This document shows positions 1-64,000 of a stretch of DNA of 64,000 nt, in pieces. The number at the start of each line of letters is the position of its first letter. The stretch's first letter is position 1. The DNA is from Albifimbria verrucaria (Eukaryota; Ascomycota; Sordariomycetes; Hypocreales; Stachybotryaceae). Location: contig JAHREC010000018.1 of the NCBI GenBank assembly GCA_020081605.1, positions 4,960,001-5,024,000 of the forward strand, in the 5' to 3' direction. The notes below the pieces were generated by a model, which saw only the letters and a list, made by a program, of their open reading frames with translations, had not been told where the DNA came from and ran no database searches. A program made the translations under genes and the position numbers.

Positions 1-1
1 A

Positions 2-515
2 CACCACGCCCAACTCTACGCACTGAACCGAGACGAGATGTCGGTAGCCTCAGGAGTTGGCTATGTCATTTCCAAGGAATTCCCACCAAAGAAAGTTCTT
101 CTTGGCATCCCCGTCTACGGCAGAAGCTTCCTCCAAGCCGCTGGGCCTGGACAGAGCTTCGAAGGCGGGGGCGGGGAAGGCGGAACCTTCGCGTACAACG
201 AGCTTCCACGGCCCGGGTGCAAGGAGATTGTGGACAAGAGGCACATTGCTGCACAGTGTGTTGGCGGCGACGGGGCTTTGTGACATACGACAATCCCGAG
301 ACGGTGGGAGCCAAAGCTGCATTCTGCAAGCAAAAGGGGTTAGGGGTGAGTGGCCATTACCCACGACAAGGCCAGGCAGCATGCGGGTGCCAAGGGTCTG
401 GTGATGCTAACGAGGATGCGCGCAGGGTCTCGTCTACTGGAACGGTCCAGCCGATGCCAGGGATACGTCCAGAAGCCTGATTGCAGCCGGGTTTCGGGTT
501 CTACATTCATGCTAA
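2..515 (+). CDS. GH18 chitinase, C-terminal part (start lies before the window)
   Basis: Hydrolyses beta-1,4 linkages of chitin; probably secreted, but the N-terminus and the catalytic DxxDxDxE motif lie outside the window. Visible are late TIM-barrel motifs of family 18: VLLGIPVYGRSF, AAGPGQSF, GTFAYNEL, then GFVTYDNPETV and, after an intron, GLVYWNGPADARD. The intron is 346-425 (GTGAGT donor, CTAAC branch at about 407, GCAG acceptor). The stop is TAA 513-515, directly after the fold, so no chitin-binding tail follows. The frame breaks at 272-275: GGDG runs into a stop at 281, but adding one G to the GGGG run joins GGDG to GFVTYDNP. This matches the single-base losses seen across the window, so a sequence error is more likely than a pseudogene. 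Family assignment is firm; the subgroup is not determined. Confidence 0.85.
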
Positions 516-1989
516 GAGACAAAAATGCATAGAGAAGGAGGAGGGGGCATGGCCGGTTCGGAACCCGGGCTGTGCCTGGACCGAAAGTTGGAACGAACCG
601 TGGAAGCATGGAATCTGAACGAGCCGTGTTGCTGATGCTTGATCGAATATATGTGCTCCGGATAAATCCAATGCACAATGCCCGTATCGAACGACAGTAA
701 GAATGTGGGGGTTACATTGTGATCATGACGCTTGGACAGAAAAAAAGGACAGAGAACAGGCTTCCATGATATCTGCGGTTGATAGAGTCTTGGATAGATC
801 GGTCGGCGTATACTGAATTATTATTTGTTTTACTTCGTACAAAACCTTGTCTTTGCTTGTGGCTCGTTCCAAATTGGAGCTTTCACAACATGATATAATA
901 ATATCTTGATACGTTTTTCTACACATCACTCGATGGCAGGACAGGATCGCCTGCCCTCCCTCCCTCCCTTTCATCTCAACACCCTCTTGGCCATGCTGCA
1001 TTGCCTGCAACACATATCCTTAATTTCAAGCGGGGAATCCCAAGACACAAGACCTATGCGAGCGATGAAGGGAGGGGGCCAGGGAGCCACAGTGGGGGAG
1101 GAAGAAGGCGGCCCTTCAACAGGGGCGGGCCGGGGCCCGTGAACCAGGCGAACAGCACATCAGCTACTGTCTTGGGCTAAACACGCAGATGTGAGACCTG
1201 CGAGCTGCCTGCACGATGACAGAAGACGACTCACGGCGGCGGAGGCAGAGGCCAATTCGAGGAACCTTTCGCCCGGGCTGGCTCCGTCTGTGCTGTGCCT
1301 CTGCGCGGCTTGGAGAAGAGCCTCCGCTTTTTCCTCCCACTTACATCTGGATCCCTGCGGTCACTCGTGCATGTAGGTGTGGGTGGTTCGCATTACTGTA
1401 GCATACGGTTTCGTCTCCCACTTGGCTTCGACGAAAGGCTTCCGGGGTTGTGTAAAACGTCTGCGTAATACTTCCTTCCTTTCGTCACGTGACGCCTTGA
1501 AATCCTACAAGTGGCTTTTCCCATCGCCGGGGAGGAAGAAAACAAGAATCTCGTCGTGGGATGCCCACGACATGGGAGTCGACGGTGGACGTAGGAGTCA
1601 GTCAGCACGTTCCAATAAAGGTGCCTGGTTTAATGGAAGGGGGCAGCTTTTTACCTTGATAGACATAAATTAAGGTACCTTGTCAGGCACGCGTTCACGT
1701 GGCGATAAGATAAGGCACCTACCCATCCATCGTCATCAGCTGCGCTGCGCTGCGCTGTAAGCGTCCCCAAAGCTCAACATCCCATCGCAGCCTGGAGTTT
1801 TCGAGGCGCAGGGTATCGCTTTGAGAACAGAGTCGGCTCCTCCCGAGGCATCAAAGTGCCGGCGCCCAACCCACACTCTCCTGTTTCGACCGTCCCCGCT
1901 ACAGTCAAAGATGCCATTTGCACAGCCATTGCCGTCCTTGCCATTTCTAGCTTCCATAGCCCGCTCGCTCGCCGTCACTCGTCAGTATC
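516..1989. other. Intergenic region, no gene seen
   Basis: Lies between the chitinase 3' end and the next + strand gene, so it should hold the chitinase terminator and the downstream promoter. Short CCCT runs near 955-970 and a GCTGCGCTGCGCTGCGCTG stretch near 1739-1757 are the only low-complexity pieces. No protein similarity or RNA gene was recognised. Confidence 0.6.
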
Positions 1990-2844
1990 ATGTCCCAGCC
2001 CGGTAGATCGCGCTCTCCGCAAGCACCGGCCGCGGCAGCTCCTGCGTCTTCGTCGTCGCCCGCTGCAGCTCTGGGGACGAGCCCGGCGTCGAACGCGCTG
2101 CCGGAGCCGACGGGACCTGAAACCCATCACGATGAAGCAGAGCCGTTGTCGGCCTCTGCCCCGCCGCCGCCGCCTCCCTTCGAACCGCTCTTCACGCTCC
2201 TTACCAACTCGACGACCAATACCACTGTTCACCCGCGTGTGCACTACGTCTTCAGCGATGATGACCCAGGCGTGATGGCCAGCGCCGCAGCGGATCCCTC
2301 CCACCGCGCCCTCGTCGTCGACCTCGTTCCCGCCCCGCAGCAGTCTCCACCGAAAACGACTTCTGAGAGTGTCGCGGGCAGAGAAGGGGCGAACAGCGGC
2401 GATACGAGTGGGTGGAACGTCGCGTGGGCGTCTAGTCTCAGCCCAGACTTTGCCGTCACCGGGTCGCAGCTGGCGGTGCAGCAGCACGGCGCCGAGGGCG
2501 GCGGGGCGCTGATCCTGCGTGTCGAGGGTGTCGAACGTGAGCCTGTCGAGGTCAACTCTGGCGATGCCGGCGGTGGCAGTAGCGGTAGCCTGCGCAACTC
2601 GGGGAGTGGGACTGTTCCTAGTGGGGGCCGCGAAGATGTGGACGCTCTTCTGGACGACTTCCGTCGACGCATGGACCTGTTGCGCAAAGTTGTGGGTGAA
2701 GGAGATCGGAGACGCGAGGCGCTAGACGCCCATGCCGAAGATCATCAGGAGCACCAAGAGGAGCAGCAGGAGCAGCCACCAGCCCAGGAGGGCGGCGATA
2801 AGGCCATTCCAGAAAATGAGGGCAAAGCGGCAGAGAAGGATTGA
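1990..2844 (+). CDS. Unrecognised fungal protein, Ala/Ser/Pro-rich N-terminus
   Basis: A 284-residue reading frame without introns or frame breaks, starting at the first ATG after a CT-rich upstream stretch. Residues 1 to about 58 are Ala/Pro/Ser-rich and probably disordered. A more structured core follows with PLFTLLTNSTTNTTVHPRVH, then VFSDDDPG and RALVVDLVPAP at roughly residues 60-120. WNVAWASSLSPDFAV (about 138-152) also looks core-like. A helical segment DALLDDFRRRMDLLRKVV lies near residues 216-233, and the last 45 residues are Gln/Glu-rich. There is no signal peptide or membrane segment. The H-P-R-V-H-Y / F-S-D-D-D block looks like a conserved fungal motif, but I cannot tie it to a named family. 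It is a real gene by length, codon regularity and position; its function is unknown. Confidence 0.6.
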   Translation: MSQPGRSRSPQAPAAAAPASSSSPAAALGTSPASNALPEPTGPETHHDEAEPLSASAPPPPPPFEPLFTLLTNSTTNTTVHPRVHYVFSDDDPGVMASAAADPSHRALVVDLVPAPQQSPPKTTSESVAGREGANSGDTSGWNVAWASSLSPDFAVTGSQLAVQQHGAEGGGALILRVEGVEREPVEVNSGDAGGGSSGSLRNSGSGTVPSGGREDVDALLDDFRRRMDLLRKVVGEGDRRREALDAHAEDHQEHQEEQQEQPPAQEGGDKAIPENEGKAAEKD

Positions 2845-3794
2845 TGCGCAAGTTTTGGATGCCTCCATCATACCCTCCAGAATCCGCCACAATCTTCTTC
2901 CATTGGCATTGCATGCAGTCACGCTTGCTATTTTACTAAACATTGCATACTATTTGCATCACGCAACCCAGCGTCTCTCCAACCCAGAGACACTACCGAG
3001 CCGACGAGCTCGCACCAATATTCCTCACCATCTCAAACTCGTCCCAGATCTGTTTGTCAGGATATTTTTCGTTTTCTATCTGTTGGGTGCATCAGACACC
3101 ATTTCAAAAGGGAAAGAGGGCATGTATGGCGTTCCGGGGTTATCAAGGACAACCACTCTTCTCGATGGTAGATTCCGGCGTTATTATGTAGAATTATATA
3201 TATACTCATATCACGATTCCACGACATTGAAAACTGCTACTACGGTGTCTTCTGTGTATTTTTGGCATTGTAACCTGTAGCCATTGGATAAGCATGTCAA
3301 TTTTCACCATGAAAGCCCAATGAATGAACATAAAAACTGTTATTAAAAGATGGTACTCAACGCCCCTGATGCTAGAAACTCCTAAGAGTAGTATGACTGC
3401 AGTAAAACACCCGACGGAAACCAGCTCCCATTAGAAAGTCAACGCCGCGTGAGCGACTAGGAGTTTGCAAGAAAACAGATGACATGCTGAACAAAAAAAC
3501 GCAACCGGATGGAAGAGAACCGACAGGTCATGCTCTATGACCCCGTCTTTCCTGGTATATCATGCATCCCCTTGCGTATGTTGGACCCTCAAAAGTCGAT
3601 GCGCAATCTCCTCGGTTCGGCGCGGTTTGAGTAAGTAACTGGCTTCCCCTTAAAATCACAGGCACCCAAGCCTGCTGACCTATCTTCTTCCGTTGGTCCT
3701 TCTGTATAATGTGCTTGGGGCAACCGGCGCCTCCATTTTATATATCCAAACTTTTCTTCTCCGCTACTCGTAACTGGTAGGCTGAAAAAGCCCT
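2845..3794. other. Convergent intergenic region, no gene seen
   Basis: Lies between the 3' ends of the + strand unknown gene and the - strand t-SNARE gene. It is AT-richer than the flanks and should hold both 3' UTRs and polyadenylation signals. No further gene was recognised. Confidence 0.6.
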
Positions 3795-5113
3795 TTACCT
3801 GGGCATCTCAGGAAGATGGTTGTGGAAGCGGGCGAGACGAGTAAGCTGTGGGACTCGCTCGCCTTCGATAGCACGCACCACAACATTGTTGACATTGTCG
3901 AGAACGGGGAGAGCGAGTCTCTCGATAAGGTCGCGCTTGTTGTTGTTGGCGGGCGCGGGCTTATCAATGACGAACTTCCAGATAAGAATGACAATGACGA
4001 TGATGGCAATGATAACGACTGTTTCCAAGTTAGCAATTTCTCCACGAGTGAAAGCGACAAGGGCCACGAACCGCAGATACCAAGGCACCACCACTTCTTT
4101 CGGCGCGTAGCACGGGCCGTGGTGACGGCCACGCCAATCTCCTCGTTACCCTTGTCCAGGTTCTCAACGACCTCCTCGCCCTTCTGTTCGATCTGCATGA
4201 TGGTGGCCTCCTGCTGCACAACCAGGGTGTCCATGTCCTGGAAGAGTTGAGCAAGCTCAACCATCTGCTGCTCAATCTTGACGAGGGCAGCGTGGCGGTC
4301 CTGAACGGCGCTCAAGGCGGCACGGGCGCGACCTTGGCGGTCACTCTGCATCAGAGCCTGGCTGAAGACCTGGTTGTTGCTGGTATCCTCGACAGCAGCG
4401 CGAACCTCGGACTCGGTGGCATCCGGGCGGACAATGCGGTATTGGCGGGCCATTTGGTCCTGGGTACGCTTGCGGAACTGAGACTCAACCTGCTGGTAGC
4501 CCTGGATGGCCTGCTTGAGACGTCGGTCAACACGGCTGACCTGGGGCTTGTTCTTGGCCGAGTTCGCCTCGGGGTTGGACTTGACGGTGCGGACGCGGTC
4601 GGTGAGGGTTCGGTAAAGAGCCATGGTGTCTGTGGAGAGAGAGTCGAGCTGGCGGTTGGCCACGCTCGAGGAAGAGGTATCGGCATCATCGAGAGTACGC
4701 TGCTGGAGCATACGAAGCTGCTCAAGGTTGCGCTCGACCTCGTCAATGCCTCGGTCAATGTCACGGCACTCATTGAGGATGGCGTTGGGGTCGCCGCCGC
4801 CCATAGAGCCGGCATTCTGTGCTAGCGGTGCCATTTCGACATTGTTGCCTGGGGATTTGGCGTTAGTCGGTGTGCGCCTTCGGGTGGTATTTTTGACACA
4901 TTGGGAACTCACCACCGTAGTTATCGTAACCTTGGTTGTTGTATGCGTTGTTGCCGTAGGAAGGCTGGGGCTGGCCGTAACCGCCGGGAGCAGCATCCCG
5001 CTGGTCAAAGGGTTCTGTCCGCCGTAACTATCACAATGGCATTGTTAGTGGGACAATGTCGCAGGCGTCGTGCGGTGATGAGGCTGGACTAACCCGTACT
5101 GTTGTTGCGCCAT
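3795..5113 (-). CDS. sso1: Sso1-type plasma-membrane t-SNARE (syntaxin)
   Basis: Qa-SNARE that pairs with SNAP-25-like and synaptobrevin partners to fuse secretory vesicles with the plasma membrane. Four exons: 5113-5094, 5027-4913, 4848-4081 and 4018-3795; introns have GTTAGT/TAG, GTGAGT/CAG and GTATCT/ACAG ends. Order: short Gln/Asn/Tyr-rich N-terminus (MAQQQYG, NPFDQRD), syntaxin Habc region (NAILNECRDIDRGIDEVERN), SNARE motif with zero-layer Gln in ELAQLFQDMD, juxtamembrane RRKKWWCL, then the membrane anchor VVIIAIIVIVILIWKFVI encoded by the last exon. The frame breaks at 5010-5012 (GGG on +): one missing base between QN and PFDQRD. With it restored, the product is 375 residues. Odd: 56 residues follow the anchor, whereas tail-anchored SNAREs usually end there. 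Confidence 0.9.
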
Positions 5114-7161
5114 GGTCAGCAAAACGTCTGTCCGCGATGGTCAAGTGTGAAGAAGTTGAGATTGGAAGGAAAGAAAAGACGGCGGCGGGAAGAGATGAGG
5201 AAATAGGAACCGGAGGTGCATCATCCCGACGCTGGGCCAACCAGATAGAACGTAGCGTCTCGCGATTGAAACACCAGGAGTAAGGAAGTAGGGGTGAAAC
5301 AACTCACGCTCATGTTGGTGGGAATGAATGTGTTGTCGAGGAGCCCAAGCGGCTCAAGTTTTCGGTTCGTTGGGGAGGGCTTTTGGTTGAGCGAGGAAAT
5401 CAAAGCAAGACGAGGGAGCGGTCTGGTCGATGAAGCGAACGGGATTGACAGAGAATGAGATTGATTAAAAACGAGAAGGAAATAGCGAAGATGATGGAGG
5501 AACGAGAAGAGTTGTCTGGCGACGGTTTGGCCCATCAAAAGGGGTTTTGGTAGAGGCGCAGCTTAGCGGTTATGGTACGGTACATCCAGCAAGTAAAGAG
5601 TACGCGGGCCTGGTAGTGAGGAACCTCGTGTCCACACCCAAACTCTATGCCCGGGCCAGGTACCCACCTCTTCTGCAAGACTTCCAGGCTACAATTTAGC
5701 GAGCTTCTGACCTGACGGGACAGAAGCAGGAAAAAATGACGCCGTCGGCTTTTCTGGTGAATTGCCTGCCCTTGCTTGTACAACCACACCCGCACCCCTC
5801 CTCACATTTCTTTTTCCTCCCCCAAGCCCCCTCCCTTGCCTCGTCCACGATTCCAGCCCTGTCAGCAATCCATCCATTCGCTTTGCCTTTCTTCTACCTT
5901 TTGCCAAGAGCAGCTTGTTGCGTCTACTAGCCAGAGAGCAGAGAAAGCCTATCCCAACCAGCTCACTTCGGCGAGCCAGCGCACTTCCAACGGACAGCTA
6001 GCTAGCCAGCCCCGTACGTCTACGTCTCCAAGTTCTAGGCCAGACCCTTGCTGCAGCAAAAAGACGGGCGGGAGGAGCTGTCTAAGAAAAATTCTTGTGT
6101 CAAAGTGCCCACAGGTTCCTGTTACAGAAAGAAGCGGAGGGCCCTGAGCCAATGCAAGATTGCAACCAGAGAATGCCACCAAATAAAGCTGGTCCTCGGG
6201 GTTAGCTTGGCCTGCGCTAGACCAGGGGCGTATGCGTCGTCAGGGATGCGGCCGCGCTGTGCCACTCGTTGTTTCACAGGGGACCCATTACGGAGCTGCT
6301 ATTGTTGGATCTGCAGAGTGGATTCGTCTCTTTGCACGCACGCTCACACGTATGGTACATGCGCGCGCTCTGGCCGAAGCGCTTCCCAGCCAAGCATAGG
6401 GTTGCGTTGCGGCTCTCCATGTCTGAGACGCCCAACGACGTATTCCAGTCGTCGCGGGAACCGCCACAGGTGAACTAGAGACATATGCGCATCGCCCGCT
6501 AGCCAAAGTGTGTTTGCGACTTATTGTAAGAGCTGCGCAGACCAGGCTTGGAGCTGACGCCGGTGCCGCCGCCGTAATGCTGATAGGCATCCTCCCACCG
6601 TTGGCCTAGGCTACACAATTAAAGCTGCAATGCCCGGTCGCCAGCCTTCGTAACGGTCAAACCTAATGAGGGACCCCGGCGCAGCCCTGTGATCTTACGC
6701 TGGCGAAATCAGGCGGCGTCTTGGCCCCGGTAGCAGTCGTATCTGACAATGGCCCAGAGGGGCAATAATCTGAGCTAGGACTAGCAGCTAAGCTTTGCAG
6801 AGGTCTCACTAGACATGGGGACTCCGGTGTGTTCCAATAATAAATAAGCATGACTGCATGTTGGTAAGAGAGGAATGCGGCTTCAGTAAGAGGGCAACCT
6901 TCACGATAATGAACCACCAACAGCATACAAGGTTAACTTTGGTCACCTCTGGCGCCACCCAAGCCCACGGCAATTGGGGTAATCGATGTAAATTCAAACA
7001 GCGCGTCGTGGAAAAGGATGAATACTAATTCGTCGCCTCGTCCCAAGCTCCCATCCATGTCCTCCTCTTGATATGGATGACTGTGATCCCAAAAAGAATA
7101 ATCAAGCAAATACTACCATGCATTCCACAACTCCAAAACCCCAATAGATTCATGATCTGCA
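5114..7161. other. Promoter side of the t-SNARE gene plus spacer, no gene seen
   Basis: About 2 kb upstream of the t-SNARE start and downstream of the MEMO-family stop. 5770-5900 is strongly CT-rich on +. The reading frames across 5300-6600 lack recognisable motifs. Seen from the - strand, 5114-5560 is a plausible 5' leader of the t-SNARE gene. Confidence 0.5.
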
Positions 7162-8248
7162 TCACAGCACTGCGTATGCGGAGACGTAGCTGACACTGAA
7201 ATCGGCAGGTTTCTGTACCAAATTGCTCCGGTCATACTTGATAATGCTGAAGCGTGGAGTTTTCGCCTCTTCGCTGTCGTCTGATGCTTCCGCCTCGTCG
7301 TTAGCGGGGACGGACGGGTCACGAGCGAGCTCCTGGCGTAAACCTCCATAGCTGCCATGGCAACTCCAATTGGATGCCGTCCACAAACAGTGTTCTTGGT
7401 AAGTCTAAGGTTCCTGACGAATGCCGCATGGCTGCCGCTCTTTACGGCGTCCATGGCTGCCTCATCAATCATCCGGATTGTTTCATGGATCAGGGCGCCT
7501 TGGGGGACCGGATCGTACTGTGACAGTGATTTGAGACGATTAATGTTAAGATCAGAAGAGTATGGCGTGTAGGAGAAGCTGTCGTCTCCCCAATGGCAGA
7601 AATCGGAGCTGATGATGAAGGCGTTCTCGGGATCCTTGAGGTAAGGAGCCAGAACGCGTCCAACTTCTTGCTCGCCTTCCAGTCCGTGACTTCCCACAAG
7701 GATGGGTATAATTTTGGGAACTTGTCCTCGGAGTCAAAGGCACGCTCACACATCTTGTAGAGATATGGCATGTGCATCTCCAGCGAGTGTTCCGAGACCT
7801 CGTATTTTCTGATCATGTTCTCCATGTCTCCTTCCTCCTTGAGCTTGTTGGTCGTCTCTGTATCGACGACGAGATTGCCGAACGGCGTCGCGTATTCGGA
7901 ATAAACGGATACGGCACAAGTATCGAGGTAGTATTTGTGAGAAGGACCCAGTATAAAGACTCGCTTGGCTTTGCTGAGGTCAAGACAGCTGTAAGCCCAC
8001 GCTGCACAAGCCCCGGAGTATCCATAGCCGGCATGGCTGCCACGATGGATGCATCAGCAACACGTCAGACCTTTGGTTCACAGGAACTCAACTCACGGCG
8101 CAATGATGATGCGAGCTCCTGGGATGGGCAGTGCTGATCCATCGATGGTCTCGGGCACCATGCCCAGATATTTCTCGAGTTGCGCCTCCAACTCCTCTGG
8201 GTCGCCTGAGTACCAAGACCCTGCGTGGGATGCTGGACGGATAGCCAT
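7162..8248 (-). CDS. MEMO1-family protein
   Basis: Member of the MEMO family, built like class III non-haem iron dioxygenases; in animals it affects cell motility signalling and copper/redox balance, and the fungal role is less clear. Exons 8248-8097 and 8036-7162, split by a 60-base intron (GTGAGT/GCAG). Hallmarks in order: N-terminal RPASHAGSWYSG, PHAGYGYSG formed across the splice, SEHSLEMHMPYLY, ILVGSH, SSDFCHWGD, CGRHPIGV and the C-terminal SVSYVSAYA. The His of HAGYGYSG, the DFCHWGD His and the CGRHP Cys correspond to the metal-site residues of the family. Two frame breaks, at 7704-7706 and about 7337, each need one added base; the restored length is 342 residues, usual for the family. 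The start is the ATG just before IRPASHAGSW. Confidence 0.88.
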
Positions 8249-8917
8249 GGTGGTCCAGTGAAGGATATGTATACGAGTGCCGGGAAGTTGGAGGTGCGGC
8301 GCTTTGCTGAATGGCTTGATGGATGGATCGATCCGTCGAAGGTAGGTAGGATGAAATGGGTGGTTTCGTCTCACATGTCGGGTTTCGAGGTCCTCTGCCT
8401 ACCTACCCGACCTTACCTTACCTTACCTTAGATTACTGCACCTTTCTGGTGACGACACCAAAAGAGTAGCTCTGCCCCGCCTCATGCACATGCGGGGTAG
8501 CTCCTCTGGAACCTCTCTTGTCCTGCGTATCAGACGAGGACCCGAGAACCCCAAGGTGATGCGCTCAGTCATTTGAATGCCAACTTACATTTGCAGCGTC
8601 CTCGAAAAAACTTAAGCCGAGCGAGTTCCGGATCGGACTCGGCCAGAGAAAGCTTGGGCCTTGGGTGTCGGCAGCAGGGAGCAATGCAGGTTGGTCCACG
8701 TCCCAACGATGCCTCTTGGTGATTGGATGAGCGGAGAACCTTTGATGAAGACTACCATATACAGAAAGTCTTTTCCCAACCAACACATCTAAGTGCACCT
8801 CTATCTACCTTACCTATTTACAATCAGAATTCTTCTACAACGTCCATGGATGCGACCGGAAACATCTACCCGGACATTGTACACAAACACCGAGCCATCC
8901 ACCAATCCATCAATCAA
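8249..8917. other. Intergenic region with ACCTT repeats
   Basis: Promoter side of the MEMO-family gene. 8395-8431 carries tandem CTACC and CCTTA units, common in Sordariomycete promoters. CAATCCATCAATCAATCA near 8905-8920 overlaps the end of the next gene. No gene was recognised. Confidence 0.5.
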
Positions 8918-11220
8918 TCAATCCTCCTCCACCCAGCTGCCAGGCATAATCAATTCCGGCTCTTCGAACAGTTGCCAAAACTCATACGCATAGTATTCGT
9001 GTTCAGGCGCCCAATGGAGCTGCCAATCGCTGAGGAGCGACCCGTACGTGAGGTCAATGATACGGATGGGTCGCCAGAGCCCATCGTTTTTGGCCGCGTC
9101 CATCGGGCGCACATGCCGATTGCTATACTGGGCGAGCCTGCTCTCTGCCAAAGTCTGGCGAATCCTCGTCCGGGATTGCCTAATTGCATCAACGTCGAAA
9201 GCACCCTGAAGGCCCGTGGCAGGGTCACGAAGCAACTGAGCCTCCTTCGCTCCATATGCAACTAAGTCCACTCCAGCCAACTTTAGCTGGGACACCCAGT
9301 TTTGAACAGCGGCTTGAAATACAATATCCCAATAGTAGAACGGGTAGTCTGGTGAAAGATAACAAAGTGCTCCCCAATAAGTGATAATAATGGTGTTCCC
9401 CTCCATACGGGCACAGGGTCCCGATCCCAAGGTGTAACTTCCTCTAAGGCATGCAGGTCTGCATGATTGCAATGTGATGCGATTTTGGCGACAAGGTCAC
9501 TGTATTCGTCACCATAGATGGAGTACTTGAAATATGTTGGTTGCCTGTGCGGTATGGTGCGATCAGGCAATCGTCTTCCCAGAGCCACGGCTGCCGAGTG
9601 GAGGAGAGAGAGTCGCTCTCGGATAGAGGATCGAACATTCTCCATGGATACAGCCTTGTTTCTGTCCAGAAACTCGAGCCAGATAAAATAGTCTGGTTCA
9701 ACGAAGGACCCAAGTCGAAAGGCTTCAAATCGGTCCCTAGCTGGGCGCTCGTAGTAACTTTCCATAAACTTGGCCTTGAAAGGCCGCACTGCAGAATGGC
9801 CGTACTGTCCATTCATGTCGAACAGCCGCTCGACTGGGATTGAATCTGGATCATGGAGGTACCTTTGAAAAAGTCGAAGTATTTGTTCCGAGTTAGTATC
9901 CACATTCTGCCATCTCCCCGTGCGATGCATCAGATAACGCAGGACGCTCCTGAGAGAAATATTAGCATTGGTCAATCCTAACAAATTGAGAACCCTTACG
10001 CCCTCCCGTCATCCAAAAGCTCATGTAAGCCGAGCTTAAGCAAAAGCGCACAAATTTCTGGCTGGTCATCACGGGTTGCGTACTAAACCAAGCAATTCAG
10101 AAAGAACACAATGCCGGGCAGTTACAAGAATACTAACATATAATAGACACTCGCCTGAGATGTCTTTGTCAAACGGCGATGCTCTGCCCGTCCTGAAGAG
10201 CTCTAATACGCCTTCTTTGTCGCCCATCCCTATGCGCTTAATGATCTCGCTGCCATCTGGAATAACATTGTAAATCCTTGCCGTGAACTTCCAATTCGAG
10301 TAACCTGGCGCGTATCTAAACTCATAGGTAGAGCTCGATATCCAAGGAGGTGGTTGGATGTACGCCTCCCAAGCCCCGGTATCTTTGGCGTATGATACGG
10401 CATAACGCCCAAAGTAAGAAGGAAGGTAGAACTTCGAAGGCTGCCTCGAGGCAGATGTGCTAGTATTTGTGTATTTGGGCATTGTGACGGTCTCTGTTGT
10501 TTTCACAATATTTGAGACTGGCACACATTCAGGCGGCATATCAACCAAGTCCTCTTCCACATACCCAGACTCAAATCTACTCGTTAGTCGTTGTGGTTGC
10601 ATTCTGGCTACAACGGTCTGGCCACTCATCGAGATGGTCTGTTGAAGAGTTTCCTACTGTCCAAATGCTGCTTAAGCTCGAGGGTGACTTTCCTAGCAAT
10701 TATCTCTGGGTGGTTTTGTAGAAGAACACTTTATAGTAAGCACAGTACAGCAAAGGAATTCAGAAGCCTATTACAAGGCATTGACTTACGACTGGTATAG
10801 TTGCAAGGAAGTTTCCAGCAGCCTAAGTGCCCGCTGTAACCTCTTCTCGAGCTTCTCCAGAACGTCCTTCCTAATAACAATCCTTGTCGCTGCGATCTTC
10901 TGCTTCAATCCTCGCTTGCGTGAGAGCTCTCGGTCCATATCTTTAACCATGTCTTCCAGTGCTTTATGTGCACGTTTGGAGCACTCCAAACTTGTCCTGG
11001 TGGACGATCCATTAGGGCCTGTGAAAAAGGCATGTTGGTTGCGGATTTGTACTTCGATCTCTCGAAACAAAGGCTCAAAGGCCTTCAAGTCATCAATGAG
11101 GTCTGTAAGTTCCGTTGGCAAGTCCTTTATTTCCTCCCATAGCTTGTGGGCTTTGACAATGGTCGTAACAATTTGCCCAGCAAACTGAATGAAGGCGATG
11201 GAAGCAGCTGTGGCTTCCAT
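8918..11220 (-). CDS. PigL_N-type fungal protein with ankyrin-like segment
   Basis: Cytoplasmic protein with an NLR-like N-terminus; molecular role unknown. Four exons: 11220-10790, 10728-10138, 10082-10000 and 9949-8918, joined by introns of 61, 55 and 50 bases. The start is the ATG of MEATAASIAFIQFAGQIV. That N-terminal all-helical domain (about residues 1-140, with KDLPTELTDLIDDLKAFE) matches the domain found before NACHT or ankyrin parts in many fungal proteins (PigL_N/Helo-like group). The middle has KFYLPSYFGRYAVSY, then an ankyrin-like pair (GDKEGVLELFRTGRASP; YATRDDQPEICALLLKLG). The C-terminus ends MPGSWVEED, as in fungal ankyrin proteins of this type. There is no P-loop. Breaks at 10653-10654 and 9372-9375 each lack one base; the restored length is 712 residues. 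Confidence 0.75.
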
Positions 11221-11992
11221 GATACCCACAAGCTCTTAAATTGTGTGAGCCCTCAAACAAGACATATACGATGTCTTTCTTACAGTAGTATAATATGTCG
11301 CTATTTCACAAAAGAATGCAAGAAGAAATCTTTTGGAGACGTGGAGGGTTTCCTTCGGAGAGAAAGCCATCCTCAGCCTTAGGCTACACAGCCTCCTGTC
11401 CATCTTGATGATCTGGGCCATTCCTGGCTCTGTTACACTACAAACCAACACCATGTAGGATCCGCTGAATGGCAAGGCGGCGCTTCGTTGCAGATGCTGC
11501 ATTGGGCGGTACTGCAACACATCCGATTCGCCAGACAGGGTGGAAGCGCGCCGTATGACCACCATGTGTGGATCGCGTCGGGAAAGTGGAAAATTCAGCA
11601 GATGTTCTGTGCATGTTTTGAAACAGTCAAGTAGCCTTGACTTTGTTCGGAGGAAGGTAGGTCATGTCCAGTGTTTGAGATGCATCAGACAGACAAGAGC
11701 CTATATGATGAAGGGAAGTATACAGGAATATGTGGGGCGATGGGATGCTTTAATGGTAACGGTCAGCACGACAGTCCAACTTATACTTGAAACTAGTTAT
11801 GGGCTGCGAGTAACGATGAGTGATAGTAGTCGAGTGTTTATTTCTTTCTCTTAACTATGTATGTGCTCCTGGTACATATATTCAATTGGCTTGCAACAAG
11901 TGCAATCAGTAAGTTCATCGTGTACATGAGATTGAAAGATACAAAGATGCTCAAGAATCCAAATATGATTCGTAACGAAGAGTATTCTAGCC
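11221..11992. other. Intergenic region, no gene seen
   Basis: Upstream of the PigL_N-type gene and downstream of the kelch gene, both on the - strand. Short frames only, without motifs. Confidence 0.5.
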
Positions 11993-13023
11993 TTACTGTG
12001 TAGGCCGGTAAGCATTGAAGACATCGACCGGGCTGCCTCCTTGGAGAATGCCTCCTCCGGGTATAAAGACTTGCTTTCCTACTGCGACAGCCGCAGTCCC
12101 ATGTCGGGGAACAGCCATCGGCGGAAGCCTCTTCCATGAGTCCGTCTTTGTGTCGTAAACTTCGGTCTCGTTGAAAACGCCTTGAGAACCCTCTGCCGGA
12201 TTGCCTTCGCCTCCAAATGTGTATACTAGTCTGCCGATGGTACCGGCGGCGAGCCCGCCTCTTGCAGTAGGTAACCTTCCATGCTTTGTCTTCCACCCCT
12301 TCTTCAGGTTCTTGAGATCCAAGGCGAATACAGTGTCCCTGACGTTGTGCTGTCCACGGTTTCTGCCACCAAGGATGTAGAAGGTATCTTCGATGACTGC
12401 GCCAGCAGCGTGGTCTCTGCCTTCAGGGATATGAGCCGCTGCCTTGGGGACATTGACCCAGGTATCGGATGCAGTGTTGTATGCCAGTACAGTGTTGACT
12501 GTGTCTTGCTCACCACCAGGGCGTGGGAATAATGTGCGCATTCCGCCAGCCAAGAAAACAAGGTCACCGTGCACGGCCATCGTTGCACTGCCTCTTTCTT
12601 TGCCGTTGGGAATAGGCTTCACCGGAGTCCAGACGTCCGTAGCTGGGTCATAGACCCATGAGTTTGGAATAGCCCTCCAGGCTCCATCAGGAGAATCGGC
12701 GAGTCCACCGAGAAGGTAGATTTTTCCATTGACGACGGCGGCATTGGGATGGTTTAACGCAATGGGTGCCGGAGCGGCAGAGGACCAGGAATTAGAAGGT
12801 ATGTCGTAGAGCTGGACCAAAGCGGTGGTGTTGAATTGTTCGCCGCTAGGGACTACGCCTCCAATGATGGCCAGTTGCTTGTCAGAGATGGCAACAGTTG
12901 CATGCTCTTGTCGAGGAGCGATGGCGATGGGAGCCAAAGTCTTCCAAGCTCCACGGCCCTGGGGGAGCAGGCAGTGAGACTTGCCCACCCAGCGGTGAGG
13001 AGAACTGTTCGAAGGCTGATCAT
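11993..13023 (-). CDS. Secreted kelch-repeat protein
   Basis: Beta-propeller protein, probably exported; ligand or substrate unknown. The start ATG at 13023 gives MISLRTVLLTAGWASLTACS, a typical signal peptide that the downstream frame alone would miss. Kelch blades show the GG-x(n)-Y/W-x-W pattern: AIIGGVVPSG with NSWSSAAP, YLLGGLADSP with DVWTPVKPIP, VFLAGGMRT with DTWVNVPKA, YILGGRNRG, YTFGGEGNP with DSWKRLPPM, and VFIPGGGI, about six blades. It lacks the radical-Tyr/Cys signatures that would make it a galactose oxidase. One break at 12961-12965 (GGGGG on +) joins the signal peptide to GRGAWKTLAPI when one base is added; the result is 343 residues. Confidence 0.85.
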
Positions 13024-14642
13024 GTTTTTCTTTCTTAATCTAGAGTTAGAGAAGCTGTTGAGGGATGGCGAAGATAGAATTTAGAGACGACAGTGAAGCC
13101 TTGATATAGAATTGTGAAGCCATGCATTGGGATCCTTCCTCGACTGCCGGGTGAGGTGGGATGTAGCTTGCGTAAACATCTTACACCCCATGCATGCTTC
13201 TGCGGATGCGGATGGGCAAACATGATTTCCAGAACCGGTCTTGTCTGGGCCGAACTCCGATGCCGAAGGCGACCCGGCCGTATGCAGGCGTGGCAGTGTC
13301 TTGAGTCAGCGGTGATGACAAGCGCCGAGATTGTGATGATGGGTTGCATTGGCAATGTCTCACCCTGGCCAATTGGTCCGGGCGAGATGATGAGGCCTAG
13401 GTGGCTGAGGAGCTCGGGAGTCGGGGGTCGGTGGACGGAGGCTATTTCATTCAGCCGATTGTGTTTATGCTTATTTTGGTGAGATTATAGTGTTGAAGGT
13501 GTCAAGGCTGGTGTAGGACGTACGTTATTGACGGCGAGTATAGGCTGAGGGTAGACCTACTAAGATAGGTACCTGTACGTACGTGTAAGTGTAAGTGTAA
13601 GTGTAAGTGTAGGGGCCGAGCTGAGCTGAGCTTAGCTTAGCTGTCATTGTAGCTGTCACTGTAGTAGGTGGGCAGCTGGCTGTACCTGTATGGAACCACG
13701 CAGCTTGCTGCACTGTGGCATGCATCGCATAGTGAATACCTACCTGCATAATAATGATGCAGTGGCTGCCAAGACGTCTTGCAATTCTCAATGCTCATTC
13801 CTCCCTCTCAGATGCCGATGAGCCGGTTAGTCAATTCTCAGTCATCCACGTTGAAGAATTGAAAACTGCTTTATCCAGCTGATTGGCCTACCGCGGGATC
13901 ACAATCGCAGACGACGAGTTCTTCAAGTCTCCAAGAGGCTAGTTGAAGGCTGCCAACCGCCAGGCGTGCAGGGTTCCTTGATGCCGGAACCTGTTAGCCT
14001 GTGCATGTTGCAGCAAGGCTATCCACATGGCAATCAAACTCGTCCCAGTCACGGATGGTGTAACGGCATATTCCATCAGTCGCCCAAGGATGCCAACCAA
14101 CACATGTTGCGAATCCAGCCATTTCTGCCCGCCTTCGGTACTAAGGTAACGGTAAAGGCAAAGGTAGTAGGTACTATAGGTAAGTAGGTAGTAGGTAGAG
14201 GTAGGGACCGGTATTCTGGCCATTTCGCATGTTAATAATACGGATTCACGTCTCAGCGTTTGGGCTGAAGTACCTCCAGGTCGCTTTAGACATTTATCAG
14301 GCTGACTAACCTGGGGAAGGTACCCGGCCGCACCGCCAAATCTCCCTGTCTCCACAGGTACCCCGAGGCCATCAGGTGGCGCATTCCGTCATAGCCGTTA
14401 CTTTGAAAAGAATTCACATGGCGCGCCCCGCCCTTGGCCGAACCAAAACACCAAGTCGTTGCCCCTTGGCTTCATCGACTGATCTTCTCTTCCTCCCTTC
14501 ATCCCATGCTTCCACCTGCCGCCACCTCGACTCTTACCTCCTAGCCATTTCCGCGCAATTTGCGTGCCCCGACCGACGACAACCTCCTGGACCATCCCAC
14601 CCCTATCGCAGATTGGCCCGCACGTCGGCCTTCACCTTCAAG
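13024..14642. other. Divergent promoter region of the kelch and zinc-transporter genes
   Basis: About 1.6 kb between two divergent starts. It holds a GTGTAA tandem repeat (13583-13611), a GAGCT/TTAGC stretch (13617-13642) and a GGTA-rich stretch (about 14145-14212). From 14440 towards the transporter ATG the + strand becomes CT-rich, as in a fungal core promoter or leader. No gene was recognised. Confidence 0.5.
13583..13611 (+). repeat. Hexanucleotide tandem repeat (GTGTAA)n
   Basis: About five head-to-tail copies of GTGTAA/GTAAGT in the kelch gene upstream region. A simple satellite; the copy number is likely to vary between strains. Confidence 0.85.
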
Positions 14643-16533
14643 ATGGCGTGGTCCAAGAGCACCCGTATCCAGGTCATGATTGCCATCGACACGGCTTTCT
14701 TCCTTCTCGAGTTGATCAGCGGCTTCCTCGTCCACTCTCTTGCCCTCACCGCCGATGCTTTTCACATGGTACGCCCCGCTGCGCTCCTGCTAACTCTCTT
14801 GAAACCCAAGCTGACACATGCTTTGCCTTAGCTCAACGACATCATTTCCCTGGTTATTGGCTTGTGGGCTGTCGTTGCTGCGCAGAAGGCTACCACCGAC
14901 CAGTTTACCTTTGGCGTATGTCCTCCCATTTCCTGCAATCGCCGCTCCGGACGCGACTAACATTCTACCAGTGGGTACGAGCCGAAATTCTGGGCGCATT
15001 CTTCAATGCAGTCTTCCTCATCGCCCTTTGCGTTTCCATCATCCTCGAAGCCCTGACTCGTTTTGTCGAACCGCCTGAAATTACCAACCCTAAGCTTATT
15101 CTGATCGTCGGTTCCGCCGGTCTGTTCTCCAACCTTGTTGGCTTCTTCGTCCTTGGAGGGCACGGTCACGGCCACAGCCACGGAGACGACGACCATGATC
15201 ATGACCATTCCCATGATCACATCCATGCTGCGGAGGAGGGTCGCGTCGACAGGTCTATCCACACCGAGGTAGCGGACGAGGACGGTGCTGTCGCAGATAT
15301 CCTCCCTGAAGTTATTGTCCGGAGGGCTACCCGCGTTGCCGATGGATCCTCTTCTGACAGCCCGGAAACTCGCCGAATCCGCTTCAATAATGATAGCCCC
15401 GCCCGCGAGCCGTCGATTCCTGCCAACAGTCGCATCGCTGCCCATTCCAGAGATCGCGGCCGTCGCCGGTCCAGTAGGAGCGGACACTCGCGCTTGGCCA
15501 GTATTGATGATATGAGCATCCACCCGGCCAGTTTCAGACAGGACATTATTGCCGTCAGTCTTGCCGCCTCCTCTTCCGGTGCCGAACCCACCAGCGCCAG
15601 CGACACTGAAGACGATTCTCCTCTGGCGGGTGGAGACGAGGCTAATGAAGAGTCCCCTCTGCTCAAGGATGCCAAGGGCACCAATGGAACTATGCACGGC
15701 TCTAACGGCGCATCCCATCTATCCGTGGGACGACGACCCCGTCGCGATTCCAGTGTTCACGATGGCCACCACCACACCTTCCCCGAAAGCCAAACAAGGG
15801 TGGTCACAGCCACAACCACGCCGACATGGGCATGAATGCTATGGTTCTTCACGTCATCGGAGACGCCTTAGGAAATGTTGGTGTCATCGTCACTGCTCTT
15901 GTCATCTGGCTCACCGATCTTCCGGGCAAATACTATGCCGATCCTATCGTTTCGCTTTTCATCACCCTCATCATCCTAAAGACTTCTATTCCGCTCACTC
16001 TCGCTACATCTCGAGTCTTGCTACAGGCTACCCCTGAGAACATCAGTGTACAAGAAATTCGCCAGGACATCGAAAGGCTGCCCGGTGTTGTTAGCTGCCA
16101 TCATATCCACGTCTGGCAGCTCTCCGACACCAAGGTCGTTGCCAGCATGCATCTCCAAGTATCCTTCCCCATCAACTCACACAGCGGAGAGAAGTACATG
16201 CAGCTCGCCAAGCGTGCCAGGAAGTGTCTACATGGCTTCGGTATTCACAGTGCTACTATCCAGCCGGAGTTTTGCTTTGATCAGAAGCACCAGCACGACA
16301 GCGATGCTGCGGCCCTGGCTCTCGACGGTTCCGCGGTCGATGGCACGAACCCTGATACATGCCTCCTCGAGTGTGTCGAAGACTGCGAGGCGCAGGGCTG
16401 CTGCACTGGTATGGATACGACGTCTTCCAAGGATTCGTCGAGCCGACGGTGCAGCCAGTCTTCCCACAGCGACACTAGCGCTCAGCACGATCACGATCAT
16501 GATCATACCCATGATCACACCCACAATCACTAA
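14643..16533 (+). CDS. zrc1: Zrc1/Cot1-type vacuolar zinc transporter (CDF family)
   Basis: Cation-diffusion-facilitator that moves cytosolic Zn2+ (possibly Co2+) into the vacuole in exchange for protons. Exons 14643-14768, 14832-14915 and 14972-16533. TM1-2 start at STRIQVMIAIDTAFFLLELI; the TM2 metal site HMLND is formed across the first splice, and its TM5 partner is HVIGDALGNVG. TM3 and TM4 lie in exon 3. Between TM4 and TM5 is a roughly 220-residue cytosolic loop with a His/Asp cluster (GHGHGHSHGDDDHDHDH), Ser/Arg-rich disorder and a second HHH cluster. The cytosolic C-terminal domain (DIERLPGVVSCHHIHVWQLS) ends with another His-rich tail (HDHDHTHDHTHNH). One base is missing at 15781-15784 (CCCC), between loop and TM5. 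The restored length is 590 residues. Confidence 0.93.
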
Positions 16534-17016
16534 TTGGCAGCTATCCACCTTTGGAAGCTTCCTATTCTTTCTTTACCTTTTAGGAATGAACCGCCCGTCG
16601 GTTGTTCCATTCGTTTATCGACAGTCAGCCTTGGAGGCTGCACATAAAATAATCCTGGTGTCAGTGGCTACAGCTTCCACGGAAGTGCAATTGCTTGTAC
16701 AGTTAGTCAACGGGTTTGGCTTGGAGTTTTGGCGCCTTTCATTTGGGCTTTCGCACCTGGCGAGTATTGCGGACTCGGCATTTCTTTTGTATGATGTGAT
16801 ATGGAGGCTTCCGATGGAGGTTTCGACACTCTTCTGCCGTGGCATGCCATGGGTATGTGGGAAAACGTCCAAAACTTAGACATTTGACTCTATGGGCCTT
16901 GGGTGCCTAGATGCGGCCTAACGACATGGGACAGTAGAAATATATTTAATCGATACATGCCAGATAAGTAGCCAATTTAGTCGTGTGGATTTCATATAGT
17001 TTACATTTCTTCGTTT
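16534..17016. other. Convergent intergenic region, no gene seen
   Basis: Between the 3' ends of the transporter gene (+) and the J-protein gene (-). It should hold both 3' UTRs; nothing else was recognised. Confidence 0.6.
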
Positions 17017-19308
17017 TCATTGCTTCGTGTGATAGTCATCAGCCCGAACCATGACCCTTGACGGGCGGTAGCTGTAGCTCATCGCTCCCTTGACTTCAAC
17101 GAAATCCTCCTTACCCTTCCATGAGTATCTTACGAGCAAGACCTTCTCTAGGTCGGGCGCTGGGTCCCAGAATCCAAGGAGGTTGCCCTTGCGAATCCCT
17201 GAGGGATGATGAGGCGACCGTCCCGGTCAACGAGTGCCGCCAGGGCAACGGTCACGTCTGCCACTTCTTCAGACGCCCAGCTACCGTTGTCATCACGAAC
17301 ACCATATTTTGCACTCAGGATGACGAGATTCCCAAGCGATGCATGGCGTTTCTGAAAAGCCTCGACGGGCCCACTAAGGAGTACCAAGATATTGTCTGCC
17401 TGGAGGCGGCGAAGCGCAATGGAAGCTTGCATCAAATGCGGCGGAGTGGGCTCGGGCTTGGATACCCGATGCCAGCGGCGCCATTGCTGTCGCAGGAGCT
17501 CGATAACAGAAAGACCGGCCAGCGGCAGGACACCAGCCCAGAATATAAGACTGGGCGTGGAGAAGACGCTCGGGCAGAACAACACAGGAGGCTGACTCGC
17601 TGGTTGAGGCGGGACCAGTGGATGGATAAGTGTAGACTATGTCGGCTGACACCCACTTCTATACCTGCGGTGGAAAAGCGGCCGACGGGTAAGAGGTTTC
17701 TCAGCGCAAAGTAGCTTCCGTAGAAGGTACTAGAGCATAGTTCTGCTTCGAGCCGGGACGGGCGTTTCCACCCGGGACAAGGCTGGTTGTTGAGCACAAA
17801 GTCCTGGTTGTACCGTAGATAACCTGCCGTGGATGCCACACTTGCAGTAGCAGATACGGCCCAGGAACCTCGCTTAAGCAAACCTGGTAGATTGCTGTCG
17901 TACGTATTCGTCGGCTCACTCGCTGCCTCGCTGATAAAAACAGTGTCCGTGGTGAAACCCACTTCAACAGCCGGAGCTGCCGTAGCGACAGGGGCCCATT
18001 GTAGGAGTTTCCGACCCGATGTGATCAAGTTGCTCAATTGGCCTCCTGCGATAGAAGAGAGCCATTGGCCGCTGTCACCACGGACGAAGACCGTGCCACT
18101 TGAGAGCTCGTGGTGAACACCAGTGGAGACTCTAGGGAGGTAGCTGGCCCCAAGTGGAGGGCTTTCGACCGTAACGTCCAGGGTTGTAGGTCCAGAGGCT
18201 CCGGGGAGAAGCACAGGCTGTGTGAGCTGAGCGGTGAGAATGCCTGCGGCTCCGGCTGCCGGCTGTTGGGGTCCTGTGAAGGACGAGCTGTCTGGGCTCT
18301 TCCATGCCTGTTCGGTGCAGTCCGGGGAAGAGCGGCCTGGGAGCAGAACAAGTGGCCTTGGGAACATGTCCGTGGACAGGCCATGTAGGGAAGTCGTGAT
18401 AGACAGCGTTGGCTTGCCAAGTATGAGCCGTTCGTTCGGTTTGCTCACATCCGTGGCAGTGCCGGTGGCAGCTCCGAAGAGGTTCGGGATATTTCGTTGC
18501 ATAAACCTCTCCAGGGCGGGGAGTCCAACGTGCACCGTGTGACCAACCGTGAATCCCAGGGCCGGCCGGGTATTCGTTGTTGAGGTCGAATGGTCAATAT
18601 CTGTCATAGCTGCGCCAACCGATTTGAACCCCACGCTGAGCTCTGGCGGTGTGGAACTGCTCGAGGAGTATCTCAGGGCGTCCAGGTAAGTATCCTCGTA
18701 TCGTTTTCCCACGCCCGGCTCGGGTTCCCTGACGAGAGTGCGGCATCGTACGCAGCACGGCGTTCCGGATCGACGAGTGTCTCGAACGCTTGCTGCACGT
18801 GCTGGAAGTATTGTCGGGCGAAGGGCTGGAGGTGGTCGGGGTAGCCTTCAGGATAAAGAAGGAGGAATAGGCGGTAGTATGCCTGTCGTATCTGATCCTT
18901 GGTGAGGTCGGCGCCTCGGGGAGGCATAGGATCTCGTAATGGTCCGATTGGCATGGATCCGAGACTCCGTCGTTCTCAATGAATACCAATTCACCTTCCT
19001 CGGGGATGTCATCGAAGGCCAATGTTTTGTCGCCGTTCCGTCGGCCAGGTCGGATGCCTCGGTTACCCTTGAGAAGACGGAGCTCGCATCGTCGTCCCCA
19101 AACTCATACTCCTGCCGGGTTGCCGCGAACTGCTCATTGAGCGAGTAGCGCGACTCCACGGACCGCAGGGAGTGAAAGGCACCAGACAGCTGGCGGTGGT
19201 CGTCGATGAGGGCCGAGGATCTCCGGACAGAGCCGTTCCTCGAGGCATTGCCCGGAGCCCTCAGGCGCGGGATGCGCAAGCTGTTGTTGCGGCTCGAGGG
19301 TCAGCCAT
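17017..19308 (-). CDS. DNAJC11-like protein with degenerate J domain
   Basis: Resembles DNAJC11 (mitochondrial outer-membrane/MICOS-associated J protein with a C-terminal DUF3395-like domain); the fungal role is inferred. Single exon, start MADPRA followed by NNSLRIPRLRAPG. Domains: disordered N-terminus; J domain at about residues 120-190 (DHYEILCLP, LTKDQIRQAYYRLFLLLYPE, AFETLVDPERRAAYD); a long middle part likely to form beta structure (YEDTYLDALRYS, LRLEAELCSSTFYGSYFALRN, HLSIHWSRLNQRV); a hydrophobic segment (PSLIFWAGVLPLAGLSVIEL); C-terminal LVILSAKYG, WASEEVADVTVALAALV, LLGFWDPAP. The HPD tripeptide needed to stimulate Hsp70 reads YPE. Six one-base losses (about 19291, 19025-19028, 18918-18921, 18708-18710, about 17588, 17186-17188); adding six bases gives 765 codons plus a stop. 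Confidence 0.82.
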
Positions 19309-19900
19309 AGCGCCTTGGACTGGCAGCAGCAACAGCGCATCGGAAGCTCAAGCAAGTGGTTAGCTTGAAGGTGGAGGACAAGAGGGGCCCCAGAGCAATT
19401 AGTTGGCCTTAACGGCGGACTTATTTTTTTTTCCTGTCGATTTTTGCGATTGCTCGCCTCGCTTCATCTGACGAGTCATAGTGGGGATGACCCTGGACGG
19501 ATAGTCGGTAGTCGAGATTTGATGTTTATGCATCCAGGGTGTAAGATGGGGAAAAGTTGTGGTTTTGTGCAAGCTCATCAGGCTACCCTGGACTAGGACA
19601 ACTCCAGTGCAGCTTCATCGTCGGCGACCACCTGACCCAACATTGACGAAAAGTCGTTTGGCATGGGAGAATTGATCTCTGTGTATGTATGAATTCGCTC
19701 CTAGTCATTTTGCCTCATCTGTATGCTATTGTTTTGTTGCTTTGTGTGTATTCAATATTTCGAGTGTTGATGGACTGGTGGATCTGGGTCACATATATTC
19801 GACTTACACGGACCAGATTGAGCTATATCATACCTCCAACGGGCAGTGTCCACGAGCAATTACCGCCTCACCCGTAGTTGCAAGGCGTTCGCAATTACGA

Positions 19901-19925
19901 TTTTTTTTTTTTTATTTTTATTTTT
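19901..19925. repeat. Poly-T tract
   Basis: T run of 13 followed by ATTTTTATTTTT. Low complexity only. Confidence 0.8.
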
Positions 19926-20960
19926 AGCAAAGCAGGATACTGAAATTACTACTCGTTGGGATCAAACGCAAGCAAGGCGAAATTAAGCACCAGCTGGAGG
20001 CAGGACACCCAACCATTGCAGATGTTGATGGGTTCAACAAGAACCGAGGCAAAGCTACACCACCTCCCACAGAACAAGCGCTCTTCCCAATCAGCCTCAA
20101 AGACCCGCGATCACAAGCTAGTCACGCGGTGCGAGGTCGAAGCCAGCTCACGAGGTGACATGCGGGGTCCGTCTACATAGCCCTTCGGGCCTACTGTCAT
20201 GATGACTACCTCTAGGTAGGCAAGATGCTTCCCGACTGGGCCGCAGTCCGGCGACTAACATGAAAAGCTCTGCCACGGCGCGGACATGCGTGGCATCAAC
20301 GGCCTCAACGCAGTTGCAACACGCAAGTTGCAACACGCACGTCAGTACGTGCCCGAGCCAGGACCAGGACGTGACATCGACCGTAGCTGCGTCTGTCTGT
20401 CAAGGCAAGGGACGACAAAAAAAAAGAAAACCACAAATCCTCGCCAGTCAGCCCATGGTGACCCGGCCTAGCGGTTCTCGCGGCACTAAAAGCACAAGGA
20501 TTCCGGCTCTGGCGGACGCGAGCACTTCGCCGACCGAAACCCCCGTCTAACCAAAACCTTGAGCCAACGTAATTAGCCAAAGGGCCAGACGGGACAAAGC
20601 GCACGCAGCCTGCTGCAAGACCAGAGTCAGAATTGCCCCGAAGGCTCGCTGTCGCCCCCAGCCCGGCCAGGTGCTACGGCGCCAAGGACGCCGACGCAGG
20701 TAAGAAAAAGGAACAAGCAGGGCTTGTGACGCTGACGATATATGACGGGTTATGGTCTGACGACGGCTGGCTAGGCCGGGGGTCTTGTTGCGAGGTGCCG
20801 TCCCTATACTAACGTTATGTATGTATCACTGGAAAAGCCCCGAAGGGCTGGTGTCTCGTCCTGCGCATGCATGTCGAGGGCGCGAGCGTAGCCTTGTACC
20901 GCAGTGTACTCTGTACCATACAGACTCATCGTGCCCCATTCACCTGATGCTCCAGCCAGG

Positions 20961-21007
20961 GCAAGGTAAGGTAAGGCAAGGCAAGGCAAAGCAAAGCAAA
21001 GCAAAGC
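20961..21007. repeat. Pentanucleotide repeat GGTAA/GGCAA/GCAAA
   Basis: Nine or so pentamers drifting from GGTAA through GGCAA to GCAAA, an evolving microsatellite inside the gene-poor block. Confidence 0.85.
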
Positions 21008-24000
21008 CCTTTCCGAGTTGTCGTGTCAGCGACAGGGGCTCCTTGGCATGGAACTGGACCGCGGATCGAATGTTTCTTCTTCGGACCCCGTCCATTGGGC
21101 GGTGGAGACCCCAAATCACCTTGCATTTACCTATTATAGCGGGTTTTGATTTCTGAGGTTGGTTTGACCCGCATGTCGTCAACGCGCGCTGCTGCTCCTC
21201 TCGCTCCACGGCAAGGAAAAGGAGGAATGCATTGCCTCGATCCTTGGATCCCGACGACTCCATACACGGGGCTCTACCGTGCCGTGTAGTTCCCTCCAAG
21301 GAGAGAAGCCCGATGTATCGGCCGCACATTCGCTGCCTTAGTGGGAAAACTGCCTGGCCTGTGCTCCTTAAGCTGATATAGTAGCTTTCTGTGCGCGTGT
21401 CTAGGGACGCGTAAAGTGGATTTCCAGGCGTCAGGGCGCGCGACCTGTGTCTCTAACCGGCGTTTTAAGGACTCTAATGAAATGAATATGATGCAAGGAA
21501 AAGAAACCCACGATCGATCTAGCCATGCCACGATCGCCTGGCCGCCGTAACTGGCTGCTTTTTGCTGCAACTACTACGACTACTGCTACTACTCGACACG
21601 CCTGGCACCGGCGCGCCGGGTCGCGAACCCCCTCCGGCCCCCCATGCTCTGGAATTGCTGTGCTGATTCATGAACCGGGTTCTGGGTGCTAATTAAAGGC
21701 GCAATTCCACCCGCAACGCGAGACACGACCGGTCCGTGTAAGGCCCAGCTAACACAGGATGATTGCGCATCCATGTCTCAGGATATTCATCCGTCGACGA
21801 TCAACTAGCCAACTGACCCCATGCCGTTCGCTCAGTTCGTTGCCCTTTACGATGCCATGGCGACGACCAAGAATGGACTTCAGAACCTTGTTCCCACGCC
21901 GGGCCCCTCTCAGCTTCTGGGGCTTCTGATAAAGGAGAGAGGGTAAAAAGCAAAATGCGCTCAAGTTATGGCACCACTGGCTTGCTGGCGCGGATCCTGA
22001 TACTGTCTCGAGCCGGGTCATTCCCAGACATGCAGGCCTCTTGACCAACCCTCGCAGAAGCAGCCGAAATAAAGGTAGCCTGCTGGGAACGCAGCAGCTC
22101 TCGCCTATAGGTCACGGTCGCGTTCAATATTGCCTTTTCCGTTGTGCACTGCAACACACACAGCTGGGGTTTTAGCAGCCCCCGAGCTCGACCCTAACCA
22201 CATCAGGGGAATGCGGTTTCTCTCCAGAGTCGCAGTGCATGCCCATCCAGCCATTTGAGTCTCGAATTCAAGTTTATCAAAGACAAGACGTGACGATTGC
22301 CATGTTCGCTCCTAGCTCATAACCCACTCGAATCCCCACAGCGCCAGAGTCCATCCCGAAGCGCCTAGCACACCGGACTTGGCACGGAGGGAGCCAAACA
22401 CTCTCGTAAAAGAACCGGGCAGAGAACCAATGCCATTCGGTGACTAGCTATCCGATTCCTTGGTTGCGTCTCCATACCCCAGTCCAGAGCTTCCCTGGAT
22501 CGTGGGTTATGGTATCGCATCGCTCAGGACGGGGTTGCGTCCCAAGGATTTATTGCCATTGCTAATGCTCAAAGCTGGATCACAAAACGGGGCATTCCTT
22601 GCTTTTGCTCCTGCCTCGCTATTGATTGCCACGAAACGTATCATGTCCTCCCTGCCGGTCGCCAGCCATGCGGCGTCGTCTTCGTCCCGATTGATGCGGA
22701 CCATCCTGGCTGGCTCTCAGCTGCCTGGGTCTCATCACCATTCTGATTCGCGAGCGCTGGGTGCCCAGAGCATGGGAAACTGGCCTTTCCTGCATCTCAG
22801 GCAGATCGAGGTCCAATAGTCCATCTTTGGCTCACACCACCAATTCTTAGTGTTGGCGCGCCTCTGCGCAGGCACCGTCATCATTTATCGGTCCGGCGAA
22901 AGCCTATGTTTTTAGTCCCAAACATTTCGTTCCGTAGCGTTGGGGCTTCTGTGAGGCATTGATGACGATGACGATGACTGTGCTGGTGGCCGAGAGCTGC
23001 CCCTCTCATTCCCCAGGTTATAGTTGGTTGAGCTGATTGGACACCCTTGCCGGGGCCCTGTTTCGACGCTGGGCATGGGCCATATCACCAACAGAAGGAA
23101 TCACGCGATGCGGGATCTGGGGACCACATGTTCGCTATGCCCGGTAGATCACCGGTCTTTTGTCTCTGATAGGCTCGTCGGCGTCGCCTCTCAGCCTCTC
23201 CTCATTACTCACCTCCGCTCTATCCTTGCCGTCCCCTCATGCTGCGACAGTAGCACGGGTACTCGGCGTGGCAATGGATGGCCTAACCGCTTCCTTTTCT
23301 GGGGCGTTTAGACTGGCAGACCGAGGACCTGTAGGCTGTGTCCAGTGGTGGTTTTGTGAGAGTCCTATGTTTACGACGTCCCAAAATGGTAGGATCTGAA
23401 AGTTGTGGTATTTTATGCATGGTCTTGATCCCCGGCCGATTGTTTCAACCTTGTACGAGAGTTAGCGTTTGCCATGAAAGTGCATCCATTGGTATCAATT
23501 GGAGACTGTAATGTATACACAGTAAGACTTACGATGATTGACTCTTCATCCTGTATTGTGAAGAGTTGATAACCCTCCCATGCATGATAACCCTAGCCAA
23601 TCACTCCGTTTGAGGAACATCGACAGACTAATAGTGCATTTTGGAGTTTTGTGCTTTTAGCAATGGATCGGCTCCAATACAAAGCTGAAATGGCATGTAG
23701 AGACATGTCCTCTCCAAGAACATGGTTGCTGAGCTTATGGATCCCATCAAACACTGCCACAGCTTTGCATTGATGACTTGCGTAAGGCCATTTTGTGGAC
23801 CTATGTCTTGCTGTTCCCGTCAGCATGAACCACTGGTACCTGAGCAGCTCAGCACTGTGGCATGCAAAGGAAATGCCCCAGAGGCCAATATCGTACCCTT
23901 GCCCTAACTGCCCGTCAGCTTGTGACATTTTGTCCTGTCACGGAAACAAAGTACTTTGTGGCAATTGAAGCCCTGGTCTGGAGCGGAAGGGGCTGGCACC

Positions 24001-27000
24001 CCATGAGGAAGCTCGGCGAAGCCAGGACTCACTAGTAGGGGCTTTTCAACAGGGCCAAAAATAAGCAGCATGATGAGAGGCGGATTGCATCGGTTCCCCA
24101 TACCGTCACAGCCAAGGGCGGCGTGTGATTGGGCAGGGAGTGGCCATCCTTCAGCTCCCTTGGGTAGGCAATTTGCAAGGCTTTGGCCGGTGATCACCAA
24201 CGGCAGGCACCAAGAGAGGAACGAAACGCATTGCTTACCTCACCGAGGGCCGGTCGGGCTGCTGTCTCTTTTACGATGTTACATCAGTTAAGCTCAGGCT
24301 TGTTGGTTTCAGTCGGCCTGGGCAATGGCAGCGAAACATTTCTCGGCGCATGCCCCTCTTTGGCCCTGCTGCATCGCCTTCCTTACGCCTGGCAAACGCG
24401 ACTCCGCCTGTGGATATGTCGCGTCGTTAAGGCATGGTGGCGGACGAAGCGGTCATGATGCTGCCAGGGCGACAGACTTGGCTACGTAGCAATTGCAGTG
24501 GGCGGTCCCATCTGCGGTATGCAATCGAAGAGGATTGAAACCACCAGGGTCCTAAAGAGGAGAAGGGGAGAAACGCAAGGAAATAAAAGAAGAGAAAAAA
24601 AACTCTTCGCATCATAGCTTCGGCGAAGAAACCTCCACTCCGAATAGTTTCCGTCCAACACTTGCGGTTGCAAGGACATGGACGCATGGTGGTGGACCAG
24701 GGTCGCCGTAGTAAGCGAGCCAAGAGGAGCGATTTAATAAGTCATGGCGTCACGAAGAGCAGAGGAGGTGCAGTTGCCGTGGTAAAAAAAACTACTAGTT
24801 AAAACATTAATCGGGTGGCTGTTGTACCAAGGATAAAGATGCATTAGCATTAGACAAATCGACATAAAAAAAAAAGGTGTAAGTTGATGAATACCTTATG
24901 ATTTGGTCTCAAGGTCCAAACGACTCGCGTAAAGTGGTTGCATGCTTGCACAAAGCGCGTCATATGCTTGGTCACACCAGCCCCAGCTCCCAACTACGGA
25001 CAAGCGTGTGGCTTGTCATTGATTTTGAGCCTCATCGTTTTATGCTAAATGTGACGCGAGCCGCGCCGTTGGCGTCGCTTGCCGTATCGGGCAATTTTCT
25101 GGAAGGGCTAGGCCAGATGCGGTTCGCTTACACGTGCACAAGTACCGCAAGTACCGCGCGACTTGGTGATCGTCAGGTGTATTTGCATTGGGTGCGTTGG
25201 GGCGGTACTTTGCCTTCAAGCCTTGCAAGTACCAAAGGTATCTTGACCGTCTCGTCCAGTTCCCGCAATATATTGACATCCTTCAACCTGTTCCTCACTT
25301 GCGCGCGGCGAAGGGGTCGACGGGCCGGGTGAGGAGATTTTCTGCAGGGTCTGCGGGTGTCTGGTCCTGAACGACGCCTCTCAATGGGCTTTATTGCTGG
25401 GTCTCAGGCAGCGTCCCACCAGCTGGGGCGGCCCAGTGCCAAACTGATTGGCGTCGTTTGACGAACAGGTCCATCACCAGACGTGTTGATTGGGTGCATT
25501 GGACGCCAACTTCGGCGCTGCAATGGAGTTTGTCGGCCAAAGGCGGAGACAGCCGTACGTAACTCTGGGCCAAGGGTCGATTAGACGCGTTGCGGCATTC
25601 TCCAGCCCCTCCCTCGCCAGCGTCAAAGTCTTTCCCTCTGTAGCTGCAGCTGGGCCCATCAGTGTCCGGGACGACGACAGCTTCATCGTGGGTCTCGAGG
25701 GCATGGACGGATGCATGGCCTCGCGGCACGGCATTGTCTTCTCACTCACTCACCGCCATCTTCCTGCAGAGAAACAATCAATTTGTCCGAGGCGAGTTAT
25801 TTGCGCCGACGGGCGGTTCCTCGCATGCGAAACAGTTTGATGGAGTCATGTAGGGACGTGGACCTGCAAATTAACCTCTCCATTACCAGTGCAACGAGCA
25901 GGCCTGTGCTAAGGCGTCGGCACCTAACCGAATGAGCTGTCACGTGCAAGTCTCCACGGGGACTTTGGCCAACATCTGGCCTTTTTCGCCGCCCCACGAT
26001 GTCCGAGACGTTGTTTCTTGACTGCTCCATGGCCTAGGCTTTCATCCCTTGTCATCCAAAACTCATGTGTCACGGCACGTTGGCCACTCTCGCCCCGGTC
26101 ACCCACCCGGTCGGCGTATCACTTTGGATCTGCATACACCACGGCATCATTGTACAGATGCAAGGCGGTATGCCTTGATTCACCAAGTGGCCAGCCACTA
26201 TATCCGAATGAGGTAGCTCGAAGCTGGCTCAGGAATATCACGTCCCCAATGCACTCCACTCCGGACACCATTCCGAGTCCGTCCCAAGTCTCCCTCGAAA
26301 TACGCTCACGGCGCGGAACCCAACCACCGCCGGACCACTCGGCAGGACCGGCGTTGGATGAGCAACTTGGTCTGTGACCAGACGAGCCAATCCAAGCAGG
26401 CTCGTCGCTAGAGCCGGTGTTCGGACTTGCGGGGCGGGCAGCATCCGTGAGCAGTTTGCTTCCGCCTTTCTCCTCAGGTCTTCCCGGGTCTGGACTCGAG
26501 CGAGCTAGCAGAGAAAGGCTTTTTCCCAAACCCCACAAGCAGATCCATTACGTCTGTGACAACCCAAGGACTAGCTATGTGGGAAAGGCAGAAAAGCAAG
26601 CGTAGTCCTTCTATCCTGACATAATTGCTATGCAGCTTGTGAGACGATGTATGTCCGTGTTCAGGCTGTACCGAACCCTGTTCCTCCGAGGCAATGATGC
26701 CTACAATAGTGCAGTCGGTCGTACATAGTACATATGCATCCATAACTAATTAGTTGTGCTGCTTTTCCTTGGGCAGGTCACATGTGAGGAGGTCCCGACC
26801 CCTGTTTTGCAGCCACATGGATCTACGGGAGTCGTTGGCTCGTGTGGCCCATTTAGAGAAACGTGGCTTGGGTCAGGATATCTGGCCGCCCCAGGCTTGC
26901 CGTGGCCTTGGGTCACAAAGAACAAAGAAACGATCCCTTTAATATCCCTTCTCAAGACAGGCGTTTACAGCCCTGCCTTGTGCGTGATGGCGGCAAGCGA

Positions 27001-30000
27001 CCTAGGCGCAAGGGGGTTGGAGTTCCGTTGAGGTGCGTTACAGATACTGTACGGGGCAGAGTAAGCAGCAAGGAGCGCGACCGTCGGTCCAAGTGTATTG
27101 AACAGGCAACCTGACTGCATCCGATCGCCACTTTGTGGACAGTACAGCCAAGTATCTAGCATGGTCCCCTGTGACCCTCTGACCGTCTGACGCCTGGCGC
27201 AGTCATGACGCCCGAAAACGCGAAAACCCACCTACACCTCGCATCAAAGGCTATCCTTTCGCGAGTTACGGACAATGCTGCGGGGGTATGAGCAAGAAAA
27301 AAGGACGCCGGTTGAAGCCAAAGGAAAGGGTTGAGTGCACCACCACCCCAAGGCCAATTCGCTCCGGGGCACAGCCGCCTAGAGGGCTAAGTGGTTAGAA
27401 AACGTGGCCCCATCAAGAAAACGACCTTTCTGGTATGGACCAAAGCTCCATTTTTAATTGAATTGATCGCTTGTCGGCCGCCGTCAAAGCAATCCGTATG
27501 GCTTGTTAATCTTTCTCGTATGCATGCACTCAAAAGGCTGGTTGTCGTGAGAGTTGATTGACGTCACTAACAAACCGCTTAAAGCTTTAATTCTTGCTAC
27601 CCAACAGAATCAATAGCTTCTTGACTCATGAAACCAGACATGAACCCGGAGACCTGCGGTAGAAAAATGTGCCGTGTCCTCCGTGCATCATGATTTCGTG
27701 TTGTCTCCCGCGGAAACCGGCTTCGTAGGCACAATTTCCATCTCCACCATCTGACAATCTGACCCGAACTTGCATGTTCCTGAGAGCCCACACAGTTGGA
27801 GGTCCGTTCCTGGCGTTGGTTCGTCGCCGGTTGCTGGGCATTCATACCCCTCAAACGACACACCAGCGTCTGGGTGACAGATGTAGTGCGGTGGACAAGG
27901 GGGCCCCAAGGAAGCGGCGCCGTCAAGCTTGCTCCCGTTCGTCCAGCCACCTCTTTACTATTACACAAGCAGCCTTCTGTTGCACTGGCCTAGCGGGACA
28001 CACCCCAAGTTTCATCTGGGGGCGCGTTTCGACGTGTCTCATTGGGTCTTGGAGAGACGGACGCGTAAAGTGCCTGGTCAATCCGACGAGATGGATGTGC
28101 ACACCACCACCTGCAGGACCGAACAGGAGCTGGAGCCACTATTGAGGATCTACCAGGTATGGCGCTGATGGGAGACTGATGCAGTACATGCGCATCCCGA
28201 GGACAGAAAGAGGGAGGCTTTGATGGTAACCATACCATGATGCGCACATGACAGGAAGGCCGAAAGAGAGCTTGCAAAAGCAAACGAGACTCCAACGGCA
28301 GGCTCCCTTACATCCGAAGCAGAGGCCAATGTCACGACATTAAGCTCGGAAGTTTCAACGGGTGCATCCACCCGTCAGGCTAGTATCAGGACGAGGGAGA
28401 CTGATGATTGCACGCGTCGCTTAATCATGTCACGACGCCGTAAGATGTCTGTCTAGAGTCTGGGCAATCAATCGCGTGCCACATGCACAGGGAGCCCACA
28501 TCATCCTCCATCCGCTCACGTAAAGGGACACGAGCGCCGTTGTCTCCTACTTAGGTTAAGGTGCGACAAACCGGCCGGGTGGATACGCCTTTCTGTGATA
28601 CAACATCCGTACGGTCCTTGAAAGGAGGTGTTTGGCAGTACGCAGCATACCGCCTCCTTTCTGCAGGATGACAGACACCAACGCTACTAGGAACGGCAAG
28701 CCGAGTCAGATGTGCGCAGTAAGTAGGCAGGCAGTCCGCAATCCTTGGTGGAGGCGAAATGATGAGAACATATGCATGGCAAGGCATCCCAGGTAGTGGA
28801 GGAAGGTTCCATTAAAGACCTTGATATGCACCGCAAGTACAAGTACAGGCACAGACTCAGAGGCGCAGGTATGTAAGGCTTCGCGATGTCTGAGACAAAA
28901 TTACTGTGTCCGGGTTCTGTACAAGGATGGCCTATTACGAAAAGTCGGTGCCGAGAGCTTCGACGCTGGAGCCCAACGGACTGTACGCGACATTTGGATG
29001 GACTCTCGTGGCCGTAGTGAAGCCACTGGCCAGGAAGCTGTGGGCCGGCTGGGATGAAAGAGACAGGCCTAAGCTCGGATTGTCTAGCTGGAAGCTGCCA
29101 CGAAGCTGAGGATGGCCAAAGTCAATACCGGGACAAGGGCCAGCTCCTGGGCACCTGCAGCGCTGTGATTGAGAGGCGTTGATAATGACAGGCTCCCCCT
29201 CTGTTATACGCATACGCCAAAGTCGAGGGATGGGCACGCGAGTTGATGAAGCAACATGCTGTGCCAGAAACACCCGTTCGTTTTAAGACCAAGCGCACGC
29301 CTCGAGCACGACCCGTCGAAACCTTACCTGCCATGCTACGGTACAGTACCCCGTTAAAGGATGTGGTATTTTGGGATGCCATGCTTCCTGCTCGCCTTAC
29401 TGTGCTGCTGTCCGTCCATCCACCGAGGCCCGTGCTATAAGTCATTACAATTTACACTACGGACGGACGGGCTGGCAGTAAATGGGATGCCCGGGGCTGT
29501 GATGTGGGCAGCAGAGCTAGGGAGCTGCTGGGTCTTTATTGGTTTTTTCTGGAATGAAAAGCGGTCTTCTGCAGCAATCGTGCATGGCCAGGAGTGTGAT
29601 GACGGTCGAGAAAGGGAATCGGAGCTGGGGTCCTCGCTCGGCGAGGATCCCTTCCTGAGGGCCGTTATTGGTAAGAGAAGGGCACTTGATGGATCTGATA
29701 CTCGGTCGTTTCTTCTTGCTCATCTGAGGTATCATCTTCCCACGTTGGCTCTTCCTTGTTGCTTTTCCCGGAACACCCCAAAACCGTTAGCAGAGCTCAA
29801 CCCATTGACCTCATCGGAGTGGGAGCAGTGAGGGTGGGGGTGGGAGAGAGAATGGCACAGGCTAACATGGCAATACGGTTCGTAGCTGGTTGGTTAGTTA
29901 AGTTAGCAAGCAGCATGGGCCGGAACGGATATTAGCAGGCAGGGATGAGGTGTCGTCTCCATGTATAGCACGCGTGAGCCGCATATAGCCAATTGATGAG

Positions 30001-30401
30001 GTAACACGCCAATTTCGACAGATTGACAATCAATTAATCTCGTGACATTGAGGCGACACGACAGAATGTGAACCGAACGGTGTAGGGCTCAAGCCCACGA
30101 GCCAATGTGTGATGATGTGGGTGTACCGACCGATCGCCTGTCAATCCCCTTGCACTGCTTTGGCGATGATGCACGCCGGACGACAGCTCATGTAATCCGA
30201 CACGCTACGTGAACACGCTCCCGGGCGCGCGGCAGGTCCTCGTCGCGGGTCGTTCATTTTTCTTCTCTCCTGACACGCATGATTGATTAATTGCTCTGCG
30301 GGAGCCGTGCAGAAAAGCGCGTCTGGGTAGCGTGATTGGTCCCAAGCCCCGTTCCGCCATCTTGACACACCCCTGCCTGGATCAGGCCCTGCAGCGAACC
30401 A

Positions 30402-30426
30402 CTGGCTGGCTGGCTGGCTGGTTGGT
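30402..30426. repeat. Tetranucleotide repeat CTGG
   Basis: Tandem CTGG units passing into GTTGG; simple repeat. Confidence 0.8.
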
Positions 30427-31640
30427 TTGCTTTAGGGTTGCCTTGGATGTCGCAGCAGCTCCAAAGACCAATCTGCCGCCTGCTATAGGCCGGGACGACT
30501 CGCCCTGGTCCATGGCCTGGCCTGCTGCTGCTGTTGCTGCTGCTGGTAGGGGAACAACGTTTGGGGAAGGAAGCCGTGCTGGCTGAGGTATGACTACAGG
30601 ACGGAGCGCAGCTCGCAGAGGACGGTGAACATGGGAGTGGCGCCATCCGAGGCATGCTGCCTGTCCAATCCGCCATCAAAGTCCTGTAAGTGGAGGACGC
30701 AGAAAGGGGGCTGATGAAGGTGATGACGATGTTGGCGGCCGATCTGCTCGGTGGACTAAGTTATCATTTCTCTCGGGGCGGCTCCTGCTTATTGCGGTTC
30801 GCTATAGGCTGGCATTCGCCGTCTTTCATTCAGGCGAATGCATAGTATGGACCCTTTCCTCCCTTGCGGTTGGGTTGATTAATGGGCGCAACTCCAATGC
30901 CAACGGAGCGTTGTGGAGGGCTAGGCGAAGCAGCGGAGCCGGGCAATTCCCTTAGGGCCCTCATTCCAGCTTTTTGCGAAAAGCGCACAGAAGGGTTCAA
31001 TTGGCGATGTTGCAGCCGAGGGCGTGACAGTATCTGGCATTGCCCTGAAATGGCTGTGCGTGTCCGATCCACCGACCGCTCAGTCGCTCCCTTGGGTTAA
31101 TGGAGGCTTTTAATGGGAGCCGTTGGGGCGGAACGAGGTTGCAGCAGTTGGTACTTTGGCTTACATGCCTGTAATAGCACACAGCATCCATCAAACCGAA
31201 CCCGCCGAGGGATGATGGTAGGTGCAGAGGCGGCTGGCATATCCAGCCTGCGCGTATGTGTGTGTGTGATTAAGATACATCACGATCATCCAGCACGGTT
31301 CACCCGAGGGACGTAGCGGATGTGCAAGGAGCGGCCGTACCGATCGCTTCTTGTTTGACTTGATACCCACGACAATTTGATAATTTTTTTTTCTCCTTCT
31401 TTTTTTTCTCTCTTCTAGTTCTCGTCCCGCCGAAGTGGAGAGGCTGGGAGTGGCACAAACGACATCATGGCCTTAGTTTGGACAGGAGATGGGTCGCTTG
31501 GCATATCAAGTTGTGCTGGAACAGGTGTTGAGATTGAGTGAGTTAGTGTGGCCTGTTAAGTACGTGTATACATGGAACCTGAACCTGAACCTGGAAGGAA
31601 GACATGCATGGAGACGTCCCAATGTGGAAACACAGGCACT

Positions 31641-31711
31641 GAGCACAACATAACACAGCACAACACAACACAACACAACCCAGCACAGCACAACACAACA
31701 TAACATAACAC
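31641..31711. repeat. Pentanucleotide repeat CAACA/CAGCA/TAACA
   Basis: About 14 interrupted pentamers of the ACACA/AGCACA type. Low complexity; the frames across it are artefacts of the repeat. Confidence 0.85.
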
Positions 31712-32553
31712 TGTGCACCTGCGCGCTTGCATTGGCTGGCGCCTTATCCAAGCTTATACCGATATGCTATAGGATTGGCTATACATTATTGTTGATTAGT
31801 TCAAGACAGCAGCATCACACGGGAGCTGGCCGCCTGGGCCGAGGCCATGGCAGCCGGCCCCAAACAAATAATAAAGGCCAATCCATCAACAAATAAACCG
31901 ACATCACGAAATCTCCATTGCATTGGGTTGCAATTGAAAGACAACGCTGCGATTAATGCCGAGCTAGAGGCTGGATTGGATTGGACTGGGTTGACAATCT
32001 CCTTGCTCGCCCCGTGCACGTTCCCCACTCGGTGGTTTTGTGCTGCCTGGACGCACAAGCCACACCTTGCATCTTCACAGGTCAGCTCTGGGTGCACATT
32101 TCTTTTCCACTGCTACCGTGCTTTGTGTCTGGTCTGTCGTAGCCGGGCCTTGACTCCTTGCTGCTGATGTCGTCCGATCGTTAACCGAAACCCAACCTTT
32201 GGTGGTCCTGGGCCCCAGCAGTGGCGCCATGACGATCGCCGTCCTGCCTCCCCTACCGGATCGAATCTCCCTCCCTACGTCGTGCTGCGGTCTCGCGAAA
32301 ATGGGCCAGGAGAGGCTCAAAAGACAAAATAAGAAAAGAAAAAGTCAATTGCATCGTCCTGAACCAAGCGATGCGGCTAAGCTTCATGGGCACACACCGA
32401 CCGACCGGGCTGGCGAGCGTCGGATCTATGCTCAACCTGGGAGGGCATGTCACGTACTAAAACGCGGTCATTAATCACCATTTTTCTCGCGTAAGGTTAC
32501 CATGGCATGGTAGCTCGAGCGGTCGTGTTTCCGGGCTGCACATCCTTTTGGGC

Positions 32554-32555
<2 letters not shown>

Positions 32556-32587
<32 letters not shown>

Positions 32588-32604
32588 CGTGCGTGTGTGG
32601 TGTG
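32556..32604. repeat. Dinucleotide repeat (TG)n with GTGC units
   Basis: A TG tract of at least 12 units followed by GCGT units. A second shorter TG tract lies at 32720-32747. Confidence 0.9.
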
Positions 32605-33054
32605 TCGCGCGGCGCGTTCAGCGTAGCAGCAGCAGCAGTAGTATGTGGGGGAACGACACCAAAGACCGTAGGGCAAAGGCAAAGGCAAGGCAAGGCATAG
32701 CATGCTTTTCAATGCAAATGCGCGCGTGTCTGTGTGTGTGTGTGTGCACCACACGCCCATGCACAGCCAATTGTGCCTCGTCTGTTCCCAATCGATGAAT
32801 GAATGTGAATGGCCGCCCGGGTCAGGCCAGGGCTGGCTTGGGACCTGGACACCCCAGCATCCACCCCAGGCAATGGGACACCCCGTAGCGCAATCCGCAG
32901 GCGACGCGCTTTCGCTCATTGCACAAGTCTCCGGTGCAAAGCAAGCAAGAGGAGGCCAGGGCCAATGCATCTCGCTGCTGGGCCCGTACCCAGCTGGCCA
33001 AGGCCCCCAATCTTGGAGGTGCCGACCGTATCTTGGTCATGGTGGCTCCTCCTG

Positions 33055-33119
33055 GAAGCGTGGAGCGTGGAGCATGGGAGCATGGAGCATGTACTATGTA
33101 GCATGGAGCATGGAGCAGG
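33055..33119. repeat. Imperfect GGAGCAT/GTGGAGC repeat
   Basis: About eight imperfect 6-8 base units of the GGAGCATG type just before the CT-rich promoter stretch. Confidence 0.8.
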
Positions 33120-33556
33120 GGCCAGTGCGGTACCTGGAGCCCTGTACCTCGCTGTACCTCTCCTCACTTGGCTGAGGTACTTGGACCAAGCCCACTCCCT
33201 CTCCCACTCCCACTCTCTTCCTCGCTCCCCCATGACGGTACCTTACCGATGTACCTCTCTCTCCTCTCTGTTCCGTCACTCTCTGTTCCCTCCCCCGTCC
33301 TGTTAAAACTACCTCTCCTCCAGTCCTTTCTGAGCTGCTCCATTCTCCTCCAACCTTTAACCCTCTCCTCTCCTCCTCCCCTTCCCTCTTCCTCTTCCCT
33401 ATCCATTCGTTCCCTCTTCCATTCCATCTTTTCCTGACTCGACTCCAGCACGTCGACCACGGATTCGGACTGGACTGGACTGAGGAGAATTTCTACCCGG
33501 GCTTCTCTCTCACTTCCCGCCCTCCGCCCACCTTACACCCCCTTCTTCCACGACTC

Positions 33557-33562
33557 TATAAA
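33557..33562 (+). promoter_or_regulatory. Candidate TATA box upstream of the cyclin gene
   Basis: TATAAA in the context CTCTATAAAGGAG, 1.3 kb before the cyclin ATG and after about 370 bases of CT-rich sequence. If used, transcription would begin near 33590 and give a leader of about 1.3 kb. The position is inferred from sequence alone. Confidence 0.4.
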
Positions 33563-34862
33563 GGAGAGGATAGACGGTTCGTCGAATCGGACGGAGAGAA
33601 AGAGAACGGCGAATTAAGAAGAAGAAGAAGAAGAAGGCTCCGTGCTGGTATTTCACTTGACCCTCCTTCCGCTTGACCTCTCCTCCCGACCCTCGTCCGT
33701 GATTCAGAATTTCTCAGTTCGGCAAGAGGAATTCCTTGGTCCAACCACCGCCCACCCACCTACCAAAGAACAACCCACCGCGCTCCCTTGACCCTCGTTG
33801 ACCCGGCAAGACGATCGTTCGGAACGACTTGTTCAAGAAAGGCTGGCTTGTTGGAGGGAGTCTACTGTCTCTCTCTTGCTCTCCGCCTCTCGTCACCACC
33901 TACCGGTTCTCCTCGATCTCGGTAGCTTGTCCCGGACATCACCACCAGCTCGGAATTGGCCTGGCCAGCTTTCGAACGGTGTCGCCTTGTCCGCCCCGTC
34001 AACCAAACGGTGCATGATTTTCATAGTGCTTCATCTCTAGGTCGTCATAGCCTACAGGTGTCCCGCGTGAGAGGTATGTTGGCAGATGGGGTCCCCACGA
34101 TCGAGTTCCCTTACCAGTATCTAATATCGTCGATTCCCTCGTGCAGTCGCATGCCGAGCTTGCTTCCCGCATTCTCAGCATTCTCCACCGTCGCGCTTGA
34201 CTTCGATCCTCACTTGCTCCGTGGGAGACGTTAGCTCGTTGTTCCCACCAATTGCAGGATCTCTCTTGTCTCGCCTGGATTCGTCCCTTATCTCAGCCTA
34301 GACTGTAAGGCCTATCCCCTCCCTTAAAGCTCTCTCTTCTTCCCTTGCTTCGTGCCAACCATCCCAACCTACTGGATTGGCTTTCCTCCTGCTTGCCAAG
34401 GGAGACACGCATGGCGGCAGAATTGCATCGGATTTTTTCTTTCTCGCTCTTGCTTCAGGGGCTTGTACTCGTGGTTTAATTCCTCCACCTTTTGAATTCG
34501 ATGCTAACGCTTTGGATCTCGATAGTGCCCTTCGCAGTCAGCCTCTTAAACCACCCCTTTCCAATCCCTTCCTACCTTTCAACGGTTATCGTGTCTACAT
34601 GTTCCCGGCTTCGTTCCCAGCCACTGTCACTCTTTTCCATTAATTCTCACCACGCTCATTAATATCTTAATACGCTAATTCCTCGGCGTGCTTACACTCA
34701 TTCTGCACACATCCGAGCTTCACTCATTGTCCAGTCGTCTCCGACCCAAGCTTCCTGGGGAACTTAGCAGTCACTCTTTGACCTCTTCCAACAAACCGTC
34801 TTTCCACATTTTTACATCTTCCGCTTGTTTTACCACCCGATCCCAAGCCAATACCACCCAAC
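33563..34862 (+). promoter_or_regulatory. Probable long CT-rich 5' leader of the cyclin mRNA with upstream ORFs
   Basis: CT-rich on the + strand, with a GAA repeat at 33616-33637. It contains several upstream ATG frames of 60-92 codons (starting at 33798, 33829, 33956, 34377). One frame, 34688-34909, overlaps the main ATG at 34863 out of frame. Scanning ribosomes would meet these first unless the leader is spliced or transcription starts further down. G1 cyclin genes such as yeast CLN3 are known to be translationally controlled by a leader uORF; the parallel is inference. Confidence 0.4.
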
Positions 34863-36105
34863 ATGGCTTACTCTCACGCCGACGACAGTTTCTTCATCGA
34901 GTCAGATGAGCCTCATCACCCGAGAATCAACGCTCGCGATGCCGCCAAGATGATCGCCAGGAACAGACAGGAGATCATCGCCAACGAGCTCTCACGATTG
35001 GCCGGGGAGGAGTACCTTGAGGATATCATGCAGCACATGCGCCACATGGAGGTACGCTCAATGATACACGTCATTGGCCATGCGAACCATCTGCTAACAA
35101 AGCTATAGGATGAGACGTTACCTGATGCTAACCTCATCGATATGCAACGCGAGATCCAATGGTTCATGAGACCCTACCTCATCGACTTCCTCATCGAGGC
35201 TCACGCTGCCTTCGCCCTCCTGCCCGAGACCCTGTTCCTCACTGTCAACCTCCTGGACCGATACTGCTCCAAGCGAATCGTGCACAAGCAACACTACCAG
35301 CTCGTGGGATGCGCCGCACTATTGATTGCCGCCAAGTACGGAGACAAGAAGGACCGTGTGCCCCAGATCCATGAGCTCAACAACATGTGCTGCGGACTCT
35401 ACGACGCTGGCATGTTCACTCAGATGGAGATGCATGTCCTCAACACCCTCGAGTGGACCATCGGTCACCCAACCGTCGACTTCTTCTCTCAGCTTATGAT
35501 CATGGAGGATGGTGATGACCAAGAGGTGGAACACATGTCTGCATACCTTTGCGAGATCGCCCTCTACCACCGAGACTTCGTTTCGAGCAAGCCTTCCATG
35601 CTAGCGAGGTCCTCCCTGGCTCTGGCTAGAGCCATCCTGGGCCGACCTGAGGTCAACGATGGCGAGTGGGATCATGCCGAGAACGTCACTCTGCTGACGC
35701 TGTCTCAATACCTCAACCAGCCCTCACCGACCCTGGCCCGCAAATACTCAACGCCTCACCTGTCCAGAGCCTCCCAGAAGCTGGCTGATTTCATGGCGGA
35801 GCAAGCTGCAATGGCTCGTCGCGCTGCTAACCCACCCTCACCCCAGCCGACACTATGCCTAAGCACTCTAGCATCTACAGCACCCTCAGAAGACTCATGT
35901 GACAATGAGCTTTGATGGCTACCTGACTCCTCCTATTACTCCTGATGGCGCCTCATTCGGCAACCATGCCGCCAAAGACTCGTATCCCTTGCCGCCTCGG
36001 TGTCCAGTCACCCCTACACCACACCAAAACCAGGCAGCTGCATACGGACAATCCGTGAATCAGTACTCGGGCTACATGAACTACCATCACACCATGGGTC
36101 AATAA
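34863..36105 (+). CDS. cln1: G1-type cyclin (Cln/Puc1 family)
   Basis: Cyclin that activates the Cdc28/Cdk1-type kinase at G1/S and supports polarised growth. Exons 34863-35051 and 35109-36105 with a 57-base intron (GTACGC/ATAG). The cyclin box spans about residues 60-200: EDIMQHMRHMEDETLPDANL, MQREIQWFMRPYLIDFLIEA, LPETLFLTVNLLDRYCSKR, YQLVGCAALLIAAKYGDKK, MEMHVLNTLEWTIGHPTVDF. A second helical half follows (YLCEIALYHRDFV, ARSSLALARAILG). The C-terminal tail holds FDGYLTPPITPDGASF, with TP sites fit for CDK phosphorylation. Single bases are missing at 35840-35843 (CCCC) and 35883-35885 (CCC); restoring both gives 395 residues and fuses the tail, which would otherwise be lost. Confidence 0.9.
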
Positions 36106-38145
36106 GGTGTCTAGCTACATACTCTAAAATAATCCTTGGACCATTCAGTTCAAGGAGCTACCAACAATTTCTCAAAACTCACCAATCGATGGACTCAGGA
36201 ATGAACCCACGATTGCACGGTTGCATTCAGAATGAATATTTATCTCATTTATGTCATGGCATTTAGCGACTGCGTTTCTTTGCTTTTTTTCTTTTTTCTT
36301 TTTCGAATCAAATATTCTCAGCAAGTCTTTTCGGCACCCAAAAAAAAAAAAGTGGAATACGGATCATACCCAAAGTTTCCTCGGTTTATTTTCGTGCATC
36401 GACACACCTGGACCATGTATGGGGATCCAGTGGGCAAAACATTGAAGCCCAGGGCGACGTTTGGGGAAGAAAAGCTGCCGCCCTTGCAAATTTTCAAAGG
36501 GAGGGCTTCGAAGTACATGGGAGTACTCGGTTGGTTCCGAGTTGGAGATATGGGAATATCAAGAATGCAACACGGTCTTCGCTATGAGAAGGCCCGGATT
36601 GGTCGGCGAGGACATAGGATATGGGAATGTGGAGGAGTGGAGGGATGGTTTCTTGAGTCTCGGCTCGGCACAAACTGGGTCGACAGACGTGGCTCCTTGC
36701 AAACGCAGATTTCTGTATAATTCTTTTTGAGGTCGTTTGGGATGGGATGGTGGATTGGAGGCCAGCCCCCATTACGTGATGGTCGCCCGTCACTGACCAG
36801 GAGGGATTTGGCATAGATTGTGCCAGGTTTGAGCTACGAGGGAGTTGCGTTTATTCTAAACCCCGGTCCTGTGTATAGGTAGTTGTAAACAGGCACAAAA
36901 GAAGTAAGAATCATCACAATGGAGCATCTCCAAGCTGTGTACGAGTGTATTTGTGTTGTTTGAATCTGGACCAAGTAGGCAGGGGCTCGCCGCTAGTTAC
37001 GGCAGGGTTCCGCCGGCTGGCAAAGGTTGGCAAGAATGAGATCCCGGTTCCGTATTGAGACAACAGTACCCGCGGACCGGCAGCGATACGGCACCAGTCT
37101 CAGATCTCGATGTTGCTCGGTAAACCGTAAACGTGACGTCAAACAGGCAGTGTGGAGATGGTTCAGTCGGATAGGTGGTCTGATGGGCGCGTACTGCCAT
37201 GGCAAAGGACGAGGCTAATGCAATCTAGGTCGATAGGTCGGGCTCGGCTACTGCACGCAAGCAATCGACTAGCCAAAAGGCTCCCTGAGTTACTGAGTTA
37301 GCACCGATCGTTTCTTGCCTGTTTTGGGCTAGGGAATTGGCATGCGAGGTTGCGGGTACTTTGGATCTCAGATTCGGTAAGGGGCTAGTCCGTTTCTGGT
37401 TGGATGTGGTTAGCCTGGCAAGCCTGGCTCGTTGGGCGGCAGCTGAGTTGATTGGTGCTCCGCTTACCCTGTATGTGTCTTGATGGGTTTGGCATGGAGC
37501 ATTCCACGGTGGTGGTGCTCATTCGTGTGGGAGAGACAACTAGTAATGGGACTTTCCGTGTCTCGAAATACCACGGCTCATACCGTTCAACAGGTACGGG
37601 TTACCAGACGTTGTGTGGTTGTTTTCCTATGAGGTGTAAAATCATACCGATGTTTACTCGGGTGTCATCTATATTCACAGCATAAGAAGGAGTGGTAAGT
37701 CTTACCCACGAACAACCTCCCATCATCATTGCATCATGCTTAGCAACGAAACAACCTACCGAATACCACACACAGCCAACACAAAGACCAAAGCAGATAA
37801 ATTCCTCAACTAAATATTCACAGAGGTCGTGGCTCAGGGTTGTGGGTAGCTGATGTGGCTTGTCGTCAAGTACCTACTGTGGCGCGTAAGACCGAAGCTG
37901 ACTGTGGAGCCACTTGTCCCGCTGAAGAGCTGCACGTGGAGAACACAGAGTCCCTCATGGCAAAAGATAAATCTCACTGGCTAACAATATAATACCAATA
38001 AGCTGCTAATCTCAATTGAATTACAGCATGATAATCAAGTCAAATTGCCAACTACGCGACATCGCAGCCTGATTAGGCTAAACCTGGTATTCCTAAGTTA
38101 ATGAGTGCGGCACCTAATTCTAACCAAGGAGAGCCCGACCCCTAT
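36106..38145. other. Convergent intergenic region of about 2 kb, no gene seen
   Basis: Between the 3' ends of the cyclin gene (+) and the NmrA-like gene (-). 36280-36355 has T- and A-runs expected of a 3' UTR. No protein motif or RNA gene was recognised in the rest. Confidence 0.5.
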
Positions 38146-39089
38146 CTAGTCCTTCAACAGGGCCTTGAACATCTCAATCGGTGTTCTTTTGGGTGCAACA
38201 ATCTCAAGAACTTCCTTGCTGGTCGTGGAAGCGGTACACTCGCCACGCCAGCATGGCTCAACGGCATGCTTAATCGATAGGATAAGACTCTTCGAATCAG
38301 GGCTATGGGCAGCCATCTGCTCAACAAACGAGACGTCCTCGTAGCGGACATCTTCAACCTTTGTGCCGATATGTTCCTCAATCATGTCTACGATCTGCTG
38401 GCCGGTGACGTCCTCAGGCCCGTTCAGGACGTACTTTCTTTGGTTATGTCTCGAGGGGTCTTCCTCGGCCAAGAGGTGGGCCGCAAAAGTCCCAACCTCA
38501 TCGGCGTCGATAACGCCGACAGGCGCATCCTTTGCCGCAATTAACCTCAAGGTATCCTGCTTACCGGTCGCACGGTAGTTATTGACCAGCTCAGCAGCGG
38601 CGTGGAAATAGAGATTCGAGAAGGCATTGGGCTGTAGCGACGTCCACTGCAGTTCCTTGAAAGCGGGCGCGCTCAAGAGAGTCTCCAACGCCCAGTGGGA
38701 CCGAGGATAAAAGGCGGGGAGTCTGGGCGAACATTCGGAGCAGTCGTCGAGATCCGCACCACATATTTGACACCCGCGTGGAGGGCGGCAAGGAGAAAGC
38801 TGGACTCCTCGGCGAACTGGCCTGCCTGGACCTGAGAGGCAACGAATGCCCTTACCACATGATGCTCACGGAGCCAATCGGCCGTGATTTCGATCCAGTT
38901 CTGCTCCACGACCTCAACACCGGGCAGCTGCGCAAGGTGCTGGGCCACCGCTCCGTTGGCGGAACGTGTAAGAGCAACAATCCGGTGACCCGATATGGCA
39001 CTGTTGGTCTCCAGAAACTTGGAGAGGGTTTCTACAACGCTTCGACCAGTGTTGCCAGTGGCTCCGGCGATGAGGATTGTAGGTGCCAT
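38146..39089 (-). CDS. NmrA-like NAD(P)-binding protein
   Basis: Atypical short-chain dehydrogenase fold of the NmrA/isoflavone-reductase-like group. Such proteins either sense NAD(P) redox state or reduce quinones and phenylpropanoids; the substrate is not evident here. Single exon. N-terminal Rossmann motif ILIAGATGNTGRSVVETL, an Arg on the second strand (ALTRSANG) favouring NADP(H), and VVEQNW, FVASQVQAGQFAEES, KYVVRISTTAP. The C-terminal half has LQPNAFSNLYFHAA, IDADEVGTFAAHLL, YVLNGPEDVTGQQIVDMI. One base is missing at 38709-38712 (AAAA on +), joining PPF to YPRSHWALETLL. The restored length is 314 residues, usual for the family. It is divergent from the NLR gene. Confidence 0.85.
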
Positions 39090-39861
39090 GATTGGTATAT
39101 TCCGGTAAGGGGATGCTTGATGTGTTTACTGCGAGTGATAGTACGCCGGCATTGTTTGTGTTTAGGATATTACCATTCTACTTATACAAGCCCCACGATG
39201 TCATACGACCCCCTCTGGCTCAACGGCATTGAATTGGCTTCACATGCAACGCCATAGCCTGTCAATGCCCACTATGTTGACGTAGGCTGCGGACTTTGCT
39301 GGGCATTATTAATCACCATGTCCGCTGCACCCACAGCGAGTTGCACTAGTGATGTATGTGAGTTGCATCAAATCACATAAGCAGGTAGGAGTGCGGGACT
39401 TTCGATTCATTATGGACTTGCTAGTTCCCAGTTATAGGATGTTCGCCTGGTTCCATCGACTCAGTTGCTGTGCATGTACAGTATGACAGACAGGGTTGGT
39501 GCTTGCTTAGCTAGGAATGATCTATTAGGCTAGTTTTTGTCATCTTATTGCTGAAACTTGCGCTGTAGCCAATATCAGCCAGAATATTCTGGGATTCAAG
39601 ACCACATTGTATATTTCATTGCTAGACCTGGCATCCCTTATTGCTGTCATGAGTAGATATCTCTTATACTGCCATGACTTGGATTGACAAAAACCCCATT
39701 AGCGCAGCCACAGTTGTGTGGCTTGTGTCTCGATGTAGCGCCGGCGCTAGGCGGTTAACAGACAAGTGGATGCCTTAGATATGTCCTCAGTGTGTCCGCG
39801 TGGGGTAGGCATGATGCACCCAACTCAATTCATGTCTGACATTCGGACTGCATAAGTCACG
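39090..39861. other. Divergent promoter region of the NmrA-like and NLR genes
   Basis: 772 bases, AT-richer than regions further left. Contains TGTACAGTATGACAGAC near 39477, one of several TGTACAGTA-type motifs in this half of the window. No gene was recognised. Confidence 0.5.
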
Positions 39862-42800
39862 ATGGAAACGGCGCTACAATCTACTCGGACTGGTGCGTCA
39901 GCCGATCCTCAGAAGGCTCTAAAGAATGCCGTCGATGATTTTGATAGCATATTGACCAACAATGAGCGCAACCGACTCCGTCAGATTGGCGCGGTCCGAG
40001 ATGCTGAAACAGTCATGATATTCACTGCTCAGTTGGACCGTGAGAATCAGCTTCGAAAGGGGCGTGGTGTCGCCAACCGCCTTATCTCTGTTCTTCATTC
40101 TGTCCATGCATTTTCGACCGTTGTTGACACCTTCGTCTCATCCCATCCGGAAATCGCCGCACTAGTCTGGGGAAGCATTAAGTTTGCTATGCTTGTAAGA
40201 ATTAGCGCCTATTGAAATTATAGCGAAAGCTAATAATCGCAGATTGTAGTCAACTATACATCATACTTTGAAGCACTTTCTAGCCTTTTCATGTCCTTCA
40301 GTAACTACTGTCCACGCTTTGCCGAATATCAAGCCCTCTATCCAGCTTCTACTCGCCTGCAGAAGGCGCTCTGTGACTTTCACGCCTCCATTATTCGTTG
40401 CTGCAAGCATGTAGTCGAGACAATACAGAGGCCCTGTTTGTTGACCCCTTATTCATTATCTAAAGGGAAGCCACTTACTTGTAGCAGGGCCAAAACAAGT
40501 AGCTAATGCCTTTTGGCAATCTTTCGATCAGGAGTTCAAACCATATATTAATGAAATACACAGCCTAGCTAAAGAGGTAACCGATGAAATCGAACTTGCG
40601 AAGTCTCTTGTTTGTATTCAAGAACAGAAGCTCCAAGATATGGAAAGGGCCGCCGCATCCAAACAGAGATCAAGATTACGGCATTTCATGCCGATGGCGG
40701 AGAAAGAACTTAATAAAATCAGAAAATTACAACTGGAACAATCCACACGCCGATCTAGTAAGAGCTTTTGAGCAATCCATAAGGATTAAGGCTGAAATAT
40801 CGCAGGAGAAGAAAAACAGCAGCTTCTTGAATTCTTATCGTCGTATGACTATTTAACTCCCTTCCGGGAAGCTTGCAAGAAACGTCAACACAGCACAGCG
40901 GAATGGATTTTTTCTACCCCTGAGTTTAATCGGTGGTGTAATGAAACTGGATCATCCTTACTATGGTGTTCTGGGAAAAGTACGTCATAGACCCTTGCTA
41001 TGAGATTTGTTCTCACGAAATATTAGTTGGATCAGGGAAAACTGTTTTATGGTAGACTCAATCCTTCGCCTATTAAACCTCAATCATAATCACTGATCCT
41101 GAGTAGCGCCAACGTTGTCAATTACATTCTTGCGAATCAGGGTACCGATACCCGTGTTGCATTTTTCTTCCTGCAATACAATAACTCAGAGTCTCTTGAG
41201 GCAGAAACTATAATTAGATCGATAACTCGGCAATTCATAGACATCACGATACCAGCACAGCATATTGAACAACGCCTTCAAAATTTAAGTAGAAGCCTCT
41301 TTATTAAGCTACAGGACTGGGTGGATCTAGCCCAACAAGCGATCGGTAGTTCAAATACGTTTTATATCTTTATCGATGGCCTTGATGAATCTGATACTGC
41401 TGAACGGCGAGCCCTACTTGAAGCGCTATCCTCACTTATTTCTACTGCCCTCCACTTAAAGGTATTTATATCCGGTCGTGATAGCGTTCACTTGGACATA
41501 AAGGGCAGATTCTCGAACATGGAACATATCTCAATGTCATCGGACAATATAGCCTCAGACATTCATCACTACATCGAGACAACTATCCAAGAACGAATAC
41601 AAAACAGGGACTTGATTGTAGGCGATCCTCGTCTGTTAAACGATATCAAGCAGACTCTGAGTGAGCATGCTGATGGGATGTAAGTGATGATTACATGATT
41701 TTCAGAGAGCAAATCTAATAGTATAAGGTTTCTTTGGGTTACATTCCTAATAAATGAAATATGCACAGCAAACTGTGATGATGACATCCGGCGCCAACTA
41801 CGCACTCTCCCGAGAGATTTGGAAGAAACTTTCAGCCGTGCTTTATTGCGTATTATAACTCGCCAGAAAAGGGCTGACTTGGCCCAAAAAATATTTCAAT
41901 GGGTGGCGGCAGCAAAACGACCCCTAAACCTCAGCGAACTCCGCGATGCTATCTCTATCGAAATTGGACAAGAATATCTGAGGCCTGATCGACAAATGCG
42001 TGAATTGAGTCCAATTGTCACCTGGTGCGAAAATCTGCTACAAGTTACCGAAGGACTTCTCTTGGTGCAATTCGCCCATAGCACAGTCCGTGACTTCATA
42101 ATGCGGACAAACTTACCAATGCAACTCAAAGATTTTCACGTCGAGCTAGAAGAGGCAGACCACTTCATAGGTGAAATTTGCGTTACGTACCTTCACCTCA
42201 ATGACTTCAAGACCGCCATAGCCCGACAACCACAACCATTTCGAATGAATCCTATGCTTATGGCTAGCGCTGCTCTGGGTCAAGGTTCAAGTACCAGGCT
42301 GGCAGACCGCTTAGCACACTTGGTATTAAAAGATAACGAAGCCAAAAACCTTTGGATATAGCGAAAGTCTTAGCAAGTCATAGCAAAACCCACGCTAGCC
42401 AAAGCTCAAACAGCCTTCAAGATCAATACCATTTCCTTGAGTATGCAGCAAAGTATTGGATTTCTCATACTACCAACTTTCAAGAAGGGAAGTCTATCAC
42501 TTGGAAATTATGGCAGCAGATAATCATGGACGGTCACACCTTGGCACATTTGCCTTGGCAAAATTCAACATGCCCGAATATTAATAATGCAATTTTTATT
42601 TGGAGCCACCAGACGTGTCATTATACTCTTTTACGATACTCAAGCGAGGTGCTTCCGCTTGCTGGATCGACAATGGACGACTCAATGATGTTGTCAGCAT
42701 TCAAAGGCGATACCAAAGCAATAACAATCTTTCTAAAGGCTGGAAAATATTCGCTGAGAGGCTTAGATAGGTCGCTTCAAGAAGCATCGAAACGTGGCTA

Positions 42801-44970
42801 TCTTCACGTCATGGAGAATTTGCTTATTGCTGGTGCCAATATCAATGCTGCTGCCGAGGGTTATGGGCAGACAGCGCTTCAAGCAGCAATAGGAGGCAGG
42901 CATCTTCAAGCTATAGAGAGGCTGCTTGCTGCAGGAGCCGATGTTAATGCTGCTCCTGCTATATATAATGGGCGGACAGCTCTTCAAGCAGCAGCACAAG
43001 GTGGCTATCTTCAAATTATCGAGCGGCTGCTTGCTTCAGGGGCTGATATTAATGCTGCTGCTGCTGAGTATAATGGGCGAACAGCACTTCAAGCAGCAGC
43101 AGAAGGCGGACATCTTCAAGCTTATAGAGCGGCTGCTTGCTGCAGGGGCCGATGTTAATGCTGCGGCTGCTGAGTATCACGGGCGAACAGCACTTCAAGC
43201 AGCAGCAGGAGGCGGGCATCTTCAAATTACAGAGCGGCTGCTTGCTGCAGGGGCCAATGTTCATGCTGCTGCTGCTAGTCATGGGATAGTAACAGCCCGA
43301 GCAGCACAAGTAGCAATCCAAGCAGTAGAAGTAGCAACCCGAGCAGTAGAAGCAGCAGAAAGTGAGCATGCTCAAACTATACAGCGGCTGGTTGCTGCAG
43401 GGGCCGATCTTAGTCCTGCTGCTGGTAATGGGCGAACAGCACTTCAAGCAGCAGCAGAAGGCGGGCATCTTCAAGCAATAGAGCGGCTGCTTGCTGCAGG
43501 GGCCGATATTAATGCTGCTCCTGCTATATATAATGGACGAACAGCACTTCAAGCAGCAGCAGAAGGCGGGCATCTTCAAGCTATAGAGAGGCTGCTTGCT
43601 TCAGGGGCTGATATTAATGCTGCTGCTGCTGAGTTTAATGGGCGAACAGCACTTCAAGCAGCAGCAGAATATAGCTATCTTCAAGTTATAGAGAGGCTGC
43701 TTGCTGCAGGGGCTGATATTAATGCTGCTACTGCTTTAGATAATGGGCGAACAGCACTTCAAGCAGCAGCAGAAGGCGGGCATCTTCAAGCTATAGAGAG
43801 GCTGCTTGCTGCAGGAGCTAAGATTAATACTGCTGCTGCTAAATATAATAGGCGAACAGCACTTCAAGCAGCAGCAGAAGGCGGGCATCTTCAAGCTATA
43901 GAGAGGCTGCTTGCTGCAGGAGCTAAGATTAATGCTGCTGCTGCTAAATATAATGGGCGAACAGCTCTTCAAGCAGCAGCAGGAGGCGGGCATCTTCAAG
44001 CTATAGAGAGGCTGCTTGCTGCAGGAGCTAATATTAATGCTGCTGCCGCTTCAGATAAAGATGGGCGAACAGCTCTTCAAGCAGCAGCAGGAGGCGGCCA
44101 TCTTCAAGTCGTAGAGAGGCTGCTTATTGCGGGAGCTAATATCAATGATGCTGCCACCTCATTTGATGGGCGAACAGCACTTCAAGCAGCAATAGAAGGC
44201 GGCCATTTAAAAGTCATAGAGCGATTACTTATTGAGAGGGTTAATGTTAATATTGCTGCTACTATGGATAATAGATAGACAGCACTTCAGGCAGCAGCAG
44301 GAGGCGGCTATCTTAAAATCGTACAAAGGCTGCTTGCTGCAGGAGCCAATATTAATGCTGCTGCTGCTAGGTATAAGGGGCGAACAGCACTTCAAGCAGC
44401 AGCAGAAGGTGGCTATCTTCAAGTTATAGAGAGTTTGCTTGCTGCAGGAGCCGATATTAATGCTGCTGCTGCTTTTATTAATGGACGAACAGCACTTCAA
44501 GCAGCAGCAGAAGGCGGCCATCTTCAAGTCGTAGAGAGGCTGCTTATTGCGGGAGCTGATATTAATGCTTCTGGTGCTAATAACGGACAAACAGCATTCC
44601 AAGAAACAGCAGCAGAAAGTACGCCTGTTCAAACTGCAGAGCGGGTGCTTGCTACAGAACCCGATATTAATGCCGCTCCTAATAAGACACCGCTTCAAGC
44701 AGCAGCAGGAGGTGGTCATCTTCTTGTTGTAGAGAGGCTGCTTGCTGCTGGAGCTAATGTTAACGTTGTGCCTGGGGGTAAGGGATTGACAGCGCTTCAA
44801 GAAGCATCAAAGGTGGCCATCTTCACATTGTAAAGAGGCTTCTTGCTGCTGGAGCTAATGTTAACGCTGCCCCTGGGGGCAACGGATTGACGGCGCTTCA
44901 ATTAGCATCTGAACACGGCTATCTTCAGATTGTAGAGAGACTGCTCGCTGCTGGGGCTAGTGTTACTTAA
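39862..44970 (+). CDS. NLR: DUF7708-like, NACHT and ankyrin-repeat protein, interrupted
   Basis: STAND-type NTPase of the kind linked to non-self recognition and cell death in fungi. Exons: 39862-40194, 40243-40435, about 40485-40757, 40806-40979, 41027-41051, 41107-41679, 41728-44970. N-terminus (about 1-190) DUF7708-like: HPEIAALVWGSIKFAML, CPRFAEYQALYPAS, ALCDFHASIIRCCKHV. The NACHT P-loop GKIGSGKT is assembled across introns; Walker B FYIFIDGLDESD; then FLWVTFLINEI and EETFSRALLRI. From about 42830, some 20 ankyrin units of 35 residues follow, many nearly identical. Breaks: one base lost at 42344-42348 (AAAAA) and about 44813, one extra T at about 43122, and an in-frame TAG at 44276-44278. 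With frames mended the span is about 1604 codons. If the TAG is real, the last seven units are not translated. Confidence 0.85.
42835..44965 (+). repeat. Array of about 20 105-bp ankyrin-coding repeats
   Basis: Each unit encodes the pattern TALQAAAEGGHLQAIERLL followed by AAGADINAAAA and YNGR, 35 residues rather than the canonical 33. Units starting near 43752 and 43857 differ at only a few bases of 105, and GGGCGAACAGCACTTCAAGC recurs almost unchanged. Units near 43280-43430 and 44580-44690 are degenerate, dividing the array into more and less homogenised parts. Such uniformity points to recent unit duplication or gene conversion. Confidence 0.93.
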
Positions 44971-45741
44971 TACCGCCGGCATCAGGAAGAGTGAATAGAT
45001 ATATTATAAATAGTATTGTACCGGTACTGTGCTGCAGTATGTTAAAACTGTACAGTATGAACAGGGCGGTTATCTTCATATTCTACCCGTGCTACTGTAG
45101 TACAGCAATATATTTCCTCGCCGCCACGGACAGCACTGTCAATGATAGGGTCAATAGCAAAACTGTGGCTTGCAGTTCTTCGTTAGCTCATCTAAATTGA
45201 GTGATGCAAGGGCAAAGTCTCGGGTCCCTGCGTTCGGCCTTTGTGTCTTTGTTCTCGACGACATTGAACGGGATAGTAGTCTTGGTCTTGGCTTAGACGT
45301 GGCTGTGTATGCGGACTGTCAGGAAATTGCCGGTAACAGTGGTGGTGTACTGTACAGTACAGGAGTGGCTGAGGTGTGGCCAATGATACCGGCAGTGGTT
45401 CACGATAGATAACTTTAATTGATCACGAGATTTACCCTACCTGACGTAGGCTACACTCCACAGTGTGACAGCCGACATCGGCCCCACGGCAACCTGTTTG
45501 CAATTATGCATAGTGGTTGATGACCGCTATTTGTGGGGCCAGACCCCGAATCTCACAGTGCCATTGGTGGTGGCCTAAGGCCAACAGCACCCCACGATGA
45601 ATTGAATATCAGTCATGGATTTCTTGCAACTTATCTGGTAGTCACAGATAACCGCACCACATCCAACAACACCCGCGGCACGCCATCCGTCCGACTTGCC
45701 CTCCCGAAACCAAGTCAATTGGGCTCCTGCCTCTCGGAATC
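44971..45741. other. Intergenic region with short palindromes
   Basis: Between the NLR stop and the reductase start. Contains GTACTGTACAGTACAGG (45347-45363) and related pieces near 45015-45060. The acetylglutamate-kinase domain that normally precedes the next gene's reductase is not here in any frame. Confidence 0.6.
45347..45363. repeat. Palindrome GTACTGTACAGTAC
   Basis: Perfect 14-base inverted repeat; relatives recur at 45015-45060, 53676-53703, 53838-53850 and 54109-54125. Confidence 0.6.
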
Positions 45742-47230
45742 ATGCTGTCTGCCACCTCTGGCGCCATGCGCGCCGGCGCTCGCCGAGTTGCCCCCGCGTC
45801 GCCCTCACCGTCACCCAGATTCCCAAGGCCTCCTCGGCCGAACCGCCAATGTCATCCACGGCAGCGCCATCTCTCCCGCCCGACGACTTGTTAGCACTCT
45901 TAACCTGAACCCGAACCCCGCCCTGGGTAAGAAGAATGCCTCTAATACGTCGCCCTCACGGATTGGCCTTATTGGCGGCCGCGGTTATACTGGCCAGGCC
46001 CTGATCGACCTTCTGAACGAGCACCCTAACATGGACCTTCGCCATGTGTCTTCCCGAGAGCTCGTTGGAAAGGAGCTCAAGGGCTACACTAAGCGCAAGA
46101 TCATCTACGAGAGCCTGTCTCCTGAGGACGTCGCTCGCCTGGACAAGGAAAACCAGGTCGATTGCTGGGGTAGGCTCACCCCACCGCTAGATGTTTGACA
46201 GCCCTCCTAACACACTTTTTCTTTTCAAAAGTCATGGCCTTGCCCAACAACACCTGCCAGTCTTTCGTCGAGGCATTGGATCAAAGCTCCAGCGTCATTA
46301 TTGATCTTTCGGCCGACTACCGATTTGATACAACGGGAAAATGGACGTACTCATGCCCTGAGCTTGTGAAGCGCAGCAAGATTGCTCAATCCACGCGCAT
46401 TAGCAACCCCGGCTGTTATGCGACCGGCTCTCAACTCAGTATTGCTCCTCTGGTCCCGTACTTGGGAGGTGTTCCTACCGTCTTTGGTGTTTCAGGAGTA
46501 TGCCCCCTTCCCTATTGTCCAATGCCTACACTCAATGCTAACTAATCTCAAGTTCTCAGGAGCTGGAACGAAGAAGAGCCCCAAGAACGACGAGGTTCTT
46601 CTGAAGGACAACCTTCTGCCTTGTTAGTTTGATGGAAACTGTGCTCATAAGCATGTTGGAAGCTAACCTTGAGCAGACTCCTGACGGGTCACATCCACGA
46701 GCGAGAAATCAGCCACCATCTTGGAGCACCCACGGTATTCATTCCTCACGTGTAAGACTTATTCCTTCTTCTTTTGGCCATCATATACTTACCTAATTAT
46801 AGCGCTTCCTGGTTCCGCGGTATCCACTTGACCATCAACATCCCTCTGTCCAAGGAGATGACTTCTCGGGAGATTCGTCAGATCTACCAGGACCGATATG
46901 CTGGCGAGAAGCTTGTCAAGGTCGTCGGTGAAGCTCCTTATGTTAAGTCGATCCAGAACAAGCACGGAGTCGAGATTGGTGGATTTGCCGTCGATGCGAC
47001 CGGCAAGCGTGTTGTTGTGTGAGTATTTGTCAACATTGAACCCCTAGGACTCCGACTAACTTTCTATAGCTGTGCCACTATTGACAACCTCAACAAGGGC
47101 GCTGCCACCCAATGTCTGCGTAAGTTTTGTTGGCACACAATAAAGGGCTCCATAATTTGCTAATGACTGTACAGAGAATATGAACCTGGCCCTTGGATAC
47201 GATGAGTACCAGGGAATCCCTATTGAGTAG
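45742..47230 (+). CDS. Stand-alone N-acetyl-gamma-glutamyl-phosphate reductase, mitochondrial
   Basis: NADPH-dependent reduction of N-acetylglutamyl phosphate to the semialdehyde, third step of ornithine/arginine synthesis, in the mitochondrial matrix. Seven exons: 45742-46169, 46232-46497, 46553-46622, 46677-46751, 46803-47018, 47070-47119, 47175-47230. An Arg/Ala-rich presequence (MLSATSGAMRAGARRVAP, later SPARRLVSTLN) precedes the Rossmann motif IGLIGGRGYTGQALIDLL. Active-site Cys in SNPGCYATG; also VFGVSGFSGAGTKKSPKN, HIHEREISHHLG, RVVVCATIDNLNKGAATQC. Three single-base losses (45791-45795, about 45838, about 46680); the restored length is 387 residues. Fungal homologues are normally the C-terminal half of a kinase-reductase precursor (yeast ARG5,6; Neurospora arg-6); here the kinase half is absent. 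Confidence 0.9.
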
Positions 47231-48172
47231 TCATCTTGATCTCTAAATACTAGAATCTATTACGCAAAACTCGGTTTTCATCGTCCAGGCCTTGGATGGC
47301 CTTTCCACTAGAGAAAAGAGGTGTGTCTTATAGGTCGTTTTATAAATATTGCTGCCAGTTCATGTTATGCTTCACCGAGCACCGCCCATTTCATAGGGCC
47401 CTCTCCGCTTATCTCTTGCGCCCGATCACTTCTGCCGCGCCTCGTTTTGACCTCACATTTTTCGGATATACTGCCCATCCAAGCAACCCCGCCACGGCTG
47501 AGCCTAGCTATCTTGTTCCCAGCACACAACGTTGGTATCTCCGGAGTCAGCCTCACTCTGGTTTTTGGTTCTTCGAGTCTTTCTGAATGGTCTTGATCGC
47601 GAAATGCTCCACTATGGTCTGTAGCCAAAGTGGGCGAAAACGCCGAGAGTCCTATCATGCTACGTCACATTCATGTGCGCAAAACGGATGTTTCAACTGG
47701 GAACAGTTGGCCGCGTGACGCACATCGTCTCTTTGTGAAGGCATCAACCGCGCTGAGAGTGTCATCGATAGATAAAGAGGGAGGAGCCGACAATTTCTGT
47801 GCAAGCCATGCTGCGTGGGCACTGTTTTCTGAATGATGAACGAAGGAAACAGAGAGCGTATAGAGCCGGGGCCAGCAGAAACGAAACGGTGGACAGGTAC
47901 AACAAGCGGGTTACGACGGGAGGGGACGGTGTCCCGAGCGGCCAGGAGCGGTTTACTTATGCTCGGCTCCGGCGATGGAGAGGCCGAGCCGGAGGTGGGG
48001 TGGCTATCTCCGGAGCTGGCATTAGTATATATAGTACATTCGCGATCATTGTAGAAAAGAATTGGCAGTTGATATTTCCGTTTCTTGGAGTGTTTGTTCT
48101 TGTTAACCAACAAGTACTTTTGCAAGTCGCATTTCATTCGTCACATCTTTGGCCAGGTTCTGTGTTTTATTC
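47231..48172. other. Intergenic region, no gene seen
   Basis: Spacer between the reductase stop and the NLR relic. Short frames on both strands show no motifs. Confidence 0.5.
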
Positions 48173-48538
48173 TTACAAGTCTCGAACTCTTGGCCGAATG
48201 ATTGCCAGAGAGCATCGGTTGATTGCCTCTGAGCTGTTGTAACGATATGCTTGCCGCAGCGAAAGACGGAGGCATGGAAATCGCAGAGTGTCTTCTGGAG
48301 TCAGGTGTACTCGAGAAAACATGGTCAGATTGACAACATAATTAGCGATGCCACGACCTCTGGGGAGCTGATGTTCGCGGCTCAGGTTAGCCGTCAATAT
48401 CATGTCAGTTTCTGCATCTCGGACAGCGCCGATCTGGCAGAGCTTGTCACGCTGCTCTCTTATCAATATGTTATAGAACTCAGTAACAGCCTCCTCCAAC
48501 GTTTCCTGAGGGACGACTGCTGTACCACATTGGGCCAC
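48173..48538 (-). pseudogene. Relic of an NLR N-terminus (DUF7708-like)
   Basis: The first 75 or so codons read from 48538 align with the N-terminus of the NLR at 39862. Both share IGAVRDAET, then MI(L/F)TA(N/Q)L, RE(H/N)QL and GRG(I/V)AN, with ALKNAVDDFDSIL there matching TLEEAVTEFYNIL here. Similarity ends near 48320, before the ALVWGSIK block; no NACHT or ankyrin parts follow on this strand. The remaining codons to 48173 look unrelated. This is best read as the truncated, inverted remnant of a second NLR gene; a short functional peptide cannot be excluded but seems unlikely. Confidence 0.75.
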
Positions 48539-48747
48539 AGAATAGAGGGGCTTGGATAAAGCTCAAATCTAGGTTGACACATACTGGACGATATCGTGAT
48601 CCTTTATAAATGATCTAGGAATTAATAAAGCCTCTAATAGTTATACTTGGAGTTTCTATCTTTAACTAAAGCTTGTAAATATTTTCTGTAGTCATTAATG
48701 TCTTGTTACATTTATTTTTATCAGAATTTATATTACTGTCAGTGCCT
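48539..48747. other. AT-rich spacer before the Zn2Cys6 gene
   Basis: Holds the promoter side of the regulator. Strongly AT-rich from 48590 to 48730. No gene seen. Confidence 0.5.
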
Positions 48748-51171
48748 ATGATTTATGCGAACCTCCACCAACCGCCTAATTTCTTACGGCCGAGAACAGC
48801 GCCGCCTTTATCCGCTTCTTCAAGTTCCAGCACGCCATCAATGGAGAGACCTCGCCGACGCCGAAGACCGGCATTCTCGTGCCTGGAATGCAGGCGACGA
48901 AAAATTAAGTGCGATCGGAAAGACCCGTGCTCACATTGCCTCTCCGTTGCGATCCAATGCGTGCACAAGACCTTTCGAGATGCGTCCGAGACCTCCAACC
49001 AGCTACAGCCCGTCCAAAGCAGTGCACAGGGCCGGGCGGCAGTCTCCTCATCAGTTGATACCCCGTCTCCCCGTGCCCAAAGCCGACAATCTTGCTCAAA
49101 TAGAATCGTAAATGCAGAGCGCAGAGTGCCGGCCAGGCCTCTCGTCGCCAGAGCGGACATATCACGGCCCACACCAGCACCAACACCCGCGGGGCAAACA
49201 GAAGCCACCACAGCTCAGGCCCCACCAACCACCCGTGTCGAAGATGAGCAGCCAAGTATACATGCTCTTTTACGACGGATACAGCATCTCGAGAATTCTC
49301 TGGCAGCGGGTCCCGTACCTGCGCATTCTGAGCCTGGAGGGAACTTGATTGATCGCCAAACGGTGCATCAAGATACACGGGTCAGCCTTTATAAGACAAG
49401 GACCATAAAATGGAGCTACTGGGTGGGCATGGCTAATGAGGTATGGTCCATAGTCACGTCCTTCTGCTACGTTGCACTGACTTCTACTTCAGTTTGATCT
49501 TATTGTGGCTTGCTATTCCGCGGCTGGCGGCGGCCTCTTTGCTAGCTATGGCGAAGCAGACGACCACGACAAGCCGAACTCCTTCTATGGGCCTGAGATT
49601 GAGCCTCTGCTTGAAGAGATCGAGGATCTCCTGCGCAAATCTAAAGTGTTGGCAAAATGTCTGAAGGCAGGGCGACCAAGCAAGTCACTCGGAGGAGCTG
49701 GCTTTGATCTTCGCCCCCTCCCGCGAGCTGGCAGACACCATGGTCGATCTCTACTGTACTTCTTTCGAGTCGGTGTATCGGATAATTCACGTGCCTTCGT
49801 TTCGTTCCGAGTACCAGAGATACTGGGAAAACCCAGAGAGTGTTACGGCCAGTCAGTGTCTCAAGATCCTCCTGGTAATCGGCATAGGCTCAAGTCTACA
49901 CGACTATGGGAATGCTACCACGGATCTACGACGAAAGGTACAACAATGGATTCATGCTGCTCATGTATGGCTTTCCGGCCCGATGGAAAAGGATCGCCTG
50001 GACGTCAGCGGGCTCCAGGTCTACTGCCTGGTGATCCTTGCACGGCAGATCTTCTCAATCGGTGGCGACCTAGTTTGGGTGTCGATGGGGTCGTTAATTC
50101 GTATGGCCATGCAGATAGGGCTTCATCACGATCCCAAACACCTCCCCGCGATGTCGTTACTACAGGCTGAACTCCGGAGGCGGTTATGGGCTACTGTGCT
50201 CGAAATGGCAGTACAGTCGTCTCTAGACTCGGCGATGCCGCCAATAATCTCCTTAGACCATTTTGATACCGAAGCGCCCTCAAACTACAACGACGATGAG
50301 ATTGATGAGTCGACTATCGAGCTGGTGGCCCATCCGAGGAGCACTTACACCACTTCCTCAGTACAGCTTATCCTCCTCGACTCGATACCGACACGCCTCC
50401 GTATTCTCCAGCTACTTAGCGGCCTTAAAGCGGAGCTATCTTACCAGGACGTCCTTTCACTGACTTCGGAAGTGACTGATTCATATTGCGCATACAGGAA
50501 GTTCGGCCAGGAGAACATCGACTCTGGTATGACCCCATTCCACAGGAATCTGATCGATTATTTCGTACGCCGATTTCTGATCCCCTTACACTGTTTATTT
50601 GCCAGCAAGGCACAGGAGAATCCACTGTTCTACTATTCTCTCAAAGTTAACCTAGACGTTGCTATGGCCATCGTCTTTCCCGAACCAGATGACGGCTTCT
50701 CCCGAATCATGGCTACCGGAGGGGGCTGTTCCGCGAGGGATTCTGGTATGCAACGTCTATCATCGGCCGCGAGATTCTTTCGCAAGTCTCAGTACAGCAT
50801 AGAGAGGGACTCTCTATCGTAATGCCCAGCAGCGAGAGCTTCTCAAACAAGCCGTGAGGAACATGATCTCTTTGGCGGTGGCGAGGATGCACCAAGGCGA
50901 TACCAATGTCAAGATTCATATGTTTCTAAGTATGATAATGGCACAAACCGAAGCTACGGAAGAAGGCGTGACATGTGAGCTCATGATTGCACGGGGAGCA
51001 AGGGATAGCCTTCAGTTATGCCATGATCTGCTGCAGGCACAAGTCGACACTGAGCCCATGCCGTATGATGATGACGCGGGCGTCACTTCTTCAACTTTGA
51101 ACGGGGCGCCGGAAAACTCGCTTTGGGACTTGGACTTGGAATTCTTTCTGCCTGATCTGGGGCTTTCGTAA
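48748..51171 (+). CDS. Zn2Cys6 fungal-specific transcription factor
   Basis: Nuclear DNA-binding regulator. Exons 48748-49440 and 49493-51171 (52-base intron, GTATGG/TCAG). Zinc cluster near the N-terminus: CLECRRRKIKCDRKDPCSHC with the sixth Cys in SVAIQC, preceded by a basic RPRRRRR stretch. A Ser/Pro/Thr-rich linker, a short coiled segment (LLRRIQHLENSL), then the fungal-specific TF domain: LADTMVDLYCTSFESVYRI, RMAMQIGLHHDP, LRRRLWATVLEM. The start may be 48748 or the ATG at 48841 just before the basic stretch. Breaks: two bases lost (or one gained) at about 49690-49705, one base lost at 50721-50725 (GGGGG) and one at 50816-50818. The restored length is about 791 residues. Target genes are unknown; the monooxygenase downstream is the nearest candidate. 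Confidence 0.88.
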
Positions 51172-51606
51172 CATACTAGGCATTCGGGCATGCTGTTATC
51201 CCATGGTTGAGCAGGAGGCCAACAGTAAGCCTGAGGATAGGAACATCAGTAGCATATAGCCAGACCGAGCAACGCAGGACGAAATTATAAATAGAACTTA
51301 AATTAGGCTACCGTAAGTGTCGTTCTTTGCAATATTATTCATGTTTTTCTAATGCGCATATGGGACCGGTTAGGTCCGTTACTATGCGAGTTTGTTACGC
51401 CCGCTCTACTTACAGCCGCTTCAAGACCCCCTATGCTTACGTCCGTCACTAGCTCCGCTCTCGCATACGTCCGTTGACGAGTGTATAAAGAGCACCACAT
51501 CCATAAGGCGTCTCTTGATTGATGGCATTAAGATTCAAAGAATTAAATTGTCAAATGGGAAGGAATCAGTTGTCTCATCCAACGCCCCTACTCATTATTC
51601 TTCCCA
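51172..51606. other. Spacer between regulator and monooxygenase
   Basis: 435 bases holding the terminator side of the regulator and the promoter of the monooxygenase. Confidence 0.5.
51484..51489 (+). promoter_or_regulatory. Candidate TATA box of the monooxygenase gene
   Basis: TATAAA in GTGTATAAAGAGC, about 118 bases before the ATG, a normal spacing for a fungal TATA promoter with a short leader. Confidence 0.45.
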
Positions 51607-52874
51607 ATGCCTCTGAAGATTCTTATCAACGGTGCTGGCATCGCCGGCACAGCCCTCGCCAATTTCCTCGTGCGGTCCAAACAAGGTCACGATATCACTG
51701 TAATTGAGAGAGCATCCAAGTTCCGTACCGGTGGTACCCAGCTTGATTTGAAGTCTTATGGTGCCCCGCTGATGAAGAGGCTGGGACTTATCGATGCAGT
51801 CCAAGCAAGGAGCATACACGAGACAGCTTTCACTTTCGTTGACACGAAAGGCAGAGAGTGGGCAAGATTCAGCGTCAACGAAGCTGGCCAAGGATATAAA
51901 GGAGTGACGAGCGAATATGAGATCATGAGGGCGGACCTGGTAGATGTGTTATATGAAGGGAGCAAAGCGATCGCTACAACAATCTTGGGGAAAGAGTCGC
52001 AGAGGCTGCGGTACTTTTCGGAAAGTACGCGATTCAGCTAACGCAGCTTGAATCCCGGGTCCAGGTTGTGTTCTCAGACGGCTCTTCAGATGAGTACGAT
52101 CTTGTTGTCGGTGCGGATGGCCAGAACTCCCTGACGCGGCGTATGCTATGGGAGCCAAAGAAGGACTGCGATTCCACGCTCAGGGATACGGGCTACTCGG
52201 TTGCATACTTCCACATGCCAAAATCAGAGGAAGAGCTCAATAGTACCTTGTTCAAAAGCTGTCTTTTGCCAGGGCTCAAGGTGCTGTCGCTTCGCTGTGC
52301 GCACAAGGACTTTACACAAGCCATGCTTACGATATCCACTACGGAGGAATTAAAGGAGATGGTTAAACAACCGGTTGAAAAGCAGAAAGACCTATGGGAA
52401 ACGCTATATAAGGATTTCGGATGGGAAAGCAAGCGAGTACTTGCGGAAATGCGGACTACCGATGACTTCTATTCCACCTCGGTTGCTCAGGTCAAAGTGG
52501 ACACATGGTCCAAAGGGCGAGTTGTTCTGCTGGGCGATGCCGGATACTGCCCGAGTCTTTTGACTGGGCTTGGAACCACGACATCACTCGTTGGAGCATA
52601 CGTACTTGCGGGCGAACTCGCAAGACATGAAGACGACGTCGGCGCGGCGCTGGAATCTTATGAAACAGTGCTACGACCGTACGTGGAAAAAGCTCAGCAA
52701 CTTCCTCCTATGAATCACGCCATCTTTCGATCTAAGCTCGCGTTAAACATATCCTACCTTGCCCTAGCAGTTCTGTCAAGGCTTAAGATAGATCGCCTAC
52801 TCAATGTGCTGATGAAGGATGAGAAGGACGCCTGGCAGCTCCCAGAATATCCGGAGCTGGAATTAGAGGAATGA
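51607..52874 (+). CDS. FAD-dependent monooxygenase (PHBH/TetX-like)
   Basis: Group A flavoprotein hydroxylase that would use NAD(P)H and O2 on an aromatic or polyketide-like substrate; the substrate is unknown. Single exon. N-terminal dinucleotide motif ILINGAGIAGTALANFL, ending in the acidic strand IERASKFRTGG; DLVVGADGQNS corresponds to the DG motif, and VVLLGDAGYCPSLLTGLG to the GD motif that contacts the FAD ribose. The C-terminus is helical, ends in ELELEE and carries no clear targeting signal. One base is missing at 52015-52018 (TTTT), joining RLRYF to GKYAIQLTQLE. The restored length is 422 residues. It lies 436 bases after a Zn2Cys6 regulator on the same strand, an arrangement common in small metabolic or detoxification loci. 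Confidence 0.88.
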
Positions 52875-54262
52875 ATATCGGGTTTGCCGCTGATATCCAG
52901 CTTTGATGGCGGATGCCAGCCTTAGTGTATTTATACCATTTTCCATTTTGTCTGTAATTTACAACATCTCATCAATCCATCTAAGCCGGTGAAGACCTTG
53001 CTCCGTCTGTGACTAGAGCTGATGAGACGGGCACAGGAGGGTGCTCGGTCTTGCTCGTCGTATTACTTTAGTTTGCGAGGGTCGCCGTAGCTTAGTGCCA
53101 GAAAGGACACGCCAACTTACATGAGATATAGTACATGCAATGAAATTTAATCCGAACGTCAAATGGTGTTAGATTTCTTAAGAGATCTAGGCATGGTCTG
53201 AGGGAACCATGTGCTACTACATGCATCGCCTCGAGAGCCTGACACGAGTAAGTATATAAACTATACTGGTCCCCTAATACAGGAGGGAAGGCATTTTAGG
53301 ATCAGTTATAGATTTGTAATCATAATATCGATAGCGATGAATTACAAAGTGAAAATCTACTCCATATATATAGCTAGATTGATCGCGCCTTTCGCCTGGT
53401 GGGCTGAAGTCGAGAACCTGGCCGGCCCTGATTCAAATCTACACAACTAGTGCCTTGAGAAACGAGGTTTCAAGAGGTTCTTTCTTCATTTCTCGACAGT
53501 AAGAGTTAACAAGAGTTACCAAATACTCCGTGCGAGCTGCGTCTGCGATAGCCATGTTCAGTATAGGTTGGAGGGTCTCTAGAAGTATGCTTGTATGCGG
53601 TACTGACCACTATGTGTCACAGCATTGGTTCATGCAGAAACATCTTCATCCATTGATATTAAGGATATAGATAGTACAGTGCAGTACTGTACTGCACTGC
53701 ATTAAAACTGGGTAGGTTTGTATTCAACATGTGTGTACGTGCTCCAAGCAATATCGCTCGTCCTTCTGCAGCCCAGCACTGGCCCGTGCAAAAATGTCTT
53801 TCACTAGTAGATTCTGGAAATGGTTGAGATGGTTGCCATGCACTGTACTGCGCTAAGTTGTGAGCTATTTCTTTGTTTCCTGACCGTCATGCCTACTGGG
53901 AACAATGAATCAGTCATCCCTTCTTCCCACGGGAGGGTATTTTCTTTGTTGCTGGGGCCGGGCTCACGAGGCTTATAATGTATGGATATGGATTCGCCGG
54001 ATGAAATGCGCATAGTTGCAGTATTTTAGTGCACAGTATGTTGCTATGTCTGCTGTACTGCATCGAACTTTCACTAATATATTTGATCCCACGTATTTTG
54101 GAAGACTACTGTACAGTACTGTATTGTATCGTCTCCTTTTAGGAACAGGGAGACTGAACTTGGATAGCGGTGTCGATACTGACAAATCACTGGGAACTGC
54201 CCGTATCGCTGGAAATAGAAGGACCAAGGCTGTCAATATTCTCGGAATCCAAGTCCGCCTCT
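52875..54262. other. Intergenic region with TGTAC palindromes, no gene seen
   Basis: AT-rich, 1.4 kb. Palindromic pieces such as GTACAGTGCAGTACTGTAC (53676 onward) and CTACTGTACAGTACTG (54107 onward) cluster here. No transposase or terminal repeats were recognised. Confidence 0.5.
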
Positions 54263-57200
54263 ATGGCGACCGTGATCCGAAAAGCGAGCCTTCGCGGCAA
54301 GAGCAAGGCCACTACCCTCGGCCAACCAGGGATAAACGTCGTGTTAGAATCGCGGAAGGGGCACTGAGGCATCTGCTGGGCCGTCTTCTCAGATACCTAA
54401 CAATCAAAACTTCAGAACCAACAACTCTGGGGCAGCACGTTCTGGCACCCCAAGCACGAGTCCCATAGATGCCCCTCATGGAGTGATTCCAGCCACGTCT
54501 CACGGGCAGGGTGGTATCCAAGGCTTCCTCGAGATATCGATACCGGACCAGGCATTCAATCATGACCCAGAAGATGACCAAGCAGGGCCAGCACAAGTAT
54601 CTGGTGGAAAGGCACAGGCTATATCCAAAGCACCTGGCTCTAGAAGTCGTAGCCTCTTAAGCACAAGACCCGGGAAACTTCTCAAAGAGACCTTCTGATA
54701 GCCAAGGATTTTGCTCTATATGAATACATGGGCTGGAAGATTGCGGGCCCCAAGATTCAGCTAAGACGGGCCATGAACTTCCTTGCTGATGAAGATATTG
54801 ATCGAACCCCTGGTTGGGAACGAAAGTGCGCTGCTTTGACGGAGTATTTTTCACACCTTCTTGCAAGTCACAAAGACGAGGATTGGGGGCAGGATCTTGC
54901 AGAGGCCATTCGAATGCTTCGAACACACCGGCTGTTCGAAAGATATCATTACGAGCAGGCACCGCTTTCGCTGGACTTCGTATATCAGGTCCCAGCTCAA
55001 AGCACCAGGCTTCCGCGCCAACCGGGGCCCGATATTGTGCTTAATTTGGGCTATCAAGGGCTATCACAAAGACCTGAAGCCGTTCGTGGCAATGAGGAAC
55101 CAATTGACGACAGAGGTTCGGCGAATAACTCGATTCAAAGAGACTTCGAGACCGAAGATAGCGTCATGGAAGACAGTACAGGGCCTGTAAGCCATCCAAT
55201 TACAAATCAAAGACACCATGCCTCTTCAAGGGTTCAAAAAGCCATTACCAGTTGTTCGATAATTTGCTACGGCCACTTGATGGTAAAAGAGCGACCGCAA
55301 AGCATAGTCTTGAACAGTATGGCAATACTCCAAGTAGTGAGGATATTCCCATTGGCATACCCTGGTGCTTCAGAATGCGCCTGCTCCAGAGAAACCAGAT
55401 GCGGGTATCTTAATATCCATCAAGGCCGTGGAAGAGGTCTCGAAGACGGAATCACAAGACCCACTCAGTTTCGTGCGGTTGCATGAAGAGTACAAGACGA
55501 AAGACCTGGAATGGGCCTTTGAAAATGAAAGACACAGCGATGTAACCAAGGTTGGTCGTCAAGGCGTTCTGATACCCACGACAAACTGGAAGGGGCCCAA
55601 GATACCCAGTCTTGCCACTGAAACTGAGTGTCATATTTTCTATGATCTCAAGCGCTATCGTGGAGTCTATGATGCGCTACAAAGGCAGGCGAAGCGAGCG
55701 CCGCGGCATTTCTTAGTCGAGGTTCTCAGAAACATTGACCTTGGAAAGGCTGGGGAGAAGACGGACGCCCTGGGCCTGCGCTTTCGTGCTTCTGAATTCA
55801 CTTCTAGCAAGAAACAGAAGTTCCTACCCTTGGACACCTATGAGACTCAGATGTTCAATAGTCTCTGCCAACAGTCATATAAGCTGCCTCAGGCGCCAGA
55901 TCAGCCCATAGACGAGAAAGGGAAGATACTCGCTGCGAGGATAGTCAAAATGCTCGCTGACCCAAGTCCGAGCTCGTTCTTTCGCAACAACAAGCGTAGG
56001 TTGATACGCCAGTTTGTTTCCGCTTTGAATGAGGTATGTGGCGGGCCAGTCCTGCAACATGAATTCACAGAAGAAGAAGTCTCTAGCTATCTAGATGCGA
56101 TGACCAAGCTGGGGTTGATTGAGTAAGTAGAGGCATATGTAACCTAGCAGGACACGTTTATGCTAACAAGCACTCCTTAGATCGGCTGTTTCGAAAAGCA
56201 ACACTTGGATTTCGAGACCACACCCAGACATACATCCCGAGGATAGAGCCATTTGGCCCCAATCACTCGCAATGGAGGGCTTGGACATTCCACCCAACAC
56301 TAGGCCGAGGGGACAAACTGAAAGCCTCTCAGGAAATGACCTGACCAGCGATTGTAACACAGCAAGTCATAAAGATCTTCCTTTACTAGGAATCACTAGG
56401 AGCCTCCAAGAATGCGTTCAACAGAAAGCTCACGTAGACAAGTACCGAGGAGAAACAGACAATTTCTTCTATTGTCTCGCCTTTCGCTTCGGTCTAGTCA
56501 TGGGTGCCACCGAAAAGAAGTTGAGAGGCTCGAGAACGATCTCCAGCATCGTGAAGCACGAAAGAGAAAGTCGGAGGAGTTAGATAAGAGCGTGGATGAT
56601 GGATGGAGCAGGCTACAAGCACACCAAGCAGAAAGAGATCGCACATCAGGATCCGAAGCCGAGGCACCCACATACAAAGACGTGGTTGTTGCTGCAGATC
56701 CAGAAAACTACGGTAATATCTGGGGAGCAGACGGCAACCTGCAGGAGTCGCAGCAATCGCAGCAAAAGCAGGTGACCACTGAGGGTCATTGCAGGAAGAT
56801 TGTAGGCCGCAACATAATTCTCGAGGCATACGAGAACCGGACGATGCTTTGGCCGTCAAACTTGCATACTTTCAAAGGCAAGGACGGAAAAGAAGTCAGC
56901 TCATACCGCCGTGAGCCCATCTGGACCTTTGGACATCCATCAGTGCGGAAGACAGCACCACGTTTCTGGAGCCTCGATCGTTGGCCTTTGGAGCTTCAGA
57001 GTATGGAGACACAAAAGAAGATTCGGGCAAGCGGGCCAACGCCACCAGCAGAGCGTGATGAAGAGCGAGCCAAAGCCGGGCACGCAGATGCCTCTGGGAC
57101 CGCCCCTACGGCGAAGATGAAATGTGTATCAGCTATGCCGAGCTCGCTAACCAGAAACGACACTTCCGCCCAGGTCCAGTCCTGTTTCGACGAGGGGACA

Positions 57201-57570
57201 CGCCCAGGCAGAAGAAAGCCTTCGAAAATTGGTGGAGACGTGAGTAATTTCAGGTCCTATAGTTCCGGCCAAGGAGAAGACGCTGAGTGGTTTGACAATA
57301 GGGATCGAAAGCAGACAAGCGAGAAAGAGGACATGGCGTGACTTCCTGTCACTCCGACGACGGGAGGACGAGTCCTTGGAAGACAAGCCGCTCAAGCTGC
57401 CTGATCTGCCTAAGGACCAGATCCCGCGAAGCATACCGTGGCTGGCCGAGGCAGAGGATGATGAGATGCAAGACGTGTCCGACGAAGAACAAGGCGGAGA
57501 GACCACACTTGGTAAGGTAGATGGTCATGGAACAGCCCATTCTTTCGTTGAGGCTACCCGTGGAGCATAA
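54263..57570 (+). CDS. Long unrecognised fungal protein with frame breaks
   Basis: I do not recognise the family. Coding is supported by long frames that continue each other after single-base shifts and by a clear 58-base intron at 56123-56180 (GTAAGT, TGCTAAC branch, TTAG) that keeps GLIE-SAVSKS in frame. Order: Ser/Asn/Pro-rich N-terminus (MATVIRKASLRGKSKATT, then SGTPSTSPIDAPHG); helical block LIAKDFALYEYMGWKIAG with LTEYFSHLLASHKDEDW; a less certain stretch at 54990-55360; block DLEWAFENERHSDVTKVGRQ with HFLVEVLRNIDLG and FRNNKRRLIRQFVSALNEVC; a charged coiled-coil-like part (EVERLENDLQHREARKRKSE); acidic C-terminus (WLAEAEDDEMQDVSDEEQ). Breaks lie near 54358-54361, 54690, in 54990-55380, near 56515 and in 57200-57290. 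The first ATG in frame is 54263; the true start is uncertain. Confidence 0.55.
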
Positions 57571-57907
57571 GGCTGATTTTCGAAGCCGGACTGCTGGCCT
57601 CTGACGGGATGTTAGTGCAACCAATGTGTTAGTTAGTAGTTGAGATAGTTCACGTCGGGACACAGCATGCTGGGTCACGTCACTTAAGATCTCAACCAAT
57701 CAACAGATCAAACGGCAGACACGGCAATCAAGGAGAGGCAGAGCTTTTTGGGAATTGTTATCATTTCAGACCGTAGCCATCTTTATTTTCATAGCCCCAA
57801 ATCTGAAAGAGAGCCCTAACCGGCCGACCAATGCAATGAAAACACAATGGAAAACGTGACTCCGCGCACCGTTTTACCAAACCAGGCCCCGCTGAATTCT
57901 AATCGAC
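57571..57907. other. Convergent intergenic region, no gene seen
   Basis: Between the 3' ends of the unknown gene (+) and rps2 (-). Should hold both 3' UTRs. Confidence 0.6.
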
Positions 57908-58924
57908 TTAGAATCGCTTGCCATCCCTCAGCGTGTCCGCGAACTCCTCCAGGGGACTCCTGATCAGCTTGGTCTCCTTCCACAGGTTGGGGGTCAGGAA
58001 GCCGTAGGTGTTAGACACGGCAACGAAGGTAGCCTTGAGGGTGTTCTCGAGGGTCTTGGTGGAACCGGCAGACGAGGTGTAGGCATCCTCGACACCAGCG
58101 AGCTGGAGGAATCGCTTAACGGCGGGGAGGCAACGAGGCCAGTACCACGGGGAGCGGGGATAAGCTAGGGGCACATGTTAGCTGCGAGTTCGTTTTCATT
58201 GTTTGTCTGGAGACACAAAGGCCCCCGCAGACGGGACGGGGATACATACACGGACGGTGACGGAACCGCACTTGCCGCTCTCCTTGCAGGGCAGGGAGTG
58301 AGGAGCACCCAGGTTGGTACCCCAGTAACCACGACGGACGGGGATGACGCTCAGCTTGGCGATGATGATGGCGGCACGGATGGCAGTGGCGACTTCCTTG
58401 GAGGTCTTGATGCCGAGACCGACGTGGCCCTCAGAGTCACCAATGATGACGATGGCCTTGAATCGGGTGCGCTGACCGGCACGGGTCTGCTTCTGGACGG
58501 GCTTGATCTGTAGTTGGGAATCGAGGTCAGCAACTGTGTCTCTGGGGTTGCGCAATGGCTCGCTCTTCCGCGTTAATTGCGAATCCTCCTCCTCCTCCTC
58601 GGCTTCCCATCGCCTTTCCTCCCATGTCTCAAAATATGCATGGGGTTTTTGAATCCGTACCTTCATGACCTCGTCCTTGAGCTTGGGCAGGAAGTTGTCG
58701 ACGATCTGGTACTCCTTGATGGGCAGAGAGTGCAGGTAGATCTCCTCCATGCTGTTGATCTTGCCGGCCTTAACCAATCGACCGAGCTTGGTAACGGGCT
58801 GCCACTCCTTCTCCTCGGACTTGCCGCCGCGACGACCACGGCCACGGCCACGACCACGACCACGGTCACCACCTCGAGCTCCAAAACCACCACCACGGGT
58901 AGCAGCGCCGCCTCGGTCAGCCAT
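57908..58924 (-). CDS. rps2: 40S ribosomal protein S2 (uS5)
   Basis: Structural protein of the small ribosomal subunit near the mRNA entry and decoding region. Exons 58924-58661, 58507-58250 and 58164-57908; introns of 153 and 85 bases, the first with a GTACGG donor, the second with GTATGT. The N-terminus is an Arg/Gly-rich tract ([14 protein letters not shown]), then [20 protein letters not shown] and [15 protein letters not shown]. The S5 double-stranded-RNA-binding fold follows ([20 protein letters not shown]), then [19 protein letters not shown] and the C-terminal [20 protein letters not shown]. The frame breaks at 58124-58127 (GGGG on +): LVAS must join [13 protein letters not shown] through one added C. 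Restored length 259 residues, normal for the family. This gene is essential and normally single-copy, so the break is almost certainly a sequence error. Confidence 0.96.
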
Positions 58925-59704
58925 GATGAATGTTGTTGTTAGGGGGTGCTGGTCGAAAAATTCGGTCTTCGCGGGTTGCGTCTGGTCGGTGGCCGGAGGT
59001 TGTGAAATGTGGTGGATGTCTCCAAGCTGGGTAACTTTTTGCTAGTGGGGGTTTGCTGGGATTTTCGGCCGTGTGCGGTTAGATGAGCCCTAATGAGCGT
59101 TGTGTGCCTTGAATATGAGGCAAATAAAGAGACCCGCCATATCGGTCGGTCGTTGAAGGGGACCCACTATCACAGGCCCCATATCGGTAGGGTTCTGATG
59201 ACTTTCTTTTTGGGCGATGGGATTTACACTGAAATGGTCGATTTATCTCATGGCAAATTATGCGATTCTAAATTAACTTAGTAAAGTTATGGCCCTTGTC
59301 ATTGCGAGTCGTCCTTGTTAGAATAATCAAGATGGGACGATGATATCAATACTGTTTGTTCTTGGGCTAATTGAAGCCCGCCTAATTAACCACAATGAAT
59401 ACCCACTACGAGGAAACATTTCAGACGTACGATCGATGAAACAACCCATCGTGTACTACACCAAAGGATTTTGGACATCGAGGGAGATCTCAGTAGTAAT
59501 TGTAGCACTCTCATCAAGGCATAAGCACCCAGCAGTGCCTTACAAACGACCAGTGGCTCATTCGCTAAAAGTAATACCAAGCTCGTATATCTTTAAAGCT
59601 TTAGGTTCCAGTACTCGTACACACCCATTGTGTTGTTCAAGAATCATCATTAAGCGGGGTATCGCGACACGACGCGGAAATTCAACTGTCACACTTGCAA
59701 TTGC
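58925..59704. other. rps2 promoter and rhodanese 3' flank, no gene seen
   Basis: About 780 bases upstream of rps2 on the - strand and downstream of the rhodanese stop. No gene recognised. Confidence 0.5.
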
Positions 59705-60771
59705 TTATTCCTTCGACTTCCAGATCAGGTTGTCTGAGGGGCGCACACGTTGGGCCCATTCACTATCATGTAGTTAGCGTCGGTGTCACAGACATTGCGA
59801 GATGATGCGAAACTCACGTCCAGCTACCGTCGTAGACTCTCCTGGCTCCTGGCGGGCCATAACCTGAAATTTCGAGAGCAGTGTCAATGACACATGCAGT
59901 AACACCCGTTCCGCAGCTAGAGATGATGGGCTTGTTGGGATCAACACCCTTCTCCTCAAACACGGCTCGGAGCTTATCGGCGGGGAGGAAGGCCTTGGTG
60001 TCGTTATCCAGAAGAGCATTGAAGGGCAGGCTGATGGCACCCGGCATGTGACCAGACGATAGCCCTCGCGAGGTTCTGGAGCTTCACCTGTGAACCTGGC
60101 GTTTGACCTTGCGTCAAGGATCTGAACACCTTCGGAGCCCTCCTTGTTGTAATCTAGAGCAACCTCCTTCACCTCATCGAAGCTAGCAACCTTGCTCTCC
60201 TCAAGCTCGGGAATTGGGTAGGTGCAGCATTCCACACTGTAAAGCTCACCCGACTCGGTGGGCAATCCTTCGTCAACCCAGAGCTTGAAGTTGTTAAGGA
60301 TGTGGACCTTGGGGTGGCCGAACACTCTTAGCGTCCAAGCAACGCGAGGCGCGCTGAATATGCCCAACTCTTTGGTATCGTATACGACAACAATATCTTC
60401 TTTTCGGATGCCGAGCTCACTCATGGCGCCAGCAAAGCGCTTGGCGTCCGGAAGCATGTGGGGTAAGGGCTCCTCTTGTCGATTGCCTTGTCAATGTCGA
60501 AGAAGCGAGCCTTTGGGATTCGGCGCTCTCGGAACACCTCGATACCGGTGCGGCCATCATTGGGGAGAAACCAAGCGGCGCATAGAGGGATGACGCGGGG
60601 ATCGGTGCTGATGGGAGACGGCGCGTTCTTCTTGAGAGCTTCGTTGAGCTCCTTGGGGGTGACGAGGTATGAGGAGAAGCTTCGGTGGGCCGACATGGTG
60701 GCCAGGAAACTCCTCGAGCCCCAACGGCCGGAGAGAGCGGGTGTTGCGCGGCAGACGGCGATGAAAGCCAT
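59705..60771 (-). CDS. tum1: Two-domain rhodanese, thiosulfate/3-mercaptopyruvate sulfurtransferase (Tum1 type)
   Basis: Transfers sulfane sulfur to acceptors; Tum1 in yeast feeds sulfur into tRNA thiolation, and mitochondrial relatives detoxify cyanide. Exons 60771-59818 and 59762-59705 (55-base intron, GTGAGT/ATAG). The N-terminus (MAFIAVCRATPALSGRWGSR) is Arg-rich and non-acidic, fitting a mitochondrial presequence; a second ATG gives MSAHRSFSSYLV. Domain 1: ARFFDIDKAIDKRSPYPHML, VVVYDTKELGIFSAPRVAWT. Domain 2: VQILDARSNARFTGEAPEPR, SGHMPGAISLPF and the active loop SSCGTGVTAC with its catalytic Cys. The C-terminus is DGSWTEWAQR. Single bases are missing at 60460-60463 (GGGG on +) and 60063-60065 (CCC on +). 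Restored length 337 residues. Confidence 0.92.
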
Positions 60772-61554
60772 TGAAGCTATGACGAGCTCGGCTGTGGTAC
60801 TCGAAGGGCGTCTGGCAGTTCACAACAGGACCTTGGGTCACTCCAGTGAGGACCCGGGTCTGCGGAGATGATGAGGAGAGAAGAGGGAGACTGGGGCTTC
60901 GGCAAAGCAGAAGACCAGAGCAATATCAGGTGTGCGGGGTAGGCCTGTATAGCTCCAGCCGGTAGATCCTCGTTCTGCCAACTCTGCGACAGTAAGGTTT
61001 CCGCCTATGTTGGAGTATCCCGTATCAATGAGGTGATGACGACCAGTGCTGATAAGCAATGGGAGGTTGGTGCCAGGCTCTAAAAGGTGGGTGGGTGGGG
61101 AAAGATGGAGCTTGGGCCAAGCAAAGAGTGCGACTCCGGCAAAGGTAGACAAGGCCTCTAAAGAGACATGGCCAGGTCCTGATGTCGAACAGGCTCGTGG
61201 TGATCAATTGGTTGGTTTAATTAATAGCTGGGTTATGGCTTGAGTGAAAGTGTGTCGAATTTGAGACGTGGGATTTTGGGAGCTTACCTTATTGGCAGTG
61301 CTCGTGCCTGGGCGCCAATAGATGCAGTTCTGTCAGCGCGTACAGGTACCTATCTGTATGTGTTTCTTGCATGAGGCCCTACGCCTAGCTACTAGGTACC
61401 TTACCTCAGGTAGTCACCTGGCGAATACTATGACAATCTACCCTACACCAGTTCTCGTAAACAAAACATTTCTTCGGCCAGCGACGAATCAGCTGAATCC
61501 TGGCAACTCTCCCGATAGCCAGCCAATATAGGGTCGTCCTCACCGTCTGGGACA
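60772..61554. other. Divergent promoter region of the rhodanese and apc11 genes
   Basis: 783 bases between divergent starts. ACCTTACCTCAGGTAG-type sequence near 61397-61415 resembles other promoters in the window. No gene seen. Confidence 0.5.
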
Positions 61555-62033
61555 ATGAAGGTCACCATTAAGGAGTGGAACACCGTCGCGACCTGGCGCT
61601 GGGACATCCCTGAGGACGATGTTTGTGGTATTTGCCAAGTCCACTTTGACGGCACCTGTCCTACCTGCAAATACCCTGGAGACGACTGCAGCCTGTGTAT
61701 GAACTTCCCTCATCGCGGTGATGTATCCAAGCGCGTTGGCCGAAGCACTGACATGGCAACCTAGTGTCGGGCAAGTGTGGTCACAATTTTCACATGGTCT
61801 GTCATCTTCACCAGAACGCGGTCAGATCCTGAACCCTAACATATACATAGCACTGTATCATGGAGTGGATAAAACAAGACTCGGCTCGAGGCCAGTGCCC
61901 CATGTGTCGCCAACGTACGATCTTCAATTCCTTGTCCTGTCTCTCGGTCATACTGACGTGTTTCCTAGCCTTTGAATGGCTTGACCAAGCCAACGACACA
62001 GCATCACAGGCTGAGTCCATGAACCAAACCTGA
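61555..62033 (+). CDS. apc11: Anaphase-promoting complex RING subunit Apc11
   Basis: Catalytic RING-H2 subunit of the APC/C ubiquitin ligase; with Apc2 it recruits the E2 that marks securin and cyclins for destruction. Four exons: 61555-61696, 61765-61796, 61851-61914 and 61969-62033. The total is 303 bases, 100 residues, the normal size. The N-terminus MKVTIKEWNTVATWRWD is diagnostic. Zinc ligands: DVCGICQ, CPTCKYPGDDC, KCGHNFHMHC and GQCPMCRQPFEW, giving the Apc11-type extended RING. No frame break is present, so with all introns removed the frame is intact. The second donor (GTCTGT) is unusual but forced by the conserved FHMHC junction. Confidence 0.96.
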
Positions 62034-62572
62034 GGCCGTACACCCAAATCATACAGACACATGTCGATAGAAGCAAATGATCCATATCCACCCGGCAAAC
62101 ATTTTGCTCGGGGAAAAATGTGTTGCCACCCGTTGGTACATTAACTAGGGCAGTATTCTACAGCACAAGGCTTCCGAGAGTCACATTCGCAGTCCTAGGC
62201 GCGTCACGAACATCATACAGTTTTGCAATAGCCCTCGGCTACGAGCTTCGAGGATATGGGCGCCCTCCGCAGAATTGGTCAAGTTCACAGCATTGGGTTG
62301 GCAACTAGCAGAATCTGGCAAGCGACTGACAAAAATATGGGGATAACACACCAGTACGCATCGCTGCGCACATAATCTATATAATTGCCCATAGGCATCC
62401 CCTACACCCTTGTGTATCTTAAACAGAACCCACGAAGGATAAACACTTCTCAAGAAATGTGGAAATACTCTACCCAATAGATGCAATTCTATCACTCATG
62501 AAATGAGAAACAGGGTTAATTAGATATGTACTTGATTTTAATGGGTATTAACATGCTGAAGAAACTGTTCTA
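62034..62572. other. Convergent intergenic region, no gene seen
   Basis: Between the 3' ends of apc11 (+) and chk1 (-). Holds the two 3' UTRs; no motif recognised. Confidence 0.6.
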
Positions 62573-63999
62573 TCATTGTTGATCTGGGATGTACACCCCA
62601 TCTTTGCAAAGCACTACCACCCTCTTGAAGAATCGCCGCCACTCTAGCGGGTCACCCTTGACCTTGACGAACCGCACGTCTAGAATCTCATTTCCATCGG
62701 GCAGAGGCTGCTTATCAATTTGAATTTCTCCATGAAGGCTCTGTTGACGGCCATCGATAGCCTTGACCTTGATGTTGGCAATGTGGTTACTGTAGAGGTT
62801 GGGCGTTACCGGTGCCAAAGGTACGTTGAGCTGATGCAGGGCATCGCTCAGCATTTGTACGAGATGCGCAGGAGGCACGTGAGAGAAGAAGCGTGTGAGT
62901 GACTCGGGCGGGCAGATATCACGGAACCGGCGTGCTTGTTGGGTCAGGGTCATCGAAGGGCCAGGTGTCTGTGAGAACTGGGACATGGAGGGCTCATCGG
63001 CAAGAGCTTCCACGAGCATACGGCGGGCATCATGCCCGCGAGTCGGCATAGACGATGCAGGTGTAACAGTGGATCGGAGAGCTGGGCGTTCCCAATCCCA
63101 GTCCGTATCTGCGATAGGCACCTCTGGCTGGGTGGAGGAATATCGTCCAGCATTCAGGCCGGAATCAATGTCCATGTTGTCGGCCAGGGCAGCTGCACGG
63201 CGCTGCCGCTGAGACAAAGTCATGGGCTGGCTTAGATCAATTCGTAGGTCCTCGAGCATCTGGGTTGCAAGGTGAATGGGATCGGAAACCTTGCCATCGG
63301 GGGTGAGGAGGGGTTGTGACGCGTATACCAGGGATGCTGGCGGACTTGAGCGAAACTGAATCGTTTTTGGGGATCGATACTCATCATTCCGCGCAGAAGT
63401 GATAGCGCCGCTGCTGGTATCCTCTCCCATAACGCATCGGTGCTCCGACCAGATGTGCGGACGTATTCCTCAAACTCCCAGCTGCCTGGCGAGGGCTCAT
63501 CCCATGGAGTATTGCCCACGAGCAGAACGAATAGAATGACTCCGCAAGACCAAATATCGACAAGATCAGGTGAGTACTTGCCTGGGTTGGGTGATTTCTT
63601 ACTCACCCTACCGCACGCAAGAATCTCGGGCGCGATATAGGGAGGGCTGCCACATAGCGTCGAGCTTGTTTTCCGCTGGCCCTTGTACTCGAACATGGTA
63701 GCCATACCGAAATCAGCCAGCTTCAAGCTTCCGTCATGGGACAGCAGGATATTCTCGGGTTTGAGGTCGCGATGGGCAACACCTTTTGAGTGCATGAAGC
63801 TGACTCCGCTCACGAGCTGGACGAAGTAGATTTGTGCAATGTCCTCCCTCACGCCCACATCGGCCTCGATCTTGTCGAACAGATCACCACCCTCTGCGTA
63901 CTCCATGGCAATCCATCGCCAGATGGCATCCTCGCCCGAGGCGAACCACTCGATGATGTTGGGGTGCTGGCCTATGTGAGAATGCAGGGAGACCTCCAT
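62573..63999 (-). CDS. chk1: Checkpoint kinase Chk1 (5' part lies beyond the window)
   Basis: Ser/Thr kinase that halts the cycle after DNA damage or replication stress. The glycine loop and start codon are outside; the window begins at EVSLHSHIGQHPNIIEWF, the alphaC-beta4 region. Catalytic loop VAHRDLKPENILL, Mg-binding LADFGMAT, and APE in GSPPYIAPEIL; DIWSCGVILFVLLVGNTPWD is typical of Chk1. After the kinase domain (HPWYTRHN) comes a linker with DWDWERPAL. The C-terminal regulatory domain has RFFSHVPPAHLVQMLSDAL, NIKVKAIDGRQQ, LDVRFVKVKGDPLEWRRFF and VVLCKDGVYIP, matching the KA1-like domain of fungal Chk1. One base is missing at 63310-63313 (GGGG on +), joining TRHNP to LLTPDGKVSDP. The visible part is 475 residues. 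Confidence 0.9.
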
Positions 64000-64000
64000 G

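Follow-up and report, generated by a model that had tools for sequence, protein, structure and literature searches.

The question raised by this locus of Albifimbria verrucaria is whether the changes of reading frame seen in its conserved genes belong to the fungus itself or to the sequence as it was assembled. The window, that is the whole stretch of 64,000 nucleotides analysed here (C15:4960001-5024000), is part of an assembly of 48.4 Mb in 41 contigs. Contigs of up to 7.3 Mb are among those seen, and the assembly is therefore presumably a long-read one.

The window's proteins point to Hypocreales and the closest named relative among the matches was the hypocrealean Paramyrothecium foliicola, to whose counterpart the kelch protein is 71% identical. 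For the J protein the identity to P. foliicola is 43%, rising to 57% once the aligner follows the frames. Near-identical predicted proteins were also found in other public contigs: those of the kelch fragment (99%) and of the J protein come from contigs of 46,839 bases, while P0123 and P0124, the relatives of the Zn2Cys6 factor and of a hypothetical gene, both come from contigs of 22,372 bases. These equal sizes suggest that the kelch and J relatives lie on one contig and P0123 and P0124 on another.

Single-base losses in six genes of the window

A protein-to-DNA aligner was written for the task; besides whole codons it can use GT-AG introns, residue gaps and the loss or gain of one or two bases. 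In six firm genes it recovered 15 losses of one base and one of two bases, and no gain of a single base, distributed as given in Table 1. When 12 control alignments were made with the protein of one relative on error-free synthetic DNA of another, 5,176 aligned codons yielded two spurious introns and a single spurious frameshift, the latter at 56% identity; the firm frameshifts exceed chance. The direction of the events is one-sided, all 15 single-base events being losses (two-sided p = 6e-5). Their density reaches about 2 per kb, i.e. 16 events in roughly 8-9 kb, a figure that applies to genes picked because breaks had already been seen there.

Table 1. Position, strand and frame changes of the genes compared with homologous proteins
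Gene	Position in the window	Strand	Observation
Syntaxin (SNARE)	3766..5113	-	Undisturbed in the 3' part, which has a 53-base intron; a loss is possible in the first exon
Memo-like	7179..8116	-	Two introns; a less firm frame change at the junction of two Pfam pieces
Kelch-repeat	12001..13002	-	Repeats intact; one doubtful loss at the N-end
Zinc transporter, N-terminal part	14664..15164	+	Frame changes are two introns; no loss needed
J protein	17041..19300	-	Six single-base losses relative to a 758-residue one-frame relative that has DnaJ and DnaJ-like C11 C-terminal domains
Zn2Cys6 / Fungal_trans transcription factor	48841..51169	+	A 52-base intron; one base lost at two sites, two bases at a third
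FAD-dependent monooxygenase	51607..52872	+	One single-base loss, with six of six homologues
Hypothetical, no Pfam domain	54465..56124	+	Three single-base losses relative to a 554-residue one-frame relative
40S ribosomal protein uS5 (RPS2)	57910..58924	-	Two introns, one single-base loss
Rhodanese / TUM1-like sulfurtransferase	59816..60597	-	Two single-base losses, with both references

The reference for the J protein gene was P0121, a predicted protein read in one frame on a 46,839-base public contig, which aligned at 97% identity over 755 residues as 749 whole codons and six one-base losses, with no gap, no intron and no in-frame stop. The P. foliicola J protein (57% identical) gave the same six losses within ten bases, in exact agreement with the number put forward in the preliminary description; the 765 codons that it had given for the mended gene come near the 758 residues of P0121 and do not equal them. 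The Zn2Cys6 gene behaves like the J protein gene when compared with P0123 (97% identity). Its two-base loss, which had also been claimed previously, was recovered with all four references and both of its single losses with three of them (P0123, P0139 and P0150), the exception being P0131, with which the two-base loss and one of the two single losses were accompanied by one gain and one in-frame stop. Six of six references placed the loss of the FAD monooxygenase gene at the same point, one of them adding a second event near the N-end. For the hypothetical gene the reference was P0124 (95% identity, one frame, itself without a Pfam domain), and the uS5 loss was found against the chain of 7r81. 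Three genes (J protein, Zn2Cys6 and hypothetical) thus match one-frame predicted proteins of other public contigs at 95-97% identity.

A mending of the frames within the cell, through programmed ribosomal frameshifting or RNA editing, would fit the breaks themselves and nothing more. Against it, the predicted proteins of the relatives continue in one frame at the same places, six breaks occur in a single gene and no common motif was noticed in their contexts, which were compared by eye only. The probability left to such a mending is practically negligible.

Unrecognised short introns could also change the frame and they are frequent in this genome, 18 of the 41 junctions described below being 47-114 bases in size. 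Moreover, of the frame changes examined in the window, those of the zinc transporter's N-terminal part (two introns) and the one ahead of the final syntaxin exon (one intron) are accounted for by introns in place of losses. However, the aligner was free to place introns and placed none in the J protein, hypothetical and rhodanese genes, nor in the FAD gene with five of six references, and 14 of 16 frame-only junctions overlap or abut in the DNA, leaving no room for an intron. It is therefore highly unlikely that most of the frame changes are introns. The earlier claim of 29 single-base losses across 16 conserved genes is partly confirmed: support was obtained for 15 losses in six genes, but not for the zinc transporter N-terminal part and the frame change ahead of the last syntaxin exon.

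Other genes of the window

The firm count takes in the six genes only; the cyclin, NmrA and N-acetyl-glutamyl-phosphate reductase genes, the NLR/ankyrin gene with the single gain claimed for it earlier, the C-terminal half of the zinc transporter and the rest of the 16 genes of the preliminary description lie outside it, the weak PDB matches of NmrA and of the glutamyl-phosphate reductase having been left out of counting. Three further events were kept apart from it. The loss at the kelch N-end was shown by one of four homologues. That of the first syntaxin exon was shown by two of five, two others falling short of the site and one covering it without a loss. The Memo event was seen with human MEMO1 as sole reference, and is a shift of +2 that equals -1 only modulo three. 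For the kelch gene, the near-identical entry P0018 (11996-12580) sets in as late as residue 154 of the frame read in the window, even though the J protein relative is carried by a contig of equal size; this late start may reflect an artefact of start choice or a break in the contig from which P0018 comes.

Over the aligned length, the Zn2Cys6 factor and the adjoining FAD monooxygenase (48841-52872) are 81-91% identical to proteins that occur as pairs on contigs of equal size in Talaromyces rugulosus (with consecutive locus tags), Penicillium and Clonostachys; in the searched piece the identity reaches 96%. Among the best 120 matches P. foliicola was not named for this pair, and three other genes of the window are 57-82% identical to P. 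foliicola. On these sequence comparisons, the regulator-enzyme pair is a candidate for recent horizontal transfer.

An NLR-type gene (NPHP3_N, GPIID winged helix, ankyrin) at 41090-44965 contains about 14 head-to-tail repeats of 105 bases with an 80% match; on the opposite strand, 10843-11235 gives a SesA-like match that stays under the Pfam cut-off. At the edge of the window, Pfam detects a protein kinase domain (63460-63999), which may resemble checkpoint kinase Chk1, and a further coding-like stretch is present at 62624-63433. Fungal N-acetyl-glutamyl-phosphate reductase genes usually carry both reductase and kinase domains; in the reductase-like gene at 45818-47016, no kinase domain was found in the single frame scanned (45524-46195). 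Between the J protein gene and the cyclin gene, about 15 kb of 54% G+C (19400-34700) gave no segment above threshold on either strand with a simple codon model, which overlooks some true exons too when they are short or broken. At the gathering score, no Rfam match was obtained in the window.

Loss of G and C from identical-base runs

Run lengths were counted in 20 stretches of 10 kb (200 kb) from seven contigs, the expectations being extrapolated from the ratio of shorter runs in the same sample. G/C runs of at least six were absent (0 observed, 64 expected) and runs of five were reduced (105 observed, 200 expected), for 830 runs of four. By the same internal measure A/T runs are barely shortened, with 223 runs of five against 233 expected and 59 of at least six against 82, and they stay on a geometric course up to five. 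The window holds one G/C run of six. It is not special in that it has 0.70 G/C runs of five per kb compared with 0.53 per kb in the sample and shows a median longest open frame per 10 kb of 370 codons compared with 325.

Thirteen of the 15 losses were pinned to intervals, the two rhodanese losses being left out for lack of a close reference. Matched control intervals have a mean longest run of 2.20 bases, whereas that of the pinned intervals is 3.08 (permutation p = 2.5e-4), and 12 of the 13 pinned intervals include Gly or Pro (GGN, CCN) in the reference, whereas 3.9 were expected (p = 5e-6). The missing long G/C runs and the Gly and Pro codons at the pinned losses together indicate that mainly G or C was lost, and the losses fall chiefly on G/C rather than equally on A/T. 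The runs that remain are short, being of at least four bases at only three of the 13 pinned sites and of only two bases at three. The statement that most losses sit in runs such as CCCC, GGGG, AAAA or TTTT is thus borne out insofar as the runs are longer than in controls, but it has to be narrowed, G and C being mainly concerned and A and T hardly, with many runs of only two or three bases.

Breaks in essential families and their origin

Beyond the window, the DNA gap minus three times the residue gap was calculated between neighbouring same-strand hits of five families, i.e. Cpn60/TCP1, Hsp70, class I tRNA synthetase, sugar transporter and RNA polymerase Rpb2, leaving aside a nested Hsp70 row (C10:5394000-5394164) and pairs separated by over 700 bases or sharing at least 25 profile residues. 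Among the resulting 41 junctions, 18 were intron-sized, 16 were frame-only and 7 were large insertions or deletions relative to the profile, two of which (+26 and +17) would also suit a lost base and were kept outside the 16. In 14 of the frame-only junctions one base is lacking, in one two bases are lacking and in one there is an extra base. Those that overlap or abut in the DNA (13 of minus one and the one of minus two) are spread over contigs C4, C8, C10, C15 and C36; the two less firm ones, a minus one on C41 and a plus one on C10, span residue gaps of 15 and 12, respectively. Single-base events were thus losses in 14 of 15 cases, upholding, together with the 15 of 15 in the six genes, the loss bias described earlier. 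CCT, Hsp70 and tRNA synthetase genes are among those affected and one chaperonin subunit carries three losses, so the earlier description is refined in that the losses extend beyond this window. Unbroken long matches also exist, for example an Hsp70 over 571 positions and a chaperonin over 467. Since only 9 of 470 sugar transporter candidates were scored, which favours unbroken copies, the tally of 16 events in 48.3 kb of hits is not a true rate and is not comparable with the 16 events in the 8-9 kb of the window.

The assembled sequence does contain the frame breaks, and real mutation could in principle have made them, either in decaying pseudogenes or in a mutator lineage, e.g. a mismatch-repair deficient one, losing bases from runs; loss of mismatch repair does yield run-associated single-base losses. 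Decay was looked for as in-frame stops, unconstrained substitutions and mixed insertions and deletions, and the three genes with close references show instead 95-97% identity to one-frame relatives, losses only and no in-frame stop. Furthermore, a ribosomal protein, the chaperonin subunit with its three losses, Hsp70s and tRNA synthetases are equally broken, which a living fungus could, we would judge, hardly bear. Real mutation is therefore very improbable, as had been argued before. A further version, in which a run-shortening mutator has truly shortened the G/C runs in the strain's DNA and frequent slippage in translation or transcription rescues the broken essential genes, is scarcely credible.

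Almost certainly, the frame breaks are consensus errors of an insufficiently polished long-read assembly, the cause already proposed in the preliminary description and favoured by the one-frame relatives, the losses in essential families and the missing G/C runs. A long-read consensus with insufficient accurate-read polishing, or none, would call short runs of identical bases, above all of G or C, one base short, and such shortened runs would break the reading frames of the assembled sequence. Such under-calling of G/C runs would explain together the direction of the events, their G/C bias, their spread over contigs and essential families and the one-frame relatives. We infer a sequencing platform of the nanopore type and would expect the runs to be longer in raw or short reads.

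A comparable case is described in PMC7500977 for another hypocrealean fungus, Drechmeria coniospora, whose nanopore-only assemblies had less than one sixth of 305 conserved genes at full length before polishing. There too, according to that account, chromosome-level assemblies had most of these genes broken, mostly by run-length errors, which were fixed with short reads. In contrast, the errors reported there after long-read polishing are more often insertions, whereas losses are all but exclusive in the A. verrucaria assembly. In the Homopolish study, which treats the polishing of nanopore assemblies (PMC8011154), homopolymer indels are likewise described as shifting the frames of protein genes and some polishing steps as increasing deletions, while nanopore drafts are said to hold more insertions than deletions before polishing. 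Given these insertion-rich drafts and the residual errors of D. coniospora, direction alone is no proof of cause. PMC9453082 likewise discusses run-length indels and frameshifts, there in nanopore assemblies of ascomycetes.

Taken together, the frame breaks are a real property of the assembly and very probably an artefact as regards the organism; the artefact is of a known kind and nothing biologically new is involved. Two signs allow a quick test for it without any reads: adjacent protein hits on one strand are offset by one or two bases, and G/C runs longer than five are missing. In the living fungus the genes are very probably intact, and any gene models, counts of pseudogenes, sizes of gene families or tests of selection based on this assembly would be unreliable.
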